The position numbers and the translations under genes are program-made. A stretch of DNA of 64,000 nt from Chelydra serpentina (lineage: Eukaryota; Chordata; Testudines; Chelydridae). Below are positions 1-64,000 of the stretch, in pieces. The stretch covers positions 4,340,001 to 4,404,000 of the forward strand of contig JBAIAC010000021.1 of the NCBI GenBank assembly GCA_037349315.1, in the 5' to 3' direction. Numbering within the stretch: the stretch's first letter is position 1; each line of letters opens with the position of its first letter. The notes under the pieces were generated by a model. It was not told the origin of the DNA and did not search any database. It saw only the letters and a program-made list of their open reading frames with translations.

Positions 1-290
1 AGGAGGGGCCCGGCTGGGGAGGAGACACGTGGGGAGGTCACGTCCTACCCATCACCTAATGGGCACCAGTCATTTATTGTGCTAAATAGCTGGGAGAAGC
101 ACGATTAGGATTGGCAATTTTCTAATTACACAAAACCTAACACCACTGCCCCACCCCTTCTCCAAAGCCCCGCCCCCACTCACTCCATCCCCCATCCCTC
201 CATCACTTGCTCTCCCCCACCCTCACTCACTTTCACTGGGGGGGATCTGGGGGTTGGGGTGTGGGAGGAGGTGAAGGTGCCGTCTGGGGA
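1..290. repeat. C-rich flank, probably outer part of the composite repeat at 415-1235
   Basis: There is no credible gene here. The stretch from about 130 to 250 is rich in CCCCAC and CACTCACT runs and resembles the C-rich/G-rich arms seen on the other side of the small MITE at 291-414. I infer that the MITE was inserted into one larger repeat. Bases 1-130 show nothing I recognise. Confidence 0.4.
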
Positions 291-414
291 TAGGGTGACC
301 AGATGTCCTGGTTTTATAGGGACAGTCCCGATTTTGGGGTCTTTTTCTTATACAGGCGCCTATTACCCCCCACCCCTTGTCCCGATTTTTCACACTTGCT
401 GTCTGGTCACCCTA
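291..414. mobile_element. 124-bp hAT-type MITE, copy 1
   Basis: The element begins TAGGGTGACCAG and ends CTGGTCACCCTA, giving perfect 12-bp inverted ends. The flanking 8 bp are TCTGGGGA on the left and GCTGGGGA on the right (7 of 8 match), as expected for an 8-bp hAT target duplication. Two more copies of about the same length lie at 52807-52930 and 52969-53092. It has no coding capacity and would need a transposase supplied in trans. Confidence 0.8.
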
Positions 415-1235
415 GCTGGGGATGAGACGTTTGGGGTGCAGGAGGGGGCTCTGGGCTGGAGCCAAGGGGTTCAGAGTGTGGGAGTGTTACGGAGTGTGGG
501 GGAGTTAGGTCTCCTGGCTTATGTTACAGCCTCAGGTAAAGTCTTGCATTTTCAATGCAGCCTGTCCCAATGCAGCCAACCTCTCAGGTCAAATCCATCT
601 CGCTTTCTGCTCCGTCACATCTTTCCCCCCTTCACAGGGAGCAGGCTCAGGGCTGGGCCAGGGAGTTGGGGTGTGGAGTCCGGGCTCCAGGAGGGAGTTT
701 GGGTGCGGGAGGGGGCTCAGGGTTGGGGTGCAGGAGGGGGTGCAGGCTCCAGGAGGGAGGTTGGATGCGGGAGGGGGCTCAGCGCTGGGGCAGGGCATTG
801 GGGTGCGGACTCTGACAGGGACTTAGGGTGTGGGAGGGGGTTCGAAATTGGGGCCAGGGGTTGGGGTGTGAGCTGTAGCCGGCCTGCGCTTACTTCGGGC
901 AGCTCCTGGGACTAAGGCAGAAGTGACAGGCATGTCCAGCCCAGCTCCTAGGTGCAGGGGTGACAGGTGGCTCCAGGCCCACAGCCGCCACCCCCACAGC
1001 TCCCATTGGCCGCGGATCCCGGCCAATGGGAGCTGCAGAGCTGGCGCTCGGGGCGGAGCAGCACATAGAGCTTTCCTGATCGTCCCTGCACCTAGGGACC
1101 GCAGGGACATGCCGGCAGCTCCTGGGAGCCTGCCTTAGCTCTGCTGCATCACCGACTGGACTTTTAACGGCCCGGTCAGCAGTGCTGACCAGAGCCGCCA
1201 GGGTCCCTTTTTGACCGGGTGTTCCCTAAGCACAA
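415..1235. repeat. Composite GC-rich interspersed repeat with G-strand minisatellite and palindromes
   Basis: From about 420 to 880 the sequence is a degenerate tandem array built on GGGTGCGGGAGGGGGCTC-like units. From 947 to 1096 it is a nested inverted repeat: CTAGGTGCAGGG pairs with CCCTGCACCTAG, and inside it a perfect 15-bp arm (CAGCTCCCATTGGCC, 997-1011) pairs with 1021-1035 around a 9-nt loop. The inner arms carry inverted CCAAT boxes. The tail at 1150-1228 contains GGTCAGCAGTGCTGACC. I recall this combination as an abundant turtle repeat but cannot name the family. Reading frames across it are by-products of the repeats. Confidence 0.5.
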
Positions 1236-1927
1236 TCAGGTGAGCTCTCCTGGGCAGCTAAGGCCTCTAACTGAGGTAATGCAGGGTTTTCCCAGGACGC
1301 CTCAATACTATGTGGTTAAGCCTCTTTGTTTTCAGTTTAAACTGATTTTTACCAAAAAATTCTTGGGTTTCACAAAAAGTATTATTCATTTTTTTCTGAT
1401 TTTCATCCTGCTTTTGTATCATTCAAATACATAAAAAATTACTTGTTTGATTAGGAAAATACAATATATGGCATGAGCCATATGTATTACGCTAATACAT
1501 TAGTCTGTGTTTATATGCAAAGCTGCCTGTTGAAGTAAGGCTATCTATTGGTCTAGAAGATACAATAAACAAAGAGGCGCACACACAAGCTCTGAAGTGC
1601 GTGCACGTCTGAACGTACTGATGAATCTCACGTCCACCACGAACACATTTCAAGCGGTTAGCAGATAACGGTTTAAAGAATTGACACACACTAAAATGGG
1701 AAGAAAACAAAAATCTGTATCCGAACATGTTTCAGAACACAAGCAATTATTCAAAAGTTTTAAAAAAACAAAAACAGAAGAAAAGGATGAAGTTGAGTGT
1801 ATGCCCTGCAAATAGTGTGGGCCAATTATTAATTATATTTATAGAACTATTAGCCTAAGTCTACAGCAGTAAACTGTTCATTCAAATAAAAAGTTTTATT
1901 TGGGAATTAAAAATACATTGTTTTCTT
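1236..1927. other. AT-rich sequence without a supported gene
   Basis: The only thing of note is a 39-codon frame from the ATG at 1696 to the TAG at 1813. It is lysine-rich and ends in a cysteine pair (CMPCK), and an AATAAA lies about 70 bp further on. It could be the start of a decayed BED-finger or hAT transposase, but it is too short to claim. The rest is ordinary AT-rich DNA. Confidence 0.3.
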
Positions 1928-1928
1928 A

Positions 1929-1983
1929 GGTTTCAGAGTAGCAGCCGTGTTAGTCTGTCAGCAAAAAGAACAGGAGTACTTGT
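1929..1983 (-). mobile_element. PLE-A tail fragment (outer left part)
   Basis: It starts at GGTTTCAGAGTAGCAGCC and runs to ACAGGAGTACTTGT. The same tail occurs at 12461-12563, 41976-42172 and 6256-6399. At 29822-30600 the family is linked to a GIY-YIG reading frame, so I assign it to a Penelope-like element in minus orientation. Here it is interrupted by a second tail at 1984 and continues at 2164-2184, then again at 6256 beyond the Harbinger element. Confidence 0.65.
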
Positions 1984-2163
1984 ATCAGAGGGGTAGCCGT
2001 GTTAGTCTGGATCTGTAGAAGCGACAAAGGGTCCTGTGGATCTGTAGAAGCGACAAAGGGTCCACTGCTTGCATCCGAAGAAGTGGGTATTCACCCATGA
2101 AAGCTTATGCTTCAATACCTCTGTTAGTCTATAAGGTGCCACAGGACCCTTTGTCGCTTCTAC
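1984..2163. mobile_element. PLE-B tail, inverted duplicate, with 12-bp target duplication
   Basis: This 180-bp insert is flanked by AGGAGTACTTGT at 1972-1983 and again at 2164-2175. The left part (to about 2061) carries GATCTGTAGAAGCGACAAAG twice. The right part ends with the reverse complement (CTTTGTCGCTTCTACA). The two halves are therefore opposite-strand copies of one tail, as in 5'-inverted retroinsertions. The family resembles but is distinct from PLE-A. Confidence 0.6.
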
Positions 2164-2184
2164 AGGAGTACTTGTGGCACCTTA
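2164..2184 (-). mobile_element. PLE-A tail fragment between two insertions
   Basis: This short remainder, AGGAGTACTTGTGGCACC followed by TTA, is the same tail sequence interrupted at 1983. The terminal TTA (2182-2184) is the left copy of the Harbinger target duplication. The sequence resumes at 6256 with CTAGAGACTAACAAA. Confidence 0.65.
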
Positions 2185-2566
2185 GGCCTTGGCTACACTT
2201 GCAGATGTACAGCGCTGTTAGTTAAACCCGTGTTCGTACAGCTGAGTAGGGAAAGCGCTGCAGCCTGTCCACACTGGCAGCCGCCAGCGCAGTAACGAGC
2301 ACTAACGTGGCTACATTTGCGGCACTTGCAGCGGTTTTGGGAGAGGTGCATTATGGGCAGGTATCCCACAGAACACCTCTTCCAATTCTGGCGCCGTGGG
2401 TTGTGGGAAGGGGGCGTGGGGTATGGTGCATTCTGGGTCCTGTCCCAACGCCCAGTGATGCATCGCTTCGCATCCCAGCAATCCCTGTGTTTCCGGCCAC
2501 AATTTGCGCCATCTTTCAACGGTTTCTTTGTAGCGCGATCTGTGCTCCGTTTCGGTCAGCGGGAAA

Positions 2567-3811
2567 ATGGATCCCGACCTGGTGAGCAAAATACTGACGA
2601 GTCTCGCCAGCACGTGACGTTTGGCAGTCCTTAAGATCCACAGTGACAGCGAGGAGTCCGACGATGACGATAACGATGAAATTGTCACGCAAAACGCGTA
2701 CAACACTAACTTGCTTGTGGCATTCACGGACATGCTATGCACCGTGGAACGCCGCTTTTGGGCTCGGGAAACCAGCACAGAGTGGTGGGATCACATTGTC
2801 ATGCAAGTCTGGGATGACGAGCAGTGGGTGCAGAACTTTCGGATGAGAAAAGCTACTTTCATGGGACTGTGTGAGGAGCTCGCCCCCGCCCTGCGGCGCA
2901 AGGACATGAGATTGAGAGCTGCCCTGACCGTGGAGAAGCGGGTGGCTATTGCAATCTGGAAGCTCGCAACTCCAGACTGCTATCGATCAGTAGCAAACCA
3001 GTTTGGAGTGGGAAAGTCGACCGTTGGAATCGTGCTCATGCAAGTTTGCAAGGCCATTAATCGCATCCTGCTCAGAAGAACCGTGACTCCGGGTAACGTG
3101 CAGGACATTGTGGCTGGCTTTGAACAAATGGGTTTCCCTAACTGCGGAGGGGCGATAGATGGGACGCATATTCCTATTCTGGCACCACCCCACCTAGCAT
3201 CCGAGTACATTAATCGGAAGGGGTATTTCTTCATGGTTCTCCAGGCGCTTGTGGATCACCGTGGGCGTTTCATTGACATCAGCGCAGGCTGGCCCGGAAA
3301 GGTGCATGACGCACGCATCTTTCGGAACACTGCCCTGTTCCGGAAGATGCAGTCCGGGACTTTTTTCCCAGACCGGAAGATCACGGTAGGGGAAATTGAA
3401 ATGCCCACTGTGATCCTTGGAGACCCCGCGTACCCTTTAATGCCGTGGCTCATGAAACCCTACACAGGGAGCCTTGACACCAGCAAGGAACGGTTCAACT
3501 ACAGGCTGACCCGGTGCAGAATGACTGTGGAGTGTGCTTTTGGCCGTTTGAAGGGCCGCTGGCGATCTCTATATGGGAAGCTGGACTTGGCTGAACACAG
3601 CATCCCCGCGGTTATATCCGCATGCTGTACCCTCCATAATATTTGTGAAGGGAAGGGTGAAATGTTCACTCAGGCGTGGACCTCAGAGGTTCAACACCTG
3701 GAGGCTGAATTTGCACAGCCAGAGAGCAGGGCTATTACAGGGGTCCAGCGTGGGGCTGCAAGGATTAGGGATGCCTTGAGGGAGAAATTTGAGGCTGACA
3801 ACCACCAGTAA
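2567..3811 (+). pseudogene. Harbinger DDE transposase, interrupted by an early TGA
   Basis: This is the endonuclease-like transposase that would cut and rejoin the element ends in the nucleus. An ATG in good context at 2567 is in frame with the long reading frame, but a TGA at 2615-2617 stops it after 16 codons. The frame then stays open from 2618 to the stop at 3809-3811, and the next in-frame ATG is at 2732. Counting from 2621, an acidic stretch lies near residues 9-20 and a helix-turn-helix-like segment near 119-140. The DDE core is at D180 (AIDGTH), D268 (GDPAYP) and E304 (VECAFGRLKGRW), all intact. Downstream initiation at 2732 would keep the DDE core but lose the N-terminus. A local frameshift pair near 2610-2630 is an alternative to a point change. 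The neighbouring Myb-like gene converges on it. Confidence 0.85.
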
Positions 3812-3955
3812 TGTGTGCTGCCCTGCACGACCCTGAAGTGAAGTGGTTCCAATGTTATCAGTTATCTGTCTTTGCTAAGCTGATTTGTGTTTGCTCAGCT
3901 CACTTGCGTTGCCTGTTTCTTTCCTGGGCTAAGGTATCTTTTTTCCTTATGCAAT

Positions 3956-3993
3956 AATAAAGACTGTTTGCACATCTAAAGAATCCGTTTATT
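3956..3993. terminator. Convergent poly(A) signals of the two Harbinger genes
   Basis: AATAAA at 3956-3961 serves the plus-strand transposase, 145 bp after its stop. TTTATT at 3988-3993 is AATAAA on the minus strand, 90 bp after the stop of the Myb-like gene. The minus signal lies just downstream of the plus signal, so the two 3' UTRs would overlap by a few tens of bases. Confidence 0.6.
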
Positions 3994-4083
3994 ACAGAGA
4001 AAATACATGTATTAGAAAGAAACACCACTGCTTGTGAGACAGAAAGGGCAAGGGGGTGGTGGGTGGTGTGGGGAAGGGTTCAA

Positions 4084-5852
4084 TCACAGGGTATGGTATG
4101 TCCTGCTTTCATACTCGGGCTTCCTGTCTGGAGTGCTGTGCAGTGAGTGCTGGACTTCAGGATGTCTATAATTCGGGATGGGAGTTGAGTGCAGTGGGTA
4201 AGGGTCATAGTTTCCAGGGCTGTCTGGTGAAGCTACAGGTGTTGGGGGCATCTGGTGTGGGCGATAAGAACCTGGATGTTGGGTGAAGTGGGCAGGTGGT
4301 GACATGGGGGCACAAGTGTTTTGGGACACTGGCTGCAGGGGGGGGCGGGTGCGGTACTGCTCCGCCTGCATGGCGACGAGCGCCTGGATAGAGTCCGCTT
4401 GGCGCGCCATGATGCTAATCAGCTCCTTTGTGCTTTCGTGCCGGAGCTGCATGCTTTGCCGCCGCTGCGCTGCGTTTTCCTGGCGGAGCCTGCTTTCACT
4501 CTCCCTCCACTCCCGAGCCTTTTGATTCTCTTTAAGAGACTGTTCCATAACTTCCTGCAGCATGTCTTCTTTCGTTCTTCTTGGCCTCTTCCTGAGCCTT
4601 TGGAGTCTCTCAGCCGGTGATAAGAAGGATGGCGGAGATCTCAAGGTTGCATCTGGAAGGCAAAATTCAACATTTAACAGAGGCATCATTGTTTTATGCC
4701 AGACAGAGCAATGATTCCCCCACACTTAAGGAGGGCACACACAGTCTACAAAACAGCACAATTTTCCCGTCCCAAACAGAGCGCACAGAACCCACGGGAG
4801 CCCCAAAATGGTGAGTAAGCACAGGGTAAAGGGGGACTGATTGTTTCACGGATGTACTGTCCGACGGGTTTCTGTGCCTTGGGGAGAGCCAACAGCTGCA
4901 GGGGGAACCTACACTGAACACTATCCCCACATTTTCCACAGGAGTTCGTCCTGGAAGGTATCTCGCTGCTGAGGGTGTCCGGGGAAGCAAGGGAGGGTCT
5001 TATACTGCAATGCGGCTTCTGCCCTGGCCCATATGCAGCTTGCCTGTGTGCAGCAATGGTCCCCCCGCCCCTCGCGGCACAGTGGCGCGGACACATTACC
5101 CTGAATGGGACAAGGACCACGGCGGCTCTCCCAATGAACCTGCGCAAGCGCATTGCCCACGTCCTGGCTGAGACTTTCGAAGAGATTACAGTGGCCGATT
5201 TCTCCGATGTGATAGACCACATCAATGCGCTCTTCCGCATCTAGGCATGCATGCAGCCCAAACCCTCCTCGCCCAAGGACCCCACACCGAAAAAACTCCT
5301 TCCCGAAAATAAAAGCTGCTTACCGTGAACCTGTTCTTCTCTTTCTCTCCCAGCGCGTACTGGCTGCTGCGACTGGCTCCCTTCCTCCTGGCTCGAGAAG
5401 AGCTCCTGGCTGCATGCACCCAGGGAGTCAGGGGTGTCTCCCCCAGCCACAGCACCCTCGCTTCTGTTTTCTTCAACCCCCTCCTCCTCCTCCTCCTCCT
5501 CATCCCGCTCTCCCGTGTCCATGGTGGTGCTCGGAACAGTAGTGGGGTCACCCCCAAGTATTGCATCCAGCTCTTTGTAGAATCGGCAGGTTTTGGGGGG
5601 AGCACCCGAGCGCTTGTTTGCCTCGCGGGCTTTGCGGTACGCACTCCGCAGCTCCTTTACTTTTATCCTGCACTGCATTGCGTCCCGGTCATGGCCCCTT
5701 TCAATCATGGCCCTTGATATCTGGCCGAAAGTATCGAAATTCCTCCGGCTGGATCGCAGCTGGGACTGGACAGCTTCCTCCCCACAAACAGCGATGAGGT
5801 CCAGCAGCTCGCCATTGCTCCATACTGGGGCCCGTCTCGCACGTGGAGGCAT
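4084..5852 (-). CDS. Harbinger Myb/SANT-like accessory protein, two exons
   Basis: Harbinger elements encode a DNA-binding partner that brings the transposase into the nucleus and onto the element ends. Exon 1 runs from the ATG at 5852 to 5324 and ends at a consensus donor (GTAAGC). Exon 2 starts at 4652 after a pyrimidine-rich acceptor (TTTTGCCTTCCAG) and ends at the stop at 4084. Joining them keeps the frame (529 + 569 nt = 366 codons including stop), giving 365 residues. Residues about 8-95 form the trihelix/SANT-like domain (conserved VWSNGEL, CRIKVKELR, FYKELDAILG). An acidic run of glutamates follows. Exon 2 supplies a basic patch (RLRKRPRRTKED) and a long charged helix rich in E, Q and R, probably a coiled coil, then a proline-rich tail. 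The ATG at 5852 (PPRARRAP follows) is preferred to the upstream in-frame ATG at 5900. I see no inactivating change, in contrast to the transposase. Confidence 0.82.
4942..5244 (+). other. Possible extra plus-strand exon inside the intron of the Myb-like gene
   Basis: A 101-codon frame opens right after an acceptor-like sequence (CCCACATTTTCCACAG, ending at 4941) and closes with TAG at 5242-5244. The product is cysteine-containing in the middle and ends in an amphipathic, acidic segment (TFEEITVADFSDVIDHINAL). It lies on the strand opposite the Myb-like gene and downstream of the transposase poly(A) signal. I do not recognise the domain. It may be a third gene of this Harbinger family, a captured exon or chance. 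Confidence 0.3.
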
Positions 5853-6255
5853 GGTTACCTGGAAAGATGCGCTGAGAGCACTCCACGCCTGGCTGAGCAA
5901 ACAGGAAGGGGATATTTAAAATTCCTAGGGAATTTAAAGTGTCGGAGTGGCGGTTGGTCACCTGAGGCCAGGGCAGTAGAGTGCTAATTGATGACCAGAG
6001 TGGCTAGAACAGGCGTTGTGGGATACTTCCAAATACTTCTGGAGGCCAATAACAGCGCATTGGGTGACCACACTGTAGCCGCAGCGCACCAGCAGCAGCG
6101 CAACAAACGTTATTCCTCTCGGGGAGGTGGAGTACATGCAGCGCTGTACCTGAGGGGATGCAGCGCTGCACGTGCCTTGCGAGTGTAGCCAGTTAGTGAG
6201 TTACAGCGCTGCAGGCAGTTTTATTGCGCTGTAACTCGTAAGTGTAGCCAAGGCC

Positions 6256-6399
6256 CTAGAGACTAACAAATTTATTTGAGCGTAAGCTTTCGTGGGCTAC
6301 AGTCCACTTCATCGGATGCATAGAATGGAACATATAGTAAGAAGATATTTATTCTCTGTATGTATAAATATCGTCTTACTAGTTTTACAGTTTTGTTTT
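6256..6399 (-). mobile_element. PLE-A tail, right part after the Harbinger insertion
   Basis: It resumes the tail with CTAGAGACTAACAAATTTAT and continues through CTTTCGTGGGCTACAG and CATCGGATGCAT. At 6336-6380 there is a near-perfect inverted repeat (AGTAAGAAGATATTTAT against ATAAATATCGTCTTACT, one mismatch, 11-nt loop), suggesting that the copy folds back on itself here. Confidence 0.6.
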
Positions 6400-6767
6400 T
6401 GAGTGCAGTTATGTAACAAAAAAACAGTGTAAAACTTCAGAGCCTACAAGTCCACTCAGTCCTACTTCTTGTTTAGCTAATTGAACCTGGCCAATGGGAG
6501 CTGGGGTGGGGGTGGGGAGATGCCAGAGTTGCCTGACCACACCTCCCCAGCAGGGAGGGGGAGGGAGCTGCGGGCAGAGAGAGCAGCAGGAGTCTGTCAT
6601 TGTCAGACACAGACGGGGGTTGCATTGTGGGGGCAGATAAACAGATGGAGCCGGGGGCAGGAGAAAGGAGCAGCGATGGGCACCCCAGGGTTGGCATAAA
6701 ATACACAGAACAGAGGGGGCTTCCTGGGGGGTGCGGAATAGCAACACTCCCTTCCCCCACATACCAG
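6400..6767. other. No supported gene
   Basis: Short GC-rich stretch with GGGTGGGGGTGGGG runs. No conserved motif, RNA gene or repeat end was found apart from the hAT-type end that begins at 6768. Confidence 0.4.
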
Positions 6768-7034
6768 CAGGGCCGGCTTTAGGCCGATTCCCCTGATTCC
6801 GGGGAATCGGGCCCCGTGCCTAAGAGGGCCCTGCGCTGGCGCCTTTTTAATTTTTACTCACCCTGCAGTGCTCCGGCTCTTTGGTGGCACTTCGGCGGTG
6901 GGCCCTTCACTCACTCCGGGTCATCGGCAGCATTTCTGCGGCAGGTCCTTCAGTGCTGCCGAAGACCCGGAGCGCCGCAGGGTGAGTACAAGCGGGTCCC
7001 GAATTGGGCCCCGCACTTGCTAAAGCCGGCCCTG
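6768..7034. mobile_element. hAT-type non-autonomous element, 267 bp
   Basis: The left end CAGGGCCGGCTTTAGG matches the reverse complement of the right end (TAAAGCCGGCCCTG). The flanks CATACCAG and CAGACCAG agree at 7 of 8 positions. The interior contains an inverted GATTCCCC/GGGGAATC motif. No coding potential. Confidence 0.75.
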
Positions 7035-7898
7035 CAGACCAGACCCAGGCTGCAGCTGGCTCTGTCCATCACTCCCCCTCACCCCAGAGATCCACACAAC
7101 TCTCTGCCCCCCTGGAAGTTCCCCACCAGCCCCTGTGCCCCCACCACCCCTCTCCAGAGAGCCCCACCTTTGTGCCTCCAGAGACAGCTCCCCTGCTCCC
7201 GAGCTCCCTACAATCTTCCCCTTTGCCTTCCCCCTCCCACCCCCACTCATTGGCCAGAAGGCTCCCAGACTATTGGCCACCAAGGCAGGGGGCCTGCTTG
7301 CAGATGCAGACCTGCCCAGCTGTGCTCCACAGCACTGGGAGCGGGAGCCACAGGTGAGCAAACCCCGCTCATCATCATCACAGGCCCAGCAATTCTCTGG
7401 ATATTTAATTTCACTGAGGCAAGTAATTTAATCTACTCTCCCTTTCCAGACAGTTTGTGGCTTTTCCTGTAAGAAAACTTACAATTTCTTTGCAAAGAAG
7501 TCCAGCTATAGTTTTTCACTTGAGAAGTATATTTTCTGGTTGTTCATAAGCTCATTTATTTTGTTAACTCAGTTTCATAGGGAATTCTAAAAGTTACTTG
7601 AATTGTAACTCTTTTTTCCATTGGTCCAAAAACACCTGGAAGACGTGCAGATTTTTATTTCTGTGGGGCCAAACCACACTATATAGAAATGTAAATGTCG
7701 GAGCTAGAAAAGCTCTGCAAGGGTATGGATCCCTCAGGAAATTGTCCTCAAGTCATTCATTCCTCTGGGCTTTCCATTCTATTGTTCCCTCTTACAGTGA
7801 TAGAGATCAGTGTCTCCACTGTAATGTATTATTTAATTTTGATGTATTTATTAAATGTTAATGCACTATGGGAGTCCCCCTTCAGCCCGCTGTATAAA
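7035..7898. other. C-rich then AT-rich sequence, no supported gene
   Basis: Bases 7050-7260 are proline-codon-like C-rich DNA that opens several meaningless frames. The remainder is ordinary AT-rich sequence. No splice-bounded conserved frame was seen. Confidence 0.4.
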
Positions 7899-8062
7899 TT
7901 CATAGAATATCAGGGTTGGAAGGTCATTTAGTCCAACCCCCTGCTCAAAGCAGGATCAATCCCCAATTTTTGCCCCAGATCCCTAAATGGCCCCCTCAAG
8001 GATTGAACTCACAACCCTGGGTTTAGCAGGCCAACACTCAAACCACTGAGCCATTCCTCCCC
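7899..8062 (-). mobile_element. tRNA-derived SINE with CR1-like tail, copy 1
   Basis: In minus orientation it has a tRNA-like head with an A-box region (CTCAGTGGTTTGAG) and a B box (GGTTGTGAGTTCAATCC). The tail ends in the CR1-type sequence (AACCCTGATATTCTATGAAT). The same structure is at 32347-32520. This head-tail combination is known in turtles and relies on CR1 reverse transcriptase. Confidence 0.8.
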
Positions 8063-8899
8063 CGAAATTGATCCTCGTCTTTCCATATGTTTTGCCCATA
8101 GGGTTTTCTGCAGCCCTAGGGCAGCCAGCAATAACACCTGTGCCTTTGCAATGGGGTGAAGTAAGGGGACCATGAGATCCCTATTTCTGTGATTTGCAAG
8201 AAGTGTTATCATTACTCAGGGTACCAAATGTGTTTAAATGATATAAGTGCCTTGTAAAATCTCAAAGCAAGCTAATTTTCGTTTCTCTTATAATAATCTC
8301 ATATACAGTATATACACGTTTTTCATAAATTATATGAGTTGATTTTATTATTATTATTTTATTTATTAACTAGGTTACTGTTTTTTTTCAGTGTGGAAAA
8401 TTGTGTGCTATTTTACAGGTTGAATGACTGATTGACATAATACCCCCTACCTCCCACAATGTCCATCACTAAGTTCGATAACTTTGTCAAGTGTCCGTCG
8501 CGCAACATGGTGGTGCCTAGCCCTGTCCCATTCTTCAGGGGGACAAGGGGTCCAGGGCAGCCTGGGGGGTTAGTGGGGAGCCTGACACTGGCAGCAGCAA
8601 GTGACCTGGCCCCAGCCCGCTCTGCTCCACCCCACCAGCTCCCAGCGTTGCTCATGGGTGGGGGTTTCGGGGAAGGGGTGGAGTGGGGGCAGGGGAGGGA
8701 AAGAGGGGAGGTGGAGCGTGCTGGGGCCGGGTTGCTCACTGGTACCAGGCCCCCCGCTATCCTCAGGCTGCCCTGGACCCTGTGTCCCCCTGAAGCATAA
8801 GGCCCCCCAAAGCGAGGGGTCCAGGGCGGTTGCCCCGATCCGTCCTATGGATGGGACAGCTCTGCTTGGACACCACCAAAAATTATACAAACCTGCCGC
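8063..8899. other. No supported gene
   Basis: AT-rich to about 8440, then GC-rich. A few frames of about 100 codons overlap each other on both strands in low-complexity G/C-rich DNA and are not convincing. Confidence 0.4.
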
Positions 8900-9099
8900 C
8901 CCTGGTTAGATAGGGGGTTGGGTTCCGCGGTGGTGATTAGGGGCAGGGGTCTCTGGAGGGGGCGGTCAGGAAGCAGGGGTGTTGAATAGGTGTGGGAGTC
9001 CTGGGGGTCTGTCAGGGGGCGGGGCCTTCCCTACCCAGCCCTCCATATAATTTTGCAACCCTGATGTGGCCCTCAGGCCAAAAAGTTTGCCCACCCCTG
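8900..9099. mobile_element. Right end of an hAT-type non-autonomous element
   Basis: The segment ends with GGCCAAAAAGTTTGCCCACCCCTG, in which the final CACCCCTG is the reverse complement of a CAGGGGTG-type hAT terminus. It is followed directly by CCCTAATG (9100-9107). I could not find the matching left end, so this may be truncated. Confidence 0.45.
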
Positions 9100-9107
9100 C
9101 CCTAATG
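9100..9107. repeat. CCCTAATG direct repeat, left copy
   Basis: The 8-bp word recurs at 12128-12135, immediately after the A-rich right end of the hAT transposase unit. An 8-bp duplication is the hAT norm, but the unit between lacks clear inverted ends. Confidence 0.5.
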
Positions 9108-9121
9108 TCAAAAAAAAAAAA

Positions 9122-9393
9122 GTGGCTTTGCGTTTTAATGTAATCGTGTGATACACTCTATATAGAAAGCCCGCGTTTGCTCGCAGCATGCGTCCCCACT
9201 ATTGCGGCGCCGCATTACCATTGGTCCTCCCCTTCCCCTCTGACTACTACTCTAGAAAATTCTTTGACGTATATAAACGGCCGCGTCAGGCGTGCCCAGC
9301 ACAGTGTCTACAGTGTTTGTCATCTTTGTCGCGTGTACTCTACTGAAATAGCATAAAGCCCGTGGCTTTACGTTTTAATTCAATCGTATGATA
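9122..9393 (+). repeat. Direct repeat bracketing the hAT promoter region
   Basis: A 32-bp segment beginning GTGGCTTTGCGTTTTAATG at 9122 is repeated at 9362 (GTGGCTTTACGTTTTAATT) with a few changes. The approximately 240 bp between copies contain the TATA-like motif. The repeat ends shortly before the first ATG at 9414. Confidence 0.6.
9270..9277 (+). promoter_or_regulatory. TATA-like box upstream of the hAT transposase
   Basis: TATATAAA lies 137-144 bp upstream of the first ATG (9414), in a GC-containing context (ACGTATATAAACGGCC). It is a plausible core promoter for the transposase transcript. Confidence 0.4.
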
Positions 9394-9413
9394 CCCCCTT
9401 TTAATTTTAGAAT

Positions 9414-11832
9414 ATGGATCGGTTCGTTGTTACGATAAGAAAAGGAGCAGACAAGCTGAATTATAATGGATGTGCTGATAGTAGTGCAAATTCCTCGGAC
9501 TCCTTGGTTAAGAACTTACATGAAGATAATGCCCCCACCAGTTCCAGTGCGTGCAATAAACTAGTAATGACCAACAGAAACAAGTTCAGGTCAGTGTAGT
9601 TCCTATTCAAAGCCATCAAACATTCCATCTGATGATCCGGTCTGTGATATTCCAAAAAATAGATTAGAACGCCGGTCTCGACTATCTAGAGGTCCTTATC
9701 AGCCTAGATTGAGCATGTTTTCTAGAAGTAAAATAGGGAATAAACAAAGAAGCTTTCAGTCTGATTGGTATGAAAAGTATAGGTGGTTAGAATATAGCCC
9801 ATCAAAGGACGCAGCATTTTGCTTTTACTGCTGTTTCTTCTCCTCTAATGATGCAGCAAACAAAGGTCACACTGATCCAGCATTTATTGATAAGGGATTC
9901 AGAAACTGGCATAGGGCTAACGAATGTTTTAAAAAACACCAACTGTCAAAATCTCATGTGTTGAGCTGTTCTTCATGGTCAAGTTTTAATGAAGGGAAAC
10001 CTATTGACGTATTGTTGGATGAGGGAAAGCAGGCTTGTCTGTCTAAACAAGAAGAAGAATGGTGCCATAACCAAGGTGTAATGGAGCAACTGATTGACAT
10101 TGTTCTGTGTTTGGCGAAAGGTGGGAGACCATTCAGGGGTCACAATGAAAAAGCTGACAGTTTTGAGAAAGGTTTATTTCTAAAACTTGTCAATATGCTC
10201 CAAAGATATGATCCCGTAATGGCAAAGCATGTGCAACAATCTCCTCGAAACGCTACCTATCTGAGTAGCAATTGCATCCAAAATGATTTAATTGTAGCCT
10301 TGTACAACGTTGTGCAACAAAAGATTGTGTCTTCACTAAATGGAAAAATGGTCTCAATAATTGCCGATGATACTACTGACTGTGGACACCATGAACAGAT
10401 GTCCATTGTGGTGCGGTATTTTGACAATGAAAAACATAGTCCAGTTGAACATTTTGTGTCTGTTCAGAGACTATTAACAGTTGATGCTCAGTCTATTTTT
10501 GACCAGTTAAATGACGTCCTTGGCATTCTTAAAATTGACTGATCATCAGTGATGTCTATCTGTTTTGATGGCGCATCTATTATGTCTGGATGTATTGCGG
10601 GAGTTCAAATGAAATGTAAAGAAAGAAACAGTGAAATACTCTATGTACACTGCTATGCGCATTGCTTGAACCTTGTCCTAGTAGATGCATGCACTTCAAG
10701 TAAACAAAACAGAACTGTCTTTGATTTTTTTGGTGTTATTCAGACTCTTTATGCCTTCATGGAGGGGAGTCCTGTGCAACATGCAACAATGGAGAAGATT
10801 TCACAAGAAGTAGAATCCCAGTTGAAGACTTTGAAGTCCCTGTCAAACACAAGATGGGCATGCAGAGCAGAAGCAGTGGCTGCTGTAAAACAAAACTACT
10901 CCATCATTTTACAAGCTTTACAAGAGATTATCGAAACAACTCGCCTTGCTGACGCTAAAATTAAAGCCAGGGGCCTTATCCATGAACTAAATTCATTCAA
11001 GTTCATCTTTGCCCTTCACATGATGCACCCTATTCTCCAGATGGTGGTAAAAGTGAGTAAGGCTCTTCAAGCTCCAGATCTCAACTTACTTACTGCAATG
11101 ACAGGGGTGAAAAGCTTGTGTAACTCTTTGCCTGCGATGAGAAGTGGCCCAGAATATTTTCAGTCTATTTTCAATGACAGTGTGAAAATGTGTGTAGAGA
11201 ATGAAATATTGATTCCTCCAGTTAAGAAGAGAAAAATATCCACTCGTATTGATGACGCGTTTGAGTCCCAGCATCACTTTGATACAAAAGAGGAGCAGGA
11301 GAGAATAACTTCATTTTACCCACTCCTAGACTCAATGATTACCGGCATTGACCAGCGATTTGAACAGGAGACTTGTAAAATTGTGACTGCAATGGGAAAA
11401 CGGCTGAGCTTAGACATTGGCAGGGACGATATGAGAATCATTGCCAACAAATGTAAAGTGTCCTTGGATGAGTTGGAAGCTGACGTCGGATTGCTTCGGG
11501 GTTATGACGGATCTTTTCCTAAAGGTAGCACTACGAACACTACGAACTGGCTTGATTGGCTAAAGGAATCGGATCGGTCTTCCATGTTCCAGGCCTTTTA
11601 CAAATCTATTCAATGCTTTGCAGTCTTACCTGTTACAAGCTGTTCATGTGAAAAAGCCTTTTCGAAACTAGCACATGTAAAAAACAAACTAAGAAGTACA
11701 ATGTCCCAACAGCACCTCGACTCACTCATGATTTTGTACATTGAACAAGAATTGGCTTTGTCAGTTAATTACAATGATGTGATTGAGGAATTTAAGTCCA
11801 TAACACCTGGTGAGCGATGTCTCTCTCTGTAG
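9414..11832 (+). pseudogene. hAT-family transposase with TTF-type zinc finger, two lesions
   Basis: This is a cut-and-paste transposase of the zf-TTF/DUF4371 hAT group. The ATG at 9414 opens a 61-codon N-terminal piece rich in serine. A frameshift at about 9560-9590 moves the reading to the next frame, which continues through a TTF-type zinc finger (WYEKYRWLEYS, FCFYCCFF, WHRANECFKKH) from about 9700 to 10000. The RNase H-like core follows. The first acidic site lies in IIADDTTDCG (about 10355-10390) and the second in SICFDGASIMSG. Between them an in-frame TGA at 10540-10542 breaks an otherwise continuous frame. The C-terminal hAT dimerisation segment (NWLDWLKES, FAVLPVTSCSCEKAFS) is intact to the TAG ending at 11832. 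The gene retains strong coding character, so the lesions look fairly recent. Confidence 0.85.
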
Positions 11833-12091
11833 GACAGGACGATGAAGAAACCTTAATCTGTTTTGGTCAATTTGGGTTAGCTCATCTGGTTAAAGATAAA
11901 GATCATGAAAATTGACTGTATCTTTGTATACGCCTGGTTATCACTACAGCAAAAATTTGGTATTTTGTCTCATTTTTTACGTTTGTATTTTTTAAGTTAA
12001 GTTTAGTTGTTAATTTAAAAAAAATTAAGTTTAGTTAAGTTTTAGTTTCTTTAGTTTGTTTGATGAATAGAAATAATGTCCTTTATGATTG

Positions 12092-12127
12092 AGTTCAATA
12101 AATGTTCGCCTTAAAAAAAAAAAAATT
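12092..12127 (+). terminator. Poly(A) signal and A-tract at the end of the hAT unit
   Basis: AATAAA at about 12098 is followed some 10 bp later by 13 A and then TT, abutting the right CCCTAATG (12128-12135). The arrangement looks like the 3' end of a polyadenylated transcript preserved in DNA. Confidence 0.5.
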
Positions 12128-12135
12128 CCCTAATG

Positions 12136-12460
12136 AAATGTGCTGCACACGCCTATGCGCCTGGATCCCCTTTCTAAAGATAGCTGAAGAACAATGAACA
12201 GGCTGGATGTGGAGGGAAAGCTAATGATTTGAGTTGGGTTGGACAAAAACAGTGCAAGCGAAGCCTTCAGCCAACCTAGGGCTGTGACCTTCACAAGCTC
12301 AGCAAGGTTGGGTGGGCATGCTCAGCGCAAGGGCAAGCCCCCTGTAGAGCAAACAGTGTTCTGTCAGACTTACTAGGTAGCACTTACTCTGGAGCATTAA
12401 TACTAAAGAGTCCAGAGGTGACTTACTAAAACAATAATAAGAAAATAAGAAAGAAAGAAA
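12136..12460. other. No supported gene
   Basis: Ordinary mixed-composition DNA with a short GAAAGAAAGAAA run near its end. Nothing further was identified. Confidence 0.4.
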
Positions 12461-12563
12461 TACTTGTGGCACCTTAGAGACTAACAAATTTATTTCAGCA
12501 TAAGCTTTCGTGGGTTAGTACCCACTTCATCGGATGCATGGAATGAAACATACAGTAGACAGA
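12461..12563 (-). mobile_element. PLE-A element, left part of the copy split by the Tx1/LTR nest
   Basis: The tail runs from TACTTGTGGCACCTTAGAG to CATACAGTAGACAGA. Its last five bases, ACAGA (12559-12563), recur at 29822-29826. There the same PLE continues (TTATTTATACAGTCAGAG) into a GIY-YIG reading frame, so the 17 kb in between are later insertions. Confidence 0.8.
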
Positions 12564-12567
12564 TGTA
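12564..12567. repeat. TGTA, first of three junction copies
   Basis: TGTA occurs here, at 20855-20858 between the two LINEs and at 29138-29141 on the right. It is the target duplication of the Tx1 insertions. It is also the first four bases of the LTR-like element that continues as GCAGGG at 29142. Confidence 0.75.
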
Positions 12568-12584
12568 CCTATTGGGTTCCGGGA

Positions 12585-12610
12585 AGTGGGCGGGCGGAAG
12601 CCCGCCCACT
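12585..12610 (-). promoter_or_regulatory. Perfect hairpin in the Tx1 3' UTR, copy 1
   Basis: An 11-bp arm AGTGGGCGGGC pairs perfectly with GCCCGCCCACT around a 4-nt loop. It sits within 45 bp of the element's 3' end and is conserved in copy 2. In LINEs such 3' structures are often what the reverse transcriptase recognises, so I infer that role here. Confidence 0.6.
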
Positions 12611-12709
12611 GCTAAAGGACCCCCCCTAATTTAAGGGGAGGATCCACAGGACCTGGAATCCAAATGAGTCCGGGGGACAACTAATGAAATAACAGGGTCA
12701 GGGGTGCGG

Positions 12710-15700
12710 TCACAGGGTTAAAAGAAGGGAGCCTGACGGGGACACCGAGCAGAGAACCCCGGACAGCGCCCACTGCTCCTCAAAGGCGTCAAGGGAGCCA
12801 GCGGACGCCGCCCAGAGGAACTCTGCTCGGATGCGTGATCGGACAAGGGATCGGAAACAGGCCCCACAGGCACCGGAGCCTCCATCGGCCAACCTCCTCT
12901 CCCTGGTTTTATAGATGGCCAATTTAGCCAGGGCCAGGAGGAGATTGACCAGGAGGTCCCGTGATTTCGTGGGGCGACGGATAGGGAGTGCATAGAGAAG
13001 GAGGTGAGGGGAAAAGTGCAGCCAAAATCGTAACAAAAGATTGGTGAGGAGCCGGAATAGGGACTGCAACCTGGCGCACTCCAGGTAGACGTGCACCAGG
13101 GTCTCCCTCACACCACAGAAGGGGCAGGTATCTGGGACAGGGGTAAACCGTGCCAAATACACACCCGTGCTCACGGCCCCATGAAGGAGTCGCCAGCTGA
13201 CATCCCCGGTGGGCCTCGGTATCAGAGTGGAATAGAGGCTGGCCCACCGGGGCTCCTCACCCTCTAGAGGTGGTAGAAGGTCCCGCCACTTTGTGTCGGG
13301 GCGGGACACGAGGGCGAGGAAATGAAGGGTGTGGAGCACGAGCGTGTAGAGGTGCTTCCGTGGCGCGGTTTGAAAACGGACCGGCTGTAAGGTGTGCAGC
13401 CGGCTCATGGAGAAGGGGCGGGGAGGCCGGTTGGGTCCACGGGGCAGGGGCCCGATGAAAAGGTCCGGGGGGCCTGGGGTGGAGGGTGGGCGGGGCGTGC
13501 CCTCGTGCAGGACCCGGTCGAGATAGACCCGAGCAGCGGGTGGCAGAGCGGCCCTCACCTCCTGGAGTACGCGCCGGGGAGTACAAGGCCTGGAGAGCCC
13601 CATGCGCTGAGCAAGCGTCAGGGGATCCAGCCAGTCTCCCCGGTCGTAGTCCAGGAGGTCTCCGACTCTGGTGACTTCTGCCAGGACCAACCTCTGGCGC
13701 ACCGAGGGGGACTCCGCCGCCTGCACACGAAGCTGGGGGTTGTGTAGCAGGGGCTCCGCGAGGAGATCTGCCCCCTCGGTGGCCGCCACGGACCTGGTCG
13801 CTGAGAATAGCTTCCAGGTCCGGAGGAGGTCCTGGTAGAAGACCGGCAGCCCGGAGAGGTCTCGCGGAAGGCCCCTCGGATCGAGATAAAGGAGCTGCCG
13901 GTCGTACCGGAGCCCTCGGAAGCGGCGCAGGAAGGCGTGCGCCAGTACGCTCCACGCCGGACTACCTGCACCATAAAGGAGTCTCTGCAGGGCCTGGAGG
14001 CGGAAGACACGGACCTGAGTGCGCAGGCACTTCAGGCCCTGCCCACCCTCCTCCAGGGGCAGATGGAGGACCCCTGCAGAGACCCAGTGCAGCCCTGGCC
14101 AGAAGAACTCCAGAATCGCCGTCCGGAGGTCGGCCAGGAGACCCGGGGCTGGGACCAGGGTGTTGAGCCGGTACCAGAGCATGGACAGGACTAGTTGATT
14201 GAGCACCAGTGCCCTCCCGCGAAGAGAGAGGCACCGGAGTAGTCCTGTCCATTTCCGGAGCCGCTCGGTCACCCTGCCCTGTAAACCGTGCCAGTTCTCC
14301 GGCGGAGACGGATGCGTGGCGGAAAGGTAAACGCCGAGATAGAGCAGCGGACCCGCGCTCCACCTGATGGCCTGAAGCGCGGGTGGGAGGGAGCTCGCCT
14401 GCCACCCGTCCCCTACCACCAGGCCAGAGCTCTTGACCCAGTTGACCCGGGCAGAGGAGGCCGCCGAGTAGATGGCCTGGCAAGCCTCCACCCGCACCAA
14501 GTCGCCCGGGTCCTGGACCACGAGGAGCACATCGTCGGCGTACGCCGACAGGACCAGCCGCAGCTCCGGCTCCCGCAGCACCAACCCCGTCAACCGCCTG
14601 CGAAGGAGACAGAGGAAGGGCTCGATCGCCAGAGCGTACAGCTGGCCCGAGAGGGGACACCCCTGCCGTACTCCGCGCCCGAAGCTGACCGGCTCAGTCA
14701 GGGTCCAGTTGAGCCTGACCAGACACTCTGCGGAAGCGTACAGCACCTGGAGAAAACCCACAAACTGGGGTCCAAAACCAAACGCTCGCAGAGTGTTCAG
14801 GAGATACTTGTGATCCACCCTGTCGAACGCTTTCTCCTGATCCAGGGACAGGAGGGCGAACGACAACCCATCCCTGCACCCAAGCTCCAAGAGATCCCGG
14901 ACCAGATACAGGTTATCAAAGATGGTACGGCCCGGGACGGTGTAGGTCTGGTCGGGGTGGATCACGTCCTCCAGCACGGACCCCAGCCGCAGCGAGATGG
15001 CCTTGGCTACGAGTTTGTAGTCCGTGCTGAGGAGCGAGACGGGACGCCAATTCCGTAAATCGCGGAGGTCCCCCTTCTTCGGCAGTAAGGCGAGCACAGC
15101 TCGCCTGCACGAGAGAGGGAGGACCCCGCTCTGCAAGGACTCGGCCCAGACGGTGACGAGGTCCGGGCCGAGGACGTCCCAGAACACACGGTAGAACTCC
15201 ACGGTCAGCCCGTCCATGCCCGGAGATTTATTGGTGGGCATGCGGCGGAGGGCTTCCGAGAACTCAGCCAGAGAGAGAGGCAGCTCTAGCCGGTCCCGGT
15301 CACCCGCGCTGACCGTTGGGAGTTGGTCCCAGAGCACTCTGCAAGCGGTGGCATCGGTCGGATCCGGGGAGAAAAGGTTGGCGTAGAAGGTCCTGGCCCT
15401 CTCGCACATCTCCACCGGATCCGTGAGGGGGGAGCCGTCCTCTGCCAGAAGGCAGGTGACGTGCTTCTTGGCCCCCCTCCTTTTCTCCAGGGCGTAGAAG
15501 AAGCGGGAGCCGCGATCCATCTCCCGAAGGAGGCGGATGCGGGATCGAACAAAAGCGCCCCGGGCCCGGTGGTCTTCGAGGGCCCGGAGCTCCTCCCGCT
15601 TCTCCCGGCACGCCCCACAGAGGGATGGATCCTCGGGGCTGGCGGCCAGACGCCTCTCCAGCTCTAAGACCTCCCGCTCCAACTGTTCTATTACCGCATC

Positions 15701-16630
15701 CCTCCGTCGGCTGGCGCCCCGAGTGTAGTTACGGCAGAAGAGCCGGGCGTGCACCTTCCCCAGGTCCCACCACCGCCGCGCCGAGGGAAAAGCGCGCCGC
15801 TGCCCTCGCCAGACCAACCAGAACTCCCGGAAGGACGCCACGAAGCCCACATCCTCCAGCAAGCTGTTGTTGAAATGCCAGTAGGCCGGCCCGGGCCTCT
15901 CCGCACAGAGAGAGGCCGTCACGGTGGCTAGGTGGTGATCTGAGAAAGGGGCCGGCCGAATGTCGGAGGAGTGGGCTCGGGAAAGGTGGAAGCGTGACAA
16001 GTAAATACGGTCCAACCGCGAGTGGTGCGACCGATGGGCTTCCACCCGGACATAGGTAAAGGTCGAAATGTCGTCCGGGTGGTGGTCGCGCCAGACGTCC
16101 ACCAGGGAGTGATGGTCGACAATCTCCCGGAGGACGTCCGCGGCGGCCGGGTTCTGCTCGGTTCCCGAGCGGTCCCGCTCCTCGAGGGTAGCATTAAAAT
16201 CCCCGCCCAGGACCAGGCACTCGTGAGGAGCCAAAGTGCCGAGGAAGGCGGACACCTGCTGATAAAAACATAGCCGCTCCGGGCCCGATGTCGGGGCATA
16301 GACGTTAACGAGATTGACCACTAGCCCCTCCATGCGGACCCGGAGGTGCAGCAGGCGACCCGGCACAGCCTCGGTAACCCCCAGCACCTCAGGCCGGAGG
16401 TTGGGGGAGAACAGGGTAGCCACTCCAGCTGAGCGACCCGTAAGATGGCTAAAGTAAACTCTATCCCCCCACTCCAGCCGCCAGCTGTCTTCGGCGGCCG
16501 GATCCGTGTGGGTCTCCTGCAGGAAAACCACAGAGTACCCCCCCTCCCGAAGGAAGGAGAGCACCTGGCACCTGCGGAGACCCATCCGACACCCCCGGGT
16601 GTTTAATGTGGCAAAGGTGACAGGTGCCAT
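12710..16630 (-). CDS. Tx1 LINE ORF2 protein, copy 1: APE endonuclease and reverse transcriptase
   Basis: 1306 residues, uninterrupted, close to the length I recall for the Xenopus Tx1 ORF2 (about 1308). It nicks the target and copies the LINE RNA from the nick. Residues 1-235 are the apurinic-type endonuclease, with N10, E39 (LQETH), D144/N146 (GGDFNA), D207 (RLDRIY) and D231-H232 (SDHH). A basic linker leads to the reverse transcriptase with D597 (LSLDQEKAFDRV), RQGCPLS at 655-661 and YADD at 697-700. Near residues 1169-1185 is a cysteine/histidine motif (CPFCG...HVYLEC) of the kind found after LINE reverse transcriptases. The ATG at 16630 overlaps the ORF1 stop as TAATG. By eye it differs from copy 2 at only five residues. 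It is apparently functional. Confidence 0.95.
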   Translation of the reverse strand: MAPVTFATLNTRGCRMGLRRCQVLSFLREGGYSVVFLQETHTDPAAEDSWRLEWGDRVYFSHLTGRSAGVATLFSPNLRPEVLGVTEAVPGRLLHLRVRMEGLVVNLVNVYAPTSGPERLCFYQQVSAFLGTLAPHECLVLGGDFNATLEERDRSGTEQNPAAADVLREIVDHHSLVDVWRDHHPDDISTFTYVRVEAHRSHHSRLDRIYLSRFHLSRAHSSDIRPAPFSDHHLATVTASLCAERPGPAYWHFNNSLLEDVGFVASFREFWLVWRGQRRAFPSARRWWDLGKVHARLFCRNYTRGASRRRDAVIEQLEREVLELERRLAASPEDPSLCGACREKREELRALEDHRARGAFVRSRIRLLREMDRGSRFFYALEKRRGAKKHVTCLLAEDGSPLTDPVEMCERARTFYANLFSPDPTDATACRVLWDQLPTVSAGDRDRLELPLSLAEFSEALRRMPTNKSPGMDGLTVEFYRVFWDVLGPDLVTVWAESLQSGVLPLSCRRAVLALLPKKGDLRDLRNWRPVSLLSTDYKLVAKAISLRLGSVLEDVIHPDQTYTVPGRTIFDNLYLVRDLLELGCRDGLSFALLSLDQEKAFDRVDHKYLLNTLRAFGFGPQFVGFLQVLYASAECLVRLNWTLTEPVSFGRGVRQGCPLSGQLYALAIEPFLCLLRRRLTGLVLREPELRLVLSAYADDVLLVVQDPGDLVRVEACQAIYSAASSARVNWVKSSGLVVGDGWQASSLPPALQAIRWSAGPLLYLGVYLSATHPSPPENWHGLQGRVTERLRKWTGLLRCLSLRGRALVLNQLVLSMLWYRLNTLVPAPGLLADLRTAILEFFWPGLHWVSAGVLHLPLEEGGQGLKCLRTQVRVFRLQALQRLLYGAGSPAWSVLAHAFLRRFRGLRYDRQLLYLDPRGLPRDLSGLPVFYQDLLRTWKLFSATRSVAATEGADLLAEPLLHNPQLRVQAAESPSVRQRLVLAEVTRVGDLLDYDRGDWLDPLTLAQRMGLSRPCTPRRVLQEVRAALPPAARVYLDRVLHEGTPRPPSTPGPPDLFIGPLPRGPNRPPRPFSMSRLHTLQPVRFQTAPRKHLYTLVLHTLHFLALVSRPDTKWRDLLPPLEGEEPRWASLYSTLIPRPTGDVSWRLLHGAVSTGVYLARFTPVPDTCPFCGVRETLVHVYLECARLQSLFRLLTNLLLRFWLHFSPHLLLYALPIRRPTKSRDLLVNLLLALAKLAIYKTRERRLADGGSGACGACFRSLVRSRIRAEFLWAASAGSLDAFEEQWALSGVLCSVSPSGSLLLTL

Positions 16631-16632
16631 TA
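16628..16632 (-). promoter_or_regulatory. TAATG stop/start overlap between ORF1 and ORF2
   Basis: On the minus strand the ORF1 stop TAA (16632-16630) and the ORF2 ATG (16630-16628) share an A. In other LINEs, such as insect SART1, this arrangement supports translation of ORF2 by termination and reinitiation. The five bases are also present in copy 2, but there ORF1 is out of frame. Confidence 0.65.
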
Positions 16633-19497
16633 GGAGGGCTGGGGGGGAGCCTCATCAGCGGGGACGCTCGTGGCCCCCATTGGGCCGCGCAGCAAACCGT
16701 GACCTACCCCGAAGGTAAGCAGGGAGTCGCGGAAGGTGCGGACCCGGTGGTAAGTTGCGGCACTCTGCTTCCCGGTCCCTTTACCCTCCCCCATGAGGGC
16801 CCTCGTGGCCCGGAGGATGCGGTTAAAGTCCCCCCAGCGCTGGAGAGCGAGCTGGACCTTGTTGCGGGAGCCGCGGACGTCTTCTAGAAACGCCCGCAGC
16901 TCGTCTCGCAGCTCATGGGGGGGCGGGGTCACTGGCCCCTGGGCGCCCTCCACTAGGGCCCCTGACACAGCCCCATGGCCCACCGAGACGGACAGGCAGG
17001 GGGCGGACCCACGACGTGGCGCCCGATGGGCTGGCACCATGTGGCCTGGCTCAGACACCATCTCAAAGGGGGGTGGCGGAGGGAAGAGAGCAACCCCTAG
17101 AGGGTCGGGACAGGGAGACACAAAGGCCGCTCCCTGGGGGTCATCCTCTGGGAAAGGAAAGGAGACTGCCCCAGGGGCGGCAACGGCATCGCGAGAGGTG
17201 GAGGGGGTAGGGATGGGATCGGGAGTAGGGGCAGGGCAGGGGTCGGGAGTAGGGTTGGGGAGAGGGATAGAGGCCAGATCCAGGGCCCCCGTAGCTGGGA
17301 CGCTGGGAGGTGGCTCTCCTCCATTGGGCTCAGGAGTCTGAGGGGTGGGAGCGGGGGCCCCAGTGATGCCGGGCTCAGGCTCGATGACAGGTGATACAGC
17401 CACGGCATCATCAGATGGAGAATGGTTAGCGGGGCCCCCTCCCGGGAAGGAAGTCAATTGCTCCGCACCAACGAGGGAGACCCCCGGTAACTCGGGTCCC
17501 GGCCGCAAAGCACTGGCCGTCGCCACAGCGGGCTCGGCGGCCATCAGAGGAGTGCCACCCACGGCCGGGCAGGTCAAAGAGTCCAGGGGATCCTCGGAGG
17601 TAGGAGAGGAGGCAGGGACCATAGGGAGGGGGCACGGGGAAGGGAGGTCCGGCGTGAGGTCGCTCAGGTCGAGGCCCGCTGGCAGAGGGTCGTCCTCCCC
17701 CTGGGTAACCGGGGTCAGACCCAGGGCCTCGATCTCCTCGTAGATAGAGGGGAGATCACACCCCACCACCCCGGGGCCCTCCCCGCCATCGCCCGGGGCA
17801 ACGCTCGCTTCGAGGCCCGCAGGGGCTTCAGCAGGTAAGGGGGCAGGAAGGGCTCCAGCAGAGGACTCTGTAGGAAGGGACTCCATCGGAGGGGCGGTGC
17901 TGCCTTCCGGTGCTGCCACGTCTGCCCTTGCCAGTAGTGGTGGACAAAAGCCACCCGCGGGGAAAGCGGAGGGCTCGGCATCGGTGCCCCCCTTCCTGGT
18001 CTTCCGGGGGGCCTCCGCATCCGATGGCAGGAGCGGAGCTCGAGCCTTCCGCTTGCCCCGCTTTCCCTGTACGAGTGTCCAGCCCTCCATGGCATCGTCT
18101 GTGGGCTGGTCGACAGGGGTTGGGTCAGGAGGCAAGGACGATGGTTTGGGGACTCGGGGAGGTAACGGCGGGGCAGCACAAGGGGGGGCAGACTCCCTCT
18201 GGGGCGGGCCATTTCCCACACCTGGCGTTACCCCTGCCACATCCTCCTCCACGGGCCCCGCCAGAGTGCGTACAACAGAGGCGGGGCTCTCCCGCTCGTC
18301 TAGGCGCGCTGGGGGGGGCACCCCCAGGGCCCGAGCGGGAGCAGCGGTGGACTGGGAAGGAGGAGGGGCAGCTCTGGGTGCCGGGCGGTCAAGGGCGCCG
18401 GCGGTGACGGGGCCGGCACCCTGCCGGGGCTTGGGGGTCTCGGATGCTCCTTCTTGCCGGGCCAAGGGACAGTCCCTCCGGACGTGCCCCAGCGCCCGGC
18501 AGAGGTAGCACCGGGCCTCCCCCGTCGAATAATGCACCCGGTAATGGGCCCCTTGGTAGGGGACTAGAAAAGACCCCTCAAGCGCCTCTCCGCCACGCGC
18601 CGCCGGCGGCAGTTGGAGATGCACCTGCCGGCGGAACGAGAGGATGTGGCGGAGGGTGGGGTCCTTGCAGCCCAGCGAGAGAGGGCTGAGGATGTTAATA
18701 GGTTTCCCCAGGCTGGAGAGGGCAGGCAATAGGGCAGCGTTGGGCAGGAAGGGCGGGACGGAGGTCAGGACTACGCGGACACCCAGGTCCTCCAGCGGCT
18801 CCAGGGGGACGAATACGCCCCCCACCGCCAGGCCCTTCTCTACCGCCTCTTGAGCGGCGGCCTCCGAAGCAAGGAAGAATACCGCCTTGCCGTACATCTT
18901 GGAGGCCGCCACAATGGCCATGGGCCCCACCACCCTCGCCAACGCCCGCACGTAGGTTTCGATGTGGGGCGAGGCGGGCACCAGGTGGCAGCGGATGCCA
19001 TGCCTCCTGGTCAAGGTGGGGAAGGGGCCCCGGCCACTAGGGATGGTACCAGAGGCAGTGGCTGGGAGAGAGGACTTGGCAGTTGGTGGGGGGGCCCCCG
19101 CCACCTGGGCATATGCTCTGGGGGCTGGAGGGGGGGCGCCCACGGTGCTGGTGGGGGGAACTACAGGGGGTGACGCCGCGGCCGGTGGTGGGGCCGTGGC
19201 AGTGGGGGTAGTCCCTGCCATGGAGGGCTTACTCTTTTTAGCGGGGCTCTTCCCCTTCCTTTTTCCCTGCCCCTTCCCGCCAGCTGGGGGTGTTCCCCGC
19301 AAATCAGAGGAGGCGAGGGACATGGCAGCAGCGGAGGTCACCCCCTTGCCTGTCACTGCCGGCACCCCAACAGGGGCGCTAGAAGGTGGTCTGGCAGCGG
19401 CAGTTGAGGTGGAGGCTAGGGGGGACGGCAGCGGGGCAGGCGGAGGAGGGGGGACAGGGTCCGCCACAGGGATTCCACCCGCCATGTCTCCCGCCAT
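16630..19497 (-). CDS. Tx1 LINE ORF1 protein, copy 1: RNA-binding, CCHC zinc knuckle
   Basis: 955 residues from the ATG at 19497 (MAGDMAGG). The frame is open further upstream to 19641, but copy 2 has an extra G in that stretch, so I take it as 5' UTR. The N-terminal quarter is alanine- and proline-rich with a lysine patch (KRKGKSPAKKSK). A central region (RHGIRCHLVP to HLQLPP) resembles RRM-type folds. One zinc knuckle, CYLCRALGHVRRDC, lies near 18470-18511. The C-terminal half is proline- and acid-rich, then ends in a basic, helical segment (LQRWGDFNRILRATRAL). The protein would coat the LINE RNA. Its TAA stop overlaps the ORF2 ATG by one base, consistent with termination-reinitiation. Confidence 0.88.
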   Translation of the reverse strand: MAGDMAGGIPVADPVPPPPPAPLPSPLASTSTAAARPPSSAPVGVPAVTGKGVTSAAAMSLASSDLRGTPPAGGKGQGKRKGKSPAKKSKPSMAGTTPTATAPPPAAASPPVVPPTSTVGAPPPAPRAYAQVAGAPPPTAKSSLPATASGTIPSGRGPFPTLTRRHGIRCHLVPASPHIETYVRALARVVGPMAIVAASKMYGKAVFFLASEAAAQEAVEKGLAVGGVFVPLEPLEDLGVRVVLTSVPPFLPNAALLPALSSLGKPINILSPLSLGCKDPTLRHILSFRRQVHLQLPPAARGGEALEGSFLVPYQGAHYRVHYSTGEARCYLCRALGHVRRDCPLARQEGASETPKPRQGAGPVTAGALDRPAPRAAPPPSQSTAAPARALGVPPPARLDERESPASVVRTLAGPVEEDVAGVTPGVGNGPPQRESAPPCAAPPLPPRVPKPSSLPPDPTPVDQPTDDAMEGWTLVQGKRGKRKARAPLLPSDAEAPRKTRKGGTDAEPSAFPAGGFCPPLLARADVAAPEGSTAPPMESLPTESSAGALPAPLPAEAPAGLEASVAPGDGGEGPGVVGCDLPSIYEEIEALGLTPVTQGEDDPLPAGLDLSDLTPDLPSPCPLPMVPASSPTSEDPLDSLTCPAVGGTPLMAAEPAVATASALRPGPELPGVSLVGAEQLTSFPGGGPANHSPSDDAVAVSPVIEPEPGITGAPAPTPQTPEPNGGEPPPSVPATGALDLASIPLPNPTPDPCPAPTPDPIPTPSTSRDAVAAPGAVSFPFPEDDPQGAAFVSPCPDPLGVALFPPPPPFEMVSEPGHMVPAHRAPRRGSAPCLSVSVGHGAVSGALVEGAQGPVTPPPHELRDELRAFLEDVRGSRNKVQLALQRWGDFNRILRATRALMGEGKGTGKQSAATYHRVRTFRDSLLTFGVGHGLLRGPMGATSVPADEAPPQPS

Positions 19498-20854
19498 GAT
19501 GGGCGGCAAGGGAGGGAGAGAGACACCAGAGAAAAGCAAGGGGGGGGGGAAAGGGAAGCAGGTCAACCACTCCTCCCCGCTAGGCTGTGGGCAGGGGAGG
19601 AGGGTGCCAAACTGGAGGGGGGGCAGATAGGGGGCTAGCAAGGACTCGGGGGGGGGGTGTCAGTCACCAACAGAAGGTGGACTTCCGGCTCCTCTAGCTG
19701 CACTAGGGGAGGGAAGGTTGCAACAACAGCAGGGGGGTGCAGTGATCAACCGAAATGGGGGGAGCTCAAGCGCATGGGAGGGGGCATGGGCACACAAAGG
19801 GAGGGGCAAATCAGGGCCAGGAGGGCCGCAAAGGCAGGGGAACGAACAGGCAGAGGGAACAAGGGGCTAGCTGTTGGGCCCGGCCAGGGCAAACAAACCA
19901 GGCTACAGCAGGAGAAGGGCGGGGCAGGGCAGGCAAACACACTGAAGCTAATAAGGGGCTGGGACAAAAGGTATTGGGGGGGGGGGCAATCAGCTTCAGG
20001 GGTAAACAGGGCAGGCAGCAAGGGGCAAAGCTGGGGGGTAGTCCAGGGGGGGCAGGGCATGTGCACCCACGTGCGCTTGCAGAAAAGTCAGTGATTGGCT
20101 GGCTGGCTGCTGCAGGCCCAAATGGTGGAAACGGGCGTGGCAGGCCAGGCAAGCAGCTGAAACCTGGAGGCAGGAGCTGGAAGCAGATGGTGAGCAGCCA
20201 GTGGGGGCAGTGGAGGGGGCAGCGGTGGTGGTGGGGGTTTGGAGGTGGGGGGACACAGATGAACCAGGGGGCGGGCTCCACACCACACCCCCTGTGTCCC
20301 CACAAACACAGTCAGGACCCCTCACCACAAAAGCGCAGGTTGAAAGTCACTTAGTCCGTAATGGCCCCCTCCACAGTGGTCTCCAGAGTCTCTGTGTGCT
20401 CCCCCAGCAGCCGGTGGTCTTCCCAGTCCTCTTCCTCCTCTAAGCTCCAGGAGCTCCCCAGGACAAATGCAGCAGCAACTGCAGCAGCTCCAACAACCCT
20501 GGCAGCCGGGCAGGAAGGGCCCCCCACAGGTGGTAGTAGTAGAGGGGCCCTGGCTCCTCCTTCCAGAGGGGGGAGGGGAAGGGGGGGCAGGTCAGCAGAG
20601 CCCCCCCCCTCACTCACTCACACAGTCAGTTGCAGTCCAGGGAAGGAGCACACCAACCAGCCAGCGGCAGCAGCAGTCCAAAGGAGGTAGAAGGGGCTCC
20701 AGCCCACAGCAGCAGTCCAAGGGTGGGAAAGGAGCTCCAGCTCCAGCTAGTAGGGCAGCTAGAGAGGAAGAAGGCTCCAGCCAGCAGCAGCCCAGGGAAG
20801 GAAAGGAGAGAGGGCCAGCCAGCAGGACAGCCCAAGCAGACTGACCTCCCTCTG
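19498..20854 (-). promoter_or_regulatory. Tx1 LINE 5' UTR, copy 1
   Basis: About 1.36 kb of GC- and purine-rich DNA upstream of ORF1. The distal 250 bp hold repeated CAGCAGTCCAA and GCTCCAG words. It should contain the internal promoter, but no TATA-like motif stood out. The many plus-strand frames across it are composition artefacts. The 5' end is at the CTCTG before TGTA. Confidence 0.5.
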
Positions 20855-20858
20855 TGTA
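20855..20858. repeat. TGTA, junction copy between the two LINEs
   Basis: The 5' end of copy 1 (CTCCCTCTG) is followed by TGTA and then the 3' end of copy 2 (CCTATTGGG). It matches the outer junctions at 12564 and 29138. Confidence 0.75.
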
Positions 20859-20875
20859 CCTATTGGGTTCCGGGA

Positions 20876-20901
20876 AGTGGGCGGGCGGAAGCCCGCCCAC
20901 T
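20876..20901 (-). promoter_or_regulatory. Perfect hairpin in the Tx1 3' UTR, copy 2
   Basis: Same 11-bp stem and 4-nt loop as at 12585-12610, at the same distance from the 3' end. Confidence 0.6.
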
Positions 20902-21000
20902 GCTAAAGGACCCCCCCTAATTTAAGGGGAGGATCCACAGGACCTGGAATCCAAATGAGTCCGGGGGACAACTAATGAAATAACAGGGTCAGGGGTGCGG

Positions 21001-24000
21001 TCACAGGGTTAAAAGAAGGGAGCCTGACGGGGACACCGAGCAGAGAACCCCGGACAGCGCCCACTGCTCCTCAAAGGCGTCAAGGGAGCCAGCGGACGCC
21101 GCCCAGAGGAACTCTGCTCGGATGCGTGATCGGACAAGGGATCGGAAACAGGCCCCACAGGCACCGGAGCCGCCATCGGCCAACCTCCTCTCCCTGGTTT
21201 TATAGATGGCCAATTTAGCCAGGGCCAGGAGGAGATTGACCAGGAGGTCCCGTGACTTTGTGGGGCCACGGATAGGGAGTGCATAGAGAAGGAGGTGAGG
21301 GGAAAAGTGCAGCCAAAATCGTAACAAAATATTGGTGAGGAGCCGGAATAGGGACTGCAACCTGGCGCACTCCAGGTAGACGTGCACCAGGGTCTCTCTC
21401 ACACCACAGAAGGGGCAGGTATCTGGGACAGGGGTAAACCGCGCCAAATACACGCCCGTGCTCACGGCCCCATGAAGGAGTCGCCAGCTGACATCCCCGG
21501 TGGGCCTCGGTATCAGAGTGGAATAGAGGCTGGCCCACCGGGGCTCCTCACCCTCTAGAGGTGGTAGAAGGTCCCGCCACTTTGTGTCGGGGCGGGACAC
21601 GAGGGCGAGGAAATGAAGGGTGTGGAGCACGAGCGTGTAGAGGTGCTTCCGTGGCGCGGTTTGAAAACGGACCGGCTGTAAGGTGTGCAGCCGGCTCATG
21701 GAGAAGGGGCGGGGAGGCCGGTTGGGTCCACGGGGCAGGGGCCCGATGAAAAGGTCCGGGGGGCCTGGGGTGGAGGGTGGGCGGGGCGTGCCCTCGTGCA
21801 GGACCCGGTCGAGATAGACCCGAGCAGCGGGTGGCAGAGCGGCCCTCACCTCCCGGAGTACGCGCCGGGGAGTACAAGGCCTGGAGAGCCCCATGCGCTG
21901 AGCAAGCGTCAGGGGATCCAGCCAGTCTCCCCGGTCGTAGTCCAGGAGGTCTCCGACTCTGGTGACTTCTGCCAGGACCAACCTCTGGCGCACCGAGGGG
22001 GACTCCGCCGCCTGCACACGAAGCTGGGGGTTGTGTAGCAGGGGCTCCGCGAGGAGATCTGCCCCCTCGGTGGCCGCCACGGACCTGGTCGCTGAGAATA
22101 GCTTCCAGGTCCGGAGGAGGTCCTGGTAGAAGACCGGCAGCCCGGAGAGGTCTCGCGGAAGGCCCCTCGGATCGAGATAAAGGAGCTGCCGGTCGTACCG
22201 GAGCCCTCGGAAGCGGCGCAGGAAGGCGTGCGCCAGTACGCTCCACGCCGGACTACCTGCACCATAAAGGAGTCTCTGCAGGGCCTGGAGGCGGAAGACA
22301 CGGACCTGAGTGCGCAGGCACTTCAGGCCCTGCCCGCCCTCCTCCAGGGGCAGATGGAGGACCCCTGCAGAGACCCAGTGCAGCCCTGGCCAGAAGAACT
22401 CCAGAATCGCCGTCCGGAGGTCGGCCAGGAGACCCGGGGCTGGGACCAGGGTGTTGAGCCGGTACCAGAGCATGGACAGGACCAGTTGATTGAGTACCAG
22501 TGCCCTCCCGCGAAGGGAGAGGCACCGGAGTAGTCCTGTCCATTTCCGGAGCCGCTCGGTCACCCTGCCCTGTAAACCGTGCCAGTTCTCCGGCGGAGAC
22601 GGATGCGTGGCGGAAAGGTAAACGCCCAGATAGAGCAGCGGACCCGCGCTCCACCTGATGGCCTGAAGCGCGGGTGGGAGGGAGCTCGCCTGCCACCCGT
22701 CCCCTACCACCAGGCCAGAGCTCTTGACCCAGTTGACCCGGGCAGAGGAGGCCGCCGAGTAGATGGCCTGGCAAGCCTCCACCCGCACCAAGTCGCCCGG
22801 GTCCTGGACCACGAGGAGCACATCGTCGGCGTATGCCGACAGGACCAGCCGCAGCTCCGGCTCCCGCAGCACCAACCCCGTCAACCGCCTGCGAAGGAGA
22901 CAGAGGAAGGGCTCGATCGCCAGAGCGTACAGCTGGCCCGAGAGGGGACACCCCTGCCGTACTCCGCGCCCGAAGCTGACCGGCTCAGTCAGGGTCCAGT
23001 TGAGCCTGACCAGACACTCTGCGGAAGCGTACAGCACCTGGAGAAAACCCACAAACTGGGGTCCGAAACCAAACGCTCGCAGAGTGTTCAGGAGATACTT
23101 GTGATCCACCCTGTCGAACGCTTTCTCCTGATCCAGGGACAGGAGGGCGAACGACAACCCATCCCTGCACCCAAGCTCCAAGAGATCCCGGACCAGATAC
23201 AGGTTATCAAAGATGGTACGGCCCGGGACGGTGTAGGTCTGGTCGGGGTGGATCACGTCCTCCAGCACGGACCCCAGCCGCAGCGAGATGGCCTTGGCTA
23301 CGAGTTTGTAGTCCGTGCTGAGGAGCGAGACGGGACGCCAATTCCGTAAATCGCGGAGGTCCCCCTTCTTCGGCAGTAAGGCGAGCACAGCTCGCCTGCA
23401 CGAGAGAGGGAGGACCCCGCTCTGCAAGGACTCGGCCCAGACGGTGACGAGGTCCGGGCCGAGGACGTCCCAGAACACGCGGTAGAACTCCACGGTCAGC
23501 CCGTCCATGCCCGGAGATTTATTGGTGGGCATGCGGCGGAGGGCTTCCGAGAACTCAGCCAGAGAGAGAGGCAGCTCTAGCCGGTCCCGGTCACCCGCGC
23601 TGACCGTTGGGAGTTGGTCCCAGAGCACTCTGCAAGCGGTGGCATCGGTCGGGTCCGGGGAGAAAAGGTTGGCGTAGAAGGTCCTGGCCCTCTCGCACAT
23701 CTCCACCGGATCCGTGAGGGGGGAGCCGTCCTCTGCCAGAAGGCAGGTGACGTGCTTCTTGGCCCCCCTCCTTTTCTCCAGGGCGTAGAAGAAGCGGGAG
23801 CCGCGATCCATCTCCCGAAGGAGGCGGATGCGGGATCGAACAAAAGCGCCCCGGGCCCGGTGGTCTTCGAGGGCCCGGAGCTCCTCCCGCTTCTCCCGGC
23901 ACGCCCCACAGAGGGATGGATCCTCGGGGCTGGCGGCCAGACACCTCTCCAGCTCTAAGACCTCCCGCTCCAACTGTTCTATTACCGCATCCCTCCGTCG

Positions 24001-24921
24001 GCTGGCGCCCCGAGTGTAGTTACGGCAGAAGAGCCGGGCGTGCACCTTCCCCAGGTCCCACCACCGCCGCGCCGAGGGAAAAGCGCGCCGCTGCCCTCGC
24101 CAGACCAACCAGAACTCCCGGAAGGACGCCACGAAGCCCACATCCTCCAGCAAGCTGTTGTTGAAATGCCAGTAGGCCGGCCCGGGCCTCTCCGCACAGA
24201 GAGAGGCCGTCACGGTGGCTAGGTGGTGATCTGAGAAAGGGGCCGGCCGAATGTCGGAGGAGTGGGCTCGGGAAAGGTGGAAGCGTGACAAGTAAATACG
24301 GTCCAACCGCGAGTGGTGCGACCGATGGGCTTCCACCCGGACATAGGTAAAGGTCGAAATGTCGTCCGGGTGGTGGTCGCGCCAGACGTCCACCAGGGAG
24401 TGATGGTCGACAATCTCCCGGAGGACGTCCGCGGCGGCCGGGCTCTGCTCGGTCCCCGAGCGGTCCCGCTCCTCGAGGGTGGCATTAAAATCCCCGCCCA
24501 GGACCAGGCACTCGTGGGGAGCCAAAGTGCCGAGGAAGGCGGACACCTGCTGATAAAAACATAGCCGCTCTGGGCCCGATGTCGGGGCATAGACATTAAC
24601 GAGATTGACCACTAGCCCTTCCATGCGGACCCGGAGGTGCAGCAGGCGACCCGGCACAGCCTCGGTAACCCCCAGCACCTCGGGCCGGAGGTTGGGGGAG
24701 AACAGGGTAGCCACTCCAGCTGAGCGACCCGTAAGATGGCTAAAGTAAACTCTATCCCCCCACTCCAGCCGCCAGCTGTCTTCGGCGGCCGGATCCGTGT
24801 GGGTCTCCTGCAGGAAAACCACAGAGTACCCCCCCTCCCGAAGGAAGGAGAGCACCTGGCACCTGCGGAGACCCATCCGACACCCCCGGGTGTTTAATGT
24901 GGCAAAGGTGACAGGTGCCAT
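21001..24921 (-). CDS. Tx1 LINE ORF2 protein, copy 2: APE endonuclease and reverse transcriptase
   Basis: 1306 residues with all endonuclease and reverse transcriptase motifs named for copy 1, including LSLDQEKAFDRV and YADD. The differences I see are N160S, R328C and three near the C-terminal part: Q to R in the VLREV segment, L to I in LTNILLRF, and R to G in PIRGPTK. None touches a catalytic residue. The frame is also open for eight codons upstream of the ATG at 24921, because a G was lost from the run near 24932. Apparently functional, though its own ORF1 is not. Confidence 0.94.
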   Translation of the reverse strand: MAPVTFATLNTRGCRMGLRRCQVLSFLREGGYSVVFLQETHTDPAAEDSWRLEWGDRVYFSHLTGRSAGVATLFSPNLRPEVLGVTEAVPGRLLHLRVRMEGLVVNLVNVYAPTSGPERLCFYQQVSAFLGTLAPHECLVLGGDFNATLEERDRSGTEQSPAAADVLREIVDHHSLVDVWRDHHPDDISTFTYVRVEAHRSHHSRLDRIYLSRFHLSRAHSSDIRPAPFSDHHLATVTASLCAERPGPAYWHFNNSLLEDVGFVASFREFWLVWRGQRRAFPSARRWWDLGKVHARLFCRNYTRGASRRRDAVIEQLEREVLELERCLAASPEDPSLCGACREKREELRALEDHRARGAFVRSRIRLLREMDRGSRFFYALEKRRGAKKHVTCLLAEDGSPLTDPVEMCERARTFYANLFSPDPTDATACRVLWDQLPTVSAGDRDRLELPLSLAEFSEALRRMPTNKSPGMDGLTVEFYRVFWDVLGPDLVTVWAESLQSGVLPLSCRRAVLALLPKKGDLRDLRNWRPVSLLSTDYKLVAKAISLRLGSVLEDVIHPDQTYTVPGRTIFDNLYLVRDLLELGCRDGLSFALLSLDQEKAFDRVDHKYLLNTLRAFGFGPQFVGFLQVLYASAECLVRLNWTLTEPVSFGRGVRQGCPLSGQLYALAIEPFLCLLRRRLTGLVLREPELRLVLSAYADDVLLVVQDPGDLVRVEACQAIYSAASSARVNWVKSSGLVVGDGWQASSLPPALQAIRWSAGPLLYLGVYLSATHPSPPENWHGLQGRVTERLRKWTGLLRCLSLRGRALVLNQLVLSMLWYRLNTLVPAPGLLADLRTAILEFFWPGLHWVSAGVLHLPLEEGGQGLKCLRTQVRVFRLQALQRLLYGAGSPAWSVLAHAFLRRFRGLRYDRQLLYLDPRGLPRDLSGLPVFYQDLLRTWKLFSATRSVAATEGADLLAEPLLHNPQLRVQAAESPSVRQRLVLAEVTRVGDLLDYDRGDWLDPLTLAQRMGLSRPCTPRRVLREVRAALPPAARVYLDRVLHEGTPRPPSTPGPPDLFIGPLPRGPNRPPRPFSMSRLHTLQPVRFQTAPRKHLYTLVLHTLHFLALVSRPDTKWRDLLPPLEGEEPRWASLYSTLIPRPTGDVSWRLLHGAVSTGVYLARFTPVPDTCPFCGVRETLVHVYLECARLQSLFRLLTNILLRFWLHFSPHLLLYALPIRGPTKSRDLLVNLLLALAKLAIYKTRERRLADGGSGACGACFRSLVRSRIRAEFLWAASAGSLDAFEEQWALSGVLCSVSPSGSLLLTL

Positions 24922-27779
24922 TAGGAGGGCTGGGGGGATCCTCATCAGCGGGGACGCTCGCGGCCCCCATTGGGCCGCGCAGCAAACCGTGACCTACCCC
25001 GAAGGTAAGCAGGGAGTCGCGGAAGGTGCGGACCCGGTGGTAAGTCGCGGTACTCTGCTTCCCGGTCCCTTTACCCTCCCCCATGAGGGCCCTCGTGGCC
25101 CGGAGGATGCGGTTAAAGTCCCCCCAGCGCTGGAGAGCGAGCTGTACCTTGTTGCGGGAGCCGCGGACGTCTTCTAGAAACGCCCGCAGCTCGTCTCGCA
25201 GCTCATGGGGGGGCGGGGTCACTGGCCCCTGGTCGCCCTCCACTAGGGCCCCTGACACAGCCCCATGGCCCACAGACAGGCAGGGGGCGGACCCACGACG
25301 TGGCGCCCGATGGGCTGGCACCATGTGGCCTGGCTCAGACCCCATCTCAAAGGGGGGTGGCGGAGGGAAGAGAGCAACCCCTAGAGGGTCGGGACAGGGA
25401 GACACAAAGGCCGCTCCCTGGGGGTCATCCTCTGGGAAAGGAAAGGAGACTGCCCCAGGGACGGCAACGGCATCGCGAGAGGTGGAGGGGGTAGGGATGG
25501 GATCGGGAGTAGGGGCAGGGCAGGGGTCGGGAGTAGAGTTGGGGAGAGGTATAGAGGCCAGATCCAGGGCCCCCGTAGCTGGGACGCTGGGAGGTGGCTC
25601 TCCTCCATCGGGCTCAGGAGTCTGAGGGGTGGGAGCGGGGGCCCCAGTGATGCCGGGCTCAGGCTCGATGGCAAGTGAAACAGCCACGGCATCATCAGAT
25701 GGAGAATGGTTAGCGGGGCCCCCTCCCGGGAAGGAAGTCGATTGCTCCGCGCCAACGAGGGAGACCCCCGGTAAGTCGGGTCCCGGCCGCAAAGCACTGG
25801 CCATCGCCACAGTGGGCTCGGCGGCCATCAGAGGAGTGCCACCCACGGCCGGGCAGGTCAAAGAGGCCAGGGGATCCTCGGAGGTAGGAGAGGAGGCAGG
25901 GACCATAGGGAGGGGGCACGGGGAAGGGAGGTCCGGAGTGAGGTCGCTCAGGTCGAGGCCCGCTGGCAGAGGGTCGTCCTCCCCCTGGGTAACCGGGGTC
26001 AGACCCAGGGCCTCGATCTCCTCGTAGATAGAGGGGAGATCACACCCCACCACCCCGGGGCCCTCCCCGCCATCGCCCGGGGCAACGCTCGCTTCGAGGC
26101 CCGCAGGGGCTTCAGCAGGTAAGGGGGCAGGAAGGGCTCCAGCAGAGGACTCCGTAGGAAGGGACTCCATCGGAGGGGCGGTGCTGCCTTCCGGTGCTGC
26201 CACGTCTGCCCTTGCCAGTAGTGGTGGACAAATTCCACCCGCGGGGAAAGCGGAGGGCTCGGCATCGGTGCCCCCCTTCCTGGTCTTCCGGGGGGCCTCC
26301 GCATCCGATGGCAGGAGCGGAGCTCGAGCCTTCCGCTTGCCCCGCTTTCCCTGTACGAGTGTCCAGCCCTCCATGGCATCGTTTGTGGGCTGGTCGACAG
26401 GGGTTGGGTCAGGGGGCAAGGATGATGGTTTGGGGCCTCGGGGAGGTAACGGTGGGGCAGCACAAGGGGGGGCAGACCCCCTCTGGGGCGGGCCATTTCC
26501 CACACCTGGCGTTACCCCTGCCACACCCTCCTCCACGGGCCCCGCCAGAGTGCGTACAACAGAGGTGGGGCTCTCCTGCTCGTCTGGGCGCGCTGGGGGG
26601 GCACCCCCAGGGCCCGAGCGGGAGCAGCGGTGGACTGGGAAGGAGGAGGGGCGGCTCTGGGCGCCGGGTGGTCAAGGGCGCCGGCGGTGACGGGGCCGGC
26701 ACCCTGCCGGGGCTCGGGGGTCTCGGATGCTCCTTCTTGCCGGGCCAAGGGACAGTCCCTCCGGACGTGCCCCAGCGCCCGGCAGAGGTAGCACCGGGCC
26801 TCCCCCGTCGAATAATGCACCCGGTAATGGGCCCCTTGGTAGGGGACTAGAAAAGACCCCTCAAGCGCCTCTCCGCCACGCGCCGCCGGCGGCAGTTGAA
26901 GATGCACCTGCCGGCGGAACGAGAGGATGTGGCGGAGGGTGGGGTCCTTGCAGCCCAGCAAGAGAGGGCTGAGGATGTTAATAGGTTTCCCCAGGGTGGA
27001 GAGGGCAGGCAATAGGGCAGCGTTGGGCAGGAAGGGCGGGACGGAGGTCAGGACTACGCGGACACCCAGGTCCTCCAGCGGCTCCAGGGGGACGAATACG
27101 CCCCCCACCGCCAGGCCCTTCTCTACCGCCTCTTGAGCGGCGGCCTCCGAAGCAAGGAAGAATACCGCCTTGCCGTACATCTTGGAGGCCGCCACAATGG
27201 CCATGGGCCCCACCACCCTCGCCAACGCCCGCACGTAGGTTTCGATGTGGGGCGAGGCGGGCACCAGGTGGCAGCGGATGCCATGCCTCCTGGTCAAGGT
27301 GGGGAAGGGGCCCCGGCCACTAGGGATGGTACCAGAGGCAGTGGCTGGGAGAGAGGACTTGGCAGTTGGTGGGGGGGCCCCCGCCACCTGGGCATATGCT
27401 CTGGGGGCTGGAGGGGGGGCGCCCACGGTGCTGGTGGGGGAACTACAGGGGGTGACGCCGCGGCCGGTGGTGGGGCCGTGGCAGTGGGGGTAGTCCCTGC
27501 CATGGAGGGCTTACTCTTTTTAGCGGGGCTCTTCCCCTTCCTTTTTCCCTGCCCCTTCCCGCCAGCTGGGGGTGTTCCCCGCAAATCAGAGGAGGCGAGG
27601 GACATGGCAGCAGCGGAGGTCACCCCCTTGCCTGTCACTGCCGGCACCCCAACAGGGGCGCTAGAAGGTGGTCTGGCAGCAGCAGTTGAGGTGGAGGCTA
27701 GGGGGGACGGCAGCGGGGCAGGCGGAGGAGGGGGGACAGGGTCCGCCACAGGGATTCCACCCGCCATGTCTCCCGCCAT
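24752..27779 (-). pseudogene. Tx1 LINE ORF1, copy 2, with three homopolymer frameshifts
   Basis: It starts at the ATG at 27779 (MAGDMAGG). Compared with copy 1 it has one G fewer in each of three runs. Near 27433 GGTGGGGGAAC replaces a six-G run. Near 26595 seven G replace eight. Near 24932 six G replace seven. The zinc knuckle (about 26785) lies in the middle reading segment. After the last shift the frame misses its stop and reads on into the start of ORF2, ending at 24752. All three lesions are in G homopolymers, so sequencing or assembly error is possible. Confidence 0.8.
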
Positions 27780-29137
27780 GATGGGCGGCAAGGGAGGGAG
27801 AGAGACACCAGAGAAAAGCAAGGGGGGGGGGGAAAGGGAAGCAGGTCAACCACTCCTCCCCGCTAGGCTGTGGGCAGGGGAGGAGGGTGCCAAACTGGAG
27901 GGGGGGCAGATAGGGGGCTAGCAAGGACTCGGGGGGGGGGGGTGTCAGTCACCAACAGAAGGTGGACTTCCGGCTCCTCTAGCTGCACTAGGGGAGGGAA
28001 GGTTGCAACAACAGCAGGGGGGTGCAGTGATCAACCGAAATGGGGGGAGCTCAAGCGCATGGGAGGGGGCATGGGTACACAAAGGGAGGGGCAAATCAGG
28101 GCCAGGAGGGCCGCAAAGGCAGGGGAACAAACAGGCAGAGGGAACAAGGGGCTAGCTGTTGGGCCCGGCCAGGGCAAACAAACCAGGCTACAGCAGGAGA
28201 AGGGCGGGGCAGGGCAGGCAAACACACTGAAGCTAACAAGGGGCTGGGACAAAAGGTATGGGGGGGGGGGCAATCAGCTTCAGGGGTAAACAGGGCAGGC
28301 AGCAAGGGGCAAAGCTGGGGGGTAGTCCAGGGGGGGCAGGGCATGTGCACCCACGTGCGCTTGCAGAAAAGTCAGTGATTGGCTGGCTGGCTGCTGCAGG
28401 CCCAAATGGTGGAAACGGGCGTGGCAGGCCAGGCAAGCAGCTGAAACCTGGAGGCAGGAACTGGAAGCAGATGGTGAGCAGCCAGTGGGGGCAGTGGAGG
28501 GAGCAGCGGTGGTGGTGGGGGTTTGGAGGTGGGGGGACACAGATGAACCAGGGGGCGGGCTCCACACCACACCCCCTGTGTCCCCACAAACACAGTCAGG
28601 ACCCCTCACCACAAAAGCGCAGGTTGAAAGTCACTTAGTCCGTAATGGCCCCCTCCACAGTGGTCTCCAGAGTCTCTGTGTGCTCCCCCAGCAGCCGGTG
28701 GTCTTCCCAGTCCTCTTCCTCCTCTAAGCTCCAGGAGCTCCCCAGGACAAATGCAGCAGCAACTGCAGCAGCTCTAGCAACCCTGGCAGCCAGGCAGGAA
28801 GGGCCCCCCACAGGTGGTAGTAGTAGAGGGGCCCTGGCTCCTCCTTCCCGAGGGGGGAGGGGAAGGGGGGGGCAGGTCAGCAGAGCCCCCCCTCACTCAC
28901 TCACACAGTCAGTTGCAGTCCAGGGAAGGAGCACACCAACCAGCCAGCGGCAGCAGCAGTCCAAAGGAGGTAGAAGGGGCTCCAGCCCACAGCAGCAGTC
29001 CAAGGGTGGGAAAGGAGCTCCAGCTCCAGCTAGTAGGGCAGCTAGAGAGGAAGAAGGCTCCAGCCAGCAGCAGCCCAGGGAAGGAAAGGAGAGAGGGCCA
29101 GCCAGCAGGACAGCCCAAGCAGACTGACCTCCCTCTG
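27780..29137 (-). promoter_or_regulatory. Tx1 LINE 5' UTR, copy 2
   Basis: Nearly identical to 19498-20854, with small differences in G-run lengths and a few substitutions. It ends at CTCTG directly before TGTA (29138) of the LTR-like element. Confidence 0.5.
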
Positions 29138-29821
29138 TGTAGCAGGGTGGAACCCTGCTCCTGCCCGGAGGGGCTGGAAATAGCCCTGGGAGAGGGCTGA
29201 GGCTGAAAGCTGGGCTGATTGGCAAGGAAGCCACAGGTGTGGCCAGTTAATCAGGCCCCAGCTGGCCCTTATAAGAGGGCAGTGGGCCTGGAGCAAACAC
29301 ACTCTCTCTCTGCCTTTAGAGGGAGAAGGGCTTGGCTGCAGGGACCTGAGCAGGTACCTAGGGTGGAGCAGGGCTGGGGAAAGGCCAGAGGAGCTGGGGA
29401 GCTCTGGCCTGAGAAAACCCCAGGCTGTGGCCTAGGGTTAGGCCCATTTAGGTACTGGGGTTGCGGGGACAACCCACGGGTAGGCTGAGGCAGCAGGTCC
29501 AAACCCCCTTTGTCTGTGATGAGTGGCTTATACTGCAGTCTGCCCCAGGGCGCGGGGGCTAGCTGGTGACTGGCAGTAGCCTACGACTGAGGCGAGGTGG
29601 GGATAGTGGGTTGGGGGTTCCCCTGGGGAGGGGAGACCCAGATCTAGGGGTACTGCCAGGGGGCAGCACCCCAGTTAAAGGGGCACCGGGTCCTGGGAGG
29701 GACACGGGGCCAGAGTGGACAGGCGGATCACTGGCCTGCAGAGGGCGCTCCAGAGGCTGGTGAGCTAATTCCCTGGAGAAACCAGCAGGAGGCACCGCAG
29801 GGGTGGTCCGGCCCTGCCACA
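29138..29821 (+). mobile_element. LTR-like TG...CA element with 5-bp target duplication (host of the Tx1 insertions)
   Basis: It begins TGTAGCAGGGTGG and ends CCCTGCCACA. The first 13 bases resemble the reverse complement of the last ones (TGTGGCAGGGCC). ACAGA lies on both outer sides (12559-12563 and 29822-29826) once the LINEs are removed. Inside, CCTTATAAGAGGGC near 29270 looks like a core promoter. Similar elements with the same end style and 5-bp duplications are at 42988-43787 and 56206-56755. I read it as a solo LTR of an unidentified retroelement, but long inverted ends leave a DNA transposon possible. Confidence 0.65.
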
Positions 29822-30600
29822 ACAGATTATTTATACAGTCAGAGAAACATGATAAGGTGGAAGTGGGTAAACCAACCTTAAGAGGCTAATTAATTGAGAG
29901 GAACCATAACAGCAGGGGAAGAAAAACCTTTGAAGTGATAAACAAGATGGCCAATGTGGACAGTTGACACACAGGTGTGAATGAGGATCGTTAACTTAAG
30001 GGAAATAGATTCAATTAACGTAATGGCCAAGCCATTCCAAGTCTCTATTTAATCCTGAGTTGATGGTATCTAGTTTGCATATCAATTCAAGTTCAACAGC
30101 TTCTCGTTGAAGTCTGTTTTTGGAGTTTATTTGTTGCAAAATTACTACCCTCAAGTCTGTCACTGAGTGATTAGGGAGGTTGAAATGTTCTCCTACTGGT
30201 TTTTGAATGTTATGATTCCTGATGTCAGATTTATGTCCGTTTATTCTTTTGCATAGAGACTGTCCGGTTTGGTCAATGTACATGGCAGAGGGGCATTGCT
30301 GGCACATGATGGCATATATCACATTGGTAGATGTGCAGGTGAATGATCCCCTCATGGCATGGCTGATGTTATTAGGTACTATGATGGTGTCACTTGAATC
30401 GATATGTTGACAGAGTTGGCATCGGGCTTTGTTGCAAGGATAGGTTCCTGGGTTAGTGTTTTTGTTGTATGGTGTGTGGTTGCTGGTGAGTATTTGCTTC
30501 AGGTTGGGGGGCTGTCTGTAAGCGAGGATTGGTCTGTCCCCCAAGATCTGTGAGAGTGAGGGATCATCTTTTAATGGCTTTATTCAGAAGCTTATTTCCA
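29822..30600 (-). mobile_element. Penelope-like element, 3' half with GIY-YIG region
   Basis: It continues the PLE tail from 12563 after the duplicated ACAGA. It holds the GIY-YIG frame (30011-30544) and the end of the preceding reverse transcriptase domain (ATTAAAAGATGATCCCTC in the minus reading). It is truncated at about 30600. Penelope elements use this endonuclease for target cleavage. Confidence 0.8.
30011..30544 (-). pseudogene. Penelope-like element: connector and GIY-YIG endonuclease, 5'-truncated
   Basis: A 177-codon frame whose first methionine is internal to the original protein. The cysteine-rich connector (CNKARCQLCQHI) comes first, then the GIY-YIG domain. The GIY position is seen as VIYAI and the YIG position as MYIDQTGQ, where a D has replaced the expected G. 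The catalytic arginine region is LCKRINGHKSD and the acidic site is in PVGEHFNLPNHS. The frame ends NRDLEWLGHYVN. Reverse transcriptase is missing upstream, so the copy is dead. The G-to-D change alone might already impair cleavage. Confidence 0.82.
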
Positions 30601-30640
30601 TTAGCTGGTGGAAGTGGTGTGCCCTGTATACTGGGTATCA

Positions 30641-30820
30641 AGAAACTCAGCCAATGAATAAGGAAAGAGGAACATGACCTTATCAGAATAACACTTGTTG
30701 GGTAATCAATCTTACCAAGGGGAGAACAATTATCTATTAGTAGGGCTTCCTGCAGCCTGCAACTTCCGTGACTTCCTGCAACTGCCCTGACTTCTGCAGC
30801 AGCCCGTGTGGCTGACCCAG
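30641..30820. repeat. Fragment of the CCGTGACTT-type repeat, split by a solo LTR
   Basis: The text CTTCCGTGACTTC...CCCGTGTGGCTGACCCAG resembles 52931-52968 of the palindromic element at 52737-54075. It continues after the LTR at 31682 (CCAGGGCCGCCTGAGCAG). Confidence 0.45.
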
Positions 30821-31681
30821 TGTTGTACTCAAAGTACTATACAGGATCTTTTCAAGGGGATTAAGGCAAAACGCCACATTTATTAGTAATACAGGTATCA
30901 ATTAATACTCATCATATGCATATGATATATATATATCACACTCATGCACTCACACACACAAACACAAGCACACTCCGTCTTGCTGTTGTTACCAACTGGT
31001 TGCTCCCCTTAACTTCACTGGCCAGGTGAGTTAGATGGGGGAGGGGTGGAGCCGGGCTTCTGCCGATCCGGCTCCGATGGTGACAAGACGAGACCCGGGG
31101 TCCTCTGCAAGACACCTCACTTTTATAGCAGCTTCCCTCTTATGCAAATCCACTCCAGATTCAAAATCTGGGTCTGTGTCCGTTGGTCCTTGTGCTGCTT
31201 TTCTCTGGGTGTTGTCCCAAGGCTGTTTAAAGAGGGTGCTTCTCAAAGAAGGTGCTTGCTTCTAATCCCCAAGGCCGTCAATATGTCTGCTCTTCTTTGC
31301 CACTTGACAAGTTGTATTGTCCTTTGATCTGGCTCCCATCCCCTCTCCAACTGTTGTAGCTGTCTGGAGGTGCCTGCCTTCCACACCTTACTCATTCACA
31401 CCTCGTTCAGTCAACAGGGCAAGTGATTACAGTGGGGGAAGATCGGATTCTACTCCTAGCAAAAAGACACATTTTTCTTCTACTTTAACTACACTATCCT
31501 TAGGGGCTATAACATCTGATACAAAGTTTTCTATTTAGGGATCTAATACAAAGTTCCCATATCAAATAGGGATCTAATACAAAGTTGTATGAAAATAGAG
31601 AGGCACAATGCCAAGTCATATGAAATACCAAATAGCACAATGCAAAATCATAAAGATACTTAATACAGAGATTTCTGTACA
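30821..31681 (-). mobile_element. Solo LTR, 861 bp, 4-bp target duplication CCAG
   Basis: The plus-strand ends are TGTTGTACTC and TTTCTGTACA, flanked by CCAG at 30817-30820 and 31682-31685. In minus orientation there is a TATA-like ATAAAAGTGAGG near 31115 and an AATAAA near 30880, the expected order for U3-R-U5. A short AT/CA microsatellite lies at 30915-30970. A 4-bp duplication fits a class I (gamma-like) endogenous retrovirus. Confidence 0.75.
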
Positions 31682-32346
31682 CCAGGGCCGCCTGAGCAGC
31701 TGGCCCCTGGGGACAGCCACACTGGCAGCTAGCTATCCCCCACGCCCCATGGAAGTTGGAGAGGCAACGGGCCCCCCGCCCCCGTGGCAGCTACACATTC
31801 GCCTTTCTGGAGGCTTCTTGTTCTGTTTAGACCTTGTTTACTCTTTAGGCCTAAAATCAGGCTCTGAGCCCAGTATAAAAATCTCATGCTTTCCTTGTTT
31901 GTTTTTGATTCAGTAGCATTTGCATTAATGTCACCATTGGCCTAGGCTGTAATTCCCTAAGCATATCCAGTCCCATCACTCTGTGGGACACAAGCCTTCA
32001 GTTGTGTCCCACAGATAGCTAGTATCTGGCTGACATTGGACGCATCTCCTGTTACTTCCACTAAGTACGTTACTAGACCAAAACATGCCTTTTCCTTCCC
32101 TCGGAAAGGATTTCCTCTGGTTTAGGGAGCAGTTTGCCGGGATTGAACCCACAACCTGTGAAACTGAAAGCCTCGGCTCTGCTAGCTCATGAGGAGCAGA
32201 CTCATAAATCTCTTTGTGGTGAAGCAACTAGAAGGGGCCAGACAGCCACACTGTACAAGATGGGTTACATGTTCATTACCACACAGCTGTTCTGACAATA
32301 TCAAAGGGCCACGGTCCAGCTGGCATCAATCAGCAAAGTGTCAGGA
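31682..32346. other. Repeat remnants, no supported gene
   Basis: Bases 31682-31800 continue the CCGTGACTT-type repeat. At 32128-32190 (minus) there is a tRNA-like piece with a B box (GGTTGTGGGTTCAATCC), probably a SINE fragment because its A-box half is degenerate and the acceptor stem does not pair. The rest is unremarkable. Confidence 0.4.
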
Positions 32347-32520
32347 TCATAGAATATCAGAGTTGGAAGGGACCTTAGGAGGTCATCTAGTCCAACCCCC
32401 TGCTCAAAGCAGGACCAATCCCCACTTTTTGCCCCGATCCCTAAATGGCCCCCTCAAGGATTGCACTCACAACCCTGGGTTTAGCAGGCCAATAGCTCAA
32501 ACCACTGAGCTATCCCTCCG
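32347..32520 (-). mobile_element. tRNA-derived SINE with CR1-like tail, copy 2
   Basis: Same structure as 7899-8062. The tail (CATAGAATATCAGAGTTGG in plus reading) is on the left. The tRNA-like head with the B box (reverse complement of ATTGCACTCACAACC, one base off) and A-box region is on the right, ending GGAGGGATAGCTCAGTGG in the minus reading. Confidence 0.8.
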
Positions 32521-32548
32521 TCCTTCGCTCCATAGCTACATCTGGCAG

Positions 32549-33014
32549 TGTTAGGCCCAAAAACTGAAAAACATGCTTATCTCGGCTTCTGCTTGTTATC
32601 CTAGTAAACATGCTTATCTCAGTCCTCACGGTGGTTTCCCATGCATGAAGCTGTACGTATACAGGATGTATAGAAGATATATGGACAAGGGGAGCGGGCT
32701 GGACGGATGCCCCCGACCCTGGGAAAGGAATGTGAAGGACGGGAAGCTAAATAGATGTATCCTGATTACTACTAGAACTGAATTTAAACAATGCATGGGT
32801 TAGCAGAATTTAGACACGCTAAGTTGTTTGTCTCTCTGTATAAAAGAAGCCCAGTTGTGCTTGTAAGGTGTCTCTCTTTCTCGGGCACTAGCCGAGTAGA
32901 GCACCCTTTCAGCTGACTGACTAATAAAGGGTCTGGTATCTGTCCTCTTGTCTCTCCGTGCCTCCTTGGGGTAATTGGGCAGCTCCAGGGGGAAACGAGC
33001 CCATTTGGCTAACA
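32549..33014 (+). repeat. ERV 5' LTR
   Basis: Begins TGTTAGGC and ends GGCTAACA, with 6-bp inverted termini. TATAAAAG at 32839-32846 and AATAAA at 32923-32928 mark the promoter and poly(A) signal about 80 bp apart. R is therefore short. An internal duplication, ACATGCTTATCTC, occurs twice in U3 (near 32571 and 32608). Confidence 0.93.
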
Positions 33015-33016
33015 AA

Positions 33017-33034
33017 TGGCGACTCCGCCGGGAC
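33017..33034 (+). promoter_or_regulatory. ERV primer-binding site
   Basis: TGGCGACTCCGCCGGGAC starts two bases after the LTR. TGG at the start fits the CCA end of a tRNA. It is not the proline-tRNA site common in gammaretroviruses. It shares TGGCGAC and GGGAC with some arginine-tRNA sites, but I could not settle the tRNA. Confidence 0.7.
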
Positions 33035-33716
33035 TTCTCTCCCTGTAGAGGACGCTGACCGGCGGCCGAGGGCGATTCCGAGGAGTGGCCACCTCGAGCT
33101 ATTGGTTTGCTCGGGCCTCGGGTCGTCACAATCGGCCGGGGCGGCTGCATCCTCTCTGAAGAGAACTCTGAAGGACACGGAAGCAAGACGGCTCCAGAAG
33201 AAGGGGAAGTCTGACTGCCGGACGCGGCCACTTCGGGCGGTAAGTGCGTTTACCTCCCGGGTTTGAGGAATAACGCCCCCGAGGTGTGGGTTGGACAGTG
33301 GAAATCCCCTAGGCAGCCTGTATACAGGAAGGTATATTAACATTATTGTAGCTTTGTAAATGTCTTGTTGTTGTGTTTTTGGTTAAAGGGTACTGTTTCT
33401 AACAATTATTGGGACTGGGAGCAACCTCAGGGGTTACTCTTGTTTCTCCTCTTAATGGTGTGTTGGAAACCGAGATTGTAACTGATTAAAGGGATCTGTG
33501 TGAAAGATGAATGAGTGCCGCTGACAGGTCTGAGGCTTAAGCTGACTTCAGCCGCCCCAAGACTCCTGCGAGGGGAAACCCGGTGACCAGGATATCTTGA
33601 TTGCAAGGGGGGTCAGCCGAACCTCGTGACCCAGCGGATATCTGAGTTAGAACTAGATCCCTTTCCCTCCCCCCCTCTCGATATCTCTGTCTTGGAAAAC
33701 TCTGGGTTAAAGCATA

Positions 33717-34486
33717 ATGGGGTCCGGTCAAAGTATTTTCTCCGGGACACCCCTGGGATGTATGCTGGATAACTGGAAGGCATTTAGATGCCAGGCTGAT
33801 TATGGAATTGTATTATGTAAAGACAATCTTGTAAAATTCTGTACTTTTGAATGGACGACATTCGGGGTGGAATGGCCTGAGGGAGGGACACTCAGACTAG
33901 AAATTGTACAAGCTGTACATAGCATTGTGTCCCGAGATGGGCATTGGGACCAATATCCCTATATATAATATAAGACAGGAAAGAAATGAAAACCCAGCTG
34001 CTTTTTATGAGCGGCTTTGTAATACCTGTAAGAGATACACAAACCTCAATCCTGAGGATATCAATGGGAAACGGGTACTAATCCACCCTTTTCATTGGAC
34101 AGTCCTATGAGGACATTAGAAAGAAGTTGCAGAAATTGGAGGGGGCGTTGGGCAAAAATATAGAGGAACTTTTAGAAATTGCCATGAAGGTTTATGATTG
34201 AAGGAATGATGAGGAGCGGAAGAAAGGGGCCCGTGTTTTAGCCATGGCCCTAAGAGAAGGATATGAAGAAAGGGGGGACAAAGTTAAGGGACAGCCAGGG
34301 CCACCTGGGAAGGGGAGGGGCCCTCGCCTGGGTCGAAATCAGTGTGCTATCTGTAAGGAAGAGGGGCACTGGAAGAATGAATGCCCCCGGCGACAGGCCA
34401 TGGGAAGGGAACGTAAAGATAAATCCCCGTCCCTTCCCATCCTCTACAACAGTACGGGACGTTCAGGGGAGGAATCTTCCCCATAG
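33717..34486 (+). pseudogene. gag: ERV gag, internally deleted and frameshifted
   Basis: The gag polyprotein builds the virus core. The ATG at 33717 is followed by glycine, the usual myristoylation position, and a gamma-type matrix segment up to the DQYPYI motif near 33960. At that point a large internal deletion joins matrix to the C-terminal part of capsid (QERNENPAAFYERL), in a different frame. Much of matrix, the middle region and the capsid N-terminus are missing. A second frame change follows at about 34095 and a TGA at 34199-34201 interrupts the last frame. The nucleocapsid has one zinc knuckle, CAICKEEGHWKNEC, near 34345-34390. Gag ends at an amber TAG (34484-34486), the position where gammaretroviruses read through into pol. 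Confidence 0.88.
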
Positions 34487-37400
34487 GGGGGGCCGGGGGA
34501 CCCAGCGGCCCCTCCGGGCGGCGCAAGCTGACAGCCTGGATCCCACGGTAAAAATTAAAGTGGGGGGGGCCACCCAATTGAAGCCCTTATTGATACTGGG
34601 GCCACCCTTAGTTTGCTCCCCCTTAATAAGGCTCCCCGAGGTAGAGCTCGGGGACGTGCCATGGTCCAAGGGATAGAGGGACAAACTACAGCTTTGGAAA
34701 AAACTTTGCCTCTCCTAGTGAAAATAGGGGACCGTCAAATTTCCCACCAGTTTGTTTACAGCCCCTCTGGCCCCATCGCGCTACTCGGACGAGATATCCT
34801 CACTAAACTGCAGGCGGAAATCTCGTTCGACAAAGGGACTATGGAAGTTAGACTCAGCAATCCTCTAACTACCAGATGGCCCTGATAAGTGCTAGGAATC
34901 ACTCCCTGGAATGCCAGGGGAGGAGTGAAGGGAACCAGCTATCAGGGGTTAACCTTAAGGTTTGGGCGGAGAAGGGAGGTGTCGCTCGGCCCCGGAATGC
35001 TTCACCAGTGCATATTTCCCTTAAGGAGGGAAGCAGCCCAGTCCGAATTCGACAATACCCCCTTAAGCTAACCACTAGAATCGGGTTAAAACCTCTGATT
35101 CAAAAGTTTCTGCAGTGCGGGTGGCTCAGGGAAGGCACGTCCCCATACAATACTCTGATAATGGGGGTGCCTAAGCCTAATGGGCAGTATCGGTTGGTCC
35201 AGGACCTAAGACAAATTAACAAGTTAATAGAAGCCCCCTATCCAGTTGTCCCGAATCCCTATACTATTCTGGGCCAAGTTCCCAAAAATCACAGCTGGTT
35301 CTCTGTCATAGATTTAAAAGATGCCTTCTTTTCCATTCCCCTTGATCTGGAGTCTCAGAGACTGTTTGCCTTTGAGTGGGAGGACCCAGATACCCACTAC
35401 AAAGCTCAATACCTTTGGACCGTTGTCCCACAAGGACTTACCTGTGCACCTGAGATTTTTTGGCAGCCAGTTAAGAAGGGACCTCGCCCCATTCCTGGCT
35501 AAACACCCTTCATGTAACATAGGCCAGTATTGCGATGATTTGCTCTTAAGTACTGAAACAGAGGTAGCCTGTAAAGAGCAAACTATAGAGCTCCTTAATT
35601 ACCTTGGGGCACAGGGGTATAAGGTCTCAAAGGAAAAAGCACAACTGGTTAAGCAGCAGGTCACTTTCCTTGGGTATCACTTGTGCCAAGGAAGTCGTAG
35701 TCAGGGTAAAGAAAGAATCCAGGTTATACTTGATAGCTCTCAGCCCCAAAACCCCCGAGAACAAAGGGCATTTCTGGGACTGACTGGCTTTTGTCGGCTC
35801 TGGATCCCTGACTACGGGGGAAGAGCCAAACCACTATATGAATCCTTAACTAAAGAGGGTCTGCTCCATTGGACGTGGACCAGAGAGATGGAAAAAGCAT
35901 TTCGAGAGCTAAAAGGCCTTGGTTCAGCCTCCCACTCTAGCCCTCCTAGACCCATGGAGGCCATTCACCCTATACGTTCATGAGAGGGGAGGGGTGGCTG
36001 CTGGAGTTCTGTGCCAAAGGTCGGGACCAACCTGGTGACCCATTGGATACTACTCAAAGGTGTTGGACCCTGTCACCAAGGGATGGCCTGCCTGTTTACG
36101 GGCTGTTGCAGCAACCGCTCTCCTTGTACAGGAGGCTGAGAAGTTGACCCTGGGGGGGACACTGAGGTTGTGGTCCCCCACGGGGTGCCTCAAATACTAG
36201 GGACAGGTGCAGGGGAAAAGCATCTAAATCCCAGCCGACATACCAGATATGAAGTAGGGCTCTTGCTAGCCCCTAACTTAACCTTTAGGACAGTTAGCTC
36301 CCTCAACCCAGCTACCCTATTGCCCGATCCTCGAATTTCCCATGAGGCTAGCCCCACTCATGACTGTATTGAAGTCTTGCAACAGGAAACCAAACCCCGC
36401 CCTGATCTCTCGGACTTGCCTTGGCCCAACCCTGAAATTGAAGGGTACGTTGACGGGTCCAGTTATGTGATAGATGGCAAGCGGTATACCGGAGCAGCAG
36501 TAGTAATTAAGGGCAAAGAAGCACACAAGTTTAAACTTAGCCCTAATTTGTCTGCCCAAGCGGCGGAACTAGTGGCTCTTATTGAGGCTCTCTGGTTGGG
36601 GACCGGGAAAACTATTAACCTGTTTACTGATAGTCGCTATGCCTACATGGTGGTACATGCTCACGGGACCCTGTGGAGAGAAAGGGGATTTATCACAGCG
36701 TCAGGCCAAAGAATTTCACATGGGAGCCTCATCAAAAGACTTCTTGAGGCCCTGATGCTTCCCCTCCGGGTTGCCGTAATACATGTGCGTGACCTTGGAA
36801 GGGCCCCGGAGGCCGAACAGCGTAGATATAATCAATTGGCTGATTAGGCCACAAAGGAAGCCGCACGGGAAGGGGCCTCGTGGCTCCTCTTGGTTCAAGA
36901 TACAGAAGCTAAAAACCCCCCTCCCCAATACACAGCTGAGGAAGTATGCCACGCGCAGGCTGCGGGGGCCCGGCAGGTTCCTTCTGGATGGTGGAAATTA
37001 CCGGGGGGGGGGAAATTTTTGTCCCCCCGACCAGTGCTTCAGGAAATTCTTCGGCACATGCATAAAGAGGGACATAAGGGGTCGGGGGCAATGGTTGATT
37101 TGGCCACCCGATCCCTTAAGGGGCTGGGCATGCATGTGGAAGCCCAGAGAATTGTTAGTAATTGCCCTGTTTGTCAACGAACCAACCAAAAGGGGTGTGG
37201 CCCTCCCGCCCCAATGGGAGGCCGGCCATGGGCCACATACCCTTTCCAGAGGTGGCAAGTTGACTTTGCAGAAATGCCCCTTGCAGGGGTTATAAATACT
37301 TACTTGTATTTGTGGATCAACTTACTGGATGGGTAGAGTGTTACCCCACCCGGCATTGTCAGGCCCGGGCTGTTACTAAGGTCCTGTTGCATGAAATACT

Positions 37401-38166
37401 TCCCCGATTCCACCTCCCTGAAACGATTGAGTCTGATCAGGGAAGCCACTTTACCTCACAAGTGGTCCAACAGGTGTCCCAGACACTCAGTATACAATGG
37501 AAGTTGCATACACCCTGGAGGCCACAGAGCTCAGGTCAGGTAGAAAGAATGAATAGAACTCTCAAGGATACCCTCACTAAACTATGCACAGAGTCTAGTT
37601 TAAAGTGGCTTGATGCGCTGCCGCTCGCCCTTACCCGCATTCGAAGGGCCCCGTGTAAGGGTCTTAAGCTTTCACCATTTGAACTGGTCTTCGGGTTCCC
37701 TCCCCGAATCCTTATCCCGGGGTTCCGGGAGGATGTAAACTGGGAAATGGGGAAGGACTCCTTATGGAAACAGGTCTCTGGGCTGCAATCTGTTTCGTTA
37801 CAGCTGCATCGATACGCGGTGCCTTTTCAGGCCCTTCCCTTGGATCAGCCCGTGCACCCGTTCCAGATCGGTGATCAGGTCCTTGTCAAGAAGTGGAAGC
37901 GTGACCCCCTTACACCACGGTGGGACGGCCCGCACACTGTCTCGCTCATCAGCCAAGCTGCAGTTAAAGTTCTTGGAAGTGACAAATGGACACACCATAC
38001 GCGGGTAAAGTGGTTTCTGAACCCTAACCCGGAGACTGAATCATCGGAAGAGGACACCAGCCCTCTGCCCGCCCCGGCTCCGGACGCCCGGGGTGGCACA
38101 GGCGAAGACTCCACCTGGGAGTATCAGCAGCTGGACGGACTAAAGGGACTGTTTAGAAAAAGATAA
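34487..38166 (+). pseudogene. pol: ERV pro-pol: protease, reverse transcriptase, RNase H, integrase; multiply frameshifted
   Basis: All four enzymatic regions are recognisable but lie in separate reading segments. Protease: active-site DTG at 34592-34600, flap and GRDIL to about 34885. Reverse transcriptase N-terminal half: 34876-35502, with VPKPNGQYR, the first catalytic aspartate in VIDLKDAFF, and VPQGLTCAPE. After a frameshift the catalytic box reads YCDD at about 35527 (35480-35983). RNase H: 36170-36847 with YVDGSS, AELVAL and FTDSRYAY. Integrase: zinc domain HMHKEGH...CPVC and first aspartate WQVDF (36890-37336), then after another shift ESDQGSHF and SGQVERMNRTL (37290-38166). The end of integrase (TAA 38164-38166) overlaps the env ATG by one base. 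Between 35983 and 36170 the connection region is also broken. Confidence 0.9.
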
Positions 38167-39282
38167 TGAAGTTGTTGTTAATATCTCTGTTTATGTACTT
38201 CCATCACTATTATGGTTGGGAAAATAGGTTTTTACAGCTGGGGGAGACAATAGCAAACTCCTTTAACCTCAGTAACTGATGGGTGTGTGGAGGCCCAGGG
38301 GAATTAAATGAATGGCCTTGGGTAGCCCAGCCAGTACAGCCCAAATGGTGGCTCAGTACTTTGAGCATAGTCCACGATGGAACAGGAGTTTGGACTGAGG
38401 ATAGTAGCCCCTGGTGGCTTTATTCTTATGGAATGGGTATTCTTTGCCTTAATTGGACAAGGCGAGAGGGAGAAAGTAAGTGCGATTGGACTCTATCCCC
38501 AGGGTTTGATTGCTGGGATCCCTATTGTCGCCTGTATGACTGTTCTAAATATCAGGGGCGATGGAACCACACCCATGTAAAGCTTACCAATAATAGTTGG
38601 GTAAAATGTTCTGCCCAACACCCTTCGGGTGAAGGTTGCAAGGCGGTAGCACGGGATAGGTTCTTCGATGGCCTGTATGCAAGTTGCTAGTGAGACAATA
38701 CCACTAGCAAGGACCACGTGGTACGCTGGTATCAGTGGGCATGGCAACACTCTAATGGAACTCGGGTAACCCTTTGTATTATGAAGAACCGGGCCCCGAG
38801 GACTACCCCGAGACCTGGGATGGCCCCTTTGCGAATGGACAATGGGCCCTAAAAGGCCATTACTGGATATGTGGGCAATACGTTTATCGAAGATTGCCTC
38901 CAAATTGGTCAGGAATATGTTATGTTGGGTACATTAGGCCCTTGTTCTTTCTATTACCCCAAATTCAGGGAAATAAATTAGGAATTAAGGTATATGACGA
39001 CTTGATTAGGGAGAGGCGGTCCGTTGATCCCGCATTGACCGCTGGAAGCTCCCAAACATGGGGTGGGTGGAATATGGACTGGTTCACGTCCTGGTTACCG
39101 CAACTGGGATGGCTCCGAGAAGGCCTTCTTCTCTTTATACTCTTTTTATTACAACCCTATTAACCCTAGCTTGCTTTGCTCCCTGTGTAGTTGCATTAGT
39201 CCGACGAATGGCTAATCAAATTATACACCAACAAATGATGGCCGTATACCAGCCAGTGAAGGCTGAGGATTGGGGGCCATAA
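38166..39282 (+). pseudogene. env: ERV env: surface and transmembrane remnants, stops and internal deletion
   Basis: The envelope glycoprotein would mediate attachment and fusion. From the ATG at 38166 a hydrophobic leader is visible. A TGA at 38277-38279 stops the frame at codon 38, in a WVCGG context. Part of the surface subunit continues in the same frame to a TAG at 38688-38690 with N-linked sites (NWT, NHT). A second frame (38774-39163) carries the C-terminal surface segment and then jumps to the membrane-proximal part. The fusion peptide, the immunosuppressive-type region and the disulphide-bond motif of the transmembrane subunit are absent, which points to a deletion near 39050. A third frame (to 39282) holds the membrane span and the short tail. 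It cannot make a working envelope. Confidence 0.85.
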
Positions 39283-39301
39283 GGCTCTCAAAATGCTTTT
39301 T

Positions 39302-39312
39302 AGGGGGGATCT
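39302..39312 (+). promoter_or_regulatory. ERV polypurine tract
   Basis: AGGGGGGA lies immediately before the 3' LTR, separated from its TG by TCT. This is the expected plus-strand primer site. Confidence 0.6.
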
Positions 39313-39778
39313 TGTTAGGCCCAAAAACTGAAAAACATGCTTATCTCGGCTTCTGCTTGTTATCCTAGTAAACATGCTTATCTCAGTCCTCACGGTGGTT
39401 TCCCATGCATGAAGCTGTACGTATACAGGATGTATAGAAGATATATGGACAAGGGGAGCGGGCTGGACGGATGCCCCCGACCCTGGGAAAGGAATGTGAA
39501 GGACGGGAAGCTAAATAGATGTATCCTGATTACTACTAGAACTGAATTTAAACAATGCATGGGTTAGCAGAATTTAGACACGCTAAGTTGTTTGTCTCTC
39601 TGTATAAAAGAAGCCCAGTTGTGCTTGTAAGGTGTGTCTCTTTCTCGGGCACTAGCCGAGTAGAGCACCCTTTCAGCTGACTGACTAATAAAGGGTCTGG
39701 TATCTGTCCTCTTGTCTCTCCGTGCCTCCTTGGGGTAATTGGGCAGCTCCAGGGGGAAACGAGCCCATTTGGCTAACA
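39313..39778 (+). repeat. ERV 3' LTR
   Basis: 466 bp, same length as the 5' LTR. TATA-like box at 39603-39610 and AATAAA at 39687-39692. The only difference I found from the 5' LTR is C to G at 39636. Confidence 0.93.
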
Positions 39779-39782
39779 GCAG

Positions 39783-40804
39783 CTACCAGACACAATAACC
39801 ATTCTGAGAGTTTAAAATCTTAACTCCCAGTCAATGGTCAATTATCAATGTATATCTTCCCCCGTACAAGTATTTGTAAAATGTTAATAACCCAGATATT
39901 ATATCTACAGCTAAAACTGGGGAGAATTCCTCTCTGTCTTTGTCAGGGCATGTGAAGCATAGACTTTACAGGGTGGCACTCTGAGGAGCAGATCCACAAA
40001 AGCCCTGCAATGAAAGTTAGGAGACTAAATACCTCTGTGGATCTGGGCCTGAAACAGGGATGGATAGTGGTATAAAACCCAAAGATAGACAAACTGGACT
40101 TCTCCCTGCCACCTGGAATCAACATGGGTTCCAGCTGCCACTGTCACAGGGCAGGTGTCACCAGCCAGAATTACAAATACAGCAGGGTCAAAATGCACCT
40201 CTCATTCTTTGTTAGCTGCATCCAAGGGTTTGGGTTTTTTTGGTGTTCCTGTTTACATTAGCATTTTATGGCAGTTCACTCAGGGGTTAGAGCAGACAAG
40301 CGTGACATGAATTTTCCATTGTAGTTTACTGCTGCCAGGCAAGGTCACAGATCGGTGACTCTGAATGTATCAATAGTGCTTGTTTTACCTGTTTAGCTGG
40401 GTAAATTCCTCCAGCAATATTGCAGTGACTCCTGGAAAAAGAAAGAACATTCACACCTATGCTTGATTCTCTTGCGGAGAGCCTTTCGAGCTGTTACTGA
40501 ACCGATTGCTCCAGCATGGTGCTAGCAGGAGCTGTGACCCCAGGGGCGTTCCTTGTGCAGAGGAGCCAGTGCTGAGGGGGGCCCTTATTTTGTAGTAGTC
40601 ATTAAAGATCCAGCCACACGCTAAATGTAGAGTTTTACAGGTCACATTTTGTAACTAGTGTGGGAGCATTAAGCCAGATGTCTTGGACAGATCCTAAACG
40701 TGGGTCGTCTTTTATATTCTGCCTCCCTAGGCTCCCTGTGCAATTTCAGTTTGATAGCGTTCACGTCCCCTCCTAAACTGCTATAGATTGTCAGCACTGT
40801 TCTG
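39783..40804. other. No supported gene
   Basis: Mixed-composition DNA. A stretch near 39975-40050 (GAGGAGCAGATCCACAAAAG) resembles an old interspersed repeat that I cannot name. No coding frame with conserved features. Confidence 0.4.
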
Positions 40805-40980
40805 CTCCAGAGATGGCTGCATTCTTGGGCAAGTCCTTTCCCATTTGTGTCTCTCTCTTTCCCCTCTCACCCGGTCTTGTCTATTTAGCGTATAAGGTGG
40901 CTGGAGCAGGGGCTGTCTCTCACTGTGTCTGTGCAGTGCCTAGCACAATTGAGGCCTCTAGGAGCAATAAGAATAGTTGA
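40805..40980 (+). repeat. Old MIR-like SINE with CORE-type tail
   Basis: TTGGGCAAGTCCTTTCCC is followed by the tail GTGTCTGTGCAGTGCCTAGCACAATTGAGGCC. The same tail is at about 61240-61310. Divergence is high, which fits an ancient amniote SINE. Confidence 0.5.
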
Positions 40981-41290
40981 AGGGGTTCAGAGCTGGCATT
41001 TCCATTCTAACCCCCTTCTCAATCATTGATCACTCTCCGCATTTTTTCTTTTTCCTCTGAAACCAGCCATGCCTGTTCTCAGCCAGGGAGCACTCTCCAT
41101 TGACTCCTAGAGGCCACGGCCAGCAGCTAGGCCGTGGGAGTCCCTGCTGGGACGAGCAGGGTTGTACTATGGGCTGGGACTCTCCTAGCAGAGGGACAGA
41201 AGAGAACCAACAGGAGCTGAAGCAGAAGGCACTGGCCTGTGGGGCGTCACATGGGATTTTTAAGTGCTACATATGCTGGGGTGATCAGTG
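40981..41290. other. No supported gene
   Basis: Ordinary sequence leading to the target duplication GATCAGTG (41283-41290) of the next element. Confidence 0.4.
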
Positions 41291-41952
41291 CAGGGCTGGC
41301 GCACCCACTAGGCGACCCTAGGCAGTCGCCTAGGGCGCCAAGATTTTGGGGGGGGGGCAGCTGCCCGCTGCCTCCCCGCTCAGCGGCTGAGCTGCTGAGC
41401 GGGGAGACAAGGGGCGGCTTGCTGTGGTTCCCCCTTGTCTCCCCGCTGAGCTGCTGAGCAGGGAGACAAGGGGCGGCTCGCTGCGGCTGGCAGCTGCCCC
41501 TTGTCTCCCCGCTGAGCTGCTGAGCAGACAGACAAGGGGCAGCTTGCTGCGGCTGCCCCTTGTCTCCCCACTGAGCGGAGAGACAAGGGGCGGCTTGCTG
41601 CGGCTGCCCCTTGTCTCCCCACTGAGCTGCTGAGCGGGGAGACAAGGGGCAGCTCGCTGCAGCTGCCCCTTGTCTCCCCACTCCGCCCCTGAGCAGGGGG
41701 CAGCCGTGGCGAGCCCCCTGCCTCGCTGCCCCCCCCCCCCCAGCGCCTGAGCGGCGAGCCGGGGTGCAGCCGCGGCGAGCTGGCTCCCGCTCAGCTCCCG
41801 TGGCCCATGGGTGGGGCGGGGGCTGAGTGCCCGCGGCCGTGGGGGAAGGCTGAGCTCCCGTGGGTGGGGGAGCTGATTGGGGGAGCAGCATTGGGGGTGG
41901 GCAACGCAGGGAAGTTTTGCCTAGGGAGCGAAACTTCCTTGCACCGGCCCTG
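41291..41952. mobile_element. hAT-type non-autonomous element with an internal minisatellite
   Basis: Ends CAGGGCTGGCGCA and TGCACCGGCCCTG form inverted repeats, and GATCAGTG flanks both sides perfectly (41283-41290 and 41953-41960). From about 41384 to 41690 it contains roughly five degenerate copies of a 55-66-bp unit built around GAGACAAGGGGCGGCTTGC and CCCCTTGTCTCCCC, so each unit is also partly palindromic. Confidence 0.82.
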
Positions 41953-41975
41953 GATCAGTGGACTGTGTATGGACA

Positions 41976-42172
41976 GGTTTCAGAGTAGTACCCGTGTTAG
42001 CAAATGTGTCAGCAAAAAGAACAGGAGTACTTGTGGCACCGTAGAGACTAACACATTTATTTCAGCATAAGCTTTCGTGGACTACAATCCACTTCTTCTG
42101 ATGCACAGAATGGAACATACAGTAGGAGGATATTTATACATTCAGAGAAACATGAAAAGGTGGAAGTAACCA
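41976..42172 (-). mobile_element. PLE-A tail fragment
   Basis: From GGTTTCAGAGTAGTACCC through AGTACTTGTGGCACCGTAG to CAGAGAAACATGAAAAGG. Here the junction CATACAGTAGGAGGATATTT is uninterrupted, which confirms the insertion site inferred at 12559/29822. Confidence 0.7.
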
Positions 42173-42987
42173 TACCAACTCTCCCCGCCCATAGGCAGTT
42201 TTATCATCCAAACTTAAACAAAAAGTCCCTTGGCTCCCCCTGGACAGCAGCCACCAGGGGATTTTTCCCATTTACCTCTCAGGTTCTCACTTCCTTCCGT
42301 CCCAGGAGACTCTGGTAATCCAGCAGCTTCCTAACCCTGGCACCAACTCTCTCCCGTCCCCAGGCCCAGCTAGGTGCCTGTCTTTTTGAGTCTAATTGGG
42401 GTCAGCTGACTCCATGTTACAGGGCCAGTGTCCCCCTGTAAGAGACTAATTTGTGTTTTTGATGATAAAGCTGCCCCAAGGAAGGGAGTTATTGAAGAAA
42501 GAGAGCCTGAAATGGAGTCCTTGGGTTAGCTGGAAGAGGAAACTGAGGCAGGTGTGCCGGATGTGTCACAGCCTACCGCAGGAAGGCACACAAGTGGGGG
42601 CTGCCTTATGACACCCTGCTTATGACCGTGAAGCCCAGGGGTGGTGACCAATGATCTGTTATGGTTGGTGTGGCAGCCTTAGGTTTTGCAGTTACTGGCT
42701 TTGCAATGAGCTGACACTGCCCATGGAGGCTGCAGAGTGGATGAGGGGAAAGGGCCAGAGCTTTGCCCCTTGAGTATTTTGCACAACTCCCCCCTTCCTC
42801 TTCTGTCCCCACCCTGTTCCTCTCTCTCACGCGCCCCCCCCCTTCCCTGCCCTTGGACCTTCCCCAGAAGTGAAAGGAACTTGGCCCTGGTTTCACCCTG
42901 CTAGTCCTTGGGAGGAGCCGCCAGTGCCTGCGAGTTCCTGCCTAGAGGAGACTCAGTCTCCAGCACAGCACTCCCGATCTTGGGCCC
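42173..42987. other. No supported gene
   Basis: Mixed sequence with C-rich stretches near 42780-42860. No conserved frame or repeat end was identified. Confidence 0.35.
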
Positions 42988-43787
42988 TGTGGTGGGGCAG
43001 GTGCCCCACCTCCTTGCATGAGTGGACTGCAGCCAGCCAGTGAGCCTGCGTAGAAGGGCAGCCAATGGGAGGCGGGCTTATTGGGAGCCAATCAGGGCCC
43101 AGATTGGAGACCGCCAATCAGGGCCAGGCTCAGCCCTATAAAAAGCCTGCCCAGGAGCAAAGCAGGGGGTCTCTCCCTGGCCTTTGGAGGGGAAGGTTTG
43201 TCTCCTGCTCAGTGCAGTGCTGGGCAGATGCAGGGGAGCATAGGAGAGCTCCAGCCTGTTACCTGCCAGGCTGCGGGCCCTGACTGGAAGGGCCTGGCGG
43301 GTGCAAAGGGGTCAGCGGGGAAGTGACCCAGGGAGAGCGAGCAGAGGAGGGGAGAGAAGGAGGGCAGGGAGGCTGCCGCTAGAGGGTCCCTGGGTCAGGA
43401 CCCAGAGTAGTGGGCGGGCCTGGGACCCCCCCCTTCCCCCTTATCGTGCACCTGGCCATGAGAGGTGGCCATAATAGACTGCACCAGACCCCTGACAGAA
43501 GGGGATAGACTTTGGGGTGTAGTTGGCCACTGCGGCAGGGGCAAACCGGAGGACTACTGTTAACACCCCCCCCCCTCCCGGAAGGGGGAGAGCATGGACT
43601 AGAGGCCACTGCCAGAGGGCAGTGTCCTGAAGAGGACGCTGCGAGCTGGGAGCAACACAGGTCCAGACGTCGGCAAGGGAGCGGTGGACGGGACACCACC
43701 GGCAGAGGGCGGTCTGGGACCGCTGTGAGCTAATTCCCAAACCGACGGGCAGGGGGAGCCTTGGTGGTGAGTTGTAACCCCGTCACA
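42988..43787 (+). mobile_element. LTR-like TG...CA element, 800 bp, GGCCC target duplication
   Basis: Begins TGTGGTGGGGCAGG and ends CCCCGTCACA. GGCCC flanks both sides (42983-42987, 43788-43792). Inside are CCAATCAGG repeats and CCCTATAAAAAGCC near 43134, a good core promoter, and a 3' segment (GAGCTAATTCCC) shared with 29138-29821. No coding region. Most likely a solo LTR. Confidence 0.72.
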
Positions 43788-44120
43788 GGCCCCATGCGGA
43801 GGAGTGCCTGGAGTCTCTGCTGGAGGGGTGTGACAGTGCTGGGCAGCAGAGCCCAGGAGGGGGTGTGTTTCTTGGTGTTGAGAATCCCCCTGCTGAGCCC
43901 TCACTGGCTCTTGAGAAGGACACTTCCACTGGACGGCTCTGCCATAGGCAGCCCACTGGATGGGCCCAATGCAAGGGGGCCCTCATCTCAGGACTGAGGG
44001 CACAGCTGTAGGGATGAGGTTGGCTAGGGTGCAAGGTGTGATTCCCCTCCTGGCTGGTCCAGGAGCCTGGTTCCTCTCTGCACTCCCCCATCTTGTCAGG
44101 CCAGTAAAGTCCATCTAAAA
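43788..44120. other. No supported gene
   Basis: GC-rich sequence without recognisable features up to the hAT-type element at 44121. Confidence 0.35.
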
Positions 44121-44419
44121 CAGAGATCTCCAATCACCAGAAGGGCCACATGAGAACTAGTAAATTGGCCCGAGGGCTGCATCACTGAAACCTTTTCATA
44201 CAATGAGTCAAAAGTGGAAAAAAATGAAGAGAAATATAGTGTATTCTATTAAAATTCAATGTACTAACTTTTTTAAAACTGTAATGCAAAGAGGGGTTTT
44301 AATAAAATATAAACACTCAGTAATGTTTGGAGCTGGGCTGCCAGTGGAGTCGGCACCTATGGCGGGCTGCAGGAAATAACTCCGCGGGCCGCATGTGGCC
44401 TGCGTGTTTGAGACCCCTG
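44121..44419. mobile_element. hAT-type non-autonomous element, 299 bp
   Basis: The left end is CAGAGATCTCCAA and the right end is TTTGAGACCCCTG (reverse complement CAGGGGTCTCAAA). Flanks ATCTAAAA and GTCTAAAA match at 7 of 8. The inner arms (AAGGGCCACATGAG and CGGGCCGCATGTGG) are typical of hAT MITEs of the GGGCCGC type. Confidence 0.75.
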
Positions 44420-44427
44420 GTCTAAAA

Positions 44428-44869
44428 GATGAGACTGCTGTCCTGGCCCCCCTCTAGAGGGCGGCATGACCCTGGGCATCCATGATTCCTGCCTGTGCCC
44501 AGAGCTGGTGCCTCTGTGCAAAGCTGGTGCTGGCCGTGCTAGGCCTCCCTCATGCCCGCACTGGCCTCAGGCAGCCAGCAGCACTGACCCTGCGTCCAGC
44601 CACGTCCCCTTCAGTCTCATCCCTGCAGCCAGCACCCTTTGTCCTTGCCATTAGGGCTCTGGGTGCTCCCCACACTGCACCCTTCTCACTGTAAAGACAC
44701 ACAGGTGTGATTTATCACTGCACAGGGCCCACGCCTGATAGCATGTGAGGCTGCACACAGTGCGACTGCATGTAACCCCACGGCTCGAGGGCAGAGACCC
44801 CTTGGGAAAAGGTCACTGCAGCTACAAACAGCCTACAGCCCCCTGCCACCCCCGCCCCCTCAGCCCCTG
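44428..44869. other. No supported gene
   Basis: GC-rich DNA. Small frames overlap on both strands and lack conserved features. Confidence 0.35.
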
Positions 44870-45190
44870 AGCCATGTTATCTCAGCCCTGCCACAGCTCA
44901 GCCAGTGCCCAATCCCAACCCCCTGGTCCTGCTATCCCAGCCCTGCCACCCTCTCTCAGCTCAGCCAGTGCCCCTCAACACCTGCCCCTGCTATCCCAGC
45001 CCTGCCACAGCTCAGCCAGTGTCTCTCAATCCCCACCCACTGCCCTGTTATCCCAGCCCTGAGCTTCCCCCCTCCAGCTGTCTCATTGCCCCTCAATCCC
45101 AATGCACAGCCCCTTGCCACAACATCCCCCCCCCCCACAACTCAGCCATGCCCCTCAGTCCTGACCCACAGCCCCCTGTTATCCTAACCT
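44870..45190. repeat. Degenerate minisatellite, about 60-bp unit
   Basis: About five imperfect copies of a unit containing TATCCCAGCCCTGCCACAG and CTCAGCCAGTGCCCCTCA. Frames across it are proline/serine artefacts. Confidence 0.6.
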
Positions 45191-47107
45191 GTGATTCCCC
45201 CTGCCCCAGCCTGCCCAGCCTGCCCAGCTCAGTGCTGTCCTGATGGGCCTATGCTAGTGGCCCTTTCCCTCTGCGATGCCTTGCCCTTCAGCTCTTTAAC
45301 CCTCCCACCCCCGTGATGCTCCAGGGCCCTCAGCTTGGCTTTTAGAGTATCTCCTGGGGGTGGTACCTGGCTGACAGGCCTGGGTGGACCCAGCCTGTGG
45401 CTCGCCCCCTCCCACCCACCGCATGACATGGCTGGGCTGTAGAGCTTGGGTTCATTCCTCTGGGGAGCAGGAGGGTGGGGTTCATTTCCTTGGGACAGGG
45501 TGGCTTTCCCCAGGGGGCAAAGTGGAGACATCACAGCATATACAGCCCCGTGCAGGGATCAGGGACTGTACCAGCTCTCCTGCCCCCCATGCTGTTCTCC
45601 CAGCCAGGAGCTGGGCAGTGCCAGCCAGACCAGCAGGGGGCCAAGCTTCATGCAGTTCCAGGTAGGAGGGGGATGTTAATTTGAACTAATTTGCATAATA
45701 TTTTCTAAACCGGCGACAGTAACTGGTTGTTACCCCTGGTGGGGGGACAGTGTCTAGAAGCAACACCAGACACTGAGCTACAAGTTGTAACTGCATTGGA
45801 AGGCTGGGAGCCAGGACTCCTGGGTTCTATCCCTGGCTCTGGGAGGGGAGTTGGGTCTAGTGGTTAGAGCAGAGGTGACAAATGGAATAACCAAACACAT
45901 GGCTTTGGCACAGTCATTCGGAGAGGCAGCGGGGACGAAGCTTGATACTGTCATGTTAGCCCATGACTGGGCTGTCCGCTCTCTGGACCTCTGCTATAAT
46001 GTGGTGCTGGGGACTGAGCCCCAGGCTGGGAGCCTGCACTGAGAGTGGCCCAGAAATGCCACCAGACTTGGGGAAGAGGTGTGAGCAGAACCCTGGTCTC
46101 CTGCCTCCCAGCCCAGTGCCCCTTCCCCTAGGAGGGCCAAAAGGGGGAGGGGCTGGTGCTGCAGCCCCACTCCAGGGCATTCTCTGCTGCGGTGGGTGGC
46201 TCTTCCCCCCCCCCTCCCCCCCATGGCTGGATACACCAAAGGGTGTGACAGGAGGGGGGAAGGGGACCAGTCTCTCCAGGTGTTTGTAACATCCTAGGCA
46301 CTGTGCTGGTCATGGGTGGGTGGGTAGGGGGCACAACTGGGGGCCCTAGTGCTCCTCTATGCTCTGTGCTGCCCCCACCCTGGATCCCACACCAACGATC
46401 CCCATTGCCAGCCTGCGTCCAGCACACTCTCTCCCCTGGCCCTCCAGCTGCTGTCGAGTACTGGAACAACAGGTGCTGTGCCATTGGCCCTGCTCCCCGA
46501 CAGCCATGTGTCCCATGCTGGGTGGGTGCTCCCAGCCCCTGGGCTGCACACCCTGCCTGCTGTGCCATGAGCCCTGGCAGGGGGTGCTGTGCCCGCCCCC
46601 GTGCCCACACAGCACCCCGCAGCACATTGCCTGGGGGCCCCTGTTGTCCAGCACCCATCTTCAGTACCCCTCATTGGCAGCAGCTGCCCCCCGGGGTCCC
46701 TGGCGGAAAGCAGGCTGCCGCCGGGGCGCCACTTCAGATTTTGGTAGTGGGGGTAACTGTAACCGTGATTCCAGGGGCTACTTAGGCGCTTGAAAACTCT
46801 AGTTTATTTGCCTGATAACTTAGCAATTAGCTGACAGAAGCATTGTATCTAATTCCTATACGAAATAAAGAAAATTAAATAAATATTAGACCCACTCAGC
46901 TCTAAAATAACATGTTCTGACATCTTGTGGCAAGTCACTTAAGGGACCCTGGTTAGGTTTAAAATTTTAATATATATTCTTACTTTGTTACTAACTGTGG
47001 AGAGAGAGACCCCATCAGGACTCCTGGGTTCTATCCCAGCCCTGGGAGGGGAGTGGGGTCTACGGGTTACAGCGGGAGGCGGGGGGCAGATGCATTTGGG
47101 TTCTATA
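45191..47107. other. GC-rich sequence with fragments of a tRNA-like unit, no supported gene
   Basis: At 45796-45872 and 47015-47075 the same motif recurs (AGGACTCCTGGGTTCTATCCC followed by GGGAGGGGAGTTGGGTCTAG), an arrangement typical of tRNA-related SINE remnants. Many overlapping frames from 46100 to 46800 on both strands are composition artefacts. Confidence 0.4.
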
Positions 47108-48235
47108 TAAGAACATCAGAATGGCCATGCTGGGTAAGACCAAAGGTCAATCTAGCCCAGTATCCTGTCTTCCGACAATGGCCAATGCCAGGTATGTCAG
47201 GGGGAATGAACAGAACAGGTCACCCATTCCCAGCTTCTGACAAACAGAGGCTAGGGACACACAAAACATGATGTTGGGTCGATGCCCACCCTGGCTAATA
47301 GCCATTGATGGACATATGCTCCATTAACTTATCTAGTCCTTATTGGAACCCTGTTATAATTTTGGCCTTTACAATATCCCCCGGCAAAGAGTTCCACAGG
47401 TTGACTGTGAAGAAATTCTCTTTTGTTTGTTTTAAATCTGCTGCCTGTTAATTTCATTGGGTGACCCCTAGTTCTTGTGTTATGTGAAGGAGTACATAAC
47501 TTGCCTTATTCAGTTTCTCCACACCATTCATGATTTTATAGACCCCTATAATATCCCCTGTCATCTTGAAACTGAAAAGCCCCAGTCTTTTTAATCTCTC
47601 CTCATACGGAAGCGGTTCCATATCCCTAATCATTTCTGTTGCCCTTCTCTGTACCTTTTCCAAATGCTATTTTATTTTTTTTTTTGAGATGGGGTGACCA
47701 AATCTGCATGCAGTATTCAAGGTGTGGGCATACCATGGATTTATACAGAGGCAATATGATATTTTCTGTTTTATTATCTACCCCTTTTCTAATGATTCCC
47801 AATATTCTGTTAGCTTTTTTGACTGCTGCTGCACATTGAGCAGATGTTTTCAGAGAACTATCCACAATGACTCCAAGATCTTTCTTGATGGGTCACAGCT
47901 AATTTAGACCCCATCGTGTATAGTTGGGATTATATTTCACCATCTGCATTACTTTGCATTTATCAACAATGAATTTCATTTGCCATTGTGTAGCCAAGTC
48001 ACCCAGATTTGTGAGATCCCTTTGTAGCTCTTCACAGTCTGTTCTGGACTTAACTATCTTGAGTAGTTTTGTATCTGCAAATTTTGCCTCCTCACAATTT
48101 ACCCCTTTGTCCAGATCATTTATGAATATGTTGAACAGCACTGGTTCCAATACAGACCCCTGGGGGCCACCATTATTTACCTCATTCCATTCTTACCACT
48201 TATTCCTATCTCTTAACTGGAGTGCCTGGCAGTGC
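47108..48235 (-). pseudogene. CR1-type LINE, 3' part of ORF2 with tail
   Basis: Minus-strand segments encode the end of a LINE reverse transcriptase: GPVLFNIFINDLD-like text (LFNIFINDLDKG, 47899-48150), the KCKVMQMV segment, then SLKTSAQCAAAVKKANRILG (47626-47865), and VQRRATEMI...YEERLKRLGLFS (47454-47663). Frames change between them and the segment upstream of the catalytic box is missing. The untranslated tail runs to about 47108 (CATGCTGGGTAAGACC in plus reading). It is 5'-truncated and decayed. Confidence 0.78.
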
Positions 48236-49771
48236 TTTCAGGATCATGTAAGGATCTTTAATTTAATGACAAGCCTTTTGTTATCTTAATCACCCTGCCT
48301 CTGTTTATAAACAAACTCCCTGCCCCAAGGGTGGAAGCTGGGAGCAACACAGAACTCATCAAATATCACACCCAAGCTGTGTTGCAGTTAAGAGCTCCAT
48401 CTGGGGCTAGGGCGTGTGCTGTGAGGAGACCTCAGGTATGAAACTTGGGGGAGGGGGAATAGAGCTCCCCTGACCTTCTAAGTGGTGCCCCTGCCCCCAG
48501 GGAGTCTGTGCCACAGCGGCTGGATGTGCTGGAAGCCACCATCCGCGGGTGGGGGTGGGTGGCAGGCTGCAGGCCCTGAACAATGGTCCCTTTGAGCCTG
48601 GAGCCGGAGGGCCAGCCCTGCAGCACAAAGCGCTCTGTGCCTGCGGAACAGGCCATTCTAGTGTGCCCAGGTGCTAGCCAGCTGGACACAGAGCGCCAGG
48701 GCACAGTGGGCCAGCACATGGTGAGGGGGGCTCTGGATGCTGATCCCCATTCCCACCTTCCCTCTCCACCCCCTAGTCCCCCCCCATTACCACCCCTAGG
48801 CCCCCTCCCCCACTCCCATCCTATGGGAGCATGGCCCATGGGCCCCCCAGCTCCTCCTTCCCCATAGGCCACCCGCCCTCCCTCACTGCTCCCCCTTGGC
48901 TGCCCTGTCCCTTCCCCTGATTCCATGCAAGTTCACCTCCACTGCCTGTGGCACCAAGGAACCCACTGAGCCTCGTACACCACCTTGGGTACCGCATGGC
49001 ACCAAGAGCATGTCCTCAGGGCCCAGAGCTGCTCTTCCTCACAGAATAGTGGCTGGGGCTCTCAGAGGGTCCCCCATAACCCCCTATCTGGCCAGGACCC
49101 CAGTAGAAATGGGCCCTGCCATGAGCCAATCCCTTCTTTCCAGCTGCTAAGCCCATGGGCCCTGGGCAGGGCACGCGTCACAGTCTGGGTGCTATGTGGG
49201 GGGAGGGGCTGGGGCACCAGCAGGCAGGGCTCTGGGCAGGGACAGGTTCATGGCTCAAACACAGCACAGGCCATGGTGCCCTGCATCCCCCAGCCCCTCT
49301 CAACCTACCCTGAATCAGACAGCACCCGCCCCAGGCAGTGCCCGCACCCAATGCACAGGCCTCCACGGTGGGGCAGGGACTCCTCATGCCCCATCCAGCT
49401 CCCCCCCTGGACTCTGCTCCTCTCCCACTCCCATAATCCTCCACAGCCTCTATAGGGGGAAGTGTCGGGCAATCTGAACAACAGGTGCCTGTCCTGAAGC
49501 GTGGGCTGAGGTCGGTGGCGTGCCCGGCATTAAGGTTGTCAGACGCCTGCCATGATAAGATCCTGTTTTCATGTGTTTCTGACTTTGCCATGGTGTAACT
49601 GGTCAGGGCAGATGCTCCCAGACCTGGCATCTGCCTCTGGCAGAGTTTGGGAGGAAAGTTTCAAGAGAAGGGGGAAAATACATTGTTTTGCCACGTTAAA
49701 AAAACCATATGCCTGCTTTATTGAGCTCTAGCGCCCCCGTGCTCTGGAGCAGGGATTGGGCATTTGGCCCT
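48236..49771. other. No supported gene
   Basis: C-rich DNA from 48400 to 49450 opens several frames over 90 codons on both strands without domain features. No RNA gene or repeat boundary was recognised. Confidence 0.35.
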
Positions 49772-50090
49772 GGAATCATAGAATCTCAGGGTTGGAAGGG
49801 ACCTCAGGAGGTCATCTAGTCCAACCCCCTGCTCAAAGCAGGACCAACCCCAACTAGATCATCCCAGCCAGGGCTTTGTCAAGCCTGACCTTAAAAACCT
49901 CTAAGGAAGGAGATTCCACCACCTCCCTAGGTAACCCATTCCAGTGCTTCACTACCCTCCTAGTGAAAAAGTTTTTCCTAATATCCAACCTAAAACTCCC
50001 CCTCTGCAACTTGAGACCATTACTCCTTGTTCTGTCATCTTCTACCACTGAGAACAGGGATGTGCCTTTTGCTGTTCCCACAAAAATTCA
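49772..50090 (-). pseudogene. CR1 LINE tail with C-terminal ORF2 remnant
   Basis: The minus frame at 49854-50081 contains the CR1 C-terminal signature ([17 protein letters not shown], then [13 protein letters not shown]). The untranslated end (GGTTGGAAGGGACCTCAGG in plus reading) is at the left. The fragment is 5'-truncated. Confidence 0.82.
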
Positions 50091-50999
50091 CCCAAATATG
50101 CCCAAGTTACGGCCTCTGAATAGCTCAGTTTGCACCTGCTCAGTAGCAACTTGTTAGCATTGGGCTGCCAAACTCTCCAAAGATGCTGTCCTCATGCAAG
50201 CATGTTCCAGCCCCTCAGTACCTAGAGCACCCACAGAGCAACTAAGCATGCTCCATCCTGGGGCGATGGGGGCTGAGCGGGACAATCCTTGCAGTTGCTG
50301 CTCTTGGGTACCAGGGACAGCGATGGCATCAGAACTGAGAGCAGGAAGCCTGTTTCTCTGGGCTCTCAATGCCCCCGCTGCTGGCACCTGGACAGCATGG
50401 AGGGGATGGAAAAAATGGTGTGCCTGGGACGCAGAGGATGCCCACACACCCTCAATCCTGCTGCCTCCTAGTGACAGAGGCGGATTATAGATTTGTGCAG
50501 CCCTGGGCCAGAGCAAGTGGAGACCCCTCCTCATCCCTTCTGCCCGCAGTCCCCCCTGATTCCCATCCTGCGCTCCTGCCGGGGAGCGGGGTCAGGGTGC
50601 AGGGGATTTGCATAAGCGCTGAGCACTCCCAGGTGTGATTGCAGCCAATGGGAGCTGGGGCTTTGAACATGTCAAGTCCTGCATAATGCCAAGTACTATA
50701 GAAGGCCCTCAGTGTCTCAAATCGGGCAGCCAAAGTTAGTGGGCACTTGGCAATGGCGGCCTTAATCTCTCTGAGCCTCAGTCCCCTGCATGCATAGTGG
50801 GGATAACATCCTGCTGGGAAGATAACTAACTCATGTGACACTATGCTGAGAGCGCCCTAGGAACGCCCAGGAGGCAGTGGCCAGTTCTGCATTGGGTGGG
50901 GGGTGTGGATGGCACAGCCTGGCCACGGGCCATGCACTTGATGAGGAAGATAAAAAGAAATATCGAACAAGTGTCCATTCACCGAATGAGGCTGGGTCC
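50091..50999. other. No supported gene
   Basis: No convincing coding frame. ACAGAGGCGGATTATAGATTT at 50473 resembles the start of another small hAT-type element, but I could not find its partner end. Confidence 0.35.
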
Positions 51000-51922
51000 A
51001 GTGGAAGCAATAGCATGTGATCATATCCTTACAGACTGTCGCGTAATGACTGTCATCTTGGAATGCCGGGGACAGAGGGCTGGAAGAAAGCTAACACTGA
51101 GCCAGTAGTTTAAAAGGACAAATGGGATGTTCCAGGTCATTATGCTCTGTCAGCCTGACATCAGTCCTGGGGAAGATAACGGAGCGGCTGATACGGGACT
51201 CAATTCATAAAGAATTAAAGGGGGGTAATGGAATTAATGCCCATCCACATGGCTTTATGGAAATTAGATCCTGTCAAACTAACCTGATATCGTTTTTTGA
51301 TGCGATTACAAGTCTGGTTGAGAAAGGTAATGGCGTTGACATAATCTACTTAGACTTCTGTAAGGTGTATGACTTGGTACCTTGCGACATTTTGATTAAA
51401 AGAACGAGAGCACTAGAAAATGAACATGGTCCACATGAAATGGATTAAAAACGGCTAACTGATGGGTCTCAAGATGTCAGTAAATGGGGGATCACATCGA
51501 AAGGGTGCGTTTCCCTTGGGGGTTCTTCGGGGGTCAGTGCTTGACCCTCCTCTATTTAAGATTTCTATTCCTGACCTGGAAGAAAATGTAAAATCCTCAC
51601 TGATAAAGTTTCCAGACAACACAAGAATTGGGGGAGGGGTAAATAATGAAGAGGACAGGTCACTGATACACAGCGGGCTTGGTAAACTGGGTGTAAGCAA
51701 ACAATATGGCTAAATGTAAATGAAATGTAAATGTGTACACCTAGGAACAGAGAATGTCGGATGCACTTAGGATGAGGGACTCTACCCTGGGAAGCAGCAA
51801 CTCTGAAAAGGATTTGGGGGTTGTGGTGGATAATCAGCTGAACGTGAGCTCCCAGTGTGACATTGGGCCAAAAAAGCTAACGCGATCCTGGAATGCATAC
51901 ACAGAGGAATCTCGAGCAGGCA
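51000..51922 (+). pseudogene. CR1-type LINE ORF2, left part
   Basis: Reverse transcriptase text is readable in pieces: LGKITERLIRDSIHKEL (51122-51448), then the catalytic-core neighbour DIIYLDFCKVYDLVP, followed after frame changes by GSVLDPPLFKISIPDLEE (51462-51713) and STLGSSNSEKDLGVVVDNQL (51754-51850). The YADD-type box lies in a decayed region. The element continues after a 255-bp insertion. Confidence 0.78.
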
Positions 51923-52177
51923 GTACTGGGTTAATGGCACTAGGCCCACACCCAGAAGGGGCCCTGGCACCTCCACTCCAGAGTTGCCCCCCCTTGGCCT
52001 CTTCCCCCCCAAGGCCCCACCCACTGCCTGCTCCTCTTTACCCCCTCCCCTCCATGCAAGCAGTGGGTGGGGCCTCGGGAGGATGAGGCAGAGCAGGGGT
52101 GGGGCCTTGGGGCAGAGCATGGGCGGAAGCATGAGCTAGGGGCCAGGCAGGGCCCACAAAAGATTCATCTGGCCCTA
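51923..52177. mobile_element. About 255-bp GC-rich insertion within the CR1 copy
   Basis: CR1 text stops at GAGCAGGCAGTA and resumes at AGTAGGGAGGTAATTTTACC. The insert contains GGGGCCTTGGGGCAGAGC-like words and no coding frame. AGTA at both borders may be a short target duplication. Its class is unknown. Confidence 0.5.
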
Positions 52178-52736
52178 CGAGTAGGGAGGTAATTTTACCT
52201 CTATATTTGGCACTGGTGCAACTGCAGCTGGAATCCTGTGTCCAGATTTGGTACCCACAATTCAAGAAGGATGTTGATAAATTGGAGAGGTCAAAGAAGA
52301 GCCACGAGAATGATTAAAGGATTAGAAACCTGCCTTACAGTGATAGACCCACGGAGCTCAATTTATTTAGCTTAACAAACAGAAGGTTAAGGGGTGACTT
52401 GATCACAGTCTATAAGTACCTAGATGGGGAACAAATAATGGGCTCATTAGATTAGCAGAGAAAGATCTAACATGATCCAATGGCTAGAAGTTGAAACTAG
52501 ACAAATTCAGACTGGAAATAAGGCATATTTTTTAACAGTGAGAATAATTAACCATTGTACCGATTTACCAAGGGTTGTGGTGGATTCTTCATCACTGGCT
52601 ATTTTTAAACCAAGAGGGGATGTTTTTCTCACAGCTCTGCTGCAGGAATGATTTGGGGGCAGGTCTCTGGCCTGTGTTTTGCAGGAGGTCAGACTAGATG
52701 ATCACAATCGGCCTTTCTGACCTCGATATTTATAAT
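52178..52736 (+). pseudogene. CR1-type LINE, right part and 3' end
   Basis: Resumes with TGGCACTGGTGCAACTGCAG and runs through the decayed ORF2 end (GGATTCTTCATCACTGGC) to the CR1 3' motif GACTAGATGATCACAATCGG near 52692. The palindromic element at 52737 follows. Confidence 0.75.
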
Positions 52737-52806
52737 TGGGGCTCCGTGTTTGTCACGGAGGTCGCAGAAGTCACAGATTCCTTGACTTTCCACGGCCTCC
52801 GTGACT

Positions 52807-52930
52807 TAGGGTGACCAGACAGCAAGTGTGAAAAATCGGGACAGGGGGTGGGGGGGTAATAGGAGCCTATATAAGAAAAAGACCCAAAAATGGGATTGTC
52901 CCTATAAAATCGGGACATCTGGTCACCCTA
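52807..52930. mobile_element. 124-bp hAT-type MITE, copy 2
   Basis: Ends TAGGGTGACCAG and CTGGTCACCCTA. CCGTGACT flanks both sides exactly, an 8-bp target duplication. It is inverted relative to copies 1 and 3, judged by the interior. Confidence 0.88.
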
Positions 52931-52968
52931 CCGTGACTTTTGCGGCGGGCAGTGTGGCTGACTCCAGA

Positions 52969-53092
52969 TAGGGTGACCAGATGTCCTGACTTTATAGGGA
53001 TAGTCCTGATTTTGGGGTCTTTTTCTTATATAGGCTCCTATTACCCCCCACCCCCTGTCCCAATTTTTCACACTTGCTGTCTGGTCACCCTA
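52969..53092. mobile_element. 124-bp hAT-type MITE, copy 3
   Basis: Same ends as the other copies. Flanks ACTCCAGA and ACTCCAGG agree at 7 of 8. It lies only 38 bp from copy 2. Confidence 0.85.
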
Positions 53093-53334
53093 ACTCCAGG
53101 GCTGCTCAAGCAGCTAGCTCTGGGGTCAGCTGTTCAGGTGGCCCCGGGGTCAGCCACACCGGCCACAGCCAGCCGCTCGGGCTGCACTGGCCACTGCTCG
53201 GGTGGCCCTGGGCAGCTGGCCCCGGGGACAGCCCAAGCAGCGACTGGTCCCAGGGACCACCTGAGCAGAGGTCCCCAGATGGCTGGAGCAGCTGCTGTTG
53301 GCGGCCCCCGGCAGCAGTCCTGGGGTGGCTGGAA

Positions 53335-53777
53335 CATAGGCGCCGACTTCCCCTCTTTCCCCTGGGTGCTCAACCCTCCCTTTGTCCCCGGCACCGCCCC
53401 CACTCCACCCCTTCCATGAAGCCCCGCCCCCATTCCAACCCCTTCCCCAAAGTCCCTGCCCCAACTCTGCCCCCTCCCTGCCCTATTCTAACTCCTTCCT
53501 CAAATCCCCGGCCCCGCCTCCTCCCCTGAGCGCACCACGTTCCTGCTCCTCCCCCTCTCTCCCAGAGCATGCTAATGCCACCAAACAGCTGTTTGGCGGC
53601 GGCTGGGTGGGAAGTGCTGGGAGGTAGGCGGAGGAGTGGGGATGCGGTGCGCTCGGGGGGCAGGAGGAGATGGGGCGGGGGAGGAGGGGAGCTTGGCTGC
53701 CAGTGGGTGCAGAGTACCTACTAATTTTTCCCCATGGGTGCTCCAGCCCCGGAGCACCCACGGAGCCGGTGCCTATG
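53335..53777. mobile_element. hAT-type non-autonomous element, 443 bp
   Basis: Begins CATAGGCGCCGACTTCC and ends GGAGCCGGTGCCTATG. GGCTGGAA flanks both sides perfectly (53327-53334, 53778-53785). The middle is C-rich on the left and G-rich on the right. Frames across it are artefacts. Confidence 0.85.
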
Positions 53778-54083
53778 GGCTGGAACACCCGCTGTCAGCG
53801 GCCCCCGGAGCAGCTGCTGTCAGCAGCTGGTGCTACTGGCCCCAGCCCGGGCCCCCCCCCAGCAGTTGGCCCCCAGCAGCAGCTCCTCCAGATGTCCCCC
53901 CCCAGCAGCACCCGGCGGGGGGAGCATTCCCCACAGCAGTGACACCCCCCAAGATTTAGTCAGGGGTATTTTTAGTATAAGTCCTGTGTAGGTCACGGGC
54001 CATGAATTTTTGTTTATTGCCCGTGACCTGTCCCGGACTTTTACTAAAAATACCCATGACTAAATTGTAGGCTTATTTATAAT

Positions 54084-55336
54084 GCATATGCATGAGGGGC
54101 AGAGTTAAGGTTGCATGGGCATTGTGAAATTCCAGGGGGCTGTTCACTCCCGCCCCCCTCTTTAATCAGTCTAGGGCGGGCGGGGGGTGGGGCGGGGAAA
54201 GGGGCTGTTATGTGGCTGAGAATGAATCCCAAAGTTCAGGGAGCATCTGCCCCATGATGCGAGGAGGAAATGACTGATGCAGACCCCGTTGAGGTGGGGG
54301 CTGGAGCTGAGTTTGGGGACCATTGCTGTGCCATGGAAGGACGTCTCTTACTATCCTGCCCCTCACTCCTCTCCTGACCCTGCTCTTTCTCCTCGTAAAG
54401 GAGCCTTGTACTTGCTGCGAGGGAGACAGGGAGCAGGGTGTGTGATTGGGGAGATGTCAGAAGTGTCTGTATCACATGGAGCGGGCCACACGCTGTTGGG
54501 AATGCTGGAAGTGGCTGCCCTGGGGGGGAACAGCCCATCCCACGAGCTTCAGCCCTGCTGCTGGGAGCAGCTCATGATGCAGAAAGGCAGTAGGGTCTAG
54601 TGGCTGGAGCACGGACCTTGAAAGCCCATCTTATCTGCCTCCTCCCTGTTAGCGAGCAGGGTGCTGCTAGAGCCCTTAGGGCAGGCTGTCAGAAGTGCTG
54701 CCCCTCGGTGTTCCACTGGGCTCAGCAGTAGATAAGGATGAAGACCCCATCTGTAAGTCTGCCCCCTCCCCGCTCTTTCTAGCAGTGCAGATTCACTGGG
54801 TGACCTTGGGCAGTCACTTAAAGGTGACCTGCAAAAGGGAAAACATCTGTTTGCCTTGCTTTGCAAGGCATAGGGAAAGCTTGAACCTTTGTTTGTTTGT
54901 TAAACATAAGGGTGTGTTTCTACCTTTTCCACACTAGAAATTCAGGTCTTGGCTACTGTGATTTTCTGGGATGACTGGAGAGCTGGGCAGGCTGGGACAG
55001 CACAGACACAAGGTGAGCAAAAGCTGGTTAATGGAGGGGGAAGGTGTACATTCATTGCTTCAAACTGTATGTGGTGCAGTGATACCACTTATATAACTCA
55101 AATACCAGAGAGAGAGAGACACTTGGGAGAAAAGAGTTATTGTGAAATATTCAACTGCCCTCACTCTTCAAATGCCGAACCATCCAGAGTCCTCAGAGGA
55201 GATCAGACCTGCCATGCCTGGTATTTCGGAGATAAAAAACAAGCAGGGAAAAGACCTTATAAAACCCATCAGGCCCCTTCATCCATCACAGAAGAGCAAA
55301 AGCCAGAGCACAACCCCCTTCCTAGAGATTCCTAGA
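54084..55336. other. No supported gene; one MIR-like fragment
   Basis: Around 54595-54850 words such as GGGTGACCTTGGGCAGTCAC and GTCTAGTGGCTGGAGCACGG suggest a diverged MIR. The rest shows no conserved frame. Confidence 0.4.
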
Positions 55337-56060
55337 TCTACCATGGGCCCTTCTGGCCTTGGATCAGATAGTCTGACCTCCTGGATGTCACAGGCCAGAG
55401 AACTGCCCCTAAATAATTCCTAGAGCAGAGTTTTGAGTAAAACATCCGGTCTTGATTTAAACATTGTCAGTGATGGAGAATCCACCACAACCATTGTTCC
55501 AATGGTTAATGTTCTCATTATTTAAAAAAAATACGCCTTATTTCCAGTCCGAATTTGTCTAGTTTTAACTTCTATTCATTGGATCATGTTATGCCTTTCT
55601 CTGCTAGATTGAAAAGCCCATTATTAAATATTTGTTCCCCATGTAGATATTTATTGACTATAATCAAGTCTCCCCTTAAACTTCTCTTTGTTAAGCTAAA
55701 TGGACTGAGTTTTTTGAGTCCATGGCAGGTTATCTAACCCTTTCATCATTCTCCTGGCTCTTCCCTGAGCCGCCTCCAATTTATCAACACCCTTCCTGAA
55801 TTGTGGACATAAAAACTGGACACAGGATTCCTGCAGTGGTTGCCCCAGTGCCAAATAACCTCTCTACTCCTACCTGAGATTCCCATGTATGCATCCCAGG
55901 ATCAGATTAACTCTTTTGGCTGCAGCGTTGCACTGGGAGCTCACGCTCAGCTGATTATGCACCACGACCCACAAATCTTTTTCAGAGTCAAAAAGAGTCA
56001 CTTCTTAGATTCGTAGTTGTCAAGGCCAGAAGGGGCCCTTTTGATCAGCTCCGGTGTGTG
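55337..56060 (-). repeat. CR1 3' region, antisense, decayed, plus a second short tail
   Basis: In plus reading it runs CTTGGATCAGATAGTCTGAC, CCACCACAACCATTGTTCC, CAAGTCTCCCCTTAAACTTC and on to CACAAATCTTTTTCAGAGTC. These are antisense CR1 3' UTR and C-terminal ORF2 sequences. From about 56006 a second tail begins (GATTCGTAGTTGTCAAGGCC). No frame remains open. Confidence 0.7.
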
Positions 56061-56205
56061 CTATGCTGGGCTCAGGCTAGGCTCTCTCCCAGCCATGCTT
56101 GTAGCCACCCCATATCTTGTAGGTCAGCCAGGTTGGGTGGATCTTTTAGAAAAGAGACTGGTTTTGGATGTAGACTCCAGGTGATGGCAAATCCCCCATG
56201 CATAG

Positions 56206-56755
56206 TGTCACGGAGTGTGGGGGAGCGCCTGCACCCCTCTTCCTGGGATTCAATGTGACTCAGCCAGCCAGCAGAACAGAAGGTTTATTAGAGATGCCAG
56301 GAACACAGTCCAAACAGAGCTTGTAAGTACAAACAGGACCCCTCAGTCAGGCCCTTCCAGGGGGCAGGGAGCTTAGACCCCAGCCCGGGGGCTCCCTGCA
56401 TTTCACCCCACAGCTCCAAACGGGGAGCAGGGAGGCCAGATTCGGTCTGCACCTCCCGTCTCCTTCCCAGCCAGCTTCCAACTGAAACCCCCCAGGCCCT
56501 CCTTTGCCTTTGTCTTCTTCCCGGGCCAGGGGGTCACCTGATCACTTTGTTCTAACACCTTCAGCTCGCACCTTTGCAGAGAAGGGGCCTAGGCTATTAG
56601 TTGCCAGGAGACAGGGTGTCGCCCATTCTCTGTCATCGCACTGACCCTCTTCAGCTCTGCAACAATCACCCCTTATTCCCACCACCTAGAGACTTAACAC
56701 ATGCATTGGGGAAACTGAGGCATGGAAACATTAAGAACAGTCCCATTCCGTCACA
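56206..56755 (-). mobile_element. Solo LTR-like TG...CA element, 550 bp
   Basis: Plus ends are TGTCACGGAGTG and ATTCCGTCACA. Flanks CATAG (56201-56205) and CACAG (56756-56760) match at 4 of 5. In minus orientation an AATAAACCTT poly(A) signal lies near 56283, and GCCTCAGTTTCCCC follows the 5' end. I recall this LTR as common in turtles. No internal coding region. Confidence 0.7.
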
Positions 56756-56760
56756 CACAG

Positions 56761-57049
56761 GGAATCTGTCATGGGAGTGGGTGGGTGGATAATCCATCTC
56801 GCTGTTAAAAATATGCAACTTATTTCCAGTTTGATTTCTTCTAAGATGGGTCTCCAGTCTCTGGCACAAGAGCCTTCTCCTCTGCAACCCCTGCCTCCTG
56901 GAGCAGCATTGCTGTACCTCTCCTCCTCACTTGGGGCACAGCCCCCAGGGGAACACCCCTGGGACAAGAGGCCCTGATGGTGGTGGTGGTCTGTGTGTGT
57001 GTGGGGGGATATACCAGGACAAACTGGAAGTCCTTTGCCTCAGTTTCCC
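56761..57049. other. No supported gene
   Basis: Transition from repeat-rich DNA into the CpG-rich segment. A short GT-rich run lies at 56976-57004. Confidence 0.35.
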
Positions 57050-57650
57050 CGCCTTCCCTGCGTGGATTGTGGCGGGGCGGGGCTTTGTCCCCTAATTCCC
57101 AGGCCCAAGGGCCCCGCCCCCGGCGGAGGAGCGCGCTCCGGACCGGGGGGCGGCGGCCTGGCTTTCTGTGGGCGCGGTGGCGCAGCTGCGCGTTAATCAC
57201 CAGTCTCGGACGGGCGGCCCCTCCGGGCTGGGGTGGGGCCGAGGCTGCTCTCCGCCTCCGCCAGAGTCCGCGCTGCACTTCCTGCGCGGCTGGAGCTGGC
57301 CTCGGCGGGGAGTGGGGAGCTCGCAGGCGCCGGGTTGTAGCGGGGTCCTGGTGAGTGGCGGGGCCGGGGCCGCTCCGGAGCGGGGGGGCGCAGGGGCTGT
57401 GGGGTCTCAGCTGTGCCCAGCAGGCGTCCGTGCCCTTGGGGAGCTGCCATGGGGTAGGGGCAGGTGGTCGCGGTGCAGCGGGACCCTGCCCTCCCGCCTG
57501 CCGCGCCACTGACTCTGGCAGCCGGGCGCGGCCCCTCCCGGGGCCTCCGTGCAGGTGTTGGGGAGCGACAGGGCGGCCACTCCGCTGCCCAAGGCGTGTG
57601 GGATGATGCCGGCCGCCTTCTCCGCCGGCGGGTGTAAGAGGCTTTCTCAG
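57050..57650 (+). promoter_or_regulatory. CpG-rich promoter-like segment with possible first exon
   Basis: CpG dinucleotides are dense here and scarce elsewhere in the non-mobile sequence. GGCGGGGCGGGGC near 57072 is a GC box. A possible untranslated first exon ends at CGGGGTCCTG with a consensus donor GTGAGT at 57351. I see no coding frame that belongs to a known family, so the gene downstream (plus strand) or a divergent one (minus) cannot be named. Confidence 0.5.
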
Positions 57651-57710
57651 CCCACGCAGGGTTGGCCTGTGCACTTATGTATTACGCTGTGCTGCCCGGG
57701 TGGCACAGCC

Positions 57711-58098
57711 AGCTCCCCCCCCCCCCTGCGCCCACCGGGGAGCCGGCTGGGGGCCCCTCTCTCGGGCTGGCTCCCCCCCCCCCCTGCGCCCACCGGGGAG
57801 CCGGCTGGGGGCCCCTCTCTCGGGCTGGCTCCCCCCCCCCCCTGCGCCCACTGGGGAGCCGGCTGGGGGCCCCTCTCTCGGGCTGGCTCCCCCCCCCCCT
57901 GCGCCCACTGGGGAGCCGGCTGGGGGCCCCTCTCTCGGGCTGGTTCCCCCCCCCCCTGCGCCCACTGGGGAGCCGGCTGGGGGCCCCTCTCTCGGGCTGG
58001 TTTCCAGCCCCCCCCTGCGCCCACTGGGGAGCCGGCTGGGGGCCCCTCTCTCGGGCTGGCTGTCCCCCCCCCCCTGCGCCCACCGGGGAGCCGGCCCC
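57711..58098. repeat. 58-bp minisatellite, about 6.5 copies
   Basis: The unit contains a run of 9-13 C, then TGCGCCCACCGGGGAGCC, GGCTGGGGGCCCC and TCTCTCGGGCTGG. Copies differ mainly in C-run length and in CACCGG versus CACTGG. The long frames on both strands result from the unit length and GC content. Confidence 0.88.
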
Positions 58099-61000
58099 AT
58101 CTATAAGCTCCTCTCCTTGCCCCCACTCAGATCTCTGAAATGCTGCCGCCAGCGGTTAGCTCCCCCCCTCCCGGTGGGGTGACCGGGCCTGGAAAGTTGC
58201 CCCGTCGGGGGCTTTTGTCTTGGGGGAGAAGTCCAGGATCCTCCCAGGAAGGGCTGTGGCTGCTGTGTCCTAGCCCTGCCCCATGGATAATGCAGAGGGT
58301 GGGGCTGGGCCGCAGTTCTTGGGGCTTCAGGGTGGCAGCGCCTGGGGCTAGGCATGGACAGCAGCCTCCCTGTGGGCATAGGGGCGCAGGGAATGCGGGC
58401 GGGGGGAGAATTGGGGCTGTTGACTGTTCAGGGGTGGATGGTGGGGTTTGCAGTGCGTCCATCCCCTGCTGCTCAGGAATGTGGTGGTGCCAGGAGAGCG
58501 GAGCCTCCCTCCCCTGCCCCTTTGTGACAGGCAGGGGGATTCTGGGAAACCCAGAGGGTGAACTTCAGAAACAGACCAAGCCCAGACAAGTGCGTCCGTC
58601 CAGCCCCCTGGATCACTTGGCGCTGGTCCGGTTCCAGGCTGTGTGTCGGGTGGGGGCTGGCAGCTCCGTCCGGCTGCCGTGCCGCTCAGCAGTGAGATCC
58701 GCGGGGCTGGCGCTCTGGGCCCTGTCACTGCCTGGGGGTTCTGGAAGCGTGGAAGGGGGTGGGCTAGGGCTGTGCTCCCAGGAATAATCCTGGGGACCCC
58801 AGGAAGAGAGGTGCTCCCCGCTTCCCTTGCAGGAGGCCTGTGAGAGTCCAAGTCTTGAGGAGTAGCCAGCCCGCTCTCTTGGTCTGATGGGGAGCCACTG
58901 AGATCCGCTCTGTACCCGTGACTGGAGATCTGCTTCCCTGCCATCCCCCCTAAGCCTGTGCAGTGCCGCTAGCAGGCTCCACACCCAGCCTCAGGGCCAG
59001 GCCCTTGCTTTGAGGTGGACCCAGGGCACCCTGGACGCATAGTGCGCTGCTGAGGTGGCAGTGGCGTGATTGGCACGCACCGTCGCGCTCGGCTGTGGGT
59101 TCTGGGCCCTGCTGGATTAGAGTGGCCGGGGCTCGGCTCTCAGTGCAGTGAATCCAGGGAAGGATGCGGGGCTTGCCCTGGGAGACCGATCACTGCCTGT
59201 CCCCACTGTGCCACTCCTGGCACAGGCTGGCTCTGGCCGCGGAGCCCTGGTAGGAGCCCGCCTGGCAGCCCCTGTGTTTTGACTGTGTCCGTAAGGCCTG
59301 GAAATGGGGTGGGTTTCTCCCCCGATCAGCTCTATGTGCATATCCTGCTCGCCTCCTGACCTCTGACTGAACTAACCGCCCCGACTTTGCCCTCTTGGCC
59401 CCACAGAGTGGCCGGGGCTGTGGGAGTGGCAGTCGGACAGGATGGCCCATCCCGGCCTGGCCTGCAGTGGTACCTGTCGGCAGAGCTTGGGCGCAGAGCG
59501 GTCGCTGCCGCTGGTATTTCCAGTAGGGCTCACTGTGCACCGATGGGCCAGATCTGCAGGTGGATTTGGTGCCTGGGCTCTGAGCGCACCTGGGAACTTG
59601 GCCATCTGTGTACCAGCCGGCGCTGCTGGCGCAAGGCTGGTGTGTGAATCTGGCACAGCCTGTGTTGGCGGGGCTGATGGGCAAGGGGCCAGCAGGACTT
59701 TCCGAGCCCTGGTGCATGTGCTGGGCTGGCGGCTAGGAAAAGCTCCGTTGTTTTGCTTGTGAACAGAATTCACTGGACTTGGGGTTGCTGAAAGATGCTA
59801 ACCCCCTTCTGGAGTAGAGCTGGCTGGGCATAGCAGTGGTGTAGACGGGCCCCCTCCCCTGCCCTCCTGGCTCAGGTTTGCCCTTGGCGCAGGGCCCTCG
59901 GCACCTCGGAGCAGTGGAGGATGGAGCGCCTTCCTTTCTATGGCTTCCAGCCCTTGCATTTTCTTCCCCCAGCGCTGGGTTTGTGCCTGTAATCGCCTGA
60001 CCCACGCGGGCTCCAGCTCTCCTGCTGCTCGCTCGTAGGCCGGCAGGGCTGGAATCCCAGCCGCAGGGGAGTTGCAGCTGTGGGGAGGGCTCCCCCTCCA
60101 ATCCCAGACCCCCTGCTCCCTGGCTGGGCTCTGGGAGACCGCTGCTTTCCCAAATGCCGGCCTCCCCTCCCCCAGGGCAGGCCAGCCATGGGAAAGCACC
60201 TTGGGCAGGCAGCGCCTTGCTCAGAGTTTCCTGTGCAGAATGTGTGATGGGCCGGCGGGAGAGGCTCCTTCCTGCAGGCCAGAGAGCTGAGGGTTGGGCC
60301 CGCTCCCACTTGGCTCCGCTCCCTGCCTGCCCTGGGCCCCCTTCCCCTCCCAATGTCCCAGCCTGGCTACTCCCAGGTGTTTGTGCCTGAAGCCTGGGAA
60401 TGGATCCCAGGGCGGATCCCACCACCTGTGACAGGCAGCCGCTGTCCCCGCCAAAGCGCCCTCCCCTGGGCGGGTTGCCCTGCTGGGGAAGCACCACTCC
60501 TGGCGAAGGCCAGATTGGGCCCTGGCTCTGGAGCCGGTGGGGCAGCAGAGTCCCAGCAGCAGTGGGGCTGGCAGGGGCTAGGGCTCTCTGGCCCCGTGGT
60601 GCTTGGGCACATCGTCTCATTCCCCAGCTGCAGGCCTCTCCTCTGCCTCCGACTGAGCAGTGACAAATCAGCCCCCGGCCAGCTCTGCAGCTGGGAGACG
60701 TGCACACAGGCCCCCAGCTGCCGGAGCCAGCCCCTCACAGAGACAGCAGGCTCCCCATGAGCTCATCCCGCTGCATGAAAATACCAGCTGTTCCCCCCCA
60801 CCACCGAGCCAGTCACTGGAAGTTAACCCACTGCCGCCCCCCTACACGCTCCCCCTCAGGGCATGCTGAGCCCCAGTTCTGTGGGCTCCCCATGCCCCAC
60901 CTTAGCACCCCTCCCCCTTTAGGTGAGCCGGCTTGCTGCTGTATGCTGAGTGGGGCACGTGCGGGCTGGGCTGGCTCGGAGCTGTAGTGTTGATGGGATT

Positions 61001-61133
61001 CTTTCCAAGTCCAGAATGACCCTGTGTTCAGGGTGCTTGTGTTCGGGTGGTTCAGGGGATGTGGTGCCGGCAGCAGCCCCTCCCTGGCCGGCGCCTGGTA
61101 GGGTTTATTTATTGGAGATGTGCATTGGAGCCT
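58099..61133. other. GC-rich sequence, possibly first intron; no supported exon
   Basis: Several frames above 100 codons exist on both strands, but none has a recognisable domain. One candidate begins after an acceptor-like CTCTTGGCCCCACAG at 59405 with an ATG at 59442 in good context, and its 106-codon product is not recognisable. I therefore leave this stretch unassigned. Confidence 0.35.
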
Positions 61134-61325
61134 GCAGGGCCTAGTGAGCAGGGCTCCGAGCTGGGTTCTGTTCCCGGCCCTGCTTCTGGCCTGCGGGGTG
61201 ACCTTGGCCAGCCATTTCCCCTCCCGCCCTCTGTCTGTCCAGCTGTTCAGGGCAGGGACTGTCACTGGGTGTCTGTGCAGCACCCGGCACAGCGGGGCCC
61301 TGATCTCTGCTGAGGTTTCTAAGCG
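61134..61325 (+). repeat. MIR-like SINE with CORE-type tail
   Basis: TGGGTTCTGTTCCCGGCCCTG, GGTGACCTTGGCCAGCC and the tail GCAGGGACTGTCACTGGGTG followed by CAGCACCCGGCACAGCGG are in order. Directly adjacent on the right is a CR1 tail. Confidence 0.6.
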
Positions 61326-61330
61326 TTAAC

Positions 61331-61450
61331 TCATAGATTCTAGGGCTGGAAGGGACCTCGAGAGGTCATCGAGTCCAGCCCCCTGCCCTCGTGGCAGGAC
61401 CAATTACTGTCTAGACCATCCCTGATAGACATTTATCTAACCTACTTAGT
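61331..61450 (-). repeat. CR1 3' tail, antisense
   Basis: Plus reading CATAGATTCTAGGGCTGG, AGGTCATCGAGTCCAGCC, CTAGACCATCCCTGATAGAC. This is the typical end of a CR1 copy in minus orientation, truncated at the 5' side. Confidence 0.75.
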
Positions 61451-62604
61451 AACTACTACTAAGTACGACTGTAAGATTATTGGCTGAAATTTCGCAGGGC
61501 CGTGGGGAGTCGGGTGCCCAGCTCAATGGGTAATGAAAGGGGCTGGATCTGGGTACTTGACTCCCTGGGGCCCCTGTGCCCAGCCTGGCTGTGGCTCCCC
61601 CATTTGCCCCAAGGTGCCAGAAGGCAGGGGCCAGGTGCTGCGATATGCAGATGAAGGGACTAGTGTTGCTGAGCTGACGCCAGGGTGCTGTGTGTTGGGG
61701 CTTGGAGCCGGGTATTGTGGGAGGGGCAAGTGCTGCTTTTAACTGGGCTTAGCGCAAAGGGCAGGGAGTTTCGGTGTGTGGCTGTATAATATCAGAGCGC
61801 GTCCCTTTAAGTCCTTCAGCAGGTGCCAGGTTTCTCTGGTAATGTTTTCCCATGGTGAGCACGGGAAGTGGGAGAGGCAGGGCTGAGGGTTGTGCCTTTG
61901 GTGCTGGCAGGCGGAGGGCTGCAGACCCAGGGCTGGCTTCCCTCTTGCACCACTGGCTCATGCAGCCTCGCTGTGCCGTGCCTGGCCCCGTGGCTTTGCT
62001 TCCCTGTCGCTGGTCCTCGGCTTCCCGCTCCAGCCACATGCCCAGCGCCAGCGCGAGTGTGCCTCAGCGGGACGCTGGGCGTAGGTCTTGGCCCGGGGCA
62101 GAGTGCTGCCAGCTGTGCTCCACCTCCCGTGTGGGGTCCTGGATCTCAGCCTGGTCTCTGAAGCTCCCAGGGCTGGACCTGGGGGGGAACACACATCCTG
62201 GGGTTAATGTGAGCCCTGTACCGGACCCGGCTGTGATCGGAAAGCCGACGGCACGGTGCTGTCGGGGAGGGCTGGGCTCCAGAGGGCCACAGGGAGCTGG
62301 GTGGCCAATCCCGCTCCCTTCAGCCTTGCTGCCCAGACTCCAGCCCTAGGATAGGCTCAGGCTGTCCAATCCTGGCAGGGCTCCACTGCCCCTGCAGAGG
62401 GTCCCAGCAGCGATGGGCCCCTGCAGAGGGTCTCAGCAGTGAACAGCTCCCAGGGCTGTTCCCAGGGTGACTGTGGGTCTTGCAGCAGAGAGCTGGCGGA
62501 ACCTCCTTGCTACCTCGGGGTTCCCCTGGCCCTACAGAATCCGACCACCTCGCCGTGGCCTGGCCTTCTATGGCGAGGGAGGGGTTAGCCTCAGCTTGCA
62601 GAGC
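61451..62604. other. No supported gene
   Basis: GC-rich sequence with overlapping frames of no recognised family. Confidence 0.35.
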
Positions 62605-62705
62605 CGAGGCACCAGGCAGTTAAAGGGACTTGCCCAAAGTTGGTGGCAGGGCTGGGAATTGAACTCGGGCATCCTGCATGCCAGTCTGCTACCCCAGTCT
62701 CCCTG
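62605..62705 (-). repeat. MIR-like SINE, antisense
   Basis: Plus reading GGGACTTGCCCAAAGTTGG, then GGGAATTGAACTCGGGC and CATGCCAGTCTGC. This matches the antisense of the MIR core and its tRNA-like B box. Confidence 0.6.
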
Positions 62706-63337
62706 CTTAATAACCCCCCTGGGCTGGTGGGGTGGCTTCTGCCCTCTGCCCCATGGTGAAAGCCTGAAGGAGACACGTGGACGGACAGTTGTGTTCACTG
62801 AACATATGGAATGCGTCAGGCTTAGCTGCATCTGCGCACTGCTGGGTTCTACCACAGTGAGCCCCGCTAGTGGGCTCCCAAAGTATTTAAAGGGGTACTG
62901 CCCAATTCCTCTTCGCTGCCAGCAGTCTGGGAGCGTAACATAGTGAAATCTCAGTCCATGGATGAGTTAGTGCTAGAAAGGTGAGGGAGGGGGTCAACTG
63001 ATTCGTAAAAATCTACAGAACTGTGGTTTCAATGGTGTCCCCATCTGTGGCATGGCAGGGTGGGGGAACTGGCTCCCCCACCCCGGCTCCCAGTTCCAGG
63101 TCCTCTGGTTGGTGGAAATGTTGATGACCCAGTGTCATCGGAAATGGGTCGAGCTGGGGATCGTTCGAAAGGACACGTGGTACCAAACCTGACAAACCTA
63201 GGACAATTATGTAGAGCTACAGTCCAGAGAATGGTTAATGATCAATGCTGTTTTTAATTATACTTGAACTCGGGGGGGTGCCTTGATGGTACTAAAAAAA
63301 AGCATTGATCTTTGGTCATTCATGGGGAGTTAGCCTT
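62706..63337. other. No supported gene
   Basis: Mixed-composition sequence without conserved frame or repeat boundary. Confidence 0.35.
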
Positions 63338-63415
63338 GACATAGACTCGTAGGACTGGAAGGGACCTCAAGAGGTCATCTAGTCCAGTCTCCTGCACTCA
63401 AAGCAGGACTAAGTA
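63338..63415 (-). repeat. CR1 3' tail, antisense
   Basis: Plus reading GACTCGTAGGACTGGAAGGG, AGGTCATCTAGTCCAGTC, CAAAGCAGGACTAAG. Short CR1 end. Confidence 0.75.
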
Positions 63416-63871
63416 TAGACATGTAGGACTGCAACCGTTTATTTCCCAAAGTCCTCATCAGTGTCGTCTCCTTCCAGCATGCTGCTGCTAGGCACACTGT
63501 CATGCTGATCCTCGTCCGGCTCCATACGGGGCAGGCTGCTGGCCAAACATAAGTGGTGTGATCAATCCGTCCTCCAAAACCCATCCGTGCCCGATAGGGG
63601 AGGGTAGTTTTGGATGTGCTTGGCCATCCCTGAGTCATTCCACTGCTTGATCATTTGCCCTCTTGATAAATAAATACACCCCCTGTTGGTGGTGATTTTT
63701 CTCCACTTCTTGGTAAACATCCATCAATAGCTCTGCAAGCGCCGTAATGTTGGTCTTCAAATGATAAACTTGGCATATGAACCCTTCCCGTGCACTTATG
63801 ATCTTATCAGTGTTTCTCAGCCATTCTGAACACCTCCAGAGCAAGGAGAGAGTCTTCGGAGGCTGAATCAA
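63416..63871 (-). pseudogene. Unidentified minus-strand coding remnant with poly(A) signal
   Basis: The minus frame at 63635-63871 (78 codons) reads like real protein (WRCSEWLRNTDKIISAREGF, ICQVYHLKTNITALAELL). After its stop, coding-like text continues in other frames down to about 63430. On the minus strand AATAAA lies near 63434. I do not recognise the family. It could be the end of a transposase or a retrocopied gene. The upstream part continues toward, and perhaps beyond, the window edge. Confidence 0.35.
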
Positions 63872-64000
63872 ATGCCTTCCAGGTGGATAATTTGGTCTTT
63901 CCAGGCAGCCTTCCAGAAGTGTCGCATCCTGAAAGGGCGTGGAAACCTGGCAGTGGGCGGCATTAATGGTCCGAGTGATAGGAGCGCATCTCTGAGAGAG
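63872..64000. other. Window edge, possibly the upstream part of the minus-strand remnant
   Basis: No separate feature. The sequence has the same composition as 63416-63871. Confidence 0.25.

What the first reader, a model, noticed from the sequence alone, without database searches (positions are those of the whole stretch)
12564..29141. Two full-length Tx1-type LINEs in exact head-to-tail array sharing TGTA at every junction
Units of 8,287 and 8,279 bp sit in the order TGTA-unit-TGTA-unit-TGTA with identical 3' and 5' termini. Full-length LINEs are rarely tandem, and a tandem array with the target regenerated is what a site-specific element would make by inserting again at its own junction. 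Tx1-clade LINEs are known for target specificity (Tx1 in Xenopus inserts in another repeat). I infer a target-specific Tx1 lineage in this reptile whose target is a repeat end.
Basis: partly seen in the sequence, partly recalled or inferred. Interest (0 to 1): 0.85.

Follow-up and report, generated by a model that had tools for sequence, protein, structure and literature searches.

The report
Turtle LINE that targets LTR ends
In this turtle genome a family of jumping genes (LINEs) inserts full-length copies at one exact spot, four letters inside the edge of another mobile element's repeat, and because that spot is restored each time, new copies stack up head-to-tail.

Summary
Observation confirmed: two full-length minus-strand LINE units, 12568-20854 and 20859-29137, with TGTA at each junction. 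The right flank (29138-29821) is a solo LTR with its own 5-bp duplication (ACAGA); TGTA is its first four bases. In the window's own genome (2.28 Gb) the 90 exact intact LINE 5' ends are all accounted for: 53 abut the start of this LTR family, 36 abut the next LINE unit, 1 abuts a LINE 3' region lacking its end. At 12 of 12 testable loci the outer flank is the LTR's own duplication plus TGTA. Thirty-seven similar LTRs were read empty. Unit-unit joints occur 41 times at 26 loci. The window's units differ in ORF2 mostly at synonymous sites (22 against 5), so they are separate insertions; elsewhere block duplication occurs as well. Five-prime-truncated copies can lie outside the LTR. Nearest named relative: Xenopus Tx1; the array logic is that of Drosophila R1. 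I found no LINE aimed at an LTR in the library searched. LTR bases beside intact LINE 5' ends are mostly non-standard (standard in 4 of 39, against 34 of 35 empty LTRs), suggesting that the LINE RNA carries an LTR leader.

The parts
12450..12563 (.). Left flank: older interspersed repeat (Penelope-like by recall, not tested), broken by the LTR; ends in ACAGA (12559-12563), first copy of the LTR's target duplication
   Evidence: Joined flanks align across the break to other copies in the window at 42016-42179 (84%) and 6254-6352 (85%)
12564..12567 (+). TGTA: first four bases of the LTR, left of the array
   Evidence: same arrangement at 12 of 12 testable loci
12568..20854 (-). LINE unit 1, full length, 8,287 bp (3' end at 12568, 5' end at 20854)
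12710..16630 (-). Unit 1 ORF2, 1,306 aa: APE endonuclease and reverse transcriptase, intact
   Evidence: Pfam Exo_endo_phos 1e-16 and RVT_1 8.7e-31; 57% to Xenopus TX1 ORF2
16630..19641 (-). Unit 1 ORF1, 1,003-aa open frame (true start codon not determined), one CCHC-like motif seen by eye
   Evidence: relatives in several turtles; no Pfam match
12568..12650 (-). LINE 3' end with a strong terminal hairpin (GTGGGCGGGC-TTCC-GCCCGCCCAC in sense); no poly(A)
20855..20858 (+). TGTA between the units (regenerated target bases)
   Evidence: 41 such joints (CTCTGNGTA-CCTATTGGG) genome-wide
20859..29137 (-). LINE unit 2, full length, 8,279 bp
21001..24945 (-). Unit 2 ORF2, intact (start corresponding to unit 1 at 24921)
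   Evidence: Pfam RVT_1 8.7e-31, Exo_endo_phos 2.9e-16
24752..27426 (-). Unit 2 ORF1 region, in at least two frames (one-base differences in G runs; mutation or sequencing error)
29138..29821 (+). Solo LTR, 684 bp, TGTAGCAGGG...CCTGCCACA, TATA box at about 29270; its bases 1-4 are the third TGTA
   Evidence: family member with two LTRs and its own duplication in L124
29822..29826 (+). ACAGA: second copy of the LTR's 5-bp target duplication

Best explanation
A Tx1-type LINE of this turtle is strictly specific, for its full-length insertions, to the 5' edge of one family of small LTR retrotransposons. Its endonuclease nicks the LTR strand after base 4 (TGTA^G, inferred); the freed 3' end primes reverse transcription from the LINE RNA's 3' end, so the LINE lies antisense to the LTR; the 5' end is joined to GTA-LTR, which restores the target on the LINE's 5' side. 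Later RNAs insert there again, each new unit landing between the older units and the LTR, which makes head-to-tail arrays with NGTA at the joints. Arrays can then also grow by ordinary duplication of whole units. Shown: the site, its recurrence, its regeneration, and the independent origin of the window's two units. Inferred: nick position, order of insertion, and how the 5' joint is made.
For: Site: of 90 exact intact 5' ends (18-mer CAGACTGACCTCYCTCTG, control 1), 53 abut the LTR start (41 by pattern, matched by coordinate; 6 read; 6 read), 36 abut the next unit (35; 1), 1 abuts a LINE 3' region, 0 elsewhere. The 33 loci whose 5' exit I had read before that census (many are the same loci) all show the LTR (13, 20 of 20). 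The LTR's own 5-bp duplication flanks LTR plus LINE at 12 of 12 testable loci, 11 exact and 1 with 4 of 5 (5 of the 17 loci examined could not be tested). Empty targets: of the 40 best LTR matches 37 LTRs (some of them the two LTRs of one element) were read and hold no LINE at their start; 2 are occupied and 1 was not read. Arrays: 41 joints at 26 loci, spacings 8,264-8,307 bp, up to 6 joints in a row by this pattern. Independent insertion: ORF2 of the window's units has 22 synonymous and 5 nonsynonymous differences, dN/dS 0.08; 0 of 5,000 neutral simulations reached 22. Their divergence over the 3' 1.7 kb (0.8%) lies within the between-locus range (0.23-1.14%). At C8:8.9M two tandem copies have different truncation points. 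R1 precedent: PMC2718515 section 13.
Against: 12 of the 40 best 3'-end copies (all 5'-truncated, 228-2,379 bp) show no LTR in the stretches read; 11 of those 12 show no clear duplication, so specificity is strict only for full-length copies. In the C10 array units 2 and 4, and 3 and 5, are identical over 1.7 kb, a block duplication, and truncated tandem copies at C8:65.33M, C8:62.76M and C9:2.37M share truncation points: not every joint is a new insertion. ORF1 shows only weak constraint (16 synonymous, 27 nonsynonymous). The base before GTA at the 5' joint is T in 17 of 33 loci read and C or G in the rest, although the outer left side reads TGTA in the 12 of 13 intact loci where it was read, so the duplication is 3-4 bp and not always exact. 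Sampling favours young copies: all 40 3' ends were 100% identical over 201 bp, and the 5' census counts only exact 18-mers. No biochemistry, no long reads.
Confidence: 0.93

Rival explanations
1. The two units arose by tandem duplication of one inserted copy (unequal exchange or replication slippage, using TGTA as micro-homology).
For: Such events do occur in this family: identical unit pairs in the C10 array and repeats of equally truncated copies. The four-base joint would look the same.
Against: For the window pair, differences in ORF2 are 22 synonymous to 5 nonsynonymous, incompatible with neutral decay of a duplicated dead copy (0 of 5,000 simulations); the pair is as diverged as copies at different loci. 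ORF1 alone would not show this (16 to 27).
Confidence: 0.04
2. One insertion event made the dimer: the reverse transcriptase jumped from the 5' end of one RNA to the 3' end of another, or a read-through dimer RNA was copied.
For: [quoted passage not shown] Two different source RNAs would explain the 1% divergence.
Against: Needs NGTA to be supplied at every joint by the RNA end. At C8:8.9M a truncated copy sits between another truncated copy and the LTR, and at C10 a 531-bp truncated copy with a ~15-bp duplication precedes the full-length units: these are separate events at one site. The C10 array has seven units and a C4 array at 7.96-8.02 Mb at least eight.
Confidence: 0.1
3. Specificity is only for a short motif such as TGTAGC, and the LTR is hit because it is common.
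For: One off-target truncated copy (L063) has an 18-bp duplication at a TGTA^GCC site; off-target 3' joints read xGTA in 11 of 12.
Against: The LTR start TGTRGCAGGG with up to 1 mismatch has 31 matches in the 64-kb window alone (18 expected), yet 0 of 90 exact intact 5' ends lie at sites other than the LTR or a LINE.
Confidence: 0.06
4. The altered LTR bases next to intact LINE ends mark a favoured LTR subfamily rather than a leader carried in by the LINE RNA.
For: Empty LTRs were sampled by similarity to the window's LTR, so a subfamily could have been missed.
Against: LTRs sharing the start GCAGAG are mostly not each other's nearest relatives in the body: 1 of 6 compared has a nearest neighbour with the same start, and they differ by up to 24%. 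LTRs hit by truncated copies keep the standard start, 4 of 4.
Confidence: 0.35

Closest known systems
Tx1 (Tx1L) of Xenopus laevis, Tx1 clade non-LTR retrotransposon
   Same: Nearest named relative: 57% identity over the whole ORF2, same 100/100 clade; APE endonuclease; also inserts inside another mobile element (recalled; the primary paper PMC85248 is not held)
   Different: Its host element is a DNA transposon (recalled), not an LTR element; head-to-tail arrays of it are not known to me
R1 elements of Drosophila (28S rDNA-specific, R1 clade)
   Same: Tandem arrays at the target with units separated by the target duplication, explained by insertion into the duplication at the 5' end of an earlier copy (PMC2718515 section 13)
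   Different: Other clade, 14-bp duplication, rRNA-gene target; here 3-4 bp and an LTR target
Keno (Tx1 clade by recall) and Utopia, U2 snRNA gene-targeting LINEs
   Same: Target-specific; Keno has an APE-type endonuclease; one Utopia family is occasionally inserted in tandem (PMC4640811 passages)
   Different: Target is the U2 snRNA gene; Utopia has a restriction-like endonuclease
R2 elements
   Same: How the 5' joint is completed has been tied to template jumping and, for R1, to 28S sequence on the transcripts (PMC2718515 passages)
   Different: Restriction-like endonuclease (recalled), rDNA target

Membership tests
Tx1-clade non-LTR retrotransposon | ORF2 with APE-type endonuclease followed by reverse transcriptase | tested here: met
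   Pfam Exo_endo_phos and RVT_1 in both units; residues 3-844 match LINE-1 ORF2 structures
Tx1-clade non-LTR retrotransposon | Groups with Xenopus Tx1 in a tree of ORF2 | tested here: met
   26-protein tree: with Xenopus TX1, a sturgeon protein and one JGI protein at 100/100; closest pairing with Xenopus only 84/76. L1, R1 and other clades were not added as named outgroups
Tx1-clade non-LTR retrotransposon | Sequence-specific insertion (a feature of many members) | tested here: met
   53 exact intact 5' ends abut one LTR site, 36 the next unit, 1 a LINE 3' region, 0 elsewhere; truncated copies are looser (12 of 40 3' ends)
R1-type tandem insertion (way of working, not membership) | Units separated by the target duplication; new copies enter at the 5'-side duplication | tested here: met
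   41 NGTA joints; order of entry only indirectly: a truncated copy is farthest from the LTR in the C10 array
R1 clade (membership) | 28S rRNA gene target | tested here: not met
   Target is an LTR; Tx1 relationship
Target: LTR retrotransposon | TG...CA ends, two LTRs around an internal part, short target duplication of constant length | tested here: met
   L124: duplication CCGGG, LTRs 672 of 681 identical, 835-bp interior with no long ORF, purine-rich tract before LTR 2; 5-bp duplications at 12 of 12 testable LINE-bearing loci
Site-specific LINE | Endonuclease cleaves the target in vitro | not testable with these tools
   Bench assay needed

The most novel reading that the evidence does not exclude
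The LTR is both landing site and launch pad: full-length LINE RNAs start in antisense LTR sequence (or read out of it), and this LTR leader pairs with the next LTR to complete the 5' joint, leaving a scar of donor LTR bases. That would explain why full-length copies are found only at LTRs or LINE units, why the scar sequence does not follow LTR kinship, and why the LTRs holding truncated copies lack it.
Probability: 0.45. Interest if true: 0.82.

Novelty: new variant of a known kind. Interest (0 to 1): 0.72.

Why it matters
Site-specific LINEs in the papers I saw aim at rRNA or U2 snRNA genes, telomeres or microsatellites; Tx1 in Xenopus aims at a DNA transposon (recalled). Here the target is the terminus of an LTR retrotransposon, a dispersed and multiplying site: as the LTR element spreads it supplies new landing sites. 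The system offers a vertebrate APE-type LINE with a short defined target, dozens of natural full-length insertions from which junction rules can be read, and a test of whether target sequence carried on the RNA is needed to finish a full-length insertion, which bears on how LINEs complete their 5' ends.

Tried and rejected
Rfam (gathering scores) and tRNA scans of the window, to look for an RNA-gene target: nothing. ORF2 in viral and prokaryote contigs: nothing usable. A protein-level test in Caretta gene models (adjacent ORF2 pieces no more alike than pieces from other models, medians 0.836 and 0.836, p 0.07) pointed the same way, but it rests on 39 Caretta models that I picked out of the 120 proteins fetched because they chain several pieces, and the genome data superseded it. 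Off-target 3' ends: no shared right flank and, but for L063, no duplication found farther off. Literature: searches listed no LINE aimed at an LTR; Repbase and most subscription journals were not available. The decisive search for unoccupied LTRs starting GTAGCAGAGTGGAACCC did not complete, so the leader idea stays open. Patterns GTAGAGGGGTGGAACCC and GTACCTATTGGGTTCCGGG (a full count of 3' ends) did not complete either.
Full report
What is in the window. Two copies of one LINE lie head-to-tail on the minus strand, 12568-20854 and 20859-29137, 98.9% identical, with TGTA before, between and after them. Unit 1 has an intact ORF2 (1,306 aa, APE endonuclease and reverse transcriptase) and a 1,003-aa ORF1 frame; unit 2 has an intact ORF2, but its ORF1 region is split by one-base differences in G runs, which may be mutations or sequencing errors. 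The 3' end has a strong hairpin and no poly(A).

What the flanks are. The right flank starts TGTAGCAGGG, has a TATA box and ends CCTGCCACA 684 bases later, at 29821. It is followed by ACAGA, the same five bases that precede the first TGTA. Joining the outer flanks restores a repeat of which two other copies in the window run straight through the break. So a 684-bp solo LTR sits in an older repeat with a 5-bp duplication, and the LINE array sits four bases inside that LTR. TGTA is LTR bases 1-4.

Relationship. The best matches to ORF2 are sea-turtle proteins (84% over the full length for P0005, Caretta); the best named family is Xenopus Tx1, 57% over the full length. A 26-protein tree puts the turtle units with Xenopus Tx1, a sturgeon protein and one JGI protein at 100/100; the pairing with Xenopus itself has only 84/76. 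ORF1 relatives occur in sea turtles (Caretta, Lepidochelys, Natator) and in Chrysemys, Emys, Emydura and Chelonoidis records.

Two insertions or one duplication. In ORF2 the units differ at 22 synonymous and 5 nonsynonymous codons, dN/dS 0.08. Drawing the same mutation classes at random onto ORF2 gave a mean of 8.0 synonymous, at most 17, in 5,000 runs. A copy duplicated in place would decay neutrally, so the differences were laid down in two active lineages. ORF1 is less constrained (16 and 27). Over the 3' 1.7 kb the pair differs by 0.8%, within the range of copies at different loci (0.23-1.14%, 87 comparisons).

The genome. The window lies in a held assembly of 2.28 Gb. A 3'-end query gave 1,847 first-look candidates, of which the best 40 were scored, all 100% identical over 201 bp. 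I read the 3'-side flank of all 40. The outer side is different at different loci, apart from xGTA next to the LINE (39 of 40; one GATA) and apart from joints where the element's own 5' end is the neighbour. Twenty-eight of the 40 belong to arrays or single copies, full-length or truncated, that lead to the LTR; 12 are 5'-truncated copies (228-2,379 bp) with no LTR in the stretches read (about 7.4-9.6 kb beyond the break and 0.7 kb on the other side), and 11 of these 12 have no clear target duplication.

The target. At 17 LTR loci (13 with an intact 5' end, 4 with truncated copies) I compared the sequence left of the LINE with that right of the LTR. In 12 both could be read, and in all 12 the LTR's 5-bp duplication is there (ACAGA, AACTT, GGGGG, GGGAC, GGTAC, CACCT, CCAAG, GGCTG, GCTAC, GGCTG, CAGTG exact; GCGCC/GTGCC 4 of 5). 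Twenty further 5' ends were fetched and 20 of 20 run into the LTR start. A census of exact intact 5' ends (18-mer, control 1) found 90: 53 at the LTR start, 36 at the next unit, 1 at a LINE 3' region lacking about its last 44 bases, 0 elsewhere. The LTR-junction pattern itself has 61 matches and 7 in its reversed control; 41 of the 61 coincide with an exact 5' end and only those were counted. Of the 40 LTR copies most similar to the window's, 37 were read and are empty, all starting TGTAG; they are fewer than 37 elements, since some are the two LTRs of one element; 2 are occupied and 1 was not read. L124 is a complete small LTR element: duplication CCGGG, two LTRs 672 of 681 identical, 835-bp interior with no long ORF. 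At C8:120.70M and C8:62.76M the left flank resembles the purine-rich tract that precedes the 3' LTR, so 3' LTRs seem to be hit as well.

Arrays. The exact unit-unit joint CTCTGNGTACCTATTGGG occurs 41 times at 26 loci, spaced 8,264-8,307 bp within arrays; the reversed pattern occurs 0 times. The array compared in most detail, on C10, has seven full-length units. Six of them were compared over 1.7 kb: units 2 and 4, and 3 and 5, are identical, so a two-unit block was duplicated, while the other pairs differ by 0.41-0.71%, like copies at different loci (median 0.54%). On C4 (7.96-8.02 Mb) seven joints and the LTR end were read, so at least eight units. So arrays grow by re-insertion and also by block duplication. 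In C10 a 531-bp truncated copy with its own ~15-bp duplication lies farthest from the LTR, as expected if new copies enter beside the LTR. At C8:8.9M two truncated copies with different break points lie one behind the other. Three other loci have repeats of equally truncated copies, best explained by duplication.

The 5' joint. Truncated copies in LTRs can carry longer duplications that run into the LTR's own flank (about 15-16 bp at C8:65.33M and C10), whereas full-length copies have only GTA or TGTA. The base before GTA at the 5' joint is T in 17 of 33 loci, C or G in the rest, although the outer left side reads TGTA at the 12 intact loci where it was read. The LTR bases just beyond are unusual: the standard start G[CT][AG]GGG is found in 34 of 35 empty LTRs and 4 of 4 LTRs holding truncated copies, but in 4 of 39 next to an intact LINE 5' end (16 are GCAGAG, 8 GAGGGG; Fisher p 1.7e-15 against the empty ones; the two L124 LTRs were not in this count). 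The start does not follow LTR kinship: of six GCAGAG LTRs compared, one has a nearest relative with the same start, and their bodies differ by up to 24%. Among the 61 pattern matches the base at the joint goes with the start (T with GCAGAG in 22 of 27, C or G with GAGGGG in 9 of 11, p 0.0005). I read this as LTR sequence brought in at the 5' end of the LINE RNA. This is inferred; the empty LTRs were chosen by similarity to the window's LTR, and the search that would settle it did not complete.

Mechanism. Step 1, nick in the LTR after TGTA (inferred from joints). Step 2, target-primed reverse transcription from the LINE 3' end (established for LINEs; inferred here). Step 3, 5' joint at GTA-LTR, restoring the target on the 5' side (joint shown, process inferred). 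Step 4, repeated insertion there (shown by independent units, order inferred). This is the R1 array model of PMC2718515, whose section 13 I read, in a Tx1 element with an LTR target.

Papers seen. PMC2718515: passages and section 13. PMC4640811, PMC3747384, PMC8869645, PMC2861651: passages only. Others: search listings only. What I say of Tx1 in Xenopus inserting into a DNA transposon is recalled; PMC85248 is not held.

Other turtles. Caretta and Lepidochelys gene models string together several ORF2 pieces in one direction, which suggests arrays there too; I could not read their DNA.

Noticed in passing
32549-33014 and 39313-39778, interior 33015-39312: A young LTR element: LTRs 465 of 466 identical; interior has reverse transcriptase, RNase H and MLV-type integrase pieces in separate frames.
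   Followed up: partly
9709-11832 (+): hAT-like transposase remnant in two open frames (DUF4371 and Dimer_Tnp_hAT), left of the array.
   Followed up: no
G000 loci L049, L053, L054, L055, L057-L059, L061-L064, L066: Recent 5'-truncated copies outside the LTR family, 11 of 12 without a clear target duplication; three of them break at the same LINE position, 311. They may be insertions completed in another way, or a short non-autonomous derivative.
   Followed up: partly
L130 (C180:307511-307586): One intact LINE 5' end joined to a LINE 3' region that lacks about its last 44 bases, including the terminal hairpin.
   Followed up: no
Proteins P0001-P0120 (Caretta, Lepidochelys, Natator): Public sea-turtle protein sets contain many gene models made of chained LINE ORF2 copies, some carrying unrelated Pfam domains.
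   Followed up: partly
57712-58095 and 41386-41699: Tandem repeats, the first with a period of about 58 bp.
   Followed up: no
5' joints genome-wide: Junction base N in CTCTG-N-GTA (T, C or G) goes with the LTR start behind it and is mostly constant within an array.
   Followed up: partly
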